Part shown: positions 1 to 64,000 of the stretch, one piece after another | Layout of the letters: every line of letters begins with the position of its first letter | Position numbering within the stretch: position 1 is the first letter of the stretch | The notes under the pieces: generated by a model | The model's database searches: none | What the model saw: only the letters and a program-made list of their open reading frames with translations | Told to the model about the DNA's origin: nothing | Origin: Crambe crambe | Taxonomy: Eukaryota > Porifera > Demospongiae > Poecilosclerida > Crambeidae | DNA length: 64,000 nt | Direction: 5' to 3' | Assembly (NCBI GenBank): GCA_963924555.1 | Contig: OZ004595.1 | Location: 1,984,001-2,048,000, forward strand | Program-made: the position numbers and the translations under genes

Positions 1-133
1 TATTTTCGAAGAAGCAGTAAAAAAAATTGATCTTGAGGAAATGCATGCACGCTTCAGTTTAATGAACACTCTGGTTGTTATTGAAAATCACTTCAAATTC
101 AGCGTATGTTGTTTAAGTTGTGGGATTTTTTGA

Positions 134-1302
<1,169 letters not shown>

Positions 1303-1841
1303 TTTTATTATATTATATTATAACATTTTATTTGTGGTTGATTTTAGTTAACAATTTATTTCAGAGTGCTCTTAAATTTGAAACATGTTGTACTGGTAGA
1401 TTTGTTTTATTGAATCTTCATTTTTCAGCAGTGATTTCTTTCTCATTATGTGTGTTAATTATTCTTTAAAATTATTTTAGTGTGAATACCACATTCTTAT
1501 TCGGGCAGCTGTAGCAGTGTCCGTGGCTAAATGCCCACAAATTGGTAACACTCTTTCAGCTGAATAAGCTGCTCAGCTATCTCTGTCTCTCTCATGGCCA
1601 GATGTTGACATTTCCTGTATGTATGTATGGGCTCTCTACGCATGCGCACTGCGTCATATCCTGTTGGGTACCCTTGGATCCGTTTTCGTCATGGAGCGAC
1701 AGCAAGATTTTTTCACGTGTTAGACATGTACAATAGAAAAGCATAAAAGGAACAGCGAACTGTAAGAAGAGAGAATTCATAAATTGCACCGCACTTATCA
1801 GTGCAGATTTATCAGTGCAGATATTACCAGTCTCCAGCAAA

Positions 1842-4488
1842 ATGGGTAATTCATTAAGAAATCAGCCAATGCCATCAATATATGGTGAACTGAAAACACC
1901 AGTCACACAAGATGTTACACTGATTGGTCTGATAGTTGCATTTGCAACCATTGCTGTCTCCTTCATCGTCATTATCCCTGGAATTCGAGGCTGGGAGGTA
2001 AACAGATGGTTACAGTGAATTTTAATTTTACTTGAATGAGTATTGTAGTTAAGATTGAGTATTATAGCTAAGATTGATTGGGATCATGCAAATCCTGAAT
2101 GGTCTATTGTGGTTTAAATAGTGTATGCAGTTCTTAGGTAATTGGCTATGACTAACTCAATGCTAGCCATAGCTGTTTTACCCTTATTAATATGCACATT
2201 TCTCACAATGTGGTCTCTAATTTCTTGATTTTGACCTCCATGGATTCGTTTGAAGATTCATTCACACAGAATAACATAGCTAAACATCTATTTTCTTGCT
2301 TACTTTGCTTGCTCGTAATGCTCAGCTCTTCTCTTTTTTTTTTCTTTCTTTGAGTTCCTGGACTTTCTCCATGCTTAATTTTTATTTTATTCTATATTCA
2401 GAGATTATGGGCCACCATACGAGTGTTCACTGCACTGTGGATAGGAGCAATTCTGATAGTTTGCAACTATGGATCTTGGTACTCGGATAGCATTTGCACC
2501 AGAACTCAGTACAAGGCTCACACACCCATCGGAAGGAATTCTCTCATTCAAGCCACTGTTGGGATTTCTATTGGACTCAGAGGGTTCAATGTCACACTAA
2601 GGGAAAGAGAAGAAGGATGTGGTAAGTTTGTCTATAGTTAATCTAATAATAATAATAATTGGTGTATGTGTAATATATATACCGTATGGGTAGATATTTT
2701 CGAGGGATTTTAATTTCGTGGTTTTCGCGGTCACTTATGATTTCACGGAATTTTTACTCGATATATAAATAGCCTAGATATTTAGCGCATGCGCATTAGT
2801 CATTACGGAGTACTCGACCTCAGATGGCTCTCTACAAGTATTTCAAGTTGCCACTATCGTCTTCAGTACCAGCTGAAATGGTCAAAGAAGTTCTGAAGCT
2901 TCCCAAATTTCTCTATAGATGTGAAATCCACTAACCATTGAAGGGTAACTAAAACTGGTCATCGTTCCAGCTGCTCACGATCGCCACGTGTTCACTGTAC
3001 TGCGCGTGAGCGATATATTGCAACGCACGCGAAGCGAAATTAAAATCCTCGAAATTTTTAAAATCTAGCTTGGTACTGGTATTCACGAAATTTTAATCCC
3101 TCGAAAATATCTACCCATACGGTATGCACAGTTAAACTATATTGTTTGCACTGCTAATATATACTTGTGGCTTTCTTTCATTCTCTTTAGGTTCTGAGGA
3201 ATACACTCGACCATTTCCTGGAGAACAAATAAACTATAATGAAAGATTTCGTTGGGCCCCCTCATGGCGCCAGGGAAGGTTGGATTTCGGAGAGTTTGGA
3301 GGACAGTTGAACCAGGAATATCGTGCAGCAAAATATCGAGGGATGCCCTACCCCATCACATGGGTGGCTGAGAATTTCATCATTGATGGCGAACAAATAA
3401 TATGGTACCGAAAGTTCAGAGTTGCAGGATGGTACACTCATATTTTTATGTGGTAAGATAAATTTTTCACAATGCAACAGATCCATCATTTGAATTTTCT
3501 TATCATCCAGGATTGGATTTGCCACCTACCTTCTCTCTATTGCGCTCTTTATTTTCAACATCAAGTATGGAGCAATTTACATGTTCCTAACTGGTTGCAT
3601 GATGTTACTGGCTATTCTGACATATGGAGTAGTGACTGCGAATGATCCTCCATTACGTATCATCTTTCCTGACAATATATTGAGACCCAAATTCAACTAC
3701 GCTTTCTATTTGACCCTCATCACTGGAATACTTACGACCATTTTAGCTTGCATTATTCTTCTGATGAACTTTTTATACCCAAGGAAGGTGGCCAAAGTTT
3801 TCCATCATGGATTGATTGCCGATGATTCCATCTTTGAGGTGAGTGGTTCACTAGCTAATAACTTAGTAGTCTGTTTGCATTCACCCTTCCCCCTCAATCA
3901 TTCACTATAACTGCTATAATTTTCTCAATTCTTAACCAAAATTTCTAGTTTAATGCATCAACAGAGAGCTGATTATCCATTCTCTCTGCTGGTGTTTGAA
4001 ATTTGGATAAGAATTGAGAAAGTTATAGCAGTTATAATGAATGATCAAGGGGCAAGATGAATATAATTAATAGACTTTAGCTAAGACATTTTTTTAAAAA
4101 ACTGGGAGACTGGGACTCAACATCCAACAACAATAATAACAATAACAACAACAACAATGATACAACAACAACTACAATGACAATGAAATTATTATTTAAT
4201 TTATTACTCTATTAGGGAATATTGGAAGAGGATGAAGAAGGACTTGAAATACCAAGTCGCAGAGAGAGTAAAGTTAGCTTTGGCAGAGGAGCAGAAGGCA
4301 AAATCAAGCGCAAAGGGACCCTAAGCCATCTGCGGGAGTCAACCCGTAGCAACAAGAGTTCTGGAGGTCGAAGTGACATCCTTTCTCGAGATAAGTCTGC
4401 TACTTCTCTAAACGTTCCCTCTCCTAAGAAGAAAAATAGCATAGAGATGGAAGAAATCACAGTTAACGTCAATTTTGAGGAGTCTTGA
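1842..4488 (+). CDS. DUOXA: Dual oxidase maturation factor (DUOXA family), complete
   Basis: DUOXA proteins are ER/plasma-membrane partners needed for folding, export and H2O2 production of dual oxidases. Five exons join in phase: 1842-1997, 2402-2621, 3191-3452, 3511-3838 and 4216-4488, giving about 412 residues. The start ATG opens MGNSLRNQPMPSIYGELKTP. A first membrane helix follows (LIGLIVAFATIAVSFIVIIP), then a second (FTALWIGAILIVCNYGSWY). A luminal loop carries an NVT glycosylation site and the block INYNERFRW, which matches the DUOXA motif (I)DYNEEFRW. The segments PITWVAENF, YRKFRVAGWYTHIFMW and two or three C-terminal helices also follow the family. The C-terminal tail (fifth exon, from about residue 322) is charged and Ser/Lys/Arg-rich with no domain, longer than a bare family core. 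Introns two and four contain inverted-repeat elements. The dual oxidase gene itself is not in the window. Confidence 0.9.
2682..3122. mobile_element. MITE with about 40-bp terminal inverted repeats and TA target duplication
   Basis: The left end starts CCGTATGGGTAGATATTTTC and continues to about 2720. The right end (about 3084-3122) is its near-exact reverse complement. TA dinucleotides at 2680-2681 and 3123-3124 fit a TA target duplication, as in Tc1/mariner-type MITEs. The 441-bp element has no coding capacity and lies inside DUOXA intron two. Confidence 0.85.
3890..4053. mobile_element. Small foldback element in DUOXA intron four
   Basis: The sequence around 3897-3935 (TCATTCACTATAACTGCTAT onward) is repeated in inverted orientation at about 4006-4046, with a loop of roughly 70 bp. 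It has the structure of a short MITE. A stretch of CAA/AAC triplets follows at 4110-4170. Confidence 0.7.
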
Positions 4489-5394
4489 AGTGATGTCAAT
4501 AATTTGCCATGGACAGATATCAGATTTTATTTTCATTGACTGCTTGCTGCTACTTGTGGCTAAGAAACTCCTTTTATTGTAGTTAGCTATTATAGCTGGT
4601 ATTCATTTTCATTTTTCACCTTGTTATTTTTAAGTTGTTGTTGTTGTTATTGTTGTTGTTGTTGTAATCAACAGTGAAAATTGATAAATCGCTACAGCTA
4701 ATGAGCTATAGCTAAGAGATGCATGAGCCATTATACCACATCAAAACCTCTTCATGCATTGCAATCTCCTGATCCTTACAAACAGCCTATATACAGTAGC
4801 TAGCTAAGCAGCATCTGGGCATACAAGGCAGTTGGCAGGCTTGCATGATGGACGAGCTCTGTTCAACTGATAATGGGAGGAAAAGACACTAAGCTATGGT
4901 GACCCTGCTTCCATCAATGAAAGTTATTAGGATGTTCTGGCAAGGTCACAATTAAAAGGTAGCAGTACAGTATGTGTAACAATAATCATTATGCAAAAAG
5001 ATAATGTATACACAAGACTAATAGCTATTATTGATCAGTCTTGTTTAACCATGCAGTCTCAGTACAGGAGATACTATTCATTCCATCATGCTTTGGCAGT
5101 TAAATCTGGAGTAATGATAATGAAACTATTGTTATATTTTACAGTGGAGCCATGCACCTTTGGGGCCAGCAGAAGTGTCCTGATTAGAAGGGTGGCTTCA
5201 TTTCAGGGATGAATTTATATCTGAAGTATGCATTGGGACTTTTTAAAGTGTCCTGAATACAGGGGTGGGGGTCCTGATTAGGGGGGGGGGACCTCATTTC
5301 AGGGGACCTGATTACAGGGGTGGCCTCATTTCAGGGGTCCTGATTACAGGGGTGGCCTCATTTCAGGGGACCTGATTACAGGGGTGGCCTCATT
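4489..5394. repeat. Intergenic region ending in a 30-bp minisatellite
   Basis: No gene is visible here. A GTT/GTTGTT tract lies near 4635-4665. From about 5265 to 5400 there are roughly four tandem units of about 30 bp built on GGGGTGGCCTCATTTCAGGG followed by a CCTGATTACA-like segment. The stop codon of the next gene (minus strand) falls inside the last unit. Confidence 0.8.
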
Positions 5395-6172
5395 TCAGGG
5401 ATCTTGATTAGGGAATTCACGGTAGTGTAATAACTTAGTATTTACCACATCACAGATGTCTGTGACTTCAATGCCATCCTTATCGAAGAAACGAGCATTG
5501 CAGCCTCCACAATAGTCGGATAAGCATGATGCATTTGGAAAGGCAGGACATGTTGCAAATTGACAGGGATCAATGAAACAATTCACTAGATCTGGACAAT
5601 TGCAAGTGTCTGTGACTTCAACTTCTCCACCTGGTGCAAAGAATTGAGCATTGCAACCTCCACAGAAGTCACTTACACATTTGGCATCAGGATGAGCGGG
5701 ACAGAAATTCACGTCACATGGATCAGCTAAGCAGTTCACTATTTCATCATCAGGACAATCTGTTAATGTAGAGGAATTTTAGTAGCCATGCATAATCAAG
5801 AAAGAGAGAACTTGCATTTTATAAAAGATAAGACATTTTTTAGAGATAACAAGGAGCTACTGACACACATACATGTGCACTGTTTCCATTATATATAGTA
5901 GGCTTTGCTCATACTTATGATTATTAGCCGTACTTATAAATTATGGTACAAAGTTTACTTAAAATAGCCGCTCTAGAACTAAGTAACTAGCTAATACTAT
6001 TGATAAGTACAATACTGTTACCCTTAATGAGTAGCTAGAGCAAGGAACCATTCTAATGCATTCTAGCTACAGTATATCTTGTATGTCCTATACCTCCTGA
6101 GCAAGTGACGGCAGAAATCATGTATGCTGCAGCCATGAACGTCGTAACGGTGAATAGTTTCCAGATAAACAT
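5395..6172 (-). CDS. Small secreted protein with two YCGGC cysteine modules
   Basis: Two exons: 6172-6094 encodes MFIWKLFTVTTFMAAAYMIS plus AVTCSGG, a clear signal peptide; 5759-5395 encodes the mature part. They join in phase 1, giving about 147 residues. The mature chain has two copies of a module of the form N-C-x3-DPC-x4-C-P-x-x-P-x-A-x-C-x-SD-(F/Y)-CGGCNA-x-FF, each followed by an acidic VTD-x-C end. The same module recurs in the genes at 7721 and 15891. No enzymatic motif is present, and a secreted structural or inhibitor-like role is an inference. The reading frame ends in the minisatellite at 5395. A possible 5' splice site just after the last cysteine (minus-strand GTAAAT near 5440) leaves open a further exon, but none was found. 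Confidence 0.75.
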
Positions 6173-7720
6173 ATTGCAAGATATAAGATAATTATAAAGA
6201 CAGAGGAGACAATAACACAGGCCAGAATTTACTAGCTATAGGCCAGAATTTAATGCTTTTATAGCCATGCAGTGAACGATAAAGATTATTTTGACTAATT
6301 AATTTTGAATAGTTTCTCACAGTACCATATTAAGAGAGTCCATTTGCACTCATTTTCACCTCTTTGAGCATTTGCTAAGGATTCAAAATTTCCAAAGTTG
6401 GCAGATAGATGTATAAGTCACACTCTCTGCTGTTGTTTGAAAGCAGAAATTTTGGTGGTGAAGAATTTAAGTCACAACAGCTATCGAGTCAAGCTAGGTG
6501 AAAGAGATACGTAGCTAGCTACTAAGTTTACAGGAGACAAGTTAGATTCAGTCCTGAGTTCAGAACAACTGACATACAGGAAACCACAACCAAATACACA
6601 TAGTAATAATAGTCAATACATGCTTTGCATTACTCTCCTCTCATTTTAGGAGGCTAGCCTCTTCCATAGTATTATGCCATGATTCATTGCTTTGTGGTGC
6701 AAGTTTTTATATATAAACTAGGTTCTAGGTTGTATTTACATGGCTTGTCCAGCTTCAAAATAGTTTTCCTTTCCTCTATGGAAGCTGTTAACAAGATCTG
6801 AGAAGAAACTACTGTGGGCTTTCAATATCAATATAACTCTTAAAATGTGGTGTTTTTCTCAGTTTAGCTAGTCATCCACATTGAGCCTAAATTCCACATA
6901 GCTATGGAGTAAGGTATGACTCTATTTTGCAGACATTTCACTGGAAGCTATAACTGTAATATAGGAGCTTGATCAGCATGCCTTTTGCCATGTCATCCAA
7001 GGGTTGGGTGTCTGTCTAAGTGCAACTTGATCCTAGTCTTGTGATTTCATGTTGGTAGCTAGCTAGTGTCTATATAAAAACATAACTCCCAAATTTTTGA
7101 ATGTCTCAACACAAGCTCAATTTAGTCTTTCGGAGCATTAAAGCACAAAAGAAACTTAAATTCAGTTTCAAGAAAACTTATAAATGATTCCTGACAGACA
7201 TGTCATCATGGATGTCTATAGCTAGCTAGCCAGCTTTTAATGTTATAGCTAGACATTCAGGTACTAGCAACACCTACACAAAACAGGGAAAATATACATG
7301 AACTCACTCTACATGCAGATAGATATAGCTAACATGTCTCTATGAAATTGTGGGGACTACTAAGTCTGAATGTACATGACCAGAGTTTAGTGTTTTCTGT
7401 AACCCATTGTATGTAGTTGATGATTCAAGAAAGCAGCATGTAGTAATTATTCTCAGATGTGTCCACACAGCTGCATATGGCTAATAAGCTAGAGGCTAAC
7501 TCTAGCATTACTTCAGCTTAATTAATGAAATTATCACAGTGTTTATTTTTTGTTATAGACCAAATTGTTATAGCTAGCTGTGCCACAACAAGCTTGTAGG
7601 TGTAGGCATTGTGACAACAGGCATCCAGCGAGTATAAAAAATCTCTCATCATCATGAGAAAAACCATCGTTTCATTATATTCACTGAAGTGTTGGAGTTC
7701 CAGATTCAGTCTACAACAAG
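6173..7720. other. Intergenic stretch, no gene seen
   Basis: AT-rich sequence with scattered TAGCTAGC-type words. No convincing exon on either strand. The only candidate signal is a TATA-like TATAAAAAA at about 7634-7642, some 80 bp before the ATG at 7721, which could serve the next gene. Confidence 0.5.
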
Positions 7721-10310
7721 ATGATGTGTTGGAAATTTATCTCCATCGTTATCATTGGAGTGGTAACATTGACTGCTCTCACTAATGCTGCCCCCTCTCC
7801 AAGTAAGTTTCATTTCAAGAGTAATAATTGTTGTTAGCTAGCTAGCTAGATATATTATACACTTTCAGCTGCAGGATGCAGGAGAAATGGACAGTCTTAT
7901 AAGGTTGGGACGAGTTTTCCATCTGGTGACGGATGCAATAAATGGTAGCTTAAAAATTTAAAAAAAACAACAACTCAGAAGCGAAATATTGGTTATTAGC
8001 AGAACCTATATTATTAGCTATAGTGTTACAAAATCAATTTTTATAAAACTAAATGCATTACTCTATTTATTATAGCAGATGTTTTGCTCCTGGTCGCATT
8101 GCTTGCACACGGAGAGCATGTGGATGCAGAAGTGGTCGAGTGTTCTATAAAGTTGGAGCCCGCTTTCCATCCAATGATGGATGCAACACATGGTAAGCTG
8201 TATGGTTAGCTATCTATAATGAAACAGAAATGGAACCTATTAAAAGATGGTCAGGGGCAGTTTTATTTGATTATAACTGGCTAGCTACCTTGCATTCAAT
8301 TTTCTTTAATTTCTTACATATACATAGTACATGTTCTGCCCCGGGACGTATTGTTTGCACAAAGAAAGCTTGTAGATGTACAAGGAATGGAGTACACTAC
8401 AAAATAGGAGCTACCTTTCCAGCTGACGATGGATGCAATATATGGTAAATAATAACTACAACTATCACATTTCTTCTCATGGAGCATTTGCCTTCAAGAA
8501 CAAGCATCAATTAGACAAGATGTATTAAGTGAGATGTGCAGCTGGTTGCAATTTCTATAATTGTGACAATATAGCTATTTAGACTATAGCTAGTTACCTG
8601 ATTGGTCAGTTAGAGGGACTAGCTACGTATTTAGAAGATATTTCGATACTAGCTACTTTAACAAATTCTGTGTTGCTTACCAAGTACAGCTGCAACTGTA
8701 GCTAATTATACGATACAATCAAACTGTTCTGTAGCACTTGTATTTCTCATGGTTCCGTTACCTGCACCGAGAAAGCTTGTGGGTGTGTGAGAAATGGAAT
8801 TTTCTATAAAGTCGGAGCAACATTTCCTGCTGGTGATGGATGCAATACATGGTATAATTTAAGCTGCTCGAGAATGGCTAACTAGAATTAATATGGTACC
8901 TTTTTTCTTCACTCTTGTAGTACATGTACGAAAAATGGCTTCATTGCTTGTACCTTGAAAGCTTGTTGTAAGTTTTGTCGCATGTTCTTGACATCACAAT
9001 TGCTATTACTGTGTGATGTTTGTGGTCATGTGTATAGTGGGTTGTCCAGTGAAAGGTCAAGTCTTCACCAAGTGTGCTTCTGCCTGCCCACCCACCTGCA
9101 CTAATCCTAAGCCTGTTTGTACTAGACAGTGTGTTCCTCGGTGCCAATGCCCCAGGGGAACTGTCATTAACCAACTCTCAAGAAAATGCGTACGAGTCAA
9201 GGACTGCCCAACCCAATGCCCTCCTGATAAGCCACTGGTGAACTGCTTTGTGGATCCATGTCAGTTTGCCAAGTGTTCTGCCCATCCTAAGGCCAAGTGT
9301 AGTGCTGATTATTGTGGCGGCTGCAATGCTAGGTTCTTCGACTCCAAAGGAAATGAAGTCACAGAGAGTTGTGGTATGTGGTCAGTGTCACATGCATACA
9401 CTCATTGTGGACTCTCCCTGAAATGATAAACAAGCAAGAAAGTAAACAAACAGACAGACAGACAGACGGACATACATACATACATACATACATACATACA
9501 TACATACATACATACATACATACATACATACATACATACATACATACATACATACATACATACATACAAACATACAACAAACAAACAACATAAAATCAGG
9601 ATGATGGAGGATACTCACTCTTTATCCCATTAATCCGGATATTTCTCTAATCAGGACACTTTTCCTGGTCCATATTATACCAATATCTCTTTTTCTACCT
9701 ATAGAGTGCCCAGTACAAGGCCAGCTTTTCACTTTATGTGGTTCAGCATGCCCTGCCAATTGCACCAACCCCCATCCTCCTTGCACCAAACAGTGTGTTG
9801 CTCGTTGTGAGTGCCCCCACAGAACTGTCATCAACGAGAAGACCAAGAAATGCACTCCAGTCAAAAAGTGCTCAAGACAAAGTAAGCCATGCTAACTGAC
9901 TTCATAGCCAACAACGATGCATGAGGTATAGTGGATTTCCTTTCTGGCAACACCACTAGGGAGACAAAATAAGAAACAGTACCTAATGACATGCATGCTG
10001 CCAGAGTATTATGGGATAGTCACAACACATCACAGGGATCGAAGCCTACTTATTGTGCATGCTTTAATATCAAAGCAGGAGAGGCCATGGTGCATGCCCA
10101 TCACTTTTTATCAACTTATCACAATTTTCTGTAGTTTGTCCCCTGACTCAAGTTTTTAATGGGTGTGGGTCTGCGTGCACCCCCACGTGTTCCGACCCTA
10201 ACCCAATCTGTATCCAAGTGTGTGTGCCTCGCTGCGAGTGTCCTCATGGTACTGTCCTCCGCAGGAAGAGATGCATCCCTCAATCACAGTGCCCACCCAG
10301 GAAAGGCTAA
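7721..10310 (+). CDS. Secreted mosaic protein: VWC-like repeats, TIL domains and a YCGGC module
   Basis: Nine exons splice in phase: 7721-7802, 7869-7944, 8076-8192, 8328-8444, 8735-8851, 8921-8967, 9038-9373, 9705-9881 and 10135-10310, giving about 414 residues. Exon one is a signal peptide (MMCWKFISIVIIGVVTLTAL then TNAAPSP). Exons two to six encode four to five repeats of the form G-x-x-Y-K-V/I-G-x-x-F-P-x-x-DGCN-x-C-x-C-x(3-5)-G-x-I/V-x-CT-x-K/R-AC; three of them are exactly 117 bp with phase-2 boundaries. This resembles von Willebrand type C or pacifastin-like domains. Exon seven carries a TIL (trypsin-inhibitor-like) domain (CPPTC, CVPRCQCPRGTV) followed by one YCGGC module. Exons eight and nine are each a further TIL domain. 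A protease-inhibitor function is inferred from the TIL and pacifastin-like modules. The family of each module is clearer than the function. Confidence 0.82.
9463..9568. repeat. (CATA)n microsatellite in an intron of the mosaic gene
   Basis: About 100 bp of CATA tetranucleotides preceded by a short GACA run, between exons at 9373 and 9705. Tyr/Ile/His-rich reading frames here come from the repeat. Confidence 0.95.
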
Positions 10311-11048
10311 TGGACGAAGATGTAGCACACTACATGAACAGAACTATAATTCATTTTTGTGACAAAATTAACAATTAATATTATGAATACTGCACAAATA
10401 GTATACCTAGCTATAACCAGTCAGCTGTCCTGCATGTGATGTGCTTTATGGGCTGTATAGAATGTACTAAGACATTATTACAGGCTCTAGAGGCATAATT
10501 ACCGTATTATAATAGGTAAATGATTGTGATAGTAGCCTCAGACTCCCCCAATCAATGGACATAGCTAGCAGTTTATTCTGTAGCTAGAGCTAGTAATTAA
10601 GGATTTGGGTGGTTAAAACTGAAAGGGGGATGGTCTGGTGCCATGGTTACATGGAGGGAACAGTAATTAAGCTTAGTTTCAAGGGTGAATGATTCTGTGT
10701 ATTCCTTGGCATCTACGCTAGTCATAACTTAGTCACCATATTTAGCCAGTGCATGTGTCATTAGCTATGATAGTTTCATCTATTAACAAAAGTAGTTCAT
10801 AAGCACACTGCAGTCTGACCATTTCCATGTTTAATAAGAAGGAATTATTATGTGCTAGTAGTGATGACTTCATAGGAAATCTTTCTTGTTAGCTTATTGC
10901 ATGTTTGTAGCTACTCTCCTTCCCTCCCTCCTCCCCTCCCCCTCTTCCCCCTCCCCACCCCTCCTCCCTTCCTTCCCCCTCCCCACCCCTCCCCCTTCCT
11001 TCCCCCTCCCAATGATGGTTAATACTGTTAGTGGTCCAATCAAACTCA

Positions 11049-11125
11049 CTCCACTGACTCAAGTATTCAATGGGTGTGGGTCCCCCATGTGTTCCAACCC
11101 TAACACCACCATAATATTATTATAA
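11049..11125 (+). pseudogene. TIL-domain exon remnant, copy 1
   Basis: The frame starting TPLTQVFNGCG matches the last exon of the mosaic gene (CPLTQVFNGCGSACTPTCS), but the cysteine pattern breaks down after about 20 residues and the exon lacks its second half and stop. It lies just upstream of the EMC7 pseudogene. Confidence 0.7.
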
Positions 11126-11424
11126 GTGGATAGCTAGCTATACAGATGCCAGTGCTTCATGGATTAGGCATGCATGCTCAGCAGAGTGTAATAAAATTAA
11201 TGATGCAGACATGAAGGCTCCAGAAGCGTATTATTAGAGACTAAAAATGAATATCTAATAATGAATATTATAATTATTGTAACAATAAATTAGTAGGAAT
11301 CAAATATTCATTATAATCAGCTAATTAGCTACTGCGTCATTTAATATGTAACCATGGTACCAGACTCCCCTCTCAAAAATCATAATTAGCTATTTACTAG
11401 CTCTAGCTAGAAAATAAGCTAGCC

Positions 11425-12078
11425 ATGTCCATATATTGGATAGTTGCCTTTCTTGCTTTCTGCAATTTTGTTTTTGTGGCATTCCACCTACACCAAGCCT
11501 AGCTAACATCCTTTAGAAAATAAAAGGAACTGTCGAGGTAAAAAATCGACTTCTGATGATTGGATGCCAGCCACTAAAGTTTGTCTGGATGAAGGGAAAT
11601 AACTACTTTGTCTTTCTCAATTCATCAGGAGGCTTTGTAATTCACACTGTACCCCTGGGTCATAATTATGTGGTAGCTAGAGGTTTTTGAGTTTCAGTCC
11701 ATATGTGTGGACATTAGTATAGCAAAAATGGAAAAGTTAGGGCATGATCTTTTGAGAGAAGGGATTATTCTGAGAATGATAATGAGCATTTTGCCATAGT
11801 TTGCCGCAGTTTGCCATAGTTAGCCTGATCAATCCCCTGGGTATTTATGCAGATCTTACTGACAATAATATCTCCACTGCTATTAATGATACTCCTGGTC
11901 AAGACGGCAGACATAGATCCTGTTGCACAGGTCTGTATAGTTAGCTTAGCTACATCACAAACTGATAATGCATAGACGTGATCATTTGCTGTAGGATCAG
12001 TTCAAAGATATTATTATGTCTCAACAAATTGAAGTTGGCTTTAGCCCAGAGGAGCTGCTGACCAAATTTTTTTGACTC
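11425..12078 (+). pseudogene. EMC7 pseudogene
   Basis: A decayed copy of the intact EMC7 gene at 13115. It begins with the same ATG context (MSIYWIVAF), but the signal-peptide region has lost about 12 bp, and several indels in 11480-11760 break the frame and remove the second half of exon one. Remnants of exon two (about 11854-11930) and exon three (about 11994-12076, reading FSPEELLTKF then a premature stop) follow in the same order and spacing as in the live gene. Confidence 0.85.
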
Positions 12079-12562
12079 CATTAACAAATACCTATATGGT
12101 CCAAGAGGTACTGAAGTATACCGTATGGAGCTGTACTATCTTGCTAGATAGCTAATTAATCCCTTTTGACTAATTATGTTTATCCTCACTAGCTAGCTGT
12201 TACTGTGTCATTGAAATAACAGTTACTGTAGCTAAGTTTACTAGTTAGTGTTAGATTTGACCTTTTTTTTTTTTCAAGGATAATACTAAAATGCTGAGTA
12301 AGCAATACGAATATTATTTCCAGTCACACCCATCACATAAAAGTCAGTTGGGCGGAGTTTTCAATAAGGTGCACACATGAGGATACAGATGGGGTACATG
12401 GAGACTCACAGCCAGTAAAACCAGGTAGCTACCATCCTCCAGAGGAAGAGATGCTCCCTCCCAAAATGTACTACTTAAGTTGATCCTTAGCACCATCCCC
12501 CCTCACAGGCTCTCCCTCTCCCAGTGATGGTTAATAGCTACTGTTAGTGGTCCTATCGAACT

Positions 12563-12707
12563 CACTCTACTGACTCAAGTCTTCAATGGCTGTGGGTATG
12601 CATGTACCCCCACGAGGTCTAACACCATCTGATTCTCCTGTGTGTGTCTGTCCTTGTGCAGGAAGAGATGCATCCTTCAATTACAGTGCCCACCCAGGAA
12701 GAGCTAA
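12563..12707 (+). pseudogene. TIL-domain exon remnant, copy 2
   Basis: Matches the terminal TIL exon at 10135-10310 from the TQVFNGCG block to the terminal CPPRK/stop region, but with internal deletions that lose several cysteines. It sits at the equivalent place upstream of the intact EMC7 gene. Confidence 0.7.
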
Positions 12708-13114
12708 TGGACGGGATGTAGCTCATAGCTAAATGCACTAAAATAAATGATTGAATGCCATTTTTAATTATAACTGAATGTAGCTAGCCCAGCTGTTATG
12801 CTTTCTGGATGAATGCTTTATTTTGTTGCACGCTTACTCAGCAGAAGTGCAGACATGTAGGCTCCAGAAGCATAATCATTATTATAGACTAAAAATGAAT
12901 TGCACTTGTAGCTAATAATGAATATTATAGTTATTGTTATAATAAATAGCCTAAATCGATATTCATTATAATCAGCTAATTACTGCGTCATTATGTGACC
13001 ATGGTACCAGACTCCATCCCACCCCCCTCTCAGCTCTAGCTAACTACCCAAATCCTTAAAAATCATAAAAATTGACTAATCACTTGTTCTAGCTAGAAAA
13101 TAAGCTACGTAGCT

Positions 13115-14249
13115 ATGTCCATATATTGGATAGTTGCTTTTCTTGCTTCTCTATCCTTTCTGCAATTTTGTTATTGTGGCATTCCACCTAAGGATGCCAG
13201 CACTAAGTCTAACATTCTTCAGAAAATAAAAGGAACTGTCGAGGTAAAAAATTCGACTTCTGATGATTGGATGTCAGCCACTAAAGTTTGTCTGGATGAA
13301 GGGAAATACTGTGGCTTTCTCGATTCGTCGGGAGCCTTTGTAATTCATAATGTACCCCCTGGGTCATATGTGGTGGAGGTTTTTTCCCCTAATTATGAGT
13401 TTCAGTCTGTACGTGTGGATATTAGTAGCAAAAATGGAAAGGTTAGGGCACGACATGTGAATCTGCTTGATAAGTACAATGTTACCCTAGTAAAATATCC
13501 TCTTGTCTTTTCGACGGATAAACAAGCACCATTTTTTGAGGAGAAGGTTAACGTTATTCTGAAAATGATATCTGAAGACCCTAAGGTAAATGGAGCATGG
13601 CACCTGCTGGCTGCTGTCAGACCCTGGCCCCAAATAGCTACATAGCTAGTTTATATCAAATTTGATTGGGGAGGAGATTTTAGTGGACAAACAAACTGTG
13701 TTGAGAACTATAGCTAAGTAAATGAGTTAGCTGTTACTATGGGGCTAATGTAGGGTAGATAGTTAAATCAGTTAATTTAATCCTGTATCCCTTGGGGGGT
13801 GGAGGGTGGGGGGAGGTGTTTAGTCTATATTAGGCCCCCTGGCCCCCTGTTAAGCATCTCTCCAGACCTGCACCTCTCCAGAAAGTACACACACTCTCTC
13901 TTACTTCTTACAATGGCTGGCTATTTTATGCAGATCTTACTGATAATACCTCTGGTGGTGCTATTAATTCCACTCCTGATGATAGGCATAGATCCTGCTG
14001 TACAGGTCTGTAGTGAGCTTACATTACAACTGATGATGCATGCTTAGATATGATCATTTGCTGTAGGAACAACTCAAGGATGTTGTGCCTCAACAATTTG
14101 AAATTGGCTTTAGCCCAGAGGAGCTGCTGACGAAATTTTTCAACCACTTATTCGGTCCAAGAGGTACTGCTAAGGCTGTAAAGAAGAAGCATAAGCCCAG
14201 TGGAGCTGTAAAAGGAAGCAAACCAAAGAAGTACCATAAAAGGAAGTAA
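13115..14249 (+). CDS. EMC7: ER membrane protein complex subunit 7
   Basis: EMC7 is the single-pass luminal subunit of the ER membrane complex, an insertase for tail-anchored and multipass proteins. Three exons, all phase 0: 13115-13585, 13934-14005 and 14067-14249, giving 241 residues, essentially the usual family length. Residues 1-22 are a signal peptide (MSIYWIVAFLASLSFLQFCY). A beta-sandwich domain follows with family blocks DDWMSATKVCLD, GFLDSSGAFVIHNVPPGSY, VVEVFSPNYEFQSVRVDI and RARHVNLLDKYNV. Exon two supplies the membrane helix (ILLIIPLVVLLIPLLMIG). Exon three gives the cytosolic tail, with FSPEELLTKFFNHLFG and a basic Lys-rich C-terminus. The complete frame and the broken tandem copy next door identify this as the functional copy. 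Confidence 0.93.
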
Positions 14250-15890
14250 ATTATGGAGCTCCTAATGTTGCTAGCTAGCTAGCTAATTAATCCTCTTTGA
14301 CTGTTTGCTCTCACCATAGCTAGCTAGCTACTATTAGTTAAGCTTACTAATTACTAGTTTGACCCTTTAAAAAATTTTTTTTACTAATAGCTAGCAATAC
14401 TTATTTAATGTCATACATACATACATAAAATATTGTCCTATTGCAAACCATTTGCAGAGTATGTGTCATAAATCGTAATATACTTGGGATACGACTAGCT
14501 AAATGGAGTCGTACTATAAAAGGAAGAAATCAAGCTCGATTTAATGCTTATCTGCATGCCTGGGGAGCACAGAGATAGCTAAGCTGTTTCACTAGACAGA
14601 CTTCGATAATTAAGTTGCATCATGCAAGATCTGGCACAGCAAATAAACAGAATTCATAGGAATGACAGTCATAGTATCAAGGGTGAATGACTTTGTGTAC
14701 TCCTTGGCATCATTGTAGCTAGCTAGTCATAATTTTAGTTATCATATTCATAACTAGTGCATGGTAGTTTCGTCTACAACAAAAACTGCTCACAAGCACA
14801 CTGCAGCCCGACCATTTCATGTTGAATCAAGAAGGAAAATACTATATTCTGTGCTAGTGATGACCTCATAGGAAACCATGTCTGTAGTTACCCTTCCTCC
14901 CTCTCCCCCATCCCCTCCCTACCTCCCTCTCTCTCACACACTCTCCCTCTCCCAATGATGGTGAATGCTAGTCAAACTCATTAAAATTCCTTCATAACTT
15001 GAGCGATAGAAGGCCTAGCTATTTTTTGTTGTGTCTATAACAGCCCAGGGGTCCAAGTCCCAAGAGGGCTTTTAGTGTACATTTCAACCCGAATTAGCAG
15101 GCCACCTCTTTAGCTATAGCAGCCATTTCTTGCTGGCCTGAGGGTCACCAGGTTCCACTGTACAAAATACTTATGGGGTAAAGGTTTAGAAAAAAACCAC
15201 GAAAACCAGGACCACTGATAGCTATTCCATGGTAGCCTAACTAGCATCACTCGCTTAAAGATAATTTTCCCTTAAAAATAATTTTCCCTTTTTAGTTGAT
15301 AAACCCCACCTCCCCACTCTCTGCTTATAGCTAATGACTGAGACATAGCTACAGCAAGTTAACTATTTATTAGCACCTCTTTCAAAACATTGGCACCATA
15401 CCAATGGCAATTAGCATGACTACTGATTCATCAAAGTCCATTGCAGACTTTGATGACTATTATTAGCTTACATGAAGAATTTAACAGGCTAGCTATCAAA
15501 TGAATAACTGTCAGAAAAGGTACACTCTTTCAGTGTCACTACTGTGGCTACTACAACTTCCTTAAAAGGCATACTGTTTATCCTGTCACTCGGTCACAAC
15601 AAAATTAAGAATCCAATTAGTGGTTAAGGTGGAGCAATATAAATTCGGTATAGGCAGTAGCTGGATGAATATTTCTTCCATAATGACGAAATAAAGAGTT
15701 TTCTTGTCGTACCTTTTTCATTTCAAGGTAGCTATTGACTATTGCCCTCAAGCGAAATTAAAATTAGTGATCTCTTTCTTAGTGCTTCTTTTTAAGGTTA
15801 GTCAATAATAACAGTAGCTAGCCACTTGAACTGTTAATCTCACCCTTTATAACTTCATTTCCAGTGCAATCAAGTCAAGGATAGCTAACA
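14250..15890. other. Intergenic stretch, no gene seen
   Basis: Apart from the duplicated block at 14670-14960 and a CT-rich run near 14895-14955, no exon, RNA gene or clear repeat was recognised on either strand. Confidence 0.5.
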
Positions 15891-17088
15891 ATGTTGGACT
15901 GCAAGATCTTTGGGTTTATCACTGTGGTAATGGTTGCATCAAGTATCAATGTAGTTCATACTCATTCCATCAACTGTGCTGCTATCCAATGTGCATCAGG
16001 TATGGAGTTTTTTTAGTAGCTAATATTATGATGGTCTGTATGAATAGAGCCAGCAAATAGACTAGTGGTTACAGCCAAGCCAAGATAACAAGATCATAAA
16101 GCAATGTAACTAGTTAGTTAGCTATAAACGGCATAAATCCCCCCTGTGGCAATTGAACCACATGATAATGTTATGAGGGCAGCCCCCCCCCCCAACCTTT
16201 TCTATTGTCAGACTCTATGCTAACTATCGCTATCATGTGGCTATTAGTAGATAAAGGGTCAACTGCTTCTGTTGCTAGCTGTAGCTCAACCTCCCCCCTC
16301 CCCCCTCCCCCTCAATTCCACCAATCTGTAGTTTGCTAGCCCTGCCACAAAGTTAATGATTTATACTTTCCCTCATGATCATGCAGAGTGCCCTTCCAGT
16401 AAACCGGCAGTGAACTGCTCTCCTGCTCCATGTGAAGTGATCAAATGTCCAGCCCATCCCAATGCAAAATGTGTGAACAGCATCTGCGGAGACTGCAAGG
16501 CTAAATTCATGGAACCAGGTGGAAATGAAGTCACAGATACGTGCCAGTGTCCTCCTGGAGTTAAACTGATGCACTGCTCAGACGACCCGTGTCTGTTCAC
16601 AACATGCCCTGCCTATCCAGATGCAACCTGCATGGCTGACTACTGTGGAGGTTGCAATGCCATATTCTTCCAAGGAAGAAATGAAATCACCAAAAACTGT
16701 CACAATCCTTGTCCCCCTCACAAACCACTGGCGAAATGTATTGTTGATCCGTGCAAGGTAATCAAATGCCACTCCCATCCTGACGCCATCTGCAAGGCTA
16801 ATTACTGTGGAGGTTGCAATGCCATATTCTTCGAAAAGGGTGTTGAGGTCACCGGCAGATGTGGTATGCTATATTATACGTACATAGTTTTAACAACTAG
16901 TATATATGAATAATGAGAGCAGAGATTACAATGATAGCCGCAAGAACAAAAATGTACCACAATGAATATTATATGACTACTCTGCATACTGTAATCTGAT
17001 TGGTCAATAGGTGTTCAAAATAGTACATGACTGTATTTGTGTATGCAACTATTGAGATCGACCAATCTTTATTTTCACTACAGGTTGA
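15891..17088 (+). CDS. Secreted protein with three YCGGC cysteine modules
   Basis: Exon one, 15891-15999, encodes a signal peptide (MLDCKIFGFITVVMVASSIN) and a short Cys-containing lead. Exon two, 16387-16863, is a symmetrical phase 1-1 exon with three cysteine modules, whose cores are SICGDC, DYCGGCNAIFF and NYCGGCNAIFF, each with the upstream PC-x4-C-x2-(H/Y)P-x-A-x-C pattern. If the donor at 16864 splices to the acceptor at 17083, a TGA follows immediately (17086-17088), giving about 196 residues. Reading through would instead stop at 16913. It is closely related to the genes at 5395 and 7721, but has no TIL or VWC-like part. Function is unknown; a secreted structural or inhibitor role is an inference. 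The first module has lost one Gly of the CGGC core (CGDC). Confidence 0.75.
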
Positions 17089-17751
17089 TCACAAGCACGA
17101 AGAATTATTGCAAACATACAAGCTAGCACTATCACTGACTATGTTATACAATTTGCAATTCACAACAGCAATAGCATTTAGCCAAGGGCACACGTACACA
17201 CAGTCAATAGCAATACAACTAACACAAGAATGACATCAAAGGCTGTGTATACGGCCAGTAATCAGTTAATCTCCACGATACCATCACTCTGTCAGCTAGC
17301 TATATAATAATTATTAAATTGAATAACTGGATAGTGGCTATGTAACGTTTTATGCCTCCAAAACTGTTACTGAAAAAAGTCCCTATTGTGCTTAGTCAGA
17401 CATGACTTTGATACTTTTCTTCTGCAGTCCAGCCATAATACACTGTGTTCTATTACTGATAGCTATACACGGTGACAACTAGTTAGCTTTCAGCTCAGTC
17501 ACAATGAAGATATATCAGTGTTCAACAGTCTAGCCTTTGTTTTGAAGGAAATGACATTTTGAAGCTTTCAAAGACTAAATTTAATAGTCTTTAGATTATT
17601 TCCTTCTGGAGACTAGCATCTAACCAATAACTAATAGGAATTTTTCATGATGCAATTAATTTTGGCATTAGCTAGCTAGCTAGGTAATCAAAGTTTGGGT
17701 CATTAATTTTAGTCCGAAGAGTCAGAGAGATATGATCAATTCTCCATCCCA
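17089..17751. other. Intergenic stretch, no gene seen
   Basis: AT-rich sequence with no convincing coding or RNA signal. The short open frame at 17027-17233 has no recognisable composition or splice context. Confidence 0.45.
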
Positions 17752-18122
17752 TCAACCTTTCCTGTGAGGGCAATGTGATTGATGTATGCATTTCTTCCTG
17801 TGGAGGATGGTACCATGAGGACACTCGCAGCGAGGCACACACAGGAAGATACAGATGGGGTTAGGGTTGGAACATGTGGGGATACACACAGACCCACAGC
17901 CATTGAAAACTTGAGTTGGTGGGCATCCTTGATACAAAATAATGCATACAATTACTGTATAACTAACTCAAAAATTTTATGGTCTGAAACTTTGCTCTAG
18001 CAAGAAGGTCACGGAAAGTTTAGGTCACAAAAATTTACAAATGATAGCTAGTTGAAGTTATATTATACTTACGATGGCAAAATCTCTTGGTGCAGACAAC
18101 ACGACCAGTGTGTGTACATGCA
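17752..18122 (-). CDS. Partial VWC-like/TIL gene: last two exons
   Basis: Two minus-strand exons join in phase. 18122-18073 encodes ACTHTGRVVCTKRFCH, a VWC-like half-repeat equivalent to exon six of the gene at 7721, with the same phase-2 start and phase-1 end. 17927-17752 encodes a full TIL domain (CPPTQVFNGCG, CVPRCECPHGTI) ending CPHRKG and TGA, very like the last exon at 10135. No signal peptide or upstream VWC-like exon was found between 18123 and 19185, where a MITE and the transposon edge lie, so this is either the 3' end of a broken gene or one whose upstream exons are displaced. Confidence 0.65.
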
Positions 18123-18244
18123 CTATAATATTATTAATAATATAGCCATAACATAGTCACCGGCATAATTTTATACATTATAATATGCATTACTACAATC
18201 AGGTTCTCCAACAGAGGGAGACTGATAGCTATAGGATACTATAC

Positions 18245-18541
18245 CTGACAGGGTTTCATCTAGGATTTTTTTGTTTGGGGGTCGGGGAAGAACTCCTTGG
18301 AATCCTTGACCACACCCATTTTTGTAGGTGCTGCATGTTATTAATTTATTCTGTACTACTTTGGGATATTAGCTAATGGCAGCTAAGAAGAAACTGAATT
18401 CAGAAGATTTACTCAGTATTGGAAGGAGACTTGTAACTAATTATTTTTCATGAATTACTTTGGGGGGGAAGATTGAGGGTTTGGGGGGGGGGGGGGGGGA
18501 AGCTTCCCCCCTGCACCCCCCAGTAGATGAAACCCTGCCAG
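18245..18541. mobile_element. MITE with 20-bp inverted ends
   Basis: Left end CTGACAGGGTTTCATCTAGG, right end the near reverse complement (AGATGAAACCCTGCCAG). The interior has a G run and GGAAGCTTCCCCC, features shared with the G/C-rich segments at 27580-27950 and 48270-48600 in the palindrome, suggesting one family. Confidence 0.7.
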
Positions 18542-19184
18542 ACTAGTATAAGGAGGTCTGTCAAATGAGACCAGAGTTTATACTAACTTAACACTCCACT
18601 AGCTATAGGAGGCTACTGCACTACAAAAAATATGGTGTATAATGACTTCCATAGGTTCATTCAACTATGTTAAATTAAGAGCAAATTGACTACATTGAGT
18701 TGTTACTACTAGATAGGGAAAAAATAGCAGAAATAAGTCATTTGAACCCATTTTTTCAAAATAATTTTTAACTTCGTGGTTACTTTAACCAAAAGTGGGT
18801 TAAAATAATTCATAATAGTTAATCCTACCCTTTAAAGGTATATACAACATACTTTCCTGAGGAAAAATTGTTTTGACTACACTTTTGAGGTTATTATAAC
18901 TGATTTACTTAGTGCTATTATAACAAACCAAGGAAATTAAAATCACTATGTTCTTCATGGTTGATTTAACTCTGGATGATAAAATCTTGAGTCATTTTAA
19001 CATTACTGTGTTGTATTAACCTATACACTATTATCAAAATAAGTCTTCTGAATAGGTCATGATTACTATAATCATTATTATAACTCTCTATAACTAATGG
19101 TTAAGACACACCCTAAGACTCCAGTAAAATAACCATCTCTCAGTCATAATGATAACATCAAAGCGTTGTTATAGCTAATAATGA

Positions 19185-22135
19185 TTACAAAAAGTGATAT
19201 TTAAGGGTGATATAGGTGTAGCCATTTGCCAATTTATGGCCATGATAAATGTTATGATCTAAGAGCTTTGATAAAAATAACCTCTGAGAAGTAACAGTAA
19301 CTGCATATGCATGATAATGGTCAACAAAAAAGCACCTCACACCGAGAGAGAACAAAAATAACCGAATCACCTCCAATCACCATCATTTCATCTAAGCGAC
19401 CAAAGATTGGATCCAATCCATCAGATTTGATGATAAGGTACGTGTTATTATTTTTATATAATGTGCCATACCTACCCACCCATTTTGGACGAAATAAAGT
19501 TGCTTCATCACTAATCTGTGGAAATATTCCAGATTTAACATCTTCAGTTTCATGTCTTACTGCCGTTACACCACTACCACATTCTGATGGACCACATTCC
19601 AGTGGTGAATGAACAAGTTTACCAGTTGCCATTTCATAGCAAAACCACCGCTGATGTCGACGGGCCAGACTGAAAGCAACATTTTTAAAATTCAGTAATC
19701 TTGAAGCTTGCTTAAAGAAGTTAAGCTTGGCTTCGTGGCGAATGGTCCAGGTACATACCATTGGACCAACTGCTTCAATTTGGTCAGGGTAATACACTAA
19801 GAAGTGCATTTTAGGTATTAAAGCACTAGCACCATACAGATGCACAAACAAATTATGGTGGAAATTAATAAGAATTTTTAAAGAGGAGCAAAGGTCTTTA
19901 GATACAGTAGGGCATAATACAATATCAAGAATCTTTCTCAAAAGAATAAAACACAGCCAGTGATCATCATTTTCTGGAATTTTTTCTCCAATAAGAAATG
20001 GCAAAATTTTGATAAGGACTAACATCTGAGATGCTGATGACCTAATCTTTTTATCTTCACTATTAAGGACATTGCTTAAAAGATAGGTATAGGTTTATCG
20101 TCCTCAGAATATCCATAGTTAAAATTTATCAACCTATTATTGAAATAATCCAAAGAGAAGAGATTATTTGTGTGTATATAATAATGCAGCAAAAGCTTGA
20201 TTTCTAATGGTGCAATACCCTCCAGAATGTCGTGCATAGCATCATGTGGCAACCCACCTCCAAACATAGAAAAGAACTTCACATTTAGAAGCACAGATTT
20301 CTCATTGATGCCAAAAGTTTTTGAAAAGTGTTCTGCTGTAGGCCCATTTAACATGTCAAGTTGCTTACGATGCTCAATTTCAGTCCTCAAGTCAAATTTT
20401 TCAGACGTAAAACTATTTCGGAATGTTTCCCTTGTAGCTAGGCATGAACGGCAACTTCAAAAAGCAAATGAGAAAGACTTTTTGAAGCCTCCCAAGTCAT
20501 TACTGGCTAGATTATCGGCTAGAAAAACTAATAATGCTCCTTTGTATGTTCTTGACACACCAGAAACGATAATCCCTTTGGTTGATAAAGTATTCAGATC
20601 AGAAATGAAGGGTTCTAATACCTTATTCAAACCATACTTTTCAATTATGGGAACTGTAGCAATAATGGCCAGATTAATAAGTCGGAACTGTGACCTATAA
20701 ATTGGATCAATGTTTCCCAATGTATAGAAAACAATTCCAATTTTATGTCGTTTAGAGTATGAGACCCCAAGGGATTGCATATCTCTAGCTCATCGTAATA
20801 AGCAATGATTTGCAGTGCACAATGATCATGTGAAAAGATAGGATGATTGGAAAATATCGTACCATCACAAAAATCATGAATTAGATTGTTATCATGAATA
20901 CGCTGTGCACAATTCTCAACTTGCTCGAGAACAGATTTGTCACACAAAAGCCTTTGAAGTGAAGGTAGCAATGGAATATATTGGTAAGTATCGCATACTT
21001 GAACCAAGCGGCGCTTGAAACCTGAGAATTGTTGGGAATATTCTGGCTGTCCAACATGAATTTCCTTCGGCTCCTAAAACAATTGAAAATATCAATATGA
21101 CCTTCTGTGTCACTGGCAAAAAAACAACAACAAAAAACAAACAAACAAACAAACAGAACAATAAAAACAAGACTATACAGAGTGCTCTATATTTAGAATC
21201 AGATATATCCATGTAACATAAACTCTATACTTACAATAAGATTAAGTGATTCATGAAAGTATTTTTCCTGTAGATGACATGTTTCAAGACCATGGAAAGG
21301 ATCAACAATATCTTTAAAAACTCCCTCCAACCCCACAGATCCAGGGTCCACTCCAACTTCTGCTAATTGTGATTTTACTCCAGCTTGAAGGCGATCAAGT
21401 GTCTGACAGAAGAGACTCCGTGATCCCTCTACTATATCATCTATTGCAACTTGTGATACTCTTCTTTGCTCTTTCATTTTAAGAAGGAAAAGAGCACTGG
21501 ATCTACGCAATTCCTCCTCATCACTTCCAGTCAAATATTTGATATCAGCACAATCTGTTACGACAAAAATACATCTTGTACCACATCATTCAATGATTAA
21601 CTTTTGTAGACGGCTAGCTGTTAGACCCTTTTTCCCTTTTCAAAATCAGAAGGCATACACTGAACTTTTCCGTATGGCTGGCATATCAGCCACATAACAG
21701 ACATCCAACAATACACAAAAGTTATCCCACCACACTTAAGTAGTTTTACTTAAAACACATACCTGTTTCAATTTGATCTGTTACATCTAGCCCATCATCA
21801 AACATCTGGGATTGTAAACGTCCAGAAACTTCATTGGGTACACTTAACTTTGTACCTACAGACCCACGACTCCTCTTCCTGATATAGGTTTGATGATGTC
21901 GATAGATATGGGAATATAAAGCAGAGAAGGACCTTGACGTTGTTGCACATCCATCAAGACCGCAAATTACTAGAAAATGGGGGTCACTAGAATGAACTGT
22001 ACGTAGATGGCCCAAAATAATTGCAACTGTGGGCGCTTCAAAAGAACAAAGAGGGCACAGCTTCTCAGACACTTTCATACTAGTAGCCATACTAAAGTTC
22101 AAAGTTCTTTTTTTGCGCGCGCAGATCGATCTCAC
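19185..22135 (-). pseudogene. Zinc-finger transposase-like gene, decayed
   Basis: Minus-strand exons: about 22135-21763 (start either MRSIC at 22135 or MATSM at 22090), 21554-21235 and 21073-19185, joined in phase. The first encodes two C2H2 fingers (CPLCSFEAPT...H-x4-H and a second C..C..H..H). The long last exon has blocks seen in multicopy metazoan transposon proteins: FLADNLASNDLGGFKKSFSF, SCRSCLATRE, GGLPHDAMHDILEGIAPLEI, PKMHFLVYYPDQIEAVGPMV, SLARRHQRWFCYE, RPKWVGRYGTLYK, HYHAYAV and LLDHNIYHGHKLANG. Resemblance to TNP2/EnSpm-type transposases is suggested mainly by the MHDILEG region. Lesions: a frameshift near 20750, an in-frame TGA at 20457, a frameshift near 20083 and another near 19325 at a T run. 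The gene is therefore not functional as read. No catalytic residues can be assigned with confidence. Confidence 0.7.
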
Positions 22136-22249
22136 GTGGTTTCAATTATCTTCTGTTTTTCAAAGCCATTGCTCTTTCCAATCAGGTAAGCTAAATCCAT
22201 CTTTTGTAGGACTAGCTATTAAACGGTTGACATTGTGATTCAGGTTTAA
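22136..22249. promoter_or_regulatory. Shared head-to-head intergenic region
   Basis: Only 114 bp (about 160 from the internal ATG at 22090) separate the starts of the two divergent transposon genes, so this DNA must contain both promoters or a bidirectional one. A GCGCGCGCAGATCG patch near 22115 and a CCAAT-containing stretch near 22175 are the only visible candidates. A GTAAG at about 22186 could be a 5' UTR splice donor for the plus gene. Confidence 0.5.
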
Positions 22250-24729
22250 ATGGAAGAAGGAGGAGGACCCGAGGATTCACTGATTCAAGCACAACCTGAT
22301 TGGAGTCCATCATATGGCAGCACTACAGAGGATGATGATGAAACGCATCTTCCTGAAGATTGCTCTCGTATCCCTGAAACAAACCTTTATAGCGGGACTA
22401 CAATCAATTTAACACAACCTACCTCCAACATAGAGGAAATGTCAGTTTCTCAACTGGGATCGTTTCTTTGTGCCAAGGGAATTCCAAAAGAATATAGTGA
22501 AGTATTTGAAAGTAGGTTAAGCAGTGGATAGATCTTGTGTATCATTACAATGCGAGTGAAATAAGAAATACCAGTCAGTGAAACGTTTTGCAATCCTTGG
22601 TGTCTTGAAATCTAGCGTTGTGAGATAATAGAATTAATGGATATTGATTCCCTTAATTAATGTGATGTACATTATTTTATTCAGAGAATTATATTGATGG
22701 TACCGAGTTTTTTAACCTTACTGAAGTAGAGGTTAAAGCAATGATTCCTCCCATTGGCCTACATCGGAAAATAATGAGAATTCTAGAGGTATTAATAGTT
22801 TCGGGATAAGCTCTTGCAGTTATTGAAGAATTTAGCATCCATATAAAATGAGCTTGTATCCATAGGTACTGTTGAGCTTGTATCCTTGGATGCTACCATT
22901 GGCTAGCTATCACCAGTAAATGTAGTTCAAACCAGATAGTGTGCTTTAATAGGTAAATACTTATTGTATGCTTACTCCTATCAATGGTTTATGGTGTGCT
23001 ATATTTAGAAATTTTATGCACTATTCGTAGGATCAATCACAGAAGAGATCTAGTTGTTTTTGTTTGGACACCTCCACTTCTAGTCGTATTTTTTCTCCTA
23101 CTATATCTTCATCTTCCCCAGCCCCCTCCTCTATTTCTACACCAAATTCATCTGCTTCCAGTAAAACTGAAATAATGATTCCTGAGCATTGGCGCCCTGA
23201 AGTAGAACTGTGTATTGAAGAAAAAGTGTTAACTGAGCGTGCTCGGAACGAAATTATAAGGACATTGGTTAATTTATTATTTACTAGGTCAAGAAAGCCA
23301 TCTCGGTATGAATGTGACAGCCTTGCAAGAAAATTAATTTTGGTATATCCATTCATCAAGGACGACTTGGGTAATGGATATGTAAGTTTACACTTTGTAT
23401 ACTAGCTAACTCTCATTCCTGTACCCATTCATCACTATTGTTTCTTTATTTGTGAAGCAATCGTGGTCGGACAAGATGGTCGAAAGAATTCGTAACGTGA
23501 TTAAGAGAGATTGCAAAGGAGCTAAGCAAACAGATGAATCTGAGGTTCCATCCAGTAAGCGTAGGAAGAAAGAAGTGGAGCTGCTGAGACGCTATCCAGT
23601 GACTAGTAATATTGATTCGGGCACTGTAGAGAATGCTGACAGCATACGAGAACACAAGAAAGCTATTGATAAGGAACTGTCCAAAAAAAACACCAAGGGA
23701 TGCTATACTACTCCCTCTTATGAAATCGACATATATAACGAGAGGAGGATTCATGTCCTTAATGTAACATCCTCAGTTAGTGATTTTCTACAAAAATATC
23801 CTGCCATGTCTCGTCCAGCTGTGGTATGTATAATATAATTATGTTAGATGCATCAAAACTTTAAAAATCTTTTAATATAGGTAGAGCAAGAAATGGGGCT
23901 AATATTCGAACGACCTTCATTTAAATCACACTTCTTAACACAGTGGTCAAAATATGTTGAAGCGATACTACTTTATGCAGAAAAGAGTAGCAAAAAAGGT
24001 GTTTCCAGTAAGCTAGTTGATCTGGATAGAGATGGTAAGTGAAGTGTGTGCTGTATTCTTGTGTGATTTATGCATGTACCAATTTTTATTATACAAACAA
24101 TTTCTTTAACCCTAATTTTTTATTGTTGAATTAGATGAAACTTCAAAACACCTAACTTCCTTGAAAGTGCTTTGCGAGTGCCTAGGAAAAGGAAAACAAT
24201 CGCTCTGCTATGTGTATGAGGAATATGAGGTAAATTATAGCTATAAAGTGTATCAGTTGCTCCTCCTTTAATGAGTTAAATTATGTTGGACACCTCCAGC
24301 ATAACAATTCAGAAGCATGCTCAATTCCTCATGACAACACTGCTTTAATGACATTCATACCAAATCTCTTACATCAGTATGGTATGGTGCTTATTGTTGT
24401 AATTGTTCTTAATTATCAGGCCATGGATATAGAAATCGTATGCAGCAAGCCACTGACACAACCAAGGATTGCTGCACTCATTGGGGAGGAGGAAACTCAG
24501 TATTTGATTATTTTGTGAAAAGTCAATACTTTTCAAAGTTGCCACAATCAAGTTAGCAATATTCTTCACTGTTGCAGCTTATTATTGCTTCAATTTGGAA
24601 TATCCTACACCTGCAAAAAATGTATTTAACTTTTTACAAGACTATATTTTAGCACAACCTGATTCGAACAAGAAATCAGCTAGCTACCTAGCTGTAGTAT
24701 CTGATATCAAGCGTAATACTTCTGACTAA
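22250..24729 (+). CDS. SAM-domain protein, SAMD3-like, transposon-linked
   Basis: Seven exons: 22250-22511, 22685-22788, 23043-23381, 23458-23823, 23881-24034, 24135-24229 and 24300-24729. Exons one and two together encode an N-terminal SAM domain (MSVSQLGSFLCAKGIPKEYS, then NYIDGTEFFNLTEVEVKAMI and GLHRKIMRILE). A Ser/Pro linker follows, then a helical region (WRPEVELCIEEKVLTERARN, LARKLILVYPFIKDDL), a basic patch SSKRRKKEVELLRRYP and further blocks (LQKYPAMSRPAVV, LKVLCECLGKGKQ). The C-terminal part (TIKLAIFFTVAAYYCFNLEY and on to TSD) lies in another frame, so a frameshift near 24510-24520 probably truncates the protein there. The overall layout resembles SAMD3-like proteins, which are multicopy in several animals. 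An accessory role to the adjacent transposase is an inference from the head-to-head arrangement. Confidence 0.65.
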
Positions 24730-25236
24730 GTTTTTATAATAATAATACTACAATATTCATGGTTCTTTCTGGTTTGAAATAACTATAATTATAGTTGAAG
24801 TAACCTAGGAGATATGGTATTTTACTGGAGTCAAAGTTTTCTTGACCATTTAGATAGAATAGCTAGCTACTATGTAGATGCTGAAATAACCCAAATCCTG
24901 GAAGTCTGACCACCCAATGATTATAGCAACACCAGTAGATAAGTTAAAAGACTCACTTCAGAGTTAAATCAACCATGAAATCGATCATTAAAATAATGTT
25001 TCATTGGTTAGTTATAACTATATGCGAATGGGTTAAACTTACCTTGTCCATGCAGTCAAAGCATTTTGTTAGTTATATCAAGTTATTTACATCAGTCATT
25101 AATACTTTTTTTAATGGAATTATGTTATTGGTCAGTTATACTAAAAATAAGTCAATGGGTTAAAATAACCTTGGAGTCTAGTCAAAACGATTATTTTCCA
25201 GTTAGTTGTTACCATCATTTAAAATAGGTCATCTTG

Positions 25237-25311
25237 ACCAGTCCATGTAGCTCATTCTGTAGCTCAGAATGAGCTACAGAATGAGTAGACCAGTCCATGT
25301 AGCTCATTCTG
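25237..25311. repeat. Hairpin flanked by a direct repeat
   Basis: CTCATTCTGTAGCTC is followed directly by its near-perfect complement (25250-25286), and the 24-bp block GACCAGTCCATGTAGCTCAT(TCTG) occurs at 25237 and again at 25288. It lies at the likely right edge of the two-gene transposon and may be an insertion or excision scar. Confidence 0.6.
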
Positions 25312-25315
25312 GGTT

Positions 25316-25973
25316 TTAATTGGACAGATCTCTGAGCAAGATTTTGGACTAACAGGGGCTTGAATTGGGCTATTAGAATATTAGGTAGATCTCATATAAA
25401 CTCCCATGATTGGTTGATCAGCCGATGGCACTGATGGAGTAGCTAGTTCTTCTAGCGGCTTACTTTGCAGTTCAGAACAAGAGCTATATATGTAGCTTTA
25501 TTTGCTTTTGTCTTTTTTCCATGGATCTAAATAGCTGTAACACGAGCCAAAATAGGCCACATGGTAAGATTGAATATGGTCTACTGGCAACACCAGCCAC
25601 CATCCAAGGAAATCCTGGATCAGCCCTGCTAAAGTCCCCAGATGGCCTCTACCCAAGATGTACATAATCTGGAAACAAGACTAGTGCAAGGGCATAACAC
25701 CTTAGCCCACCGATGCACCAAGTACTTGATACTCTCTTGTAGCTACAAAGTTTGGCTACTTACTCATAGTGGGAAAAAAGAAAGAAAAATGACAGGAGGC
25801 AGCACTCTCCACTACAGCCACATGGTCATGCCTGACGTAGTGCGCGTGCTATGTGAACGCAATGCATTATCTATGGTTCTACACAGGTGCTGATAAATCC
25901 TTGCTGCGTATTTAGATAAAAGCTGATAACTCCCTTCTATAGATTGCGTGATAATACGCGAACCGGGTGCACC
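25316..25973. other. Unique spacer before the palindrome, no gene seen
   Basis: No exon recognised. The open frame at 25642-25893 lacks any family resemblance or splice context. Confidence 0.45.
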
Positions 25974-26191
25974 TTCTTCCCCTCCCCCCTTCCGTGCGCG
26001 CGCAAGAGCCTGGGACGTGGCTAACCACCTACTCGATCAAGTCGGTGGGCGGTGCTATGCCAGACTAAGATGAAAACGGCGATTTTTGAAGTCGCTGTAA
26101 AATGATACTGCTTTGTTCTCTGCTCTGAGTCCTAGCACAGTCTTCAAGTTAGGAGTTACTGACTGCAGGAGGTAAGTATTCTGGAGTTATG

Positions 26192-26312
26192 AAAGAAAAT
26201 ATTAAGTACATGGAGCTTCCGTGCCATCCCTACTTAGAGAGTACTATCGTGCTCTCTGATACAATTTCAATGAGTCATGACCTGAGAGTCAGCTCGCTCG
26301 CTGCAATTATTT
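26192..26312. repeat. Dispersed repeat with CAGCGAGCGAGCTGACTCTC core
   Basis: The block running from GCCATCCCTACTTAGAGAGT to the inverted CAGCGAGCGAGC core contains a small hairpin (AGAGAGTACTATCGTGCTCTCT). The same unit occurs at 49869-49960, 53262-53312 (partial), 55525-55580 (partial) and 63447-63530, in both orientations: a family of small mobile repeats. Confidence 0.75.
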
Positions 26313-26556
26313 ATCTGTTGGGTGTGTTTTGTAAATCTGCGTTAATTGTGCTGTGCGTTTTATGAGGAAATAAACAAACAAACAACAAAAATATGGAGCA
26401 CAAAAGCCAATAAAATTTTTTTGTCATATTGGAGGTTTTTAACCAGCATAATTATGTTTCTTCATCATCCACAAATTCTTCGACAGCTGCACAGCAAGAG
26501 GAAAGCTTAGGAGCACAGAATTGTAGTACTGTGATTCAATGGCCATTGTACTAAAC

Positions 26557-27394
26557 CATAGATATTAGACACGGAACAGGATTGGAAACTTAATAGCTAC
26601 TACCATGCGCGTGCTATCCGTGTTTGCCGGGAAATATTGGCGCGAGATACGAATGCATAGTTACCACATACATAGTTAAGAATGAGTTCTGCAAAAGATA
26701 TCAGAGCAGATATTAGTCTAGTAGCTTAATATTAGCTAAGCTGGAGTGTTTTCATGTTGTGTTTTATAAAAATAATAAAATTTAATATGAGACTAGATCT
26801 AGCTAGATAGTACAAATCTATGAGAGATTCAGTATCTCAAGTTTTGAAAGATGAAGAGTTTAGTCTTCCTCTCCAGCCATCTATAGATGCCTGTTCTTGT
26901 GCAGAGAGCTTCATGGAGTGGATAATAAAACATGATAATGCAAATAAATAATAGAAATGTAATAATAATAATTTAACCCGTAGTTTAATATATCATCCAA
27001 TAGACAAACTATTATACTACTAAAAGATACCAAACACTTGACTTCTAAATTTATGTGAGTCCTGTTCTAATCCCACAAATTGGTAAGCCTATAAAATCTT
27101 TAGCAACATATCCTACACCAAAAACAGTTATTATACTCTTTATTTCAGTCTATTCCAGTAAGAAACTTTACCCTCCAGACATCTATAGGAGAAAATTGCT
27201 ACAAAAGCACTTGCACTCGTAGTTCTAGTCCCACAAAGTCTGTACCTCTCTTCCTCAGAAAATGTATTGCGACGATAGGGCTAAATTTTCTATGGTTACA
27301 ACGCGGATAGCATGCGCGAAATGTATTAGCTTAATGGGCGTGACGTCACATGACGTAGGAAGTTTCCAATCCTGTTTCGTGTCTAATATCTATG
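26557..27394. mobile_element. DNA transposon with CATAGATAT ends and 7-bp target duplication (left arm)
   Basis: The ends are inverted repeats of about 37 bp: CATAGATATTAGACACGGAA ... at 26557 and its complement ending at 27394. Directly flanking are two copies of ACTAAAC (26550-26556 and 27395-27401). The 838-bp interior has no coding frame. Shares the GG-ATTGGAAAC end motif with elements at 57032 and 58989. Confidence 0.85.
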
Positions 27395-27649
27395 ACTAAA
27401 CTGAGCAGCTGCAACTTTACTAATTTTTTAAAAGTGAAAATTTATAAGGCAAAAAAGAGGACCCTGCAGGGAAACCTAACCTTCCTTACCAATGGTGTAA
27501 GAAGATGGTTTAGGGCTGAGGCATGCTACCCAATGAAATTTGGATTTTAAACTGCACTCTGAGGGTGTGGTCTCTCCTGAGATGGCCGGGGGGAGGGTCT
27601 GCTTCTTACATCATCTGGGGGGTGGGGGGCAGGGGAAGCTTCCCCCCCC

Positions 27650-27691
27650 CCTCCCAAACAGCTCAACTTCTCCTCCTCCCTCCCCCCTCCC

Positions 27692-27746
<55 letters not shown>

Positions 27747-28002
27747 GGTATAAATATTTTATAAGCTACTCCCTTTGGTGACCACAGTAGTCACCCACCA
27801 AAAGGAGCAATTAAGGACCAATTTGAGATACTTCAGAGTAGTAAGCATTTTGGCTTCATGCTTCATGTGAGAGGTGACACATCCTCCTCCCGCACTCTCC
27901 CCCTTGCTGTGGCCTACGGCCATGCAATCGGTGAGTTTCCCCCTAGATGAAACTCTGACAGTGCTTACAGTGATGGAGGAGGAGGAGGAGGAGGAGGAGG
28001 AG

Positions 28003-28085
<83 letters not shown>
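27650..28085. repeat. Poly-C run and (GGA)n-(GA)n microsatellite
   Basis: A C run of roughly 50-60 bp (about 27690-27744) is followed, after a stretch sharing the TAGATGAAACTCTGACAG end of the 18245 MITE family (near 27945-27962), by GGA triplets (27975-28006) and a GA run to 28085. Both runs are shorter in the right arm. Confidence 0.9.
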
Positions 28086-28090
<5 letters not shown>

Positions 28091-28754
28091 TTGCATGATG
28101 GATGCAAAATTGTTTCACCAGTACTGGTGAAAATAATTCTATCTAGCTATGCCAAGATCAATTCTAACTTGTGTGTCATCCTTCACTACCTTATTTTTGA
28201 TGACTTTGAACAGTGGGTATAGAGGTGAGGCTACAACACCAACTGTATCATCACAATCATCACACTTGACTCTTCTTCAAGTCCTTTGTTTTGATGGAGA
28301 AGACATTATGAAATTGATCTTTGAATCCCAAAATGAGCCCAAATAAAAAATCGATGGAATTACCCCACTCTACCTTAGTAGCTTATCAGTGACTTGCTAT
28401 TTCACTTTGCAAGCACAAGGCATACCTGATCTAGTTAAATACTTCATTCTATCTGTTTGTAAGGACACTTTTCCAAAATATTTTCGACAATGACATGAAT
28501 GATTCCCTTTGATACAATCAGCCTTAATGAGGTAACAATATCATGTAGCAATTACTTGCTAGGCCTGCAAGTGGTCAGGTATCCAAGTGTCTACTTATAT
28601 CACTGTGGTTCCAAATTAGTGTCCTGTGGTTGTCATAAGTTTATAGCTACTGTTCGGAGTCAGTTAAATCATTCCAGTGACTATTATACTCAGTTTACAA
28701 TAGACACCTCTGCTCCGCCATAAACAAATTTAAGAATGGAATTATAAAGTTACA

Positions 28755-28962
28755 AGGTATGAAAACAAAGCACGCATAAATACATGTTATATGCAAAATA
28801 TACTACCTACTCACTACATGTTTTAAGTTACAAGGTATGAAAACAAAGCACGCATAATATATACTACCTACTCACTACATTTAAGTTACAAGGTATGAAA
28901 ACAAAGCACGCATAAATACATATTATATGCAAAATATACTACCTACTCACTACATGTTTTAC
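28755..28962. repeat. Tandem repeat, about three units of 55-110 bp
   Basis: Each unit has AAGTTACAAGGTATGAAAAC, AAAGCACGCATAA and ATACTACCTACTCACTACAT. The counterpart in the right arm is 47285-47520. Confidence 0.85.
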
Positions 28963-29018
28963 CAATGATATTATTGTCACTAGTTACTCACAAAATGTGG
29001 CTTTTCATTTTTTTTTCT

Positions 29019-30488
29019 TCATTGAGCTGCAAAAGTAAAAGAACATGTATGATATATAGTGGCATGAATAGCTACTACTAAGAGGTCATGAATATCAATC
29101 ATAAATAGTAAGTTGTCTCTCTCTCACACACTCTCCATTATATGGGGCAACCCACCTGCTGAAAGTCAAAGGTAGCTATAGTGTTGAAAAAAGTTCTGGA
29201 GCATGTTAAAACTTAACATGTAGCTACTGAGAAAAGGCACAACAACAAAAGGGAAGCCCTTTAGCTATACAACTGTAGGCATCCGGCAAGTTTTTATGAC
29301 TATAACAGCAAAACATCATGATGCCATACCTGAGTTAGTCTTAAGGCTCTTTACAACTGCTTTCAATAATTCGCCATTTTTATCTCCACCTAGTTCCCAT
29401 ACCATTGCACCAGCATTATCACGACTTTTAATATACTCGCACTTAGCACGAATCGATTCAATGTTATCAAAAGTTATCAACACTTTTTTGGACTCTTGGT
29501 AGATGTAGACTGCTGCTGCATTAGGATCATATTGGGCCGTTGAAACGTCCTGAATATCCTTGTAATCAATGCGCATTGAGTTTGATGACTGCTTATCGAA
29601 AAGTTCATTAAGTCCATTACTCTCTACATTACCACTTCCAACATCACCGAACTGCTGACCATAAAAGGCAAGACCTATGTAAAGCTTTTTCTCAGAAACA
29701 CCAAATTCCAGTAGAGCCTTAGTAGATGTTTTAATATCAGGTAAGGGGGTGTTGAAGCCTGTATGCTTACTCCATACTGCACCACTGTACTCATATGAAA
29801 GGAGACTGTAATAATCCACTAGATCATTTAAAGATGTGTAATCAAGAGAGCTCACCCTTTCTGGTATTCGAAAAATTGTCACACCTATCACTTTGTCGAT
29901 TGCATTGCGCATAGCTCGCACAAGGTCAACATAGTGTGCTGCATCTGTTTTATTTAATAATTTTTTATATTCCCAGTCGATATCCACACCATCAAATTTA
30001 TATTCCTCCATCAAATCTTTTAATGATGAAGCGAAACTCTTTCGTCCCTCTGGAGTTTTAGATGCAAATTTGAAATTGTAAGAATGTTCATATCCACCAA
30101 CAGAGATAAGAATCTTGACACCTTTACTTTGTAACTTTTTAAGCTCTTCTAAATTGTCTTCTAGTCTTCTTTTATTTTGTTCATCAAGACTAACTGTGCC
30201 ATCTTTATTTGGATATGCAAATGCGAAAATAACATAATCAACATCGTTAGTATACAAAGCTTGCAAGTTGCCAGTATTGAAATAAGCAATAATCTTTTTC
30301 TCACAACCTAAAATAAAGAATATCAACATCTTTACATAAGGACAAACATTTTTAGGTACCTGTTTCCGCTTCATCAAGATTACGTTTAAGAAGCTGAACA
30401 TTTTTCTCTAACTCAGCCAGTGTGTTTTGCACATGCTGGTCAAGTGCAACAACGCTGCAAGCAGAAGCAACAGCGCAGCAAACTTCAT
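29019..30488 (-). CDS. GH18 chitinase-like protein (left arm copy)
   Basis: Glycoside hydrolase family 18 enzymes cleave chitin beta-1,4 bonds. Exon two (30307-29330) encodes the TIM barrel: KKIIAYFNTGNLQALYTNDV, VDYVIFAFAYPNKDGTVSLD, ILISVGGYEHSYNF, the catalytic FDGVDIDWEY with all of DxxDxDxE intact, YSLLSYEYSGAVW, LYIGLAFYGQQFG and NAGAMVWELGGD. Exon one (30488-30360) opens MKFAALLLLLAALLHLTS, a good signal peptide, but that frame stops at 30411-30413 (TAG), while the in-phase lead to the barrel (ALDQHVQNTLAELEKNVQLL, a short heptad helix) is in another frame, so the exon seems frameshifted. The intron is only 52 bp. A final exon at 29026 adds two residues and a TGA, so this arm's C-terminus (SLKTNSAQ) differs from that of the right arm. 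Confidence 0.8.
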
Positions 30489-30835
30489 TTTTTAGGTTAA
30501 TGTGTAGCTGGAAAATAAGTGGATTCTACAGTTGGTTCCAGCCATGCCATGTAGGAAGTTGTAATGTGAACCTGTAATACTTACTACGAAGCACTTAGAT
30601 AACTACCAGACCCACAAACAACTAAGATATAAGCCAATGCACTTTGTAGGCTTGCCTATCATCTTCAGAAATGTCTAGTTTCACGGGCCAGACTCGATTC
30701 TTTCCTTTTTCTTGGAAAGAAAGAGTCATGCATTGGACGTTTCGTTTGTGCCGACTCAGCATCATAGGGGTAGCGTGGGCATTGCGTTTTGACTATGACG
30801 TACCATGACGAAACATTAAACAGCCAATAAAACTA

Positions 30836-30981
30836 CAGTGGATTTACGGTCCGTAAGAATATTCCGTATGCCGTACATGGGAAGCGTATGCTTTGTGCGT
30901 GAATACATTTTTATTGAAAAAAAAGGCATAAGTTTCTCGTATACAGCATACAGAATATTCGAACGGAGCGTAAATCCACTG
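30836..30981. mobile_element. MITE, CAGTGGATTTACG ends, TA duplication (left arm)
   Basis: 146 bp, almost entirely an inverted repeat, bounded by CAGTGGATTTACGG and CGTAAATCCACTG and flanked by TA (30834-30835, 30982-30983). Typical of Tc1/mariner MITEs. The right-arm copy is at 45319-45455. Confidence 0.85.
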
Positions 30982-30989
30982 TACTGTGA

Positions 30990-32580
30990 CGTATGCTCCG
31001 GTTTGTGCAAAAGCCAGTCATCAGGCTTTTGCACAGGAAAAAAAAAATTTATTATACAGAAAAATATATATTATACAGAAAAAAAAAAGTCATCAGGCGC
31101 GTCATCTGTAAACCGACTACTACGCATGCGTACTGTTTGTTAACTTTTAAAATTGCGCCGAATTTGGAGGGAAATAAGCCTTGCTGGTGATTGTTTCAGT
31201 CTTTGGTGTACAATTAACCTTTTCCAGTGAGCATTTTGCAAGATTCCCGCAAACCGGAGTAGTGACGTTTAAAAATTCCCACTGCCTTCTCCTGCCCCAC
31301 TGGAGGTTATCCATCCATCAGACATAATGAGATTCGGGACTTCACTGCACATCTCCTTTCAGAAGTTGGTAATAGAGCCACATCTCCAGCCATTATAAGG
31401 TGAAGCCCTCCACAATCAATCATCAAATCGTCAGAGTTGAGTACGCTTAGACATTGCTGCCGATGGCTTCTGGGGAAGTAGGCACGAGAGAGCTTTCTTT
31501 GATGTATGGGCTCCCTCAAACCGAAACTCCAAATTGCTACAGATCTCATGAAAATGCAAAGAAAAGATCTTATGATCAACGAATCAGAGAAGTTGAACAT
31601 GGCTCTTTCACTCCCCTCATTTTGTCTTGCACTGGTGGCATGGGACGTGCTGCCGTAAACACATACAAGAGACTGGCCGCTCTTATCTCAACAAAAAGAG
31701 ATGATACATACAGTAATACCATGGGGTGGATCCAATGTCGTCTCTCATTCTCTCTGCTACGTGCAGCTATCATGTGCAAATGTAAATTGTTACTATATTT
31801 AACCATAATTTACTGCAGTATCCGGACATATGTGGACGAGCCTACCACGTGCTAAGCTATATTTTACATACCCCTTTGGCTTCCAAAACCGTGTAGTTCT
31901 GCACATGCAGTTATCCGGGAGAAAAACGGGAAATATCCAGCTCATGAATATTCATTGTCAGCATGTCGGCACTATCAGTAAAAAAAAATCTCAGAAAACA
32001 ATAGAACGATCTGATAAGCCCTTTGATTCAAGTGCTTTCGCTTTGAAGAAGCTTTGATGTTAGCTTTGAGGACTTTTTTTTTTTGAAAGTACTAGCTAGA
32101 CATGCATGCCTATGCTTGCCTATGTAGCCAATAGTGGCCTGGTGGCTTTAGCTGGAGAAGAAGCGGCTGAAACGGGTGACTTTTACAGCTCGAGCTGCTG
32201 GTTAGGTTGCCATGGGGATGATGGATGACGTAGAATTCGCTTTTCCGTGTCGATTCGTTCATGAAGACAAAGAGAGACAGCTGCCGAAGTCAAAGGGTTA
32301 GTCCGGTTTTCGGGAATCTTGCAAAAATGCTGAGTGTGCATTCTCGCGCATGCTCGTCGTTGAGCCTCGAAAAATCTCACTGGAGAAGATTAATTGTACA
32401 CCAAAGGTTAGAAGTATACTAGAACAGTCACCAGCTAGCTCTTCATGGCTTATTTGAAGTTACTTCTCTCCAAATTCGAGCGCAATTTCAAAAGTTCAAA
32501 CAGTACGCATGCGTAGTAGTCGATTTTACGGATGACGCCTGACGACTGGCTTTTGCAAGATTCCCGCAAACCGGAGTATA
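30990..32580. mobile_element. Foldback element with long, gapped inverted ends (left arm)
   Basis: The stretch from about 30993 (ATGCTCCGGTTTG.., GGCTTTTGCAC, ACTACTACGCATGCGTACTG, ATTGCGCCGAATTTGGAG, CTGGTGATTG, TTTGGTGTACAATTAA) recurs inverted from 32580 back to about 32380. The ends are therefore about 200-250 bp. The interior holds a retroelement fragment (31320-31790). The paired element in the right arm (about 39215-45305) is split by the gypsy insertion. Confidence 0.7.
31320..31790 (+). pseudogene. Fragment of a retroelement-type protein C-terminus
   Basis: Frames reading EIRDFTAHLLSEVGN, then ADGFWGSRHERAFFDVWAPS, then KKRSYDQRIREVEHGSFTPL, ILSCTGGMGRAAVNTYKRLA and MGWIQCRLSFSLLRAAIMC match a C-terminal segment common in cnidarian and sponge multicopy retroelement-like proteins (a likely restriction-nuclease-like fold with the FFDVRV strand). 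Stops and frameshifts interrupt it, and nothing upstream (no reverse transcriptase) is present. Confidence 0.65.
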
Positions 32581-32811
32581 CGGAGCATCGGAAATTGCAT
32601 GCCCTCTCGCCGCTTCGCGGCTTGATGTGAACCCGCCGGCAGGTATCAAAAGCATAATAAAGGCATGAAGTGTGGATTTTAAATCCACCAATTATTTGCC
32701 ACACAGGTCAAGGTGCAGAACTAGAATGTAGCTAAGTTTATTCCTTCATGGCTGCATGCCATTTGTTATTGTAGCTAATAAGGTACGATAGCAAATAAAA
32801 ATCTATAGTTA

Positions 32812-33094
32812 GGCCAGTGTTAATGACAATGACATTCATGTTTCTGATCAGGATTTTTTCTCAGAACCATGCAGGCGGGTGGTAGTTATTATCCATTATA
32901 CCAGTCATTATTATTCACATCAAAAATGTCCTTTTTAGCCATAAATCATCACAAGTACAAGCACTTTAAGTCTGCAGCAGCTCAGCTGAATAGCTGTATA
33001 GCTAATTGATGTAATAATGACATCTTGGAGTGCATGATGCCAATTTTCCAATGCAGGTGGTTGGCCAGAAACATGAATATTATTAACACTGGCC
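32812..33094. mobile_element. MITE with GGCCAGTGTTAAT ends (left arm)
   Basis: Inverted ends GGCCAGTGTTAATGA... / ...TATTAACACTGGCC with a second paired block (CATGTTTCTG / CAGAAACATG). Flanked by TTA on both sides. The right-arm copy is 38743-38971. Confidence 0.75.
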
Positions 33095-33357
33095 TTATGG
33101 AAAGATTATTCGTACATTTAAAAGCATGCCTTCATGCCTTTCTTTAATCCTTACCTTTTTCAGCCATATCAATAGTGTTGAGACTTTTCTGTATAGAAGA
33201 CTTTTGCCTATTAGAAACTGGCTATATTTACACAGGTTTGTATTGATAATCAGCAGCACTGAAATTTTTCTGCAGATTAATCCCTTTATGTACTGAATGG
33301 ATAAGGTCAGGCAGTATGAATGCAATGTTCTTAGCACCCCGCAGATTCTTCAAGAGC

Positions 33358-33595
33358 ATGATGTCACGATCCACCCATAGAATACGAACTTGATGAATAA
33401 AAAAATGTCATGAATTCATGATCCACCCCACAGAATACGAATGGATACGAATAAATAAAAGATCACCCCATAGAATGCAAATGATAGTCATGATCTACCC
33501 CATGCACAGAATATAAATGAATGTCATGATCCACCTGGACAAAGTCACGATCTACCCATGGGTTCGAATATGAAGAATGTCATGATGGTATTCAT
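33358..33595. repeat. 30-35-bp minisatellite (left arm)
   Basis: About seven imperfect units built on CATGATCCACCCCACAGAAT plus A-rich spacers, with variants CGATCTACCC and GATCACCCC. Part of it is inverted in the right arm (see findings). Confidence 0.8.
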
Positions 33596-33739
33596 CTAGA
33601 TGGTCACAGTGACATGGCACATCCCATAAAATGTTATGAAGACAAGATATACTTCAGAGTGTAGAATAAGAAGTTGATGCAGTCATACATATAGCTAGTT
33701 AGCTTGAAATTTACAAATTCAGTCCAGCATCAATACCAA

Positions 33740-34680
33740 GCATGTTTCGTCCTTCCATAAAACTGCATAAAAACAAAACCATTCTATACACTGTTTTAAT
33801 AACCATACCTTAGGTTGATATCTCTCTGTGTTTAGTCTGATCTCTTCTTTTAAGTAGTTATCATAGTCCTCATCCATTTGCTTGTAGCAAGACATATTAT
33901 AATTATGTACTCCTGGACCCATGCATGATCCACGTAGTAGCTATTACCTCTGTTGTTCCAATTTTAGCACATCAATTTCCAAGTCCTTCTGAACTAATCT
34001 CTTTTTCTCTGAAACCTAGATCACAGCATGTTAGCTAATAATGATCACAAGTACAGAACCAGGCAGAGTAATGTTGAGATAATCACTGTGCGATGTACCT
34101 TAATCCTGTTTTCTTTTTCCCCTCCCTCATCTGGCTCTCCCTAGCAGTTATTCAATTGGCTAGCTCAATATCAACATAGTAACTCCTTGCGTCTTTGTAT
34201 AGACTCAGCCTGCATAGAGCCATGAAATCAAGGTATCAGTATCTCCTATACTCTAAAAAGTATCCTATACCTGTTGTTCCTGATCACTTCCATTCTTGCT
34301 TCTATCTGCTTGTGTTGGTTTGAGGAATGTGGGCACTAAGAGATACAGATCAGGAAAACACTTATGTGTACATATATACCCATTTTGAATACATGATGAC
34401 AGAAACAGATAGAAGCAAGAATGGAGGCAATCAAAGAACAATAGGTATAGGATACTTTTTCAGAGGGGGAGGAGAGGGGAGAGGAGGAGTATCATACAAG
34501 GATCTTGTGAATTGTATTCATGGCTATGTATATTAGCTATATGCAGGCTGAGTTTATACAAAGACGTGAGGAGTTACTACATGATATTGAACTGCATGTG
34601 GCCAATTAAATGACTTCTATAGGGAGAGTCAGATGAGGGAGAGGGAAAAGAAAAACAGGATTAAAGAACTGGCAGAATAA
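33740..34680. pseudogene. Coiled-coil exon remnants, partly in inverted duplicate (left arm)
   Basis: Minus-strand pieces encode MSCYKQMDEDYDNYLKEEIR (ending at a splice site near 33809) and SEKKRLVQKDLEIDVLKLEQ (about 33945-34020). At 34100-34330 (minus) and 34390-34680 (plus) are head-to-head copies of exons reading I-E-A-R-M-E, AEFIQRREELLHDIELHVAN and MREREKKNRIKELAE. The charged, heptad-like composition and flanking AG/GT signals suggest exons of a coiled-coil protein. I do not recognise the protein, and some copies carry stops. Confidence 0.5.
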
Positions 34681-34751
34681 CTTCATTAATCAAAATATCC
34701 ATTATACATAGTGAAACCTCTGATATAAAAGGACACTCCTAAAGAGAACAA

Positions 34752-34808
<57 letters not shown>
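34752..34808. repeat. (CT)n microsatellite
   Basis: About 55 bp of CT. Counterparts of different length at 37041-37096 and 54617-54712 mark the three copies of this segment. Confidence 0.95.
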
Positions 34809-34811
<3 letters not shown>

Positions 34812-35890
34812 AAAACAACATATATAACAGGGCTGTAGCCAGGATTTTAGAAAAGGGGTGGCTGAAGGGTATCTGTGCACATGTGTGCAGAAAATTTTCA
34901 CGGCCATGCCAAACCACACTCACTGATGTTTTGCAAGCAGATATGAGGCAGGCAGGGAAATTATGAGGATGGTAGCTACCACTTCTTCACTATAAATAAA
35001 AGGACTTGTACATTAGAAAATTGTCAGATCATATGGCCCCTATGTCAGACGATGCCATGTCATACATTGTTCTGGCCAGCCAGGCTAAAGGAGAGCAGCG
35101 GTATACACAAACACACATCTTCAATTCTGTGGAATGTACCCTAAGTGCTCACCACAAAAACCTCAGGAGAGTGTGTAGCTATAATGCCTGTAGTTGATGG
35201 GTTTAGTCTGGCCCTTGATGTGTCTGGTCTCTCGAGGAACTAACTCAAATGACCCATTCAGTGATCAGTGCTTGTGGCAACTGAACATGAATGGTGTTAA
35301 GGACTTGCATACGGTTAGGGTCTGCAACGTGAAAAATCAACATTTAAGTTTTGGACAAACTACTACTGTAGCACGAAGAGTTCATTGATACTTAAACAAT
35401 CGCACCTTGAATGTTGAGATTTGTGTCCTGTCACACAGGATAAGGCGGAGAATGTCAATTCTGCTGAGTCAGCATTACATAGGTCATAGGTCAAATTCAA
35501 AATTCAAATTTTTGGCAAGTTTTGTGCCTGCTCTTTCCAGGAGGACCTGCTTTTAGCTCTTTGATTGCTAGAATTGCCGTGAAGTCCCTTTTTGCCGGTT
35601 GAGGTACGACAGGATCAGTTACTACAGGTAAGCCAGCGTAGTGACAAGATCGCTCAATGTTGGATTTGGAGGGGCTTGACATGAGTAACACATCATGTAA
35701 ATAGGGTAGAGCTTTGGCGTTCCTTGCCATCTGGCTGGCATGCCAGCAGTTGATTGTGTGTGTGTGTGTGTGTTTACTGTCCTGGCCTGAATTTCAATTG
35801 CAGTGAACGATCCTGGTGCTAGAATGAGTCAGCCCACCTACAGTGAGCTCATCCAGCTACTTAGTGAAGCTGAGACGACATGCAGTCAAC

Positions 35891-35947
35891 AGCTGAGCTA
35901 CTTACAGCCAGATTTCATGACCTTTACCCTCACATAAGCATCAGCAT
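35891..35947. other. Spacer at the centre of the palindrome
   Basis: 57 bp between the arm ends ..ATGCAGTCAAC (35890) and GTTGACTGCAT.. (35948). Sequence inside is not itself symmetrical except for a few bases next to each arm. Confidence 0.85.
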
Positions 35948-37037
35948 GTTGACTGCATGTCGTCTCAGCTTCACTAAGTAGCTGGATGAGCTCACTGTAG
36001 GTGGGCTGACTCATTCTAGCACCAGGATCGTTCACTGCAATTGAAATTCAGGCCAGGACAGTAAACACACACACACACACACACAATCAACTGCTGGCAT
36101 GCCAGCCAGATGGCAAGGAACGCCAAAGCTCTACCCTATTTACATGATGTGTTACTCATGTCAAGCCCCTCCAAATCCAACATTGAGCGATCTTGTCACT
36201 ACGCTGGCTTACCTGTAGTAACTGATCCTGTCGTACCTCAACCGGCAAAAAGGACTTCACGGCAATTCTAGCAATCAAAGAGCTAAAAGCAGGTCCTCCT
36301 GGAAAGAGCAGGCACAAAACTTGCCAAAAATTTGAATTTTGAATTTGACCTATGACCTATGTAATGCTGACTCAGCAGAATTGACATTCTCCGCCTTATC
36401 CTGTGTGACAGGACACAAATCTCAACATTCAAGGTGCGATTGTTTAAGTATCAATGAACTCTTCGTGCTACAGTAGTAGTTTGTCCAAAACTTAAATGTT
36501 GATTTTTCACGTTGCAGACCCTACGGACCGTATGCAAGTCCTTAACACCATTCATGTTCAGTTGCCACAAGCACTGATCACTGAATGGGTCATTTGAGTT
36601 AGTTCCTCGAGAGACCAGACACATCAAGGGCCAGACTAAACCCATCAACTACAGGCATTATAGCTACACACTCTCCTGAGGTTTTTGTGGTGAGCACTTA
36701 GGGTACATTCCACAGAATTGAAGATGTGTGTTTGTGTATACCGCTGCTCTCCTTTAGCCTGGCTGGCCAGAACAATGTATATATGACATGGCATCGTCTG
36801 ACATAGGGGCCATATGATCTGACAATTTTCTAATGTACAAGTCCTTTTATTTATAGTGAAGAAGTGGTAGCTACCATCCTCATAATTTCCCTGCCTGCCT
36901 CATATCTGCTTGCAAAACATCAGTGAGTGTGGTTTGGCATGGCCGTGAAAATTTTCTGCACACATGTGCACAGATACCCTTCAGCCACCCCTTTTCTAAA
37001 ATCCTGGCTACAGCCCTGTTATATATGTTGTTGTTTT

Positions 37038-37039
<2 letters not shown>

Positions 37040-37097
<58 letters not shown>
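37040..37097. repeat. (GA)n microsatellite (right arm)
   Basis: Counterpart of the CT run at 34752. Confidence 0.95.
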
Positions 37098-37099
<2 letters not shown>

Positions 37100-37199
37100 T
37101 TGTTCTCTTTAGGAGTGTCCTTTTATATCAGAGGTTTCACTATGTATAATGGATATTTTGATTAATGAAGTTATTCTGCCAGTTCTTTAATCCTGTTTT

Positions 37200-37992
37200 T
37201 CTTTTCCCTCTCCCTCATCTGACTCTCCCTATAGAAGTCATTTAATTGGCCACATGCAGTTCAATATCATGTAGTAACTCCTCACGTCTTTGTATAAACT
37301 CAGCCTGCATATAGCTAATATACATAGCCATGAATACAATTCACAAGATCATACCTATTGTTCTTTGATTGCCTCCATTCTTGCTTCTATCTGTTTCTGT
37401 CATCATGTATTCAAAATGGGTATATATGTACACATAAGTGTTTTCCTGATCTGTATCTCTTAGTGCCCACATTCCTCAAACCAACACAAGCAGATAGAAG
37501 CAAGAATGGAAGTGATCAAGAACAACAGGTATAGGATACTTTTTAGAGTATAGGAGATACTGATACCTTGATTTCATGGCTCTATGCAGGCTGAGTCTAT
37601 ACAAAGACGCAAGGAGTTACTATGTTGATATTGAGCTAGCCAATTGAATAACTGCTAGGGAGAGCCAGATGAGGGAGGGGAAAAAGAAAACAGGATTAAG
37701 GTACATCGCACAGTGATTATCTCAACATTACTCTGCCTGGTTCTGTACTTGTGATCATTATTAGCTAACATGCTGTGATCTAGGTTTCAGAGAAAAAGAG
37801 ATTAGTTCAGAAGGACTTGGAAATTGATGTGCTAAAATTGGAACAACAGAGGTAATAGCTACTACGTGGATCATGCATGGGTCCAGGAGTACATAATTAT
37901 AATATGTCTTGCTACAAGCAAATGGATGAGGACTATGATAACTACTTAAAAGAAGAGATCAGACTAAACACAGAGAGATATCAACCTAAGGT
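37200..37992 (+). pseudogene. Coiled-coil exon remnants (right arm)
   Basis: Plus-strand pieces: a short exon ending at 37528 (EARMEVIKNN), AESIQRRKELL from 37590 (a TGA follows within the exon), VSEKKRLVQKDLEIDVLKLE at 37784-37851 and MSCYKQMDEDYDNYLKEEIR to about 37990, each bounded by plausible AG and GT signals. Upstream, 37180-37400 holds the inverted partner copies. No start exon is visible. The product is unknown. Confidence 0.5.
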
Positions 37993-38209
37993 ATGGTTAT
38001 TAAAACAGTGTATAGAATGGTTTTGTTTTTATGCAGTTTTATGGAAGGACGAAACATGCTTGGTATTGATGCTGGACTGAATTTGTAAATTTCAAGCTAA
38101 CTAGCTATATGTATGACTGCATCAACTTCTTATTCTACACTCTGAAGTATATCTTGTCTTCATAACATTTTATGGGATGTGCCATGTCACTGTGACCATC
38201 TAGATGAAT

Positions 38210-38455
38210 ACCATCATGAATTCATGATCCACCCCACAGAATACGAATGGATATGAATAAATAAAAGATCACCCCATAGAATGCAAATGATAGTCATGAT
38301 CTACCCCATGCACAGAATATAGCTAAATGAATGTCATGATCCACCTGGACAAAGTCACGATCTACCCATGGGTTCGAATATGAAGAATGTCATGACATTT
38401 TTTTATTCATCAAGTTCGTATTCTATGGGTGGATCGTGACATCATGCTCTTGAAG
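38210..38455. repeat. Minisatellite (right arm), with a block inverted relative to the left arm
   Basis: Same units as 33358-33595, but the block from about 38214 to 38395 reads in the same direction as in the left arm, although everything around it is reverse-complemented. Confidence 0.75.
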
Positions 38456-38742
38456 AATCTGCGGGGTGCTAAGAACATTGCATTCATACTGCCTGACCTT
38501 ATCCATTCAGTACATAAAGGGATTAGTCTGCAGAAAAATTTCAGTGCTGCTGATTATCAATACAAACCTGTGTAAATATAGCCAGTTTCTAATAGCAAAA
38601 GTCTTCTATACAGCAATCTATAGTTTCAAGTCTCAACACTATTGATATGTCTGATGATATGGCTGAAGAAGGTAAGGATTAAAAAAAAGGCATGAAGGCA
38701 TGCTAATTGTGGATTTTAAATGTACGAATAATCTTTCCATAA

Positions 38743-38971
38743 GGCCAGTGTTAATAATATTCATGTTTCTGGCCAACCACCTGCATTGGAAAATTGGCAT
38801 CATGCACTCCAAAATGTCATTATTACATCAATTAGCTATACAGCTATTCAGCTGAGCTGCTGCAGACTTAAAGTGCTTGTACTTGTGATGATTTATGGCT
38901 AAAAAGGACATTTTTGATGTGAATAATAATGACTGGTATAATGGATCAGAAACATGTCATTAACACTGGCC
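38743..38971. mobile_element. MITE with GGCCAGTGTTAAT ends (right arm)
   Basis: Counterpart of 32812-33094, shorter because about 50 bp including a TCAGGATTTTTTCTCAG segment is absent. Confidence 0.75.
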
Positions 38972-40009
38972 TAACTATAGATTTTTATTTGCTATCGTAC
39001 CTTATTAGCTACAATAACAAATGGCATGCAGCCATGATGAAGGAATAAACTTAGCTACATTCTAGTTCTGATAAGTCACCTTGACCTGTGTGGCAAATAA
39101 TTCGTGGATTTAAAATCCACACTTCATGCCTTTATTATGCTTTTGATACCTGCCGGCGGGTTTACATCAAGCCGCGAAGCGGCGAGAGGGCATGCAATTT
39201 CCGATGCTCCGTACACTCCGGTTTGCGGGAATTTTGCAAAATCCAGTCGTCAGGCGTCATCCGTAAAATCGACTACTACGCATGCGTACTGTTTGAACTT
39301 TTGAAATTGCGTTTTGAAATTGCGCTCGAATTTGGAGAGAAGTAACTTCAAATAAGCCATGAAGAGCTAGCTGGTGACTGTTCTAGTATACTTCTAACCT
39401 TTGGTGTACAATTAATCTTCTCCAGTGAGATTTTTCGAGGCTCAACGACGAGCATGCGCGAGAATGCACACTCAGCATTTTTGCAAGATTCCCGAAAACC
39501 GGACTAACCCTTTGACTTCGGCAGCTGTCTCTCTTTGTCTTCATGAACGAATCGACACGGGAAAATCGCCAGCGAATTCTACGTCATCCATCATCCCCGT
39601 GGCAACCTAACCAGCAGCTCGAGCTGTACAAGTCACCCGTTTCAGCCGCTTCTTCTCCAGCTAAAGCCACCAGGCCACTATTGGCTACATAGGCAAGCAT
39701 AGGCATGCATGTCTAGCTAGTACTTTCAAAAAAAAAAAAAAAAAAAGTCCTCAAAGCTAACATCAAAGCTTCTTCAAAGCGAAAGCACTTGAATCAAAGG
39801 GCTTATCAGATCGTTCTATTGTTTTCTGAGATTTTTTTTTACTGATAGTGCCGACATGCCGACAATGAATATTCTTTCCCGTTTTTCTCCCGGATAACTG
39901 CATGTGCAGAACTACACGGTTTTGGAAGCCAAAGGGGTATGTAAAATATAGCTTAGCACGTGGTAGGCTCGTCCGCATATGTCCGGATACTGCAGTAAAT
40001 TATGGTTAA

Positions 40010-40495
40010 ATATAGTAACAATTTACATTTGCACATGATAGCTGCACGTAGCAGAGAGAATGAGAGACGACATTGGATCCACCCCATGATATTGCTGTAT
40101 GTATCATCTCTTTTTGTTGAGATAAGAGCGGCCAGTCTCTTGTATGTGTTTACGGCAGCACGTCCCATGCCACTAGTGCAAGACAAAATGAGGGGACTGA
40201 AAGAGCCATGTTCAACTTCTCTGATTCGTTGATCATAAGATCTTTTCTTTGCATTTTCATGAGATCTGTAGCAATTTGGAGTTTCGGTTTGAGGGAGCCC
40301 TTACATCAAAGAAAGCTCTCTCGTGCCTACTTCCCCGGAAGCCATCGCCAGCAATGTCTAAGCGTACTCAACTCTGACAATTTGATGATTGATTGTGGAG
40401 GGCTTCACCTTATAATGGCTGGAGATGTGGCTCTATTACCAACTTCTGAAAGGAGATGTGCAGTGAAGTCCCGAATCTCATTATGTCTGATGGAG
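40010..40495 (-). pseudogene. Retroelement C-terminal fragment (right arm)
   Basis: Minus-strand counterpart of 31320-31790, with the same YDQRIREVEHGS and STKRDDTYSNIMGWIQCRLS blocks and the same breaks. It lies immediately beside the gypsy insertion at 40610. Confidence 0.65.
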
Positions 40496-40609
40496 CCAGT
40501 GGGGCAGGAGAAGGCAGTGGGAATTTTTAAACGTCACTACTCCGGTTTGCGGGAATCTTGCAAAATGCTCACTGGAAAAGGTGAATTGTACACCAAAGAC
40601 TGAAACAAT

Positions 40610-40825
40610 TGTGATGTTCTCCAATAGTATCACAATGTTAATTAGCAATAACTTCTTATTATTCAGCTGACAGTATAAACTATTGACAAAAATCAGATCA
40701 AACCAGCCAGCGACTGGAAGTGATACAGAGGTTAAATAAGCTAGAGCTAAGAGCTATAGCGCAATGCGCTAGCTGGACAAAACACAATACTGAGCATGCT
40801 CATAAAATGTTCCAAAGTTACCACA
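40610..40825 (-). repeat. 3' LTR of the gypsy element
   Basis: 216 bp, TG...CA termini. It is at the 3' end because the element is transcribed leftward. Confidence 0.95.
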
Positions 40826-40854
40826 CTCCTCCCCACTAAGCATACAAGTCACAC

Positions 40855-43800
40855 TCACTGGTACCATTCAGGAGGGTGCCTAATTCGGGTAGGGTAACGT
40901 GGAGGTGGTGGTTCAGGGTTCTCCAACTCTATAGCAGTGGAGGATGAGGGTCGTGTGCCAGGGTCAGGAGGCTCAGCATGAGATCCTGAAGGGGTCGGTG
41001 GAGGATCACTGACAGGTACATCAACTTCTGGAGGTGGATCCTCTGCATGTGGTTCATCAGGGAAATCCCCTGTAGTAGGTTCTGAAGAAGTGGGTAAGGG
41101 GTCTTCATCGTCAACAGCAACCTCTCTGTCAGAGCCACTCTGGACAGAGTTAGGCAACCCACGAAACTCTTTCAAGTGGTCCAGATGTCTCCGCCACATC
41201 TGATGATCAGCTGTTTCCACCAAATATGAAACAGGTCCCAGTCTCTCAACAACAATTGCTGGCACCCAGTCTTGTCCAGGACGAAAATTCTGAACCATGA
41301 CACTCTGTCCTACAAGGAACTCTCGACATTGAGCTCTCCGGTCGTGAACAGCTTTCTGCTGTGCCTGCTTTTCCACAACACAGGCTTCCAGATTCGGACG
41401 AAGCAGATCAAGTCGAGTGCGAAGGGGACGATGAAGAAACAGCGAACAGGGGGAAACCCCAGTTGTTGCATGAGGCGAACTGCGATAGGTGAGTAAGTAG
41501 CTGAGCAATCTTTCGGAGAGTGATTTTCCACTATTAACACTGGCCTTGAGAGCCAACTTCACCGACTGCACAAACCGTTCCGCTAAGCCATTGGTGGCTG
41601 GGTGGTAGGGGGCACTCCTGATGTGTCTGATGCCATTCAGTTTCGAAAACAATGCAAATTCCTCAGACAGGAACTGTGGCCCATTGTCAGTGACCAGTTG
41701 CTCAGGCAATCCGAAAGTAGCGAACATCTTCCTGAGAACATCAATGGTTTTGGCAGCCGTTGTACTGTGCATGATCTCAACCTCCGGCCACTTTGAGTGG
41801 GCGTCGACAGCAACGAGCAGCATGACCCCTTGGAAGGGACCGGCAAAGTCAAGATGCACCCGCTGCCATGGTTTCGCAGGCCAGGACCATGGATACATTG
41901 GGGCCACGGCAGGTGCATGTTTCACGGCCTGACACGACTGACAGCTCTTCACCAAGTCTTGGATTGACTTATCCAGACCCGGCCACCACAGGTATCCACG
42001 TGCAACGGCCTTCATCCGGCTGATGCCAGGGTGGTCTCTATGGAGTTCTTCTAACAGCTTCTGCTGAAGTTTCCCTGGAATAACTGTGCGTACTCCCCAG
42101 AGCACACAATCTTGTTCCACCGTGAATTCTTGTCTGTGTAACCAGTAGGGGCGTAGTGACGCATCAAATTTCTTCGGCCATCCTCCCCTCGTAAAACGAA
42201 GGACTTTGCTCAGGATATTGTCTGTACGAGTAGCTGCTTGAAGTTGTTTCACTGTCACAGGTAAACTCTCTAGCTGAGATATATTGAAGACAGATGGTTC
42301 TGACGAAGCACCTTCTCGAGTGACTTCCTGCAGCGGCAGGCGTGACAACCCATCAGCGTTGGCATGCTGACCAGTGGGACGGAACTCTATATGGTATGTA
42401 TAGGCAGATAGTATCAGTGCCCAACGTTGTAGGCGAGCTGCAGCAAGGGTAGGGATACCCTGCTTTGGTCCCAAGATGGTTATAAGTGGTTTGTGGTCAG
42501 TTGTGAGAGTAAACTGTCTCCCATACAAATAGGCGTGGAACTTTTTAACACCAAAGACCAACGACAAGGCTTCTTTCTCCACCTGAGCATAATTACGCTC
42601 ACTGCTTGACAAGGTTCGGGAAGCAAAAGCGATCGGGCGTTCTGAGCCATCCTCCATTACATGTGAGATCACTGCTCCCACTCCATAAGCGGAGGCATCA
42701 CCTGCAAGTTTAAGAGGAAGATTAGGATTATAGTGTATCAAAACCTTGGAGGATGTCAAGGCTTCCTTGGCTTGGTTAAAGGCTTTCTGGCAACCCGAGG
42801 ACCACTTCCATGGACAACCCTTGCACAACAGCTTGTGTAAGGGGTGGAGCAATGATGCCAAATTGGGTATAAACCGGCCATAATAGTTTAAAAGCCCCAA
42901 AAATGACCGCAACTCCTGCACATTCCGGGGTGGGGGTGCTTCTGCTATGGCACGGAGTTTGTCATTGGTGGCGTGCAACCCTTCTCGATCCACACGATGT
43001 CCGAGATATTCAACACTGGCTTCTAAAAATCGGCACTTGTCTCTTCGTAGCCGCACACCATGCTCCCTCAACCGACACAGCACCTCCTCAAGATGGGCGA
43101 GGTGTTCCGCAGGGGTAGCACCTGTAATCAGGATATCATCAAGATAACAAGTCACCTTACCTAGGCCCTGCAACAGAGTGTCCATCGTCTTTTGGAACAC
43201 AGCGGGCGCTGAGGCAATTCCAAATGGCAGTCTGCGATACCGATAGAGTCCTCGATGGGTATTGATGGTGACCAAATGTCGGGATTGCTCCTCAAGAACG
43301 AGTTGGTTATATGCATGGGACAAGTCCAGTGTGGTGAACTGTTGTCCCCCAGCGAGGGTGGCAAACAAGTCTTCCGGCTTGGGTAGGGGATACTGATCAA
43401 CCTCTAACACGGGATTGACGGTAACTTTGTAATCCCCACAAATTCTGACTTGGCCGTCCTTCTTAGGGACTGCCACGATTGGTGCCGCCCACTCACTGTG
43501 GTCAATCTTCTCGATGACTCCTTGTGCTTCGAGACGATCCAATTCTTCTTCCACAGCACTTCTCAGAGCATAGGGCACGGGCCTAGCCCTACAGAACTTG
43601 GGTCGAGCTCCTGAGGACACAGATAGCTTTGCAGTGAAGGGTTGAATAGTTCCAAGATCATCTGCAAATACGTCTTTGCTCTTGTCCAGAACATCCTGCA
43701 AGGCCTGCTCACGAGATAGTGATCCAATAGATGCCCAATTAAGTGTGATATGCTTGAGCCAATTTCGACCTAAGAGAGCAGGTCCCTCACCTCGAACTAT

Positions 43801-44883
43801 AGTCAGGTCTAGCTCCCGAGGCAACTGCTGTTCGTACTGCACCAACACAGGATACGTCCCAATCACAGCCATGGCTTCTCCAGTATACGTACGTAGTACC
43901 ATGTTGGACTTACGTAACTTGGCCTTAGGAAACATCTTCCTAAACACTCCCTCAGGGAGGAGGGACACGGCAGCACCAGTGTCTAACTCCATGGTCAACG
44001 GCTTCCCTGAAATTCGAAGTTCAATTCGGATCGGGTGAGAAGAATTTCCTCCAATCGAGAAAGTTCCCAGATCCTCCGATTCACTCTGAGTAGATTCGAG
44101 ATAGCGGACATCATTGTGACCTCGACCAGCTGATTTCTTGCTCCGGCAAGTAGGGGCAATGTGGCCAACCTTGCCACATTTATGGCAAGTAGCTGATTTG
44201 AATTTACAGTCCTTGCCTTCATGGCCCTTCCTGCCACATCTAAAACAAGGCTTCCCTTTGACTTGGGCGGAGCCTTTCATAGTATTTGTGGTTGACAGCT
44301 GCAAAACTCCAGACATTGTGGTCGGACCTTGGCCTTTCAAGTTTCGGGCGTCTCTAGCAGCAGTCTCCTTAGCTTGAGCTTTCTCTACAGCCTTAGCCAG
44401 GGTCAGTCCTTCTTCAGCTAACAAGCTCTTCTGGGTTTGTTCCGACTTGAGCCCACAGACAAATTTATCTCGGAGCGCCTGGTCCAGAAAAGTGCCAAAA
44501 TCACAGGTAATGGCGAGTCGTCGTAATTCTGCCACATAGTCTAGCACCGATTCAGTAGGCCCTTTGTTCCTTTGGTAGAAACGAAAACGTTCGGCAATTA
44601 TCAGGGGTTTGGGCAGGAAATGATCTGTCAGCACAGTCACAAGATCCGCGAAAGTCTTGTCCTGCGGTAAAGCTGGAGCTACAAGGCTTCTGATGATACC
44701 GTAGTTCTTGGTACCTATCTCTGTCAGCAACACAGAAACCTTCTTGCCATCTCCGATGTCATTTGCCGCGAAGTACAAAGACACTCTCTCCAGATAAGTG
44801 GAGATGTTCTCAGCTTCTGGGTCGAATGCTGTCAGCTGACCGTAGATCGGTACTCTTGTGTGAGCCATCAGATCCCGTCTCAT
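40855..44883 (-). CDS. Gypsy Gag-Pol polyprotein
   Basis: One uninterrupted frame of 1342 residues encodes all retrotransposition functions of the element. Order: Gag capsid-like region (about 1-190); two CCHC zinc knuckles near 212-245 (CFRCGRKGHEGKDC and CHKCGKVGHIAPTC); aspartic protease with DTGA near 298; reverse transcriptase with VPKKDG, LPFGIASAPAVFQ and YLDDILIT near 580; RNase H region near 725-840 (GDASAYGVGAV, TDHKPL); integrase with an HHCC finger (H-x3-H ... C-x2-C near 950-985) and a DDE core (LDFAGPF, TDNGPQF near 1063, NGLAERFVQ); then a Pro/Glu-rich tail. Gag and Pol are in a single frame without shift. The integrase and RT resemble the widespread K02A2.6-like gypsy proteins. 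No disabling mutation is visible, so the element may be active. Confidence 0.95.
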   Translation of the reverse strand: MRRDLMAHTRVPIYGQLTAFDPEAENISTYLERVSLYFAANDIGDGKKVSVLLTEIGTKNYGIIRSLVAPALPQDKTFADLVTVLTDHFLPKPLIIAERFRFYQRNKGPTESVLDYVAELRRLAITCDFGTFLDQALRDKFVCGLKSEQTQKSLLAEEGLTLAKAVEKAQAKETAARDARNLKGQGPTTMSGVLQLSTTNTMKGSAQVKGKPCFRCGRKGHEGKDCKFKSATCHKCGKVGHIAPTCRSKKSAGRGHNDVRYLESTQSESEDLGTFSIGGNSSHPIRIELRISGKPLTMELDTGAAVSLLPEGVFRKMFPKAKLRKSNMVLRTYTGEAMAVIGTYPVLVQYEQQLPRELDLTIVRGEGPALLGRNWLKHITLNWASIGSLSREQALQDVLDKSKDVFADDLGTIQPFTAKLSVSSGARPKFCRARPVPYALRSAVEEELDRLEAQGVIEKIDHSEWAAPIVAVPKKDGQVRICGDYKVTVNPVLEVDQYPLPKPEDLFATLAGGQQFTTLDLSHAYNQLVLEEQSRHLVTINTHRGLYRYRRLPFGIASAPAVFQKTMDTLLQGLGKVTCYLDDILITGATPAEHLAHLEEVLCRLREHGVRLRRDKCRFLEASVEYLGHRVDREGLHATNDKLRAIAEAPPPRNVQELRSFLGLLNYYGRFIPNLASLLHPLHKLLCKGCPWKWSSGCQKAFNQAKEALTSSKVLIHYNPNLPLKLAGDASAYGVGAVISHVMEDGSERPIAFASRTLSSSERNYAQVEKEALSLVFGVKKFHAYLYGRQFTLTTDHKPLITILGPKQGIPTLAAARLQRWALILSAYTYHIEFRPTGQHANADGLSRLPLQEVTREGASSEPSVFNISQLESLPVTVKQLQAATRTDNILSKVLRFTRGGWPKKFDASLRPYWLHRQEFTVEQDCVLWGVRTVIPGKLQQKLLEELHRDHPGISRMKAVARGYLWWPGLDKSIQDLVKSCQSCQAVKHAPAVAPMYPWSWPAKPWQRVHLDFAGPFQGVMLLVAVDAHSKWPEVEIMHSTTAAKTIDVLRKMFATFGLPEQLVTDNGPQFLSEEFALFSKLNGIRHIRSAPYHPATNGLAERFVQSVKLALKASVNSGKSLSERLLSYLLTYRSSPHATTGVSPCSLFLHRPLRTRLDLLRPNLEACVVEKQAQQKAVHDRRAQCREFLVGQSVMVQNFRPGQDWVPAIVVERLGPVSYLVETADHQMWRRHLDHLKEFRGLPNSVQSGSDREVAVDDEDPLPTSSEPTTGDFPDEPHAEDPPPEVDVPVSDPPPTPSGSHAEPPDPGTRPSSSTAIELENPEPPPPRYPTRIRHPPEWYQ

Positions 44884-44890
44884 CGCCAGA

Positions 44891-45106
44891 TGTGATGTTC
44901 TCCAATAGTATCACAATGTTAATTAGCAATAACTTCTTATTATTCAGCTGACAGTATAAACTATTGACAAAAATCAGATCAAACCAGCCAGCGACTGGAA
45001 GTGATACAGAGGTTAAATAAGCTAGAGCTAAGAGCTATAGCGCAATGCGCTAGCTGGACAAAACACAATACTGAGCATGCTCATAAAATGTTCCAAAGTT
45101 ACCACA
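44891..45106 (-). repeat. 5' LTR of the gypsy element
   Basis: 216 bp, no difference from the 3' LTR found by reading the two side by side. It should contain the element's promoter. Confidence 0.95.
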
Positions 45107-45318
45107 ACAATCACCAGCAAGGCTTATTTCCCTCCAAATTCGGCGCAATTTTAAAAGTTAACAAACAGTACGCATGCGTAGTAGTCGGTTTACAGATGAC
45201 GCGCCTGATGACTTTTTTTTTCTGTATAATATATATTTTTCTGTATAATAAATTTTTTTTTTCCTGTGCAAAAGCCTGATGACTGGCTTTTGCACAAACC
45301 GGAGCATACGTCACAGTA

Positions 45319-45455
45319 CAGTGGATTTACGCTCCATTCGAATATTCTGTATGCTGTATACGAGAAGCTTATGCCTTTTTTTTTCAATAAAAATGTATTC
45401 ACGCACAAAGCATACGCTTCCCATGTACGGCATACGGAATATTCTTAATCCACTG
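45319..45455. mobile_element. MITE, CAGTGGATTTACG ends (right arm)
   Basis: Counterpart of 30836-30981. It lacks about nine bases (ACGGTCCGT-type segment) near the right end and keeps the flanking TA. Confidence 0.8.
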
Positions 45456-45814
45456 TAGTTTTATTGGCTGTTTAATGTTTCGTCATGGTATGTCATAGTC
45501 AAAACGCAATGCCCACGCTACCCCTATGATGCTGAGTCGGCACAAACGAAACGTCCAATGCATGACTCTTTCTTTCCAAGAAAAAGGAAAGAATCGAGTC
45601 TGGCCCGTGAAACTAGACATTTCTGAAGATGATAGGCAAGCCTACAAAGTGCATTGGCTTATATCTTAGTTGTTTGTGGGTCTGGTAGTTATCTAAGTCC
45701 TTCGTAGTAAGTATTACAGGTTCACATTACAACTTCCTACATGGCATATGTAGCCGCCTGGCTGGAACCAACTGTAGAATCCACTTATTTTCCAGCTACA
45801 CATTAACCTAAAAA

Positions 45815-47280
45815 ATGAAGTTTGCTGCGCTGTTGCTTCTGCTTGCAACGTTGTTGCACTTGACCAGCATGTGCAAAACACACTGGCTGAGTTAGAGAAA
45901 AATGTTCAGCTTCTTAAACGTAATCTTGATGAAGCGGAAACAGGTACCTAAAATGTTTGTCCTTATGTAAAGATATTGATATTCTTTATTTTAGGTTGTG
46001 AGAAAAAGATTATTGCTTATTTCAATACTGGCAACTTGCAAGCTTTGTATACTGACGATGTTGATTATGTTATTTTCGCATTTGCATATCCAAATGAAGA
46101 TGGCACAGTTAGTCTTGATGAACAAAATAAAAGAAGACTAGAAGACAATTTAGAAGAGCTTAAAAAGTTACAAAGTAAAGGTGTCAAGATTCTTATCTCT
46201 GTTGGTGGATATGAACATTCTTACAATTTCAAACTTGCATCTGCAACTCCAGAGGGACAAAAGAGTTTCGCTTCATCATTAAAAGATTTGATGGAGGAAT
46301 ATCAATTTGATGGTGTGGATATCGACTGGGAATATAAAAAAAAAGAAGATGCAGCACACTATGTTGACCTTGTGCGAGCTACGCGTAAAGCAATCGACAA
46401 AGTGATAGGTGTGACAATTTTTCGAATACCAGAAAGGGTGGGCTCTCTTGATTACACATCTTTAAATGGTCTAGTGGATTATTACAGTCTCCTTTCATAT
46501 GAGTACAGTGGTGCAGTATGGAGTAGGCGTACAGGCTTCAACACCCCCTTACCTGATATTAAAACATCTACTGAGGCTCTACTGGAATTTGGTGTTTCTA
46601 AGGAAAAGCTTTACCTAGGTCTTGCCTTTTATGGTCAGCAGTTCGGTGATGTTAATGTAGAGAGTAATGGATTTAATCACCCTTTCGATAAGCAGTCATC
46701 AAACTCAATGCGCATTGATTACAAGGATATTCAGGACGTTTCAACGGCCCAATATGATCCTAATGCAGCAGCAGTCTACATCTACCAAGAGTCCATAAAA
46801 GTGTTGACAACTTTTGATAACATTGAATCGATTCGTGCTAAGTGCGAGTATATTAAAAGTCTTGATAATGCTGGTGCAATGGTATGGGAACTAGGTGGAG
46901 ATAAAAATGGCGAATTATTGAAAGCAGTTGTCAGGTATGGCATCATGATGTTTTACTGTTATAGTCATAAAAACTTGCCGGATGCCTACAGTTGTATAGC
47001 TAAAGGGCTTCCCTTTTGTTGTTGTGCCTTTTCTCAGTAGCTACATGTTAAGTTTTAACATGCTCCAGAACTTTTTTCAACACTATAGCTACCTTTGACT
47101 TTCAGCAGGTGGGTTGCCCCATATAATGGAGAGTGTGTGAGAGAGAGACAACTTACTATTTATGATTGATATTCATGACCTCTTAGTAGTAGCTATTCAT
47201 GCCACTATATATCATACATGTTCTTTTACTTTTGCAGCTCAATGAAGGAAAAAAAAAGAAAAGCCACATTTTGTGAGTAA
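45815..47280 (+). CDS. GH18 chitinase-like protein (right arm copy)
   Basis: Same gene as 29019-30488 in opposite orientation. Exon one 45815-45943, exon two 45995-46934, exon three 47238-47280. The barrel is complete: KKIIAYFNTGNLQALYTDDV, ISVGGYEHSYNF, catalytic FDGVDIDWEY, YSLLSYEYSGAVW and AGAMVWELGGD. Relative to the left copy it is missing a few residues (KLLNKT and GSG segments) and has scattered substitutions, all of which keep the frame. It also lacks a 14-bp stretch before the last donor, so exon three is read in another frame (SSMKEKKRKATFCE, then TAA). Exon one again has the signal-peptide frame (MKFAALLLLLATLLHLTS) closing at a TAG at 45890-45892, with the ALDQHVQ lead in a different frame. 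Function as a secreted chitinase is supported by the catalytic motif, but the start is unresolved. Confidence 0.8.
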
Positions 47281-47284
47281 CTAG

Positions 47285-47520
47285 TGACAATATTGGTAAA
47301 ACATGTAGTGAGTAGGTAGTATATTTTGCATATAATATGTATTTATGCGTGCTTTGTTTTCATACCTTGTAACTTAATGTAGTGAGTAGGTAGTATATTT
47401 TGCATATTATGCGTGCTTTGTTTTCATACCTTGTAACTTAAAACATGTAGTGAGTAGGTAGTATATTTTGCATATAACATGTATTTATGCGTGCTTTGTT
47501 TTCATACCTTGTAACTTTAT
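47285..47520. repeat. Tandem repeat (right arm)
   Basis: Counterpart of 28755-28962, units around GTAGTGAGTAGGTAGTATAT and GCGTGCTTTGTTTTCATACC. Confidence 0.85.
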
Positions 47521-48157
47521 AATTCCATTCTTAAATTTGTTTATGGCGGAGCAACAGGTGTAATAGTCACTGGAATGATTTAACTGACTCCGAACAGTAG
47601 CTATAAATTTATGACAACCACAGGACACTAATTTGGAACCACAGTGATATAAGTAGACACTTGGATACCTGACCACTTGCAGGCCTAGCAAGTAATTGCT
47701 ACATGATATTGTTACCTCATTAAGGCTGATTGTATCAAAGGGAATCATTCATGTCATTGTCGAAAATATTTTGGAAAAGTGTCCTTACAAACAGATAGAA
47801 TGAAGTATTTAACTAGATCAGGTATGCCTTGTGCTTGCAAAGTGAAATAGCAAGTCACTGATAAAGCTACTAAGGTAGAGTGGGGTAATTCCATCAATTT
47901 TTTATTTGGGCTCATTTTGGGATTCAAAGATCAATTTCATAATGTCTTCTCCATCAAAACAAAGGACTTGAAGAAGAGTCAAGTGTGATGATTGTGATGA
48001 TACAGTTGGTGTTGTAGCCTCACCTCTATACCCACTGTTCAAAGTCATCAAAAATAAGGTAGTGAAGGATGACACACAAGTTAGAATTGATCTTGGCATA
48101 GCTAGATAGAATTATTTTCACCAGTACTGGTGAAACAATTTTGCATCCATCATGCAA

Positions 48158-48159
<2 letters not shown>

Positions 48160-48235
<76 letters not shown>

Positions 48236-48565
48236 CTCCATCACTGTAAGCACTGTCAGAGTTTCATCTAGGGGGAAGCTCACCGATTGCATGGCCGTAG
48301 GCCACAGCAAGGGGGAGAGTGCGGGAGGAGGATGTGTCACCTCTCACATGAAGCATGAAGCCAAAATGCTTACTACTCTGAAGTATCTCAAATTGGTCCT
48401 TAATTGCTCCTTTTGGTGGGTGACTACTGTGGTCACCAAAGGGAATAGCTTATAAAATATTTATACCTTGGGGGGGGGGGGGGGGGGGGAGGGGGGGGGG
48501 AGGGAGGAGGAGAAGTTGAGCTGTTTGGGGGGGGGGGGGAAGCTTCCCCTGCCCCCCACCCCCCA
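48160..48565. repeat. (CT)n and poly-G runs (right arm)
   Basis: CT run 48162-48232, G-rich run 48470-48540. Both are shorter and more interrupted than in the left arm, and the GGA triplet part is almost lost. Confidence 0.9.
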
Positions 48566-48786
48566 GATGATGTAAGAAGCAGACCCTCCCCCCGGCCATC
48601 TCAGGAGAGACCACACCCTCAGAGTGCAGTTTAAAATCCAAATTTCATTGGGTAGCATGCCTCAGCCCTAAACCATCTTCTTACACCATTGGTAAGGAAG
48701 GTTAGGTTTCCCTGCAGGGTCCTCTTTTTTGCCTTATAAATTTTCACTTTTAAAAAATTAGTAAAGTTGCAGCTGCTCAGTTTAGT

Positions 48787-49624
48787 CATAGATATTAGAC
48801 ACGAAACAGGATTGGAAACTTCCTACGTCATGTGACGTCACGCCCATTAAGCTAATACATTTCGCGCATGCTATCCGCGTTGTAACCATAGAAAATTTAG
48901 CCCTATTGTCGCAATACATTTTCTGAGGAAGAGAGGTACAGACTTTGTGGGACTAGAGCTACGAGTGCAAGTACTTTTGTAGCAATTTTCTCCTATAGAA
49001 GTTTGGAAGGTAAAGTTTCTTACTGGAATAAACTGAAATAAAGAGTGTAGTAATTGTTCTTGGTGTAGGATATGTTGCTAAAGATTTTATAGGCCTACCA
49101 ATTTGTGGGATTAGAACAGGACTCACATAAATTTAGAAGTCAAGTGTTTGGTATCTTTTAGTAGTATAATAGTTTGTCTATTGGATGATATATTAAACTA
49201 CGGGTTAAATTATTATTATTACATTTCTATTATTTATTTGCATTATCATGTTTTATTATCCACTCCATGAAGCTCTCTGCACAAGAACAGGCATCTATAG
49301 ATGGCTGGAGAGGAAGACTAAACTCTTCATCTTTCAAAACTTGAGATACTGAATCTCTCATAGATTTGTACTATCTAGCTAGATCTAGTCTCATATTAAA
49401 TTTTATTATTTTTATAAAACACAACATGAAAACACTCCAGCTTAGCTAATATTAAGCTACTAGACTAATATCTGCTCTGATATCTTTTGCAGAACTCATT
49501 CTTAACTACGTATGTATGTGGTAACCATGCATTCATATCTCGCGCCAATTTTTCCCGGCAAACACGGATAGCACGCGCATGGTAGTATTAAGTTTCCAAT
49601 CCTGTTCCGTGTCTAATATCTATG
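48787..49624. mobile_element. DNA transposon with CATAGATAT ends and 7-bp target duplication (right arm)
   Basis: 838 bp, inverted counterpart of 26557-27394, flanked by GTTTAGT at 48780-48786 and 49625-49631, the complement of the left-arm duplication. The insertion therefore predates the palindrome. Confidence 0.85.
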
Positions 49625-50224
49625 GTTTAGTACAATGGCCATTGAATCACAGTACTATAATTCTGTGCTCCTAAGCTTTCCTCTTGCTGTGCAACTGTCG
49701 AAGAATTTGTGGATGATGAAGAAACATAATTATGCTGGTTAAAAACCTCCAATATGACAAAGAAATTTTATTGGCTTTTGTGCTCCATATTTTTGTTGTT
49801 TGTTTGTTTATTTCCTCATAAAACGCACAGCACAATTAACGCAGATTTACAAAACACACCCAACAGATAAATAATTGCAGCGAGCGAGCTGACTCTCAGG
49901 TCATGACTCATTGAAATTGTATCAGAGAGTACGATAGTACTCTCTAAGTAGGGATGGCACGGAAGCTCCATTGTACTTAATATTTTCTTTCATAACTCCA
50001 GAATACTTACCTCCTGCAGTCAGTAACTCCTAACTTGAAGACTGTGCTAGGACTCAAATATGAAGAGCAGAGAACAAAGCAGTATCATTTTACAGCGACT
50101 TCAAAAATCGCCGTTTTCATCTTAGTCTGGCATAGCACCGCCCACCGACTTGATCGAGTAGGTGGTTAGCCTCGTCCGACGTCCCCAGGCTCTTGCGCGC
50201 GCACGGAAGGGGGGAGGGGAAGAA

Positions 50225-51349
<1,125 letters not shown>

Positions 51350-51465
51350 GAACATAGTATTAGTGCTAAAGTGATTAGCTATAGGGGTAGGGCATGATGA
51401 GTTCTAAATATATTTGTCAACATGCGATGTGCACACACAATAACTTTCATCATCATAAACTATAA

Positions 51466-51981
51466 CAAGTGAATGCAAAAAATTTCTTCGAAATAAAAAT
51501 GTGAAGTAGGGATGACCACAAATTTAGCACATAATAATTATTATAGCTATTATAACTGCAGCTTCATTATGAAAACCAAGTACTGCAGCATCGAAGCAGT
51601 ATGGCCCAAAAATCTAGCTGGAATATGTATTATAACTGCATGCAAGAGAGTGAACTTAGTGAAGTGACCCTTACCCATCATCAAGTACGAGATACTATTC
51701 CTACTTCACTCCCTTGGCCCTTGATCATGGGAGTGAAGTAGGAATAGTATCTTGTACTTGATGATGGGTAAGGGTACCTTCACTAAGTTCACTCTCTTGC
51801 ATGCAGTTATAATACATATTCCAGCTATAGATTTTTGGGCCATACTGTTTCGATGCTGCAGTACTTGGTTTTCATAATGAAGCTGCAGTTATAATAGCTA
51901 TAATAATTATTATGTGCTAAATTTGCGGTCATCCCTACTTCACATTTTTAATTCGAAGAAATTTTTTGCATTCACTTGTTT
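51466..51981. mobile_element. Foldback element, about 245-bp arms
   Basis: The sequence AAGTGAATGCAAAAAATTTC at the left end is mirrored by GAAATTTTTTGCATTCACTT at the right, and the two halves pair along nearly their full length to a small central loop near 51711-51730 (CTTGGCCCTTGATCATGG). Arms differ by a few substitutions and one- to three-base indels. A half copy of the same end lies at 52435-52500. Confidence 0.85.
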
Positions 51982-52996
51982 GCATTCTTTTTCTTTGTGA
52001 TTATGAAAATTGATAGACACTAAAGGTATAGCTAATGCTTCCTTGATTGAACTAAATTTATTTAATGATCAAATTTTATAGTATTTCATTCTGTTCAGGG
52101 AGGAGAGTTTGAAGGATGATCATCTGCAGTGTAATGGAGTACTGAAAGGAGTGAACATTTTAAAAAGTGAACAGCATTAGCTAATTGTTACATATGTGAT
52201 CACTGAAATAATTATTGAGATGGTACGTATGTCTTGCTTGAGGGAGGAGTATGGGGAGTTTATGCATTTGGTGTAGTGATCATAATAGTGGATGCCATCA
52301 AATGGCCACATCCTGTGCAGGTGTTATATGAGGAGAACTGCTATTAATTGCCCCACCCCTTTTATGAGGTAATATCGCAAAGATTTTTTTCATACGAGGC
52401 TGCAGCACATTATAGATAGCCCAGCTAGATTTTAGGCTATCCCTACTTAACCTTTTTATTTGAAGAAATTTTTTACGCTCACTTGTTTCTATCCTTTTTC
52501 TTAGTGCTTGAAGTTGAATGAGGGAGGCTACAGTACAGTACTATACAAAGCCAGCTCTGCATAAACCTCTTTTGTAGGTACATACAGTGTCTCTGGTTGA
52601 AGAATTTGTTTAGCTATTTAAGTTTTGTTGATATAAAACTTTACAGCAACAGCAATGTAAATGACATGTAGCTACACGGCATGGTGAAGTGAGCTGACTA
52701 CACTACAGCAAAGTACTGGCTATAATGCTACTATAGGATGAGCATCTGTACTGTAATTCAGCAAGGAGTGACTGGAACATCATCAGATAATAAATGAAGA
52801 CCTTGGCTATAGCTAAACTTAAGCTTACGTAATTACGTGGCTCCGCCCATAAGCCCCGCCCCCTTCAAATGGCGTAGATCTAAGATTAGCAGTGTTCCGA
52901 GTGCTATCGAATAGTGAAGTAGAGCCTTAGTCAAAACTAATAGCAAAAGATCAGCCTCTAGGTGCCGCTCTAACAGATGGCCAAAGCAGAATTTTG
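51982..52996. other. Intergenic stretch, no gene seen
   Basis: Contains the partial foldback end at 52435-52500. Otherwise no coding or RNA feature recognised. Confidence 0.45.
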
Positions 52997-53312
52997 ATGA
53001 CTATAGCCAGTAAGTCGGTACGTCGATCTGATTATTATTATTATTATTATCCTTATTATTATCCTTATTATAAAGAAAAAGAACGAAAGGTCAATTTTAG
53101 AACTCGTTTTTTTCTTATGTTAGCTAATGAATTTTTGGCTTTTGAACATTCTCCTCTCTTCTTTGTAGATATAATAATTCACTGTAGCCTTCTGAGAACC
53201 TGTAGAGTAAGGGTAGAAGAGAAAGAAGAGTTTTTAGTTTATACTGTCCTATGGACTTTGACCTGCCATCCCTACTTAGAGAGTGCTACCGCACTCTCTG
53301 ATATAGATTCTC
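52997..53312. repeat. Dispersed repeat, inverted relative to the copies at 63.5-64.0 kb
   Basis: Runs from ATGACTATAGCCAGTAAGTC through an ATT/CTT microsatellite, CTGTAGCCTTCTGAGAACCT and GCCATCCCTACTTAGAGAGT. The same blocks in reverse complement occur at 63480-64000 (twice for the central part). Confidence 0.85.
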
Positions 53313-54180
53313 CAGGTATCTAGCTATGCAGACTATGCTTCCTACACTGTAACTATCTTGACAGTAAGATCTTAATTGTCAGAGTCATGCAGGTACAAAG
53401 AAACTTTACACAAAGTTTTGTACTGCTGTATTCTTCACTGGCAATACAAAGGTTATTAGCTACCTGAGAAATAAACATGGATGGTCATGTGACTAGATCA
53501 CATTTATTAGCATGATGAATTTGTACACTTGGATTAAATTAGCAAGGACTATTTCCCTGCAGTGTTATGAAATTCTTGAAGTATAAACTTTGAAGTTATG
53601 CTTTTATCACAGAATTTTGTCCAATAATTATTATTATTATTATTATAGATACGTGGATTCAAGCAATCTGATTGGTCCGTTACCGTTGAATAATTCACGG
53701 TATTTAACGCCTAGACTACGCACATATGTATACGTAGCAGGCACGGGCAGAACATATTCGGGTGCTCCTTCAACCATCGATGGTCGTGACCTGTAATACT
53801 GGGCACACCTGTTACCTCCACGACAGCAGAAAGAGTAGGGCAAAAGGTCATCTGTCCAAATTTAAAAGAAAAGAAAAGGCTAAAGTTTATACATGTAGAC
53901 AGGTGGCAGCGTAGGCAATCAGTATCAGTATTCAGAATCGTTGAATCGTTGTTTAATTGTATTAGTGTATGTTGCAATCGGCATTAAGGCTAGTGCTATA
54001 CTGGAACACCTGCAGCTTCTGCTGGAAGGATGAGTCAGTGTAGGACATTCCTTGTGCTGTTTTAGAATGTGTCAGTGCATTGTGCGTCACATGTTAGTAA
54101 GCCTCAAAGCCGATTCTATTATTCAAGTAGTGCCAAATGATGTGTGGGTTCCTCACCAAGCCTGGGAGCTAGAGAGCATG
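53313..54180. other. Intergenic stretch, no gene seen
   Basis: An ATT microsatellite at 53627-53646. The frames at 53590-53977 have no recognisable family features. Confidence 0.4.
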
Positions 54181-55524
<1,344 letters not shown>

Positions 55525-55569
55525 GCAGCGAGCGAGCGAAGCGAGTGAGCTGACTCTCAGGTCATGACT

Positions 55570-56475
55570 CATTGAAATTTTAAATATATTAGACTTATTA
55601 CACGAGTCAGCGTGAAATATCTCGCGATATCTCACAGCTGACGAGTGTAATAAGTGATTTATTCTTACAGTGAACTACATATGTCACAACTAACAAGTCT
55701 AAGGAGTGTTTATAGCCATCATATAAACATACGTCTGTAGGAAGTTGTTATGAGAACCTGTAATACTCACCACGAAGCACTTTAGATAAGCCTAGCAGCC
55801 TACCGGGCCCTACAAACAACTAATGCACTTCGACAAACCACTGTAAGATTCAATTAAGCTTGCCTATCATCTTCAGAAATGTCAGCCAAAAAGGTTACTA
55901 CGCTAATGTGCGCATGCGTAGTAGACCGTTGAATATAACCGTATAATATGAGGATTTATGCAACGGCTCGTCTATGGGGAAAATATACTAGTGGGCGTGG
56001 TCTGTAAGAATAAATAAGACTTATTACACGAGTCAGCGTGAGATATGGGGAGATATTTCATGAGCCGAAGGCGAGTGAAATATCTCGCCATATCTCACAG
56101 CTGACGAGTGTAATAAGTGATTTATTCTTACAGTGAACTACATATGTCACAACTAACAAGTCTAAGGAGTGTTTATAGCCGTCATATAAACATACGTCTG
56201 TAGGAAGCTGTTATGAGAACCTGTAATATCACCACGAAGCACTTTAGATAAACCTAGCAGCCCACCAGGCCCTACAAATAACTAATGCACTTTAACAAAC
56301 AGCTGTAAGATTCAATTAAGCTTGCCTATCATCTTCAGAAATGTCGGCCAAAAAGGTTACTAGGCTAGTCTGCGCATGCGTAGTCTACCGTTGAATATAG
56401 CCGTTGAATATGGGGATTTATTCAACGGCTCGTCTATGGGGAAAATGTACTAGTGGGCGTGGTCTGTAAGAATAA
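55570..56475. repeat. Direct tandem duplication of about 440-bp unit
   Basis: Two units, about 55590-56010 and 56022-56475, each containing TTATTACACGAGTCAGCGTG, GCTGACGAGTGTAATAAGTG, CTATCATCTTCAGAAATGTC, CGCATGCGTAG and CTAGTGGGCGTGGTCTGTAA. Part of the unit (GTAGGAAGTTGT ... CATCTTCAGAAATGTC) also matches the region upstream of both chitinase-like genes (30545-30680 and 45610-45740). Confidence 0.85.
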
Positions 56476-56513
56476 ATATATATATCTAGGTCTACACTCC
56501 AAAATGCCCCAGG

Positions 56514-56556
56514 CGTACGTACGTACGTACGTACGTACGTACGTACGTACGTACGT
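56514..56556. repeat. (ACGT)n microsatellite
   Basis: About ten units of the self-complementary tetranucleotide ACGT. It is followed at 56575-56690 by short repeats of AATAGTAGC(A/G)ATACGAAAATGA type. Confidence 0.95.
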
Positions 56557-56739
56557 GTCGTGCAATAGTACGGGATATGAAATTGCAATTGCGAATAGTA
56601 GCGCCAATAGTAGCAATACGAAAATGATAGTAGCGATACGATAGTAGCAATACGAAAATGATAGTAGCGTGCAATAGTAGCGCCCCTGCGCGTGCATTTA
56701 TGCGCATGCTCCAGTTGCAATTGCTTGATTGATTTCTAC

Positions 56740-57010
56740 ATCGCTTTGTATATAGCATGGTGGATAGTAGGGCTAGGCTTATCTAAGTGGATTGTAGGCA
56801 CTAGACATATCCAAGTGCTTTGTGGTAAGTACTTAGCTTTCTATGCATGCAGCCGCCTGCCACTTAGCTACATAACACAACAGCAAAGCAAGCTCAACAT
56901 TTCTACAGCCTTTTGGGCAGCAGGCACAAGAGGCTTATCTAAGCGGCTTGTAGGCACTAGGCTTATCTAAGTGCTTTGAGGTAAGCATGTATGCAGCTGC
57001 CTGCCACCAC
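56740..57010. repeat. Tandem duplication of about 150 bp
   Basis: GGCTTATCTAAG(T/C)GG, TTGTAGGCACTAG and AAGTGCTTTG(T/A)GGTAAG occur in order twice (56775-56850 and 56930-56990), followed by the related GCAGC(C/T)GCCTGCCAC in each unit. Confidence 0.7.
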
Positions 57011-57031
57011 TTACATGACTCTTAGCAATAT

Positions 57032-58762
57032 CATAGATACTATAAACTACGTGTACGGGATTGGAAACCCGCCCCCGCATCCGTATATGGCAATGTAATT
57101 CATCCTTGTCCGAGGTTTCCTAGACAGTTAGTTTCCTGTTTTGGCGAATTTCGCGTGTTCTACGCATCCCAAGTTCATCTCCAAAGGAGGAATAGTTCCT
57201 GCGGTGGATTAGCAAGGTAACTATGCAAAGCTTTTACACGAAAGAGTTGCAGAAATAGTTCATAAACTCTAGTTACCGTGAAAATGGCTACTTTTTTGCA
57301 TGTTAGTAACATTAACTTGCCTAGAACTCACAGTGAACAGTAATGACAATGAAAATTAGTTGGAGAATAGTTTCTTACATGTACTTAACCATATTTTAAG
57401 TCATGTAATACTATTACATTCAGCAGAGTGAACAATTTGGATGAAAAAAACCAGTTCAACTGTAGTAACACTTCCTACATTACTATTAGCTAAAATGCCT
57501 ACCACTCTACTGAAAGTGGTAGAGCAATGCTTACCATATGTACCTGTAACAAGCTTTTGATCCTAGAGAAAACAGTTAATTTGTTACACTTTTTTTGAAA
57601 ATGACTATTATTAAAATTGAATTATAGCTATGAGTCAAAGAAATGTATGTATTCCAATGCTAAAAGACAGCAACAGTCTCACAGTGCTAGTGATGATTGG
57701 GTCGAATCTGCAGAGATGTAAAAGAGGCAGAATTAGGGGAGATAATCATTCAGAACATCTTGTTAATGTGCATGGGAGAGTATCTATTCCTGTTATATTA
57801 AAATGGCACCGTGTGCTATATTCTATGGCACATAGGGTATAATAAAAGCTGTGGATTAAACCTCCCCTATCGATGGCACACCACACATCCATTCCTCCGA
57901 TTCATATGGTTCCATGTTATCGTCACTGTTGTAAGTCGTCAAGTCCAAGTAAAATTTCTTTGACTGTGCAGTCTTTGTGAATGGATCTGACTATGTAGCC
58001 TCCAATATACCTAATTGCACACTGTCCTTCGTATATTAGCTCCTTTATATTGGTGTGTACATCATCATCAACTGTCACAGGTAATGCTTTTTCTATCAGT
58101 GAGATGAATAAATTCAGAGTAAGTTGCTGATAAAATAGGGGCTCAATGGTTATGCCACAATCAGTGAGGAATTTCACCCACTTCTCAATAAATCAAGATG
58201 AACTCCGGAGTGAGTGAAACTCAATCCATAATTTTTCCTTAATACTTGAAAATTTTCTATACCTTTTGTAATGATTTTTGAGATAGAATCTAGAAGCCAT
58301 TTACTGAACTCAGTAATAATGGAATTGGGTTGCTGGTATAGCTCATATAACTTAGTAGCCATGTCAATTAAAATCTTACAATTATCCACGGAGGTATCAT
58401 AATCTGCATCCATGCTCATATTATGGCAAGCCAGCTTTTATAGCTTCCACACAACTATCTGCAGATATGAAGTAGCCTCTAGCTAACTTAAATATCACCT
58501 AGCTACCTATTTTTCATTTTTCTCTCTCCCTTTTTTATACAATAATAAGTTGTCAGCTAACCTTTAACTTGTGGAATGCAAGTGGCCATAGGTAACTCAG
58601 AGGATCACAGAGACCCGTAGCTAGCTTAGCTCGATGCAGCGGCAATCTCCCGCGTTACGTCGCTCGCGGATAAAGAGTTAAGCAAGGCCAAGCCCTCGGA
58701 CACGGATTCAACGGGTTAATGTGCCGTTTCCAATCCCGTACACGTAGTTTATAGTATCTATG
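57032..58762. mobile_element. DNA transposon with CATAGATAC ends and 7-bp target duplication
   Basis: 1,731 bp. Inverted ends CATAGATACTATAAACTACG...GGGATTGGAAAC and its complement. Flanked by GCAATAT at 57025-57031 and 58763-58769. Contains a transposase remnant on the minus strand. The same family as 26557, 48787 and 58989. Confidence 0.88.
57923..58430 (-). pseudogene. Transposase C-terminal remnant
   Basis: Minus strand: a piece reading CKILIDMATKLYELYQQPNS, FSKWLLDSISKIITKGIENF and LRKNYGLSFTHSG (58419 downward) is followed after a frameshift near 58180 by WVKFLTDCGITIEPLFYQQL, GQCAIRYIGGYIVRSIHKDC and a stop at 57923. The A-I-R-Y-I-G-G-Y-I-V-R block is typical of C-terminal regions of multicopy sponge and cnidarian transposases. 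The catalytic core is missing, so the superfamily cannot be assigned from it. Confidence 0.6.
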
Positions 58763-58988
58763 GCAATATCAAGCACTGAAGCCTATCAGCTACTTTAATT
58801 GCTCACTGTCAAATGCTGCACATTGCTACAGATACTCAACAGCAAATGAAAATCGTTGAAGAATACTTGCTTGCTCGCTCGCTGTCAACTGAATGTTGAA
58901 CATTGCCCTAGTTATTCATAATACATACGTCATTATGACGTCACTAATAAATCTGCGCATGCGTATATGCGTCCTTGGTTTGTTTAGC

Positions 58989-60086
58989 CATAGATATAAG
59001 AGGTTTACGGGATTGGAAACGGATCACGTGCTCTCGTTAGCAACTAACAACCGAGGCGCGTTGACAGCTGAATGACATAGCACTTTTGTCAAAGTTGCTG
59101 TTCTGACAAGATCCATGAGGTAAGACTTATGCCAATGATACTATAATACACTAGGGCATAGGTTTACTGTATGAAATAAATTTTAGCTCAGATTTTCAAG
59201 TTTAATCCTACAAATACTACTGTAGTGGTTAATGGGACTATAATCCCTCTCACGCTTGATAGAATCAATTGCTGTTGCCCATTTTCTGATCAAAAGGCAT
59301 GTAAACTTTAGCTACATGGAATAGTAATGTTAGTTTTTGTATTAGCTGACATATATTGTCTCTAGCATTTGCAAGTGGTGTTAAAACTGTAATCCCTCTC
59401 CCAAGAAATAGATTAACAATATTGCAACTGTATTAGTTATTTCAGGGAAAGGATAGAAGAGTAAATGGAATTGGTGCATTCGTTTTCTATACAATAGTCA
59501 TCCTATGGAGATGGCAAGCTTACTATATTTCCCCCCTAATATCCATAGGGTCCACAGGACAGCTGACTGAGCCGAATTCTTGAGGTGGATGGTGTCAAAA
59601 TCCAACAGCCAAAAGCTGGAAGTATTGCAATAATGTTGATGAGGGAGAACTGAGCAGAAACTGGCGGATAACTTTGGGGCAAAATTATCTAGCTATAATA
59701 ATGATGAATTTTAATACCAAAAGTCATTCTGGCCTTTCTTTCAAATCAATCACATAAAATTAATGTATAATGAGCAATGATAGGTACTCATAGTTATAAT
59801 TACAAGGAAAAAAGTTATGAATAATTAATAACTTCCTTCCTCAGACTCTCCAACTTCAACTCTCTGACTCTTCACTTCTTCAATACCTTCCCCTTAGCTT
59901 ACATGTACTATTCTGTGAGCTGTTGGGGCAGAACATCACTTTAACTGCCTTGAAAGGAGTGAATATTGATCTCCTTTCACGGCCATTAATATAATTAATG
60001 CTGCATGCGCGTGCGCATCTGTCAACGCGCCTCGGTTGTGCAGTTCATTGGGCGTTTCCAATCCCGTAAAACCTCTTATATCTATG
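58989..60086. mobile_element. Non-autonomous transposon with 7-bp target duplication
   Basis: 1,098 bp. Ends CATAGATATAAGAGGTTTAC (then GGGATTGGAAAC) and complement. Flanked by GTTTAGC at 58982-58988 and 60087-60093. No coding frame. An internal TAATCCCTCTC-containing stretch occurs twice (near 59240 and 59390). Confidence 0.88.
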
Positions 60087-60399
60087 GTTTAGCTAACCAC
60101 ACCCAGATTTTCGATCTTAAAAAAAAGCCTTGTCTTCTTATAATTTACCACTGAAAAGCCGAGATTTGAATCGCTAGACAGTTGTAGTAAAATCTACATC
60201 CTATTAGGCTCTAGCTATTGCTAATATCACCCTATCATCGAACCTCTACAAGGAGGGCGGGGCTTGTACCACCGCTACTAGTGCTACTGTACATACTTCT
60301 CACCATCTAAAGAGGTACTTATAGCAGCAAGTGGTCCCTACTGATGATCAGATAGTGTAGTTGCTTTATTTCTCCCTTGTAAATCTCCCAGTCTAGTTT

Positions 60400-60523
60400 C
60401 ATCCATACCCTCATATCATCAAGAGACTCATTGTTCTACGGTTTGCAGTGTGAGTTATTTTATAGCAGTATCTTGAGTAGTGTGTGATTGATCTCTTGAT
60501 TTTCATTGAGTTTGTGTACAAAG
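60400..60523 (+). promoter_or_regulatory. Probable 5' UTR exon of the CARD gene
   Basis: A good 5' splice site (AAAG/GTGAGT) at 60523/60524 and a matching 3' splice site (GGTAG at about 60784-60788) ten bases before the CARD gene ATG suggest a noncoding first exon ending at 60523. Its 5' end cannot be placed by eye. Confidence 0.45.
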
Positions 60524-60798
60524 GTGAGTTAGCTTTCTAGCTAGCTCATTATTGAGTGCCATTAGTGGGAACCCCACCTACTCCAGTCTGCATAAAGCCT
60601 TAATCTTAATTTTCTCAGGTCACTGCCCCTTTCTCTACATAATCAGCTAATTCCTCTCTTGTTGAGAGACATCTGTGATCATTGACATTTGTTCAACTAA
60701 TAGATCAGATTGACTTGTAAGTTGGCATAATTATGATTATACTATAAATGAATCATCACATCTTATTTTTACACTTTTGGATGGTAGGGGCATAAAAA

Positions 60799-63272
60799 AT
60801 GGCAGAGTCCAAAGAGCATTCCACAATGATTAACTGTATAAAACAGTTGGAGATTGCTCTGGAGTCTAACAGAGATATTACACAGTTTCTGCTTAAGCAA
60901 GGGTTCATCTCACCAGAGCGTTACGATGAAATTAACAGCCCAAAGTCAAACCGGACAGATGCTGAAAAGGCTCATATGCTAGTGAGTACTATAAGGAATC
61001 AAGTTGCACTCAACCCTCACAATTACCACATAGTGGTCAATCATATGCGTCAGAACATAAGATACAGAGACATCATAGAAATTCTTGATATGGAGTATCA
61101 AAGATATCCTGGATTTGCTCCTGAATTTTGCCCTCCAGCTGCTCCCCAGCCCCAACCAGGTGAGTGAATGACTGAAATACAGTATAGATATAGAGCACCT
61201 ATAATCTTGGACATATATTTATTTTATTGTCATCATTATTGGTTGTTGTTTCATTGTTGTCATTGTTTATCATGCATATGCATACAATGTGTTGTTTCCA
61301 CATAGTTGCTACTCAATCTGTGAAGGCCTCTAGCTCTCCCACTTCGCCAATGAGATCTCTAAAGGAGTCCTGTGAAGAAATGGCTTCTATGATGATCACA
61401 CCCACCCCTTCTCCTAGATCTCCAAATGACTCTTCTGAAGCTACACCCTCCACTTTTATTCCATCCAATATTGCTCGTTTGCCAGTAACCTTACCCTTTG
61501 CAATAGCCACACCCACCATCCCACTCTCCAGTGGCTCCTCCCCAGTCCCCTCAACACGATCTTCTACTGATCCCTCTGGAAGAATGCAAACTTGTGATGC
61601 AGCAACAAGTGATAACTCAAGTAAGCCCAAGTTCCTACACCAACAATTTCAATGCCCCTAACAGTTTTAATGACCCTTTACCAGTTGATCTTCAACCCTT
61701 AGCTTTTTACCATGTACTACCATCAATTTAGACCAATATCGTATGGCCAAAAATATTGGCAGAGAATTAATTTGGCGGTTGAAGACTTATAAAGTAGTCT
61801 TCTTACATAGGTATGGTAAAGGTCATCAACATTATGAATCTGGGTAGGATCTAGGAGCTGAGCTAGCTAGCTAGACATGACAACGCTAACTATTGGTCTC
61901 CAAACATAACTTTTAACAGAGAATTCAAAAGCCATCGATTGATTGAGCTTGAGCGCTTGCATGCTCGATATAGCATGCATGCATGCACGCATAAGCAAGC
62001 TTGCACGTGCGTCAATGAGCATGCACATTCCGCCAATATTGAATGAGAGCAATCTGCCAAATTTGCCAAATCTCAGCTCGTGATTTTAGTTGACTAACAC
62101 ACTTGCTGACTAACTATAGCTACAGCAGCTCGAACGAATCCAAATGGCAACTAACGAGCTAGCTAAACACTTTGGCTAATAACATGTACTAGCTATGGGG
62201 ATTAGCCTAGCTACCTGATACCGCATACCCAGCTAGCTAAACTAGACACTAGCATGCAAAAGACAGTAGCGTAGTGCTGCTTACCTTCCATGATAGTGAC
62301 CAGTACTGCAGAGCAGAGGTTGCCAAGCTAGCCCAGCTAGGCTATAATGATTATGGTTAAACAAAAACCAATATTTCTGGCCATACAGTATGCCACCAAC
62401 AGTTTGGATGACCCTTTACCAATGTTGTGTCCTGATCGAGATAATAGCATTTTGTTATGCAGGTTCCTGCAATGAGATGATAAAACAAAAAATCAGAAAT
62501 TTAGAAGATAAATTCAATGAACTTGCTGATAAAACATTCGATGAAATAGAAGAAGGTAATCCCAATGTCAAGCGATTCAGAGCAAAACTTGTTTCTTTGA
62601 GGTTTAAGTACCAAGAACAGCACAAAGATTTTGTCAAGCAGCTTATAGAAGATGTAGAGAAAGACACGACCATAGATCACATATGGATGAAGCTAAGTCA
62701 GTACTGGAATTTCCTCAACTACTCACTCCTTGAGAATCTGGTTCACAAATATGGGAGTCACACTCTCAAAGCTGATATGAGAAATTATTTGGAGCAATTA
62801 AAAGAATTTCGAACTAACACTCGTTTGTGCGAATTTGCCAAATACTGTGATAAAATCAGTAGAAAGTTGCCTGAAAAAGATTTACAAGAATTTGTTGTTA
62901 AGCTGAAGAAATCCTGGGATGAATGCACACTTGAAGACTTAGAAGAATTGAAAGAGAACATTACTCAACAGTTCTTTCTTCCTTCATTTGTGATGAGTAT
63001 ACGAAGCATTGAACCAGGATCCATCATAGTCACATGGACAATCCCAACACTTATCGCATCAGCTCTCAGGAAGAACATCAAAAACATTGAATTCTCTAAT
63101 GAAAATGGAATTGAATGTATCCTTATCGATGGCAAAGAATTCTCTGAAGAAACCAAATCTATGATGACTACACCAATCACCACATCTATCAGTGGCTCCT
63201 CCCCTGTCCCATCAAAACGATCCTCTGGTGATCCGTCTGGAAGAAGTCAACCTTGTGGCAAAGATGCCTATG
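60799..63272 (+). CDS. CARD-domain protein with an unnamed helical domain (5' part of a gene)
   Basis: Three exons with phase-1 introns: 60799-61159, 61306-61620 and 62463-63272. Exon one is a caspase-recruitment domain of about 95 residues (LEIALESNRDITQFLLKQGF, SPERYDEINSPKSNRTDAEKA, HMLVSTIRNQVALNPHNYHI, IRYRDIIEILDMEYQRYPGF), a death-fold adaptor module for innate-immune or apoptotic signalling. Exon two is a Ser/Thr/Pro-rich linker ending SGSSPVPSTRSSTDPSGR. Exon three is a roughly 220-residue helical domain (DHIWMKLSQYWNFLNYSLLE, VHKYGSHTLKADMRNYLEQL, ALRKNIKNIEFSNENGIECI) like one I have seen in sponge and cnidarian multidomain proteins but cannot name, followed by a second linker SGSSPVPSKRSSGDPSGR. 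After GT at 63273 the gene probably continues past the window. Reading through stops at 63298 in repeat DNA. A sensor or adaptor role is inferred. Confidence 0.75.
61739..62388. mobile_element. MITE in CARD gene intron two
   Basis: 650 bp, ends TCGTATGGCCAAAAATATTGG and the complement of CTGTATGGCCAGAAATATTGG (about 85% match by eye), flanked by TA (61737-61738, 62389-62390). No coding frame. The interior has CATGCATGCATGCA near 61975-61988. Confidence 0.75.
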
Positions 63273-63297
63273 GTGAGCTTTATCAGAGAGTGCGTTA

Positions 63298-64000
63298 GGT
63301 AGGGTCATAAGACTGTATGAACTCAAAACTCTTTTCTCTTGGTTATCTGACTCAAAAAAACTACAGTGTCATAGAAGAGAGAAAAGTACAGAGAGTAAGA
63401 GAAAGAAAGCAATTCATAAAATTTACATTTCATCTAGATTGTTCATTGCAGCGAGCGAGCTGACTCTCAGGTCATGACTCATGAAATTATATCAGAGAGT
63501 GCGCTAGCACTCTATAAGTGGGGATGGCGGGTCAAAGGTCATAAGACTGTATAAACTAAAAACTCTTCTTTCTCTTCTACCCTTACTCTACAGGTTCTCA
63601 GAAGGCTACAGTGAATTATTACATCTACAAAGAAGAGAGGAGAATGTTCAAAAACCAAAAATTCATACGCTAACATAAGAAAAAAACAATGTCTAAAATT
63701 GACTTTTGTTCTTTTTCTTTATCGAGAGTGCGTTAGCACTGTCTAAGTAGGGATGGCTGGTCAAAGGTCATAAGACTGTATAAACTAAAACTCTTCTTTC
63801 TCTTCTACCCTTACTCTACAGGTTCTCAGAAGGCTACAGTGAATTATTACATCTACGTACAAAGAAGAGAGGAGAATGTGTTCAAAAACCAAATATTCAT
63901 TCGCTAACATAAGAAAAAAACGAGTTCTAAAATTGACTTTTGTTCTTTTTCTTTATAATAATGTATAAGATCGACGTACCGACTTACTGGCTATAGTCAT
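63298..64000. repeat. Repeat block: about 230-bp units, two and a half copies
   Basis: Units start near 63527 and 63756 (GGTCAAAGGTCATAAGACTG, TACCCTTACTCTACAGGTTC, AAGAAGAGAGGAGAATGT), with a degenerate partial unit at 63298-63420. The CAGCGAGCGAGC repeat lies at 63447-63530. The block ends with CGTACCGACTTACTGGCTAT, the complement of the start of 52997, right at the window edge. Confidence 0.85.

Follow-up and report, generated by a model that had tools for sequence, protein, structure and literature searches.

A probable inverted duplication with exchange between copies in an amplified GH18 chitinase cluster of the sponge Crambe crambe

Comparison with described palindromes and inverted duplications

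The ampliconic palindromes of the primate Y chromosome undergo gene conversion from arm to arm and are about 99.9% identical between the arms throughout. Inverted duplications are also formed by fold-back in human DNA. One study (PMC3907307) describes an unduplicated spacer, with 2–8 bp of inverted microhomology at 13 of the 21 sequenced junctions; the spacers span 766 bp to 70 kb and occur with terminal deletions, translocations or rings. A second study (PMC4689423) links ODIRA and fold-back tandem inverted duplication to short interrupted inverted repeats.

The palindrome described here is located in a stretch of 64,000 nucleotides (the window) from chromosome 15 of the sponge Crambe crambe, assembly odCraCram1.1; coordinates of this chromosome are labelled C18. 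Like the Y palindromes, it has inverted gene-bearing arms, a short spacer, multicopy genes and exchange between copies. The arms are, however, smaller, the locus is on one of 18 chromosomes and this is not known as a sex chromosome, and the chitinase exon diverges rather than being homogenised. The inner part of the arms (33575–35899 and 35937–38223) has one substitution in 2289 alignment columns, whereas the outer part has 88 in 7859 (1.1%, about 356 columns being counted twice); identity of about 99.9% does not hold throughout and this is not a Y-type palindrome. With the human fold-back duplications, the locus shares an unduplicated spacer and short inverted microhomology (5 bp in Crambe), but the Crambe loop is 44 bp long and the event interstitial. 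In contrast to ODIRA, the Crambe cluster has no clean inverted triplication. Overall, we consider the palindrome likely to be a real inverted duplication within an amplified GH18 chitinase cluster, with exchange between copies and a diversifying chitinase domain.

Arms and centre of the palindrome

When the window is compared with itself, the inverted pair of the original prediction appears, running in order from 25974 and 50224 inward to the centre. The left arm (25974–35891, plus strand; unit X1) has its inverted match in the right arm (35947–50224, minus strand; unit X2), which is split by an LTR element. The spacer is short as predicted, although it measures 55 bp (35892–35946) and not 57 bp. 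Together with the perfect inner arms, 137 bp each (35755–35891 and 35947–36083), it occupies 35755–36083. The expected differences between the arms are present: substitutions (about 1%, mostly in the outer part), a 52-bp indel (34449–34500) with several smaller ones, and a 20-bp deletion that alters the C-terminal end of the X2 chitinase. A piece of about 180 bp (33408–33585 and 38214–38395) is direct and not inverted between the arms, having been inverted in one of them, and lies where the near-identical inner part gives way to the outer part with its 1.1% divergence. A global alignment of the inner part adds a second substitution, adjoining a microsatellite.

The predicted gypsy insertion is found in the right arm only (40610–45106, minus strand) and is a Ty3/gypsy-type LTR retrotransposon. 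Its LTRs are identical (216 bp, TG..CA ends), and the target-site duplication ACAAT is located at 40605–40609 and 45107–45111. Pfam matches to protease, reverse transcriptase, RNase H and integrase follow in that order on the minus strand, on separate pieces, reverse transcriptase thus preceding integrase; the gag match (23.2 bits) is just under the Pfam cut-off of 24.1.

At the centre (35892–35946), GCTGA (35892–35896) and TCAGC (35941–35945) close a loop of 44 bp (35897–35940), followed by an extra A at 35946. This is a single junction with 5 bp of inverted microhomology and one extra base; the chance of a 5-bp match at two offsets is about 0.002. A related sequence on chromosome 2 (C3:473195–473601, about 84% identical) comprises the loop and one arm and is a dispersed relative, not the same locus. 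It is collinear with the left arm and loop up to C3:473195, where it departs exactly at the turn-back point of the window, and no inverted partner was seen at the C3 locus. Because this relative has the loop and a single arm, in the same arm-then-loop order, the left arm looks ancestral and its orientation is probably the original one. The relationship had raised the idea that the centre is a palindromic mobile element, which was rejected since the C3 copy is not palindromic.

Short inverted microhomology bounds an unduplicated spacer, and the loop exists unrearranged in a one-arm version, as for a fold-back inverted duplication. Judged from its sequence, the centre looks like the product of fold-back synthesis. 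The strand that had passed through the left arm and loop would pair via TCAGC with GCTGA 44 bases upstream, and the paired strand would then copy itself backwards to give the X1/X2 centre. A library or assembly hairpin, in which a strand is turned back on itself, could imitate this, as a chimeric fold-back read would also show short inverted microhomology and the inner 2.3 kb contain only one substitution. However, a hairpin from a single molecule has identical arms, whereas these arms differ by the 52-bp and smaller indels, the outer substitutions, the LTR element and unrelated outer flanks. A single-strand hairpin was rejected on these differences, and we regard an artefact at the centre as highly improbable. 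If formed in this way, the palindrome would still bear legible traces of its origin, namely the loop, the microhomology and an unduplicated relative, and this in an animal that branched off early.

The seven-unit array and its flanks

The arms X1 and X2 are two members of a cluster of seven chitinase units (X1–X7), which lie in both orientations over about 154 kb (C18 2.010–2.164 Mb), five of them outside the window. The inverted pair of the original prediction therefore stands, but not its isolation, with five more units nearby and flanks duplicated on both sides; the number of chitinase units in this assembly is corrected from two to seven. A protein search of the genome also gives seven GH18 loci on C18, and seven of the ten GH18 Pfam matches genome-wide are inside this cluster. 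The domain exons are open over 311–317 codons in all seven units, and none of the seven GH18 domain matches contains a stop. No comparable sponge chitinase cluster was found in the literature searched, mostly outside subscription journals, and an Rfam scan gave no match at the gathering score.

The left flank (L, 16291–25973) recurs inverted at about C18:2084843–2094550 and direct at about C18:2114900–2124599, beside X5 and X6. The farther left flank with Cys-rich genes (5566–12925) has a direct copy in several pieces, truncated at its start at C18:2096737. The right flank (56418–64000) has an inverted copy at C18:2133016–2140587 (3 mismatches in 7596 columns), the match continuing as X3/X6 with 1 mismatch in 6445, and recurs beside X3, X4 and X7. 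As the flanks are duplicated too, the outer edges given in the original prediction, 25974 and 50224, are those of a repeat unit and not of the duplicated region. A dispersed repeat of about 670 bp (25297–25970) ends at the outer edge of the left arm and has copies on at least C1, C8, C9, C10, C16 and C19, these being among the matches listed in a left-flank genome search from which the window's own place is absent. A third local copy of inner-arm sequence (54195–55524, plus strand) matches 36606–37898 with 4 mismatches in 1346 columns. The low inner-arm divergence is perhaps partly general, since one more copy of this inner-arm piece likewise differs by only 1 in 804.

Two origins had been proposed for the palindrome: either the duplication is real, or two haplotypes were joined head to head. 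Under a simple join of the latter kind, the sequence right of 50224 should be the allele, in inverted orientation, of the sequence left of 25974, but within the window these two flanks share no inverted match of at least 100 bp. With unrelated outer flanks and five more copies, this join was rejected as a full explanation, and a real inverted duplication, as part of a multicopy array, is favoured. A different join would place two haplotypes of one array in tandem: one allele would span about −10 to 94.5 kb of C18 (positions relative to 2.000 Mb), where the palindrome would remain real, and the other, carrying an inversion, would span 96.7 to about 165 kb. A partial, direct repeat of the left flank, at an offset of about 107–115 kb and with 0 to about 4% substitutions in its pieces, is what a second haplotype that escaped purging would look like, and some tracts of about 14 kb differ by 4 substitutions. 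Between about 113 and 161 kb the order agrees with an X1/X3 inversion; past about 161 kb it no longer does, and a full inversion of this kind fails there as the origin of the second stretch. The risk is real, since 18 haplotypic duplications were removed by hand in the published assembly; against it, that assembly used purge_dups, Hi-C and curation and has 0.8% duplicated BUSCO genes (Crambe crambe genome paper). A misjoin in the assembly graph needs a long identical overlap, which the junction (94557–96737) lacks; it consists of 1.4 kb unmatched elsewhere in the region compared, together with a fragment of old, diverged sequence. The beginning of the second copy is cut off within a Cys-rich gene, DuoxA and the local EMC7-like gene are missing from this copy, and the second stretch has no palindrome centre. 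The EMC7 point is weak, as a better EMC7 match is located on C20, and EMC7 was dropped as a single-copy marker against alleles. N is absent from the stretches that were read, and the remaining stretch is spanned by a contiguous match. Taken together, we find a tandem join of haplotypes unlikely. The genome paper reports 67.94 Gb in 9.82 million HiFi reads, from which we compute a mean read of about 6.9 kb; because near-identical tracts of 14 kb in the cluster exceed this length, the palindrome is on firmer ground than the order over long distances.

Returning to the favoured reading, an inverted duplication in a multicopy array, the units have also exchanged sequence. X6 matches X1 as far as about 2126341, with 1 mismatch in 3245, and X3 from 2126441, with 1 in 6445; on the other side of this abrupt switch, X3 and X6 differ by 12 mismatches in 1701 (Fisher p 7e-8). 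Across the seven units, 1197 of the 5050 informative-site pairs are incompatible with one tree, with an Rmin of 16 over 101 sites. On these alignments, the copies are recombination mosaics. The seven units, duplicated flanks, mosaic structure and spacer signature can be read from the sequence itself, and the cluster seems to have grown as units were duplicated in inverted orientation and copies exchanged sequence. The units would later have been reshuffled by gene conversion, crossing over and inversion between inverted and direct copies.

Chitinase exons and their variation

In X1 the chitinase domain exon, including the stop codon, is located at 29316–30307 on the minus strand (Pfam PF00704, E 5.2e-58, 197.6 bits; supported by splice context and stop). 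It is preceded by a likely upstream exon (30360–30454, minus strand; VVALDQ..DEAET), in which none of the 94 complete columns varies over the seven copies. The X2 exon (45995–47040, plus strand, including the stop codon; E 1.6e-56, 192.7 bits) has the deletion described above, and its likely upstream exon is at 45849–45943 on the plus strand. All seven cluster loci score above the curated GH18 cut-off of 29.6. One TAA lies within four of the seven long protein-search matches, which extend into the intron before the exon. The 5' gene model is provisional, as the nearby ATG frame hits a stop.

The catalytic motif of GH18 enzymes is DxxDxDxE. As in GH18 chitinases and chitinase-like lectins, the PF00704 domain is present and X1, X2, X4, X5 and X7 read DGVDIDWEY; X3 and X6 differ in reading DGVDINWEY, the third Asp being replaced by Asn, and the Crambe family is strongly diversified within one cluster. 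The Glu of the motif is kept in all seven copies. With the D to N change, enzymatic function may have been lost in some copies. As to a microbial origin of the chitinase, tblastn confirmed none of the 15 pattern-matching stretches from a scan of genome contigs and none of the 3 from a scan of viral contigs as a relative; with six short peptide patterns each, both scans are weak tests. AlphaFold2 models of two window proteins were of low confidence (mean pLDDT 36). The role of the chitinase proteins is a matter of guesswork: they might defend the sponge against microbes or fungi that contain chitin, keep symbionts in check, or serve in feeding.

The chitinase exon carries a disproportionate share of the differences between copies, and these for the most part alter the protein, a pattern that suggests diversifying selection. 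The exon has 58 variable columns of 936, versus 13 of 925 in the rest of the alignment (p 4e-8). Over the 317 codons of the seven copies, 47 are replacement-variable and 4 vary only silently, and variable sites fall 31/20/7 on the three codon positions (p 6e-4). For the 15 pairs of the six distinct copies (X6 was excluded, its exon being identical to that of X3), mean pN is 0.033 and mean pS 0.0067 (pN/pS about 5), and pN−pS was zero or less in none of 2000 bootstraps. A plain binomial test on 47 versus 4 gives only p 0.010, for codons that are not independent because the copies exchange sequence.

That modest value leaves some room for relaxed constraint, mutation bias or import from lost copies as the source of the amino-acid excess. 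In favour of such causes, 28 of the 58 variable exon sites are A/G and 8 C/T on the coding strand, and X3 and X6 have Asn in the catalytic motif. Relaxed constraint, however, predicts pN equal to pS and not an excess of about fivefold, and the seven domain frames remain open. At silent sites the exon changes at about the same rate as the DNA around it (0.0067 versus 0.0051). No donor for import was found in the genome, the next relative in a protein search being 38% identical over part of its length. We consider such causes quite unlikely; diversifying selection on the chitinase domain, amid nearly uniform surrounding DNA, is supported, albeit indirectly, by these comparisons.

More tentatively, the cluster could be a diversity-generating array. 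Fold-back and inverted-repeat exchange would multiply and reshuffle a chitinase or chitin-binding protein, and selection would favour new binding surfaces in one exon. Such an array would possibly be a recognition or antimicrobial repertoire of the sponge that varies between individuals or haplotypes and includes copies that lost a catalytic residue and turned into lectins. If confirmed in more individuals, diversification confined to one exon amid near-identical amplicons would bear on sponge immunity and symbiosis. With loop borders drawn by eye from the usual barrel topology, there is a hint that variation favours the loops of the barrel, which hold 22 of the 47 variable sites in 97 of the 317 positions (p 0.0085).

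Arms and centre of the palindrome

The inverted pair predicted at 25974..50224 is present in the window sequence, with a left arm (25974-35891), a right arm (35947-50224) and a spacer of 55 bp between them. The arms differ in substitutions and indels, as had been described. The inner parts (33575-35899 and 35937-38223) show one substitution in 2289 alignment columns, with one more in the global alignment beside a microsatellite; the outer parts show 88 substitutions in 7859 columns, a total in which about 356 columns occur twice. A 52-bp piece is among the indels and is present in the left arm only. An LTR element of Ty3/gypsy type (40610-45106) sits in the right arm; its 216-bp LTRs are identical, and its target duplication is ACAAT. 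As the left arm has none, the element was probably inserted once the arms already existed.

At the centre, GCTGA and TCAGC surround a 44-bp loop; a single extra A comes next, and after it the copied arm. A relative on chromosome 2 (C3; ~84% identity) shares this arm and loop but has no second arm, and its similarity to the window stops precisely at the point of reversal. Fold-back copying, in which a strand would fold back on the 5-bp repeat and then copy itself, would be expected to leave such a pattern; judged from the sequence of a single junction, the palindrome may have formed in this way. The left arm was probably the template, because the arm-then-loop order is common to it and the chromosome 2 relative. 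The 5-bp repeat can be compared with the 2-8 bp at 13 of 21 junctions of human fold-back duplications, according to passages of PMC3907307, and the centre can be likened to the short interrupted inverted repeats at which junctions are described in passages of the yeast ODIRA work (PMC4689423).

The chitinase cluster and its assembly

Searches of the 143.1-Mb assembly with the arm and the chitinase located seven units at 2.010-2.164 Mb on the chromosome 15 scaffold (C18), of which the window occupies 1984001-2048000. These units, X1 (the left arm) and X2 (the right arm) to X7, account for seven of the ten GH18 matches in the whole genome. X1, X6 and X7 are in (+) orientation and X2 to X5 in (-). 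The outer edge at 25974 is a unit edge that is fixed across copies. Beyond it, the left flank (window 16291..25973) is found at X1, X5 and X6, and the right flank (the sequence beyond 50224) at X2, X3, X4 and X7, with only ~0.6 kb at X4. A dispersed repeat of ~670 bp terminates on the left-flank side of the edge. Copies of the left flank are inverted at ~C18:2084843-2094550 and direct from ~C18:2114900. The right flank has an inverted copy at C18:2133016-2140587 (3 substitutions in 7596 columns), and this match continues as X3/X6 (1 substitution in 6445). A further partial left-flank copy (94%) lies outside the fetched region at C18:2170916-2173260, so the duplicated region reaches past 2.17 Mb.

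X6 matches X1 up to ~C18:2126341 (1 mismatch in 3245) and X3 from C18:2126441 (1 in 6445); on the other side, X3 and X6 differ at 12 in 1701. In the seven-unit alignment, no single tree accommodates 1197 of the 5050 pairs from 101 informative sites (Rmin 16). The order of the second stretch, from 113 to ~161 kb past 2.000 Mb, is that expected from an X1/X3 inversion and deviates thereafter; this stretch has no palindrome centre. The wider structure around the palindrome is an amplified, recombining chitinase cluster; amplicon clusters and fold-back duplications are already known as kinds.

The original prediction allowed either a real duplication or two haplotypes joined head to head, and as an interpretation it was right in part. 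The duplication is favoured; a simple head-to-head join of alleles would not account for the unrelated outer flanks and the further copies, and we have little doubt that the palindrome is real. According to parts of PMC12166358, the assembly (odCraCram1.1) was built from 459-fold HiFi coverage with hifiasm, purge_dups and Hi-C scaffolding, and 18 haplotypic duplications were taken out by hand. The same parts give QV 58.1, BUSCO duplicated 0.8%, 6.57 Mb for chromosome 15 (OZ004595.1) and 143,197,480 bp in 124 pieces for the published assembly; the copy analysed comprises a little less, 143,139,886 bp in 119 pieces. An alternate haplotype has also been deposited. The remaining doubt is that two haplotypes of the array were joined in tandem near 2.095 Mb. 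The left-flank tracts are collinear and sometimes identical, and the reads are short (mean ~6.9 kb, from the totals published in PMC12166358), which would suit such a join; however, compared with the rest of the fetched region, the junction does not consist of a long identical repeat, and the second copy is truncated and has neither DuoxA nor the local EMC7-like gene. We consider it likely that the order of the whole cluster is correct.

Diversification of the chitinase exon

The GH18 domain exon, located at 29316-30307 (-) in X1 and 45995-47040 (+) in X2, with its copies spread over C18:2013319-2156748, varies much more than the sequence around it, and most of the changes are replacements. 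It is this diversification, confined to one exon, that deserves follow-up. Among 317 codons in seven copies, 47 are amino-acid-variable and 4 silent-only, counts that ignore shared ancestry among the copies; the X3 and X6 exons are the same, which leaves six distinct sequences. Mean pN is 0.033 and pS 0.0067 in the exon, and the rest of the alignment has diverged by 0.0051, values that may reflect selection on the chitinase domain. Variable sites at codon positions 1, 2 and 3 number 31, 20 and 7 (p 6e-4), and a plain binomial for 47 versus 4 codons gives p 0.010, both values ignoring shared ancestry. The likely upstream exon is variable in 0 of 94 columns. X1 and X2 differ by 26 replacement changes and one silent change; they are also set apart by two indels of 3 codons each and by the altered C-terminus that had been noticed between the arms. 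In the catalytic motif of X3 and X6, Asn takes the place of the third Asp, a substitution that would be expected to harm the activity of a GH18 enzyme. At the 5' end of the chitinase, the nearby ATG frame hits a stop, and the TAA reported by the protein search in four matches sits ahead of the domain exon.

Other features of the window

Small cysteine-rich frames of one family lie at 5398-5778, 8992-9423, 9605-9892 and 16332-16910. Three of the four were scanned against Pfam; 8992-9423 matches the trypsin-inhibitor-like TIL domain, and 5398-5778 and 16332-16910 have no Pfam match. The local EMC7-like genes form a tandem pair (11204-12071 and 12848-14140), and one of the two contains stops; in the genome as a whole, C20 has the better match to EMC7. 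In the right flank, a separate palindrome of ~519 bp (51464-51980) lies at the end of a dispersed repeat of 1.8 kb that also occurs on several chromosomes. Dispersed repeats at 57028-58763 (~1.7 kb) and 58989-60088 (~1.1 kb) have many copies, mostly 96-99% identical, and are thus probably young mobile elements. Weak CARD-like (60796-61164) and Lectin_N-like (62351-63295) frames, both below the Pfam cut-off, have inverted copies that are 100% identical at C18:2.1337-2.1362 Mb.
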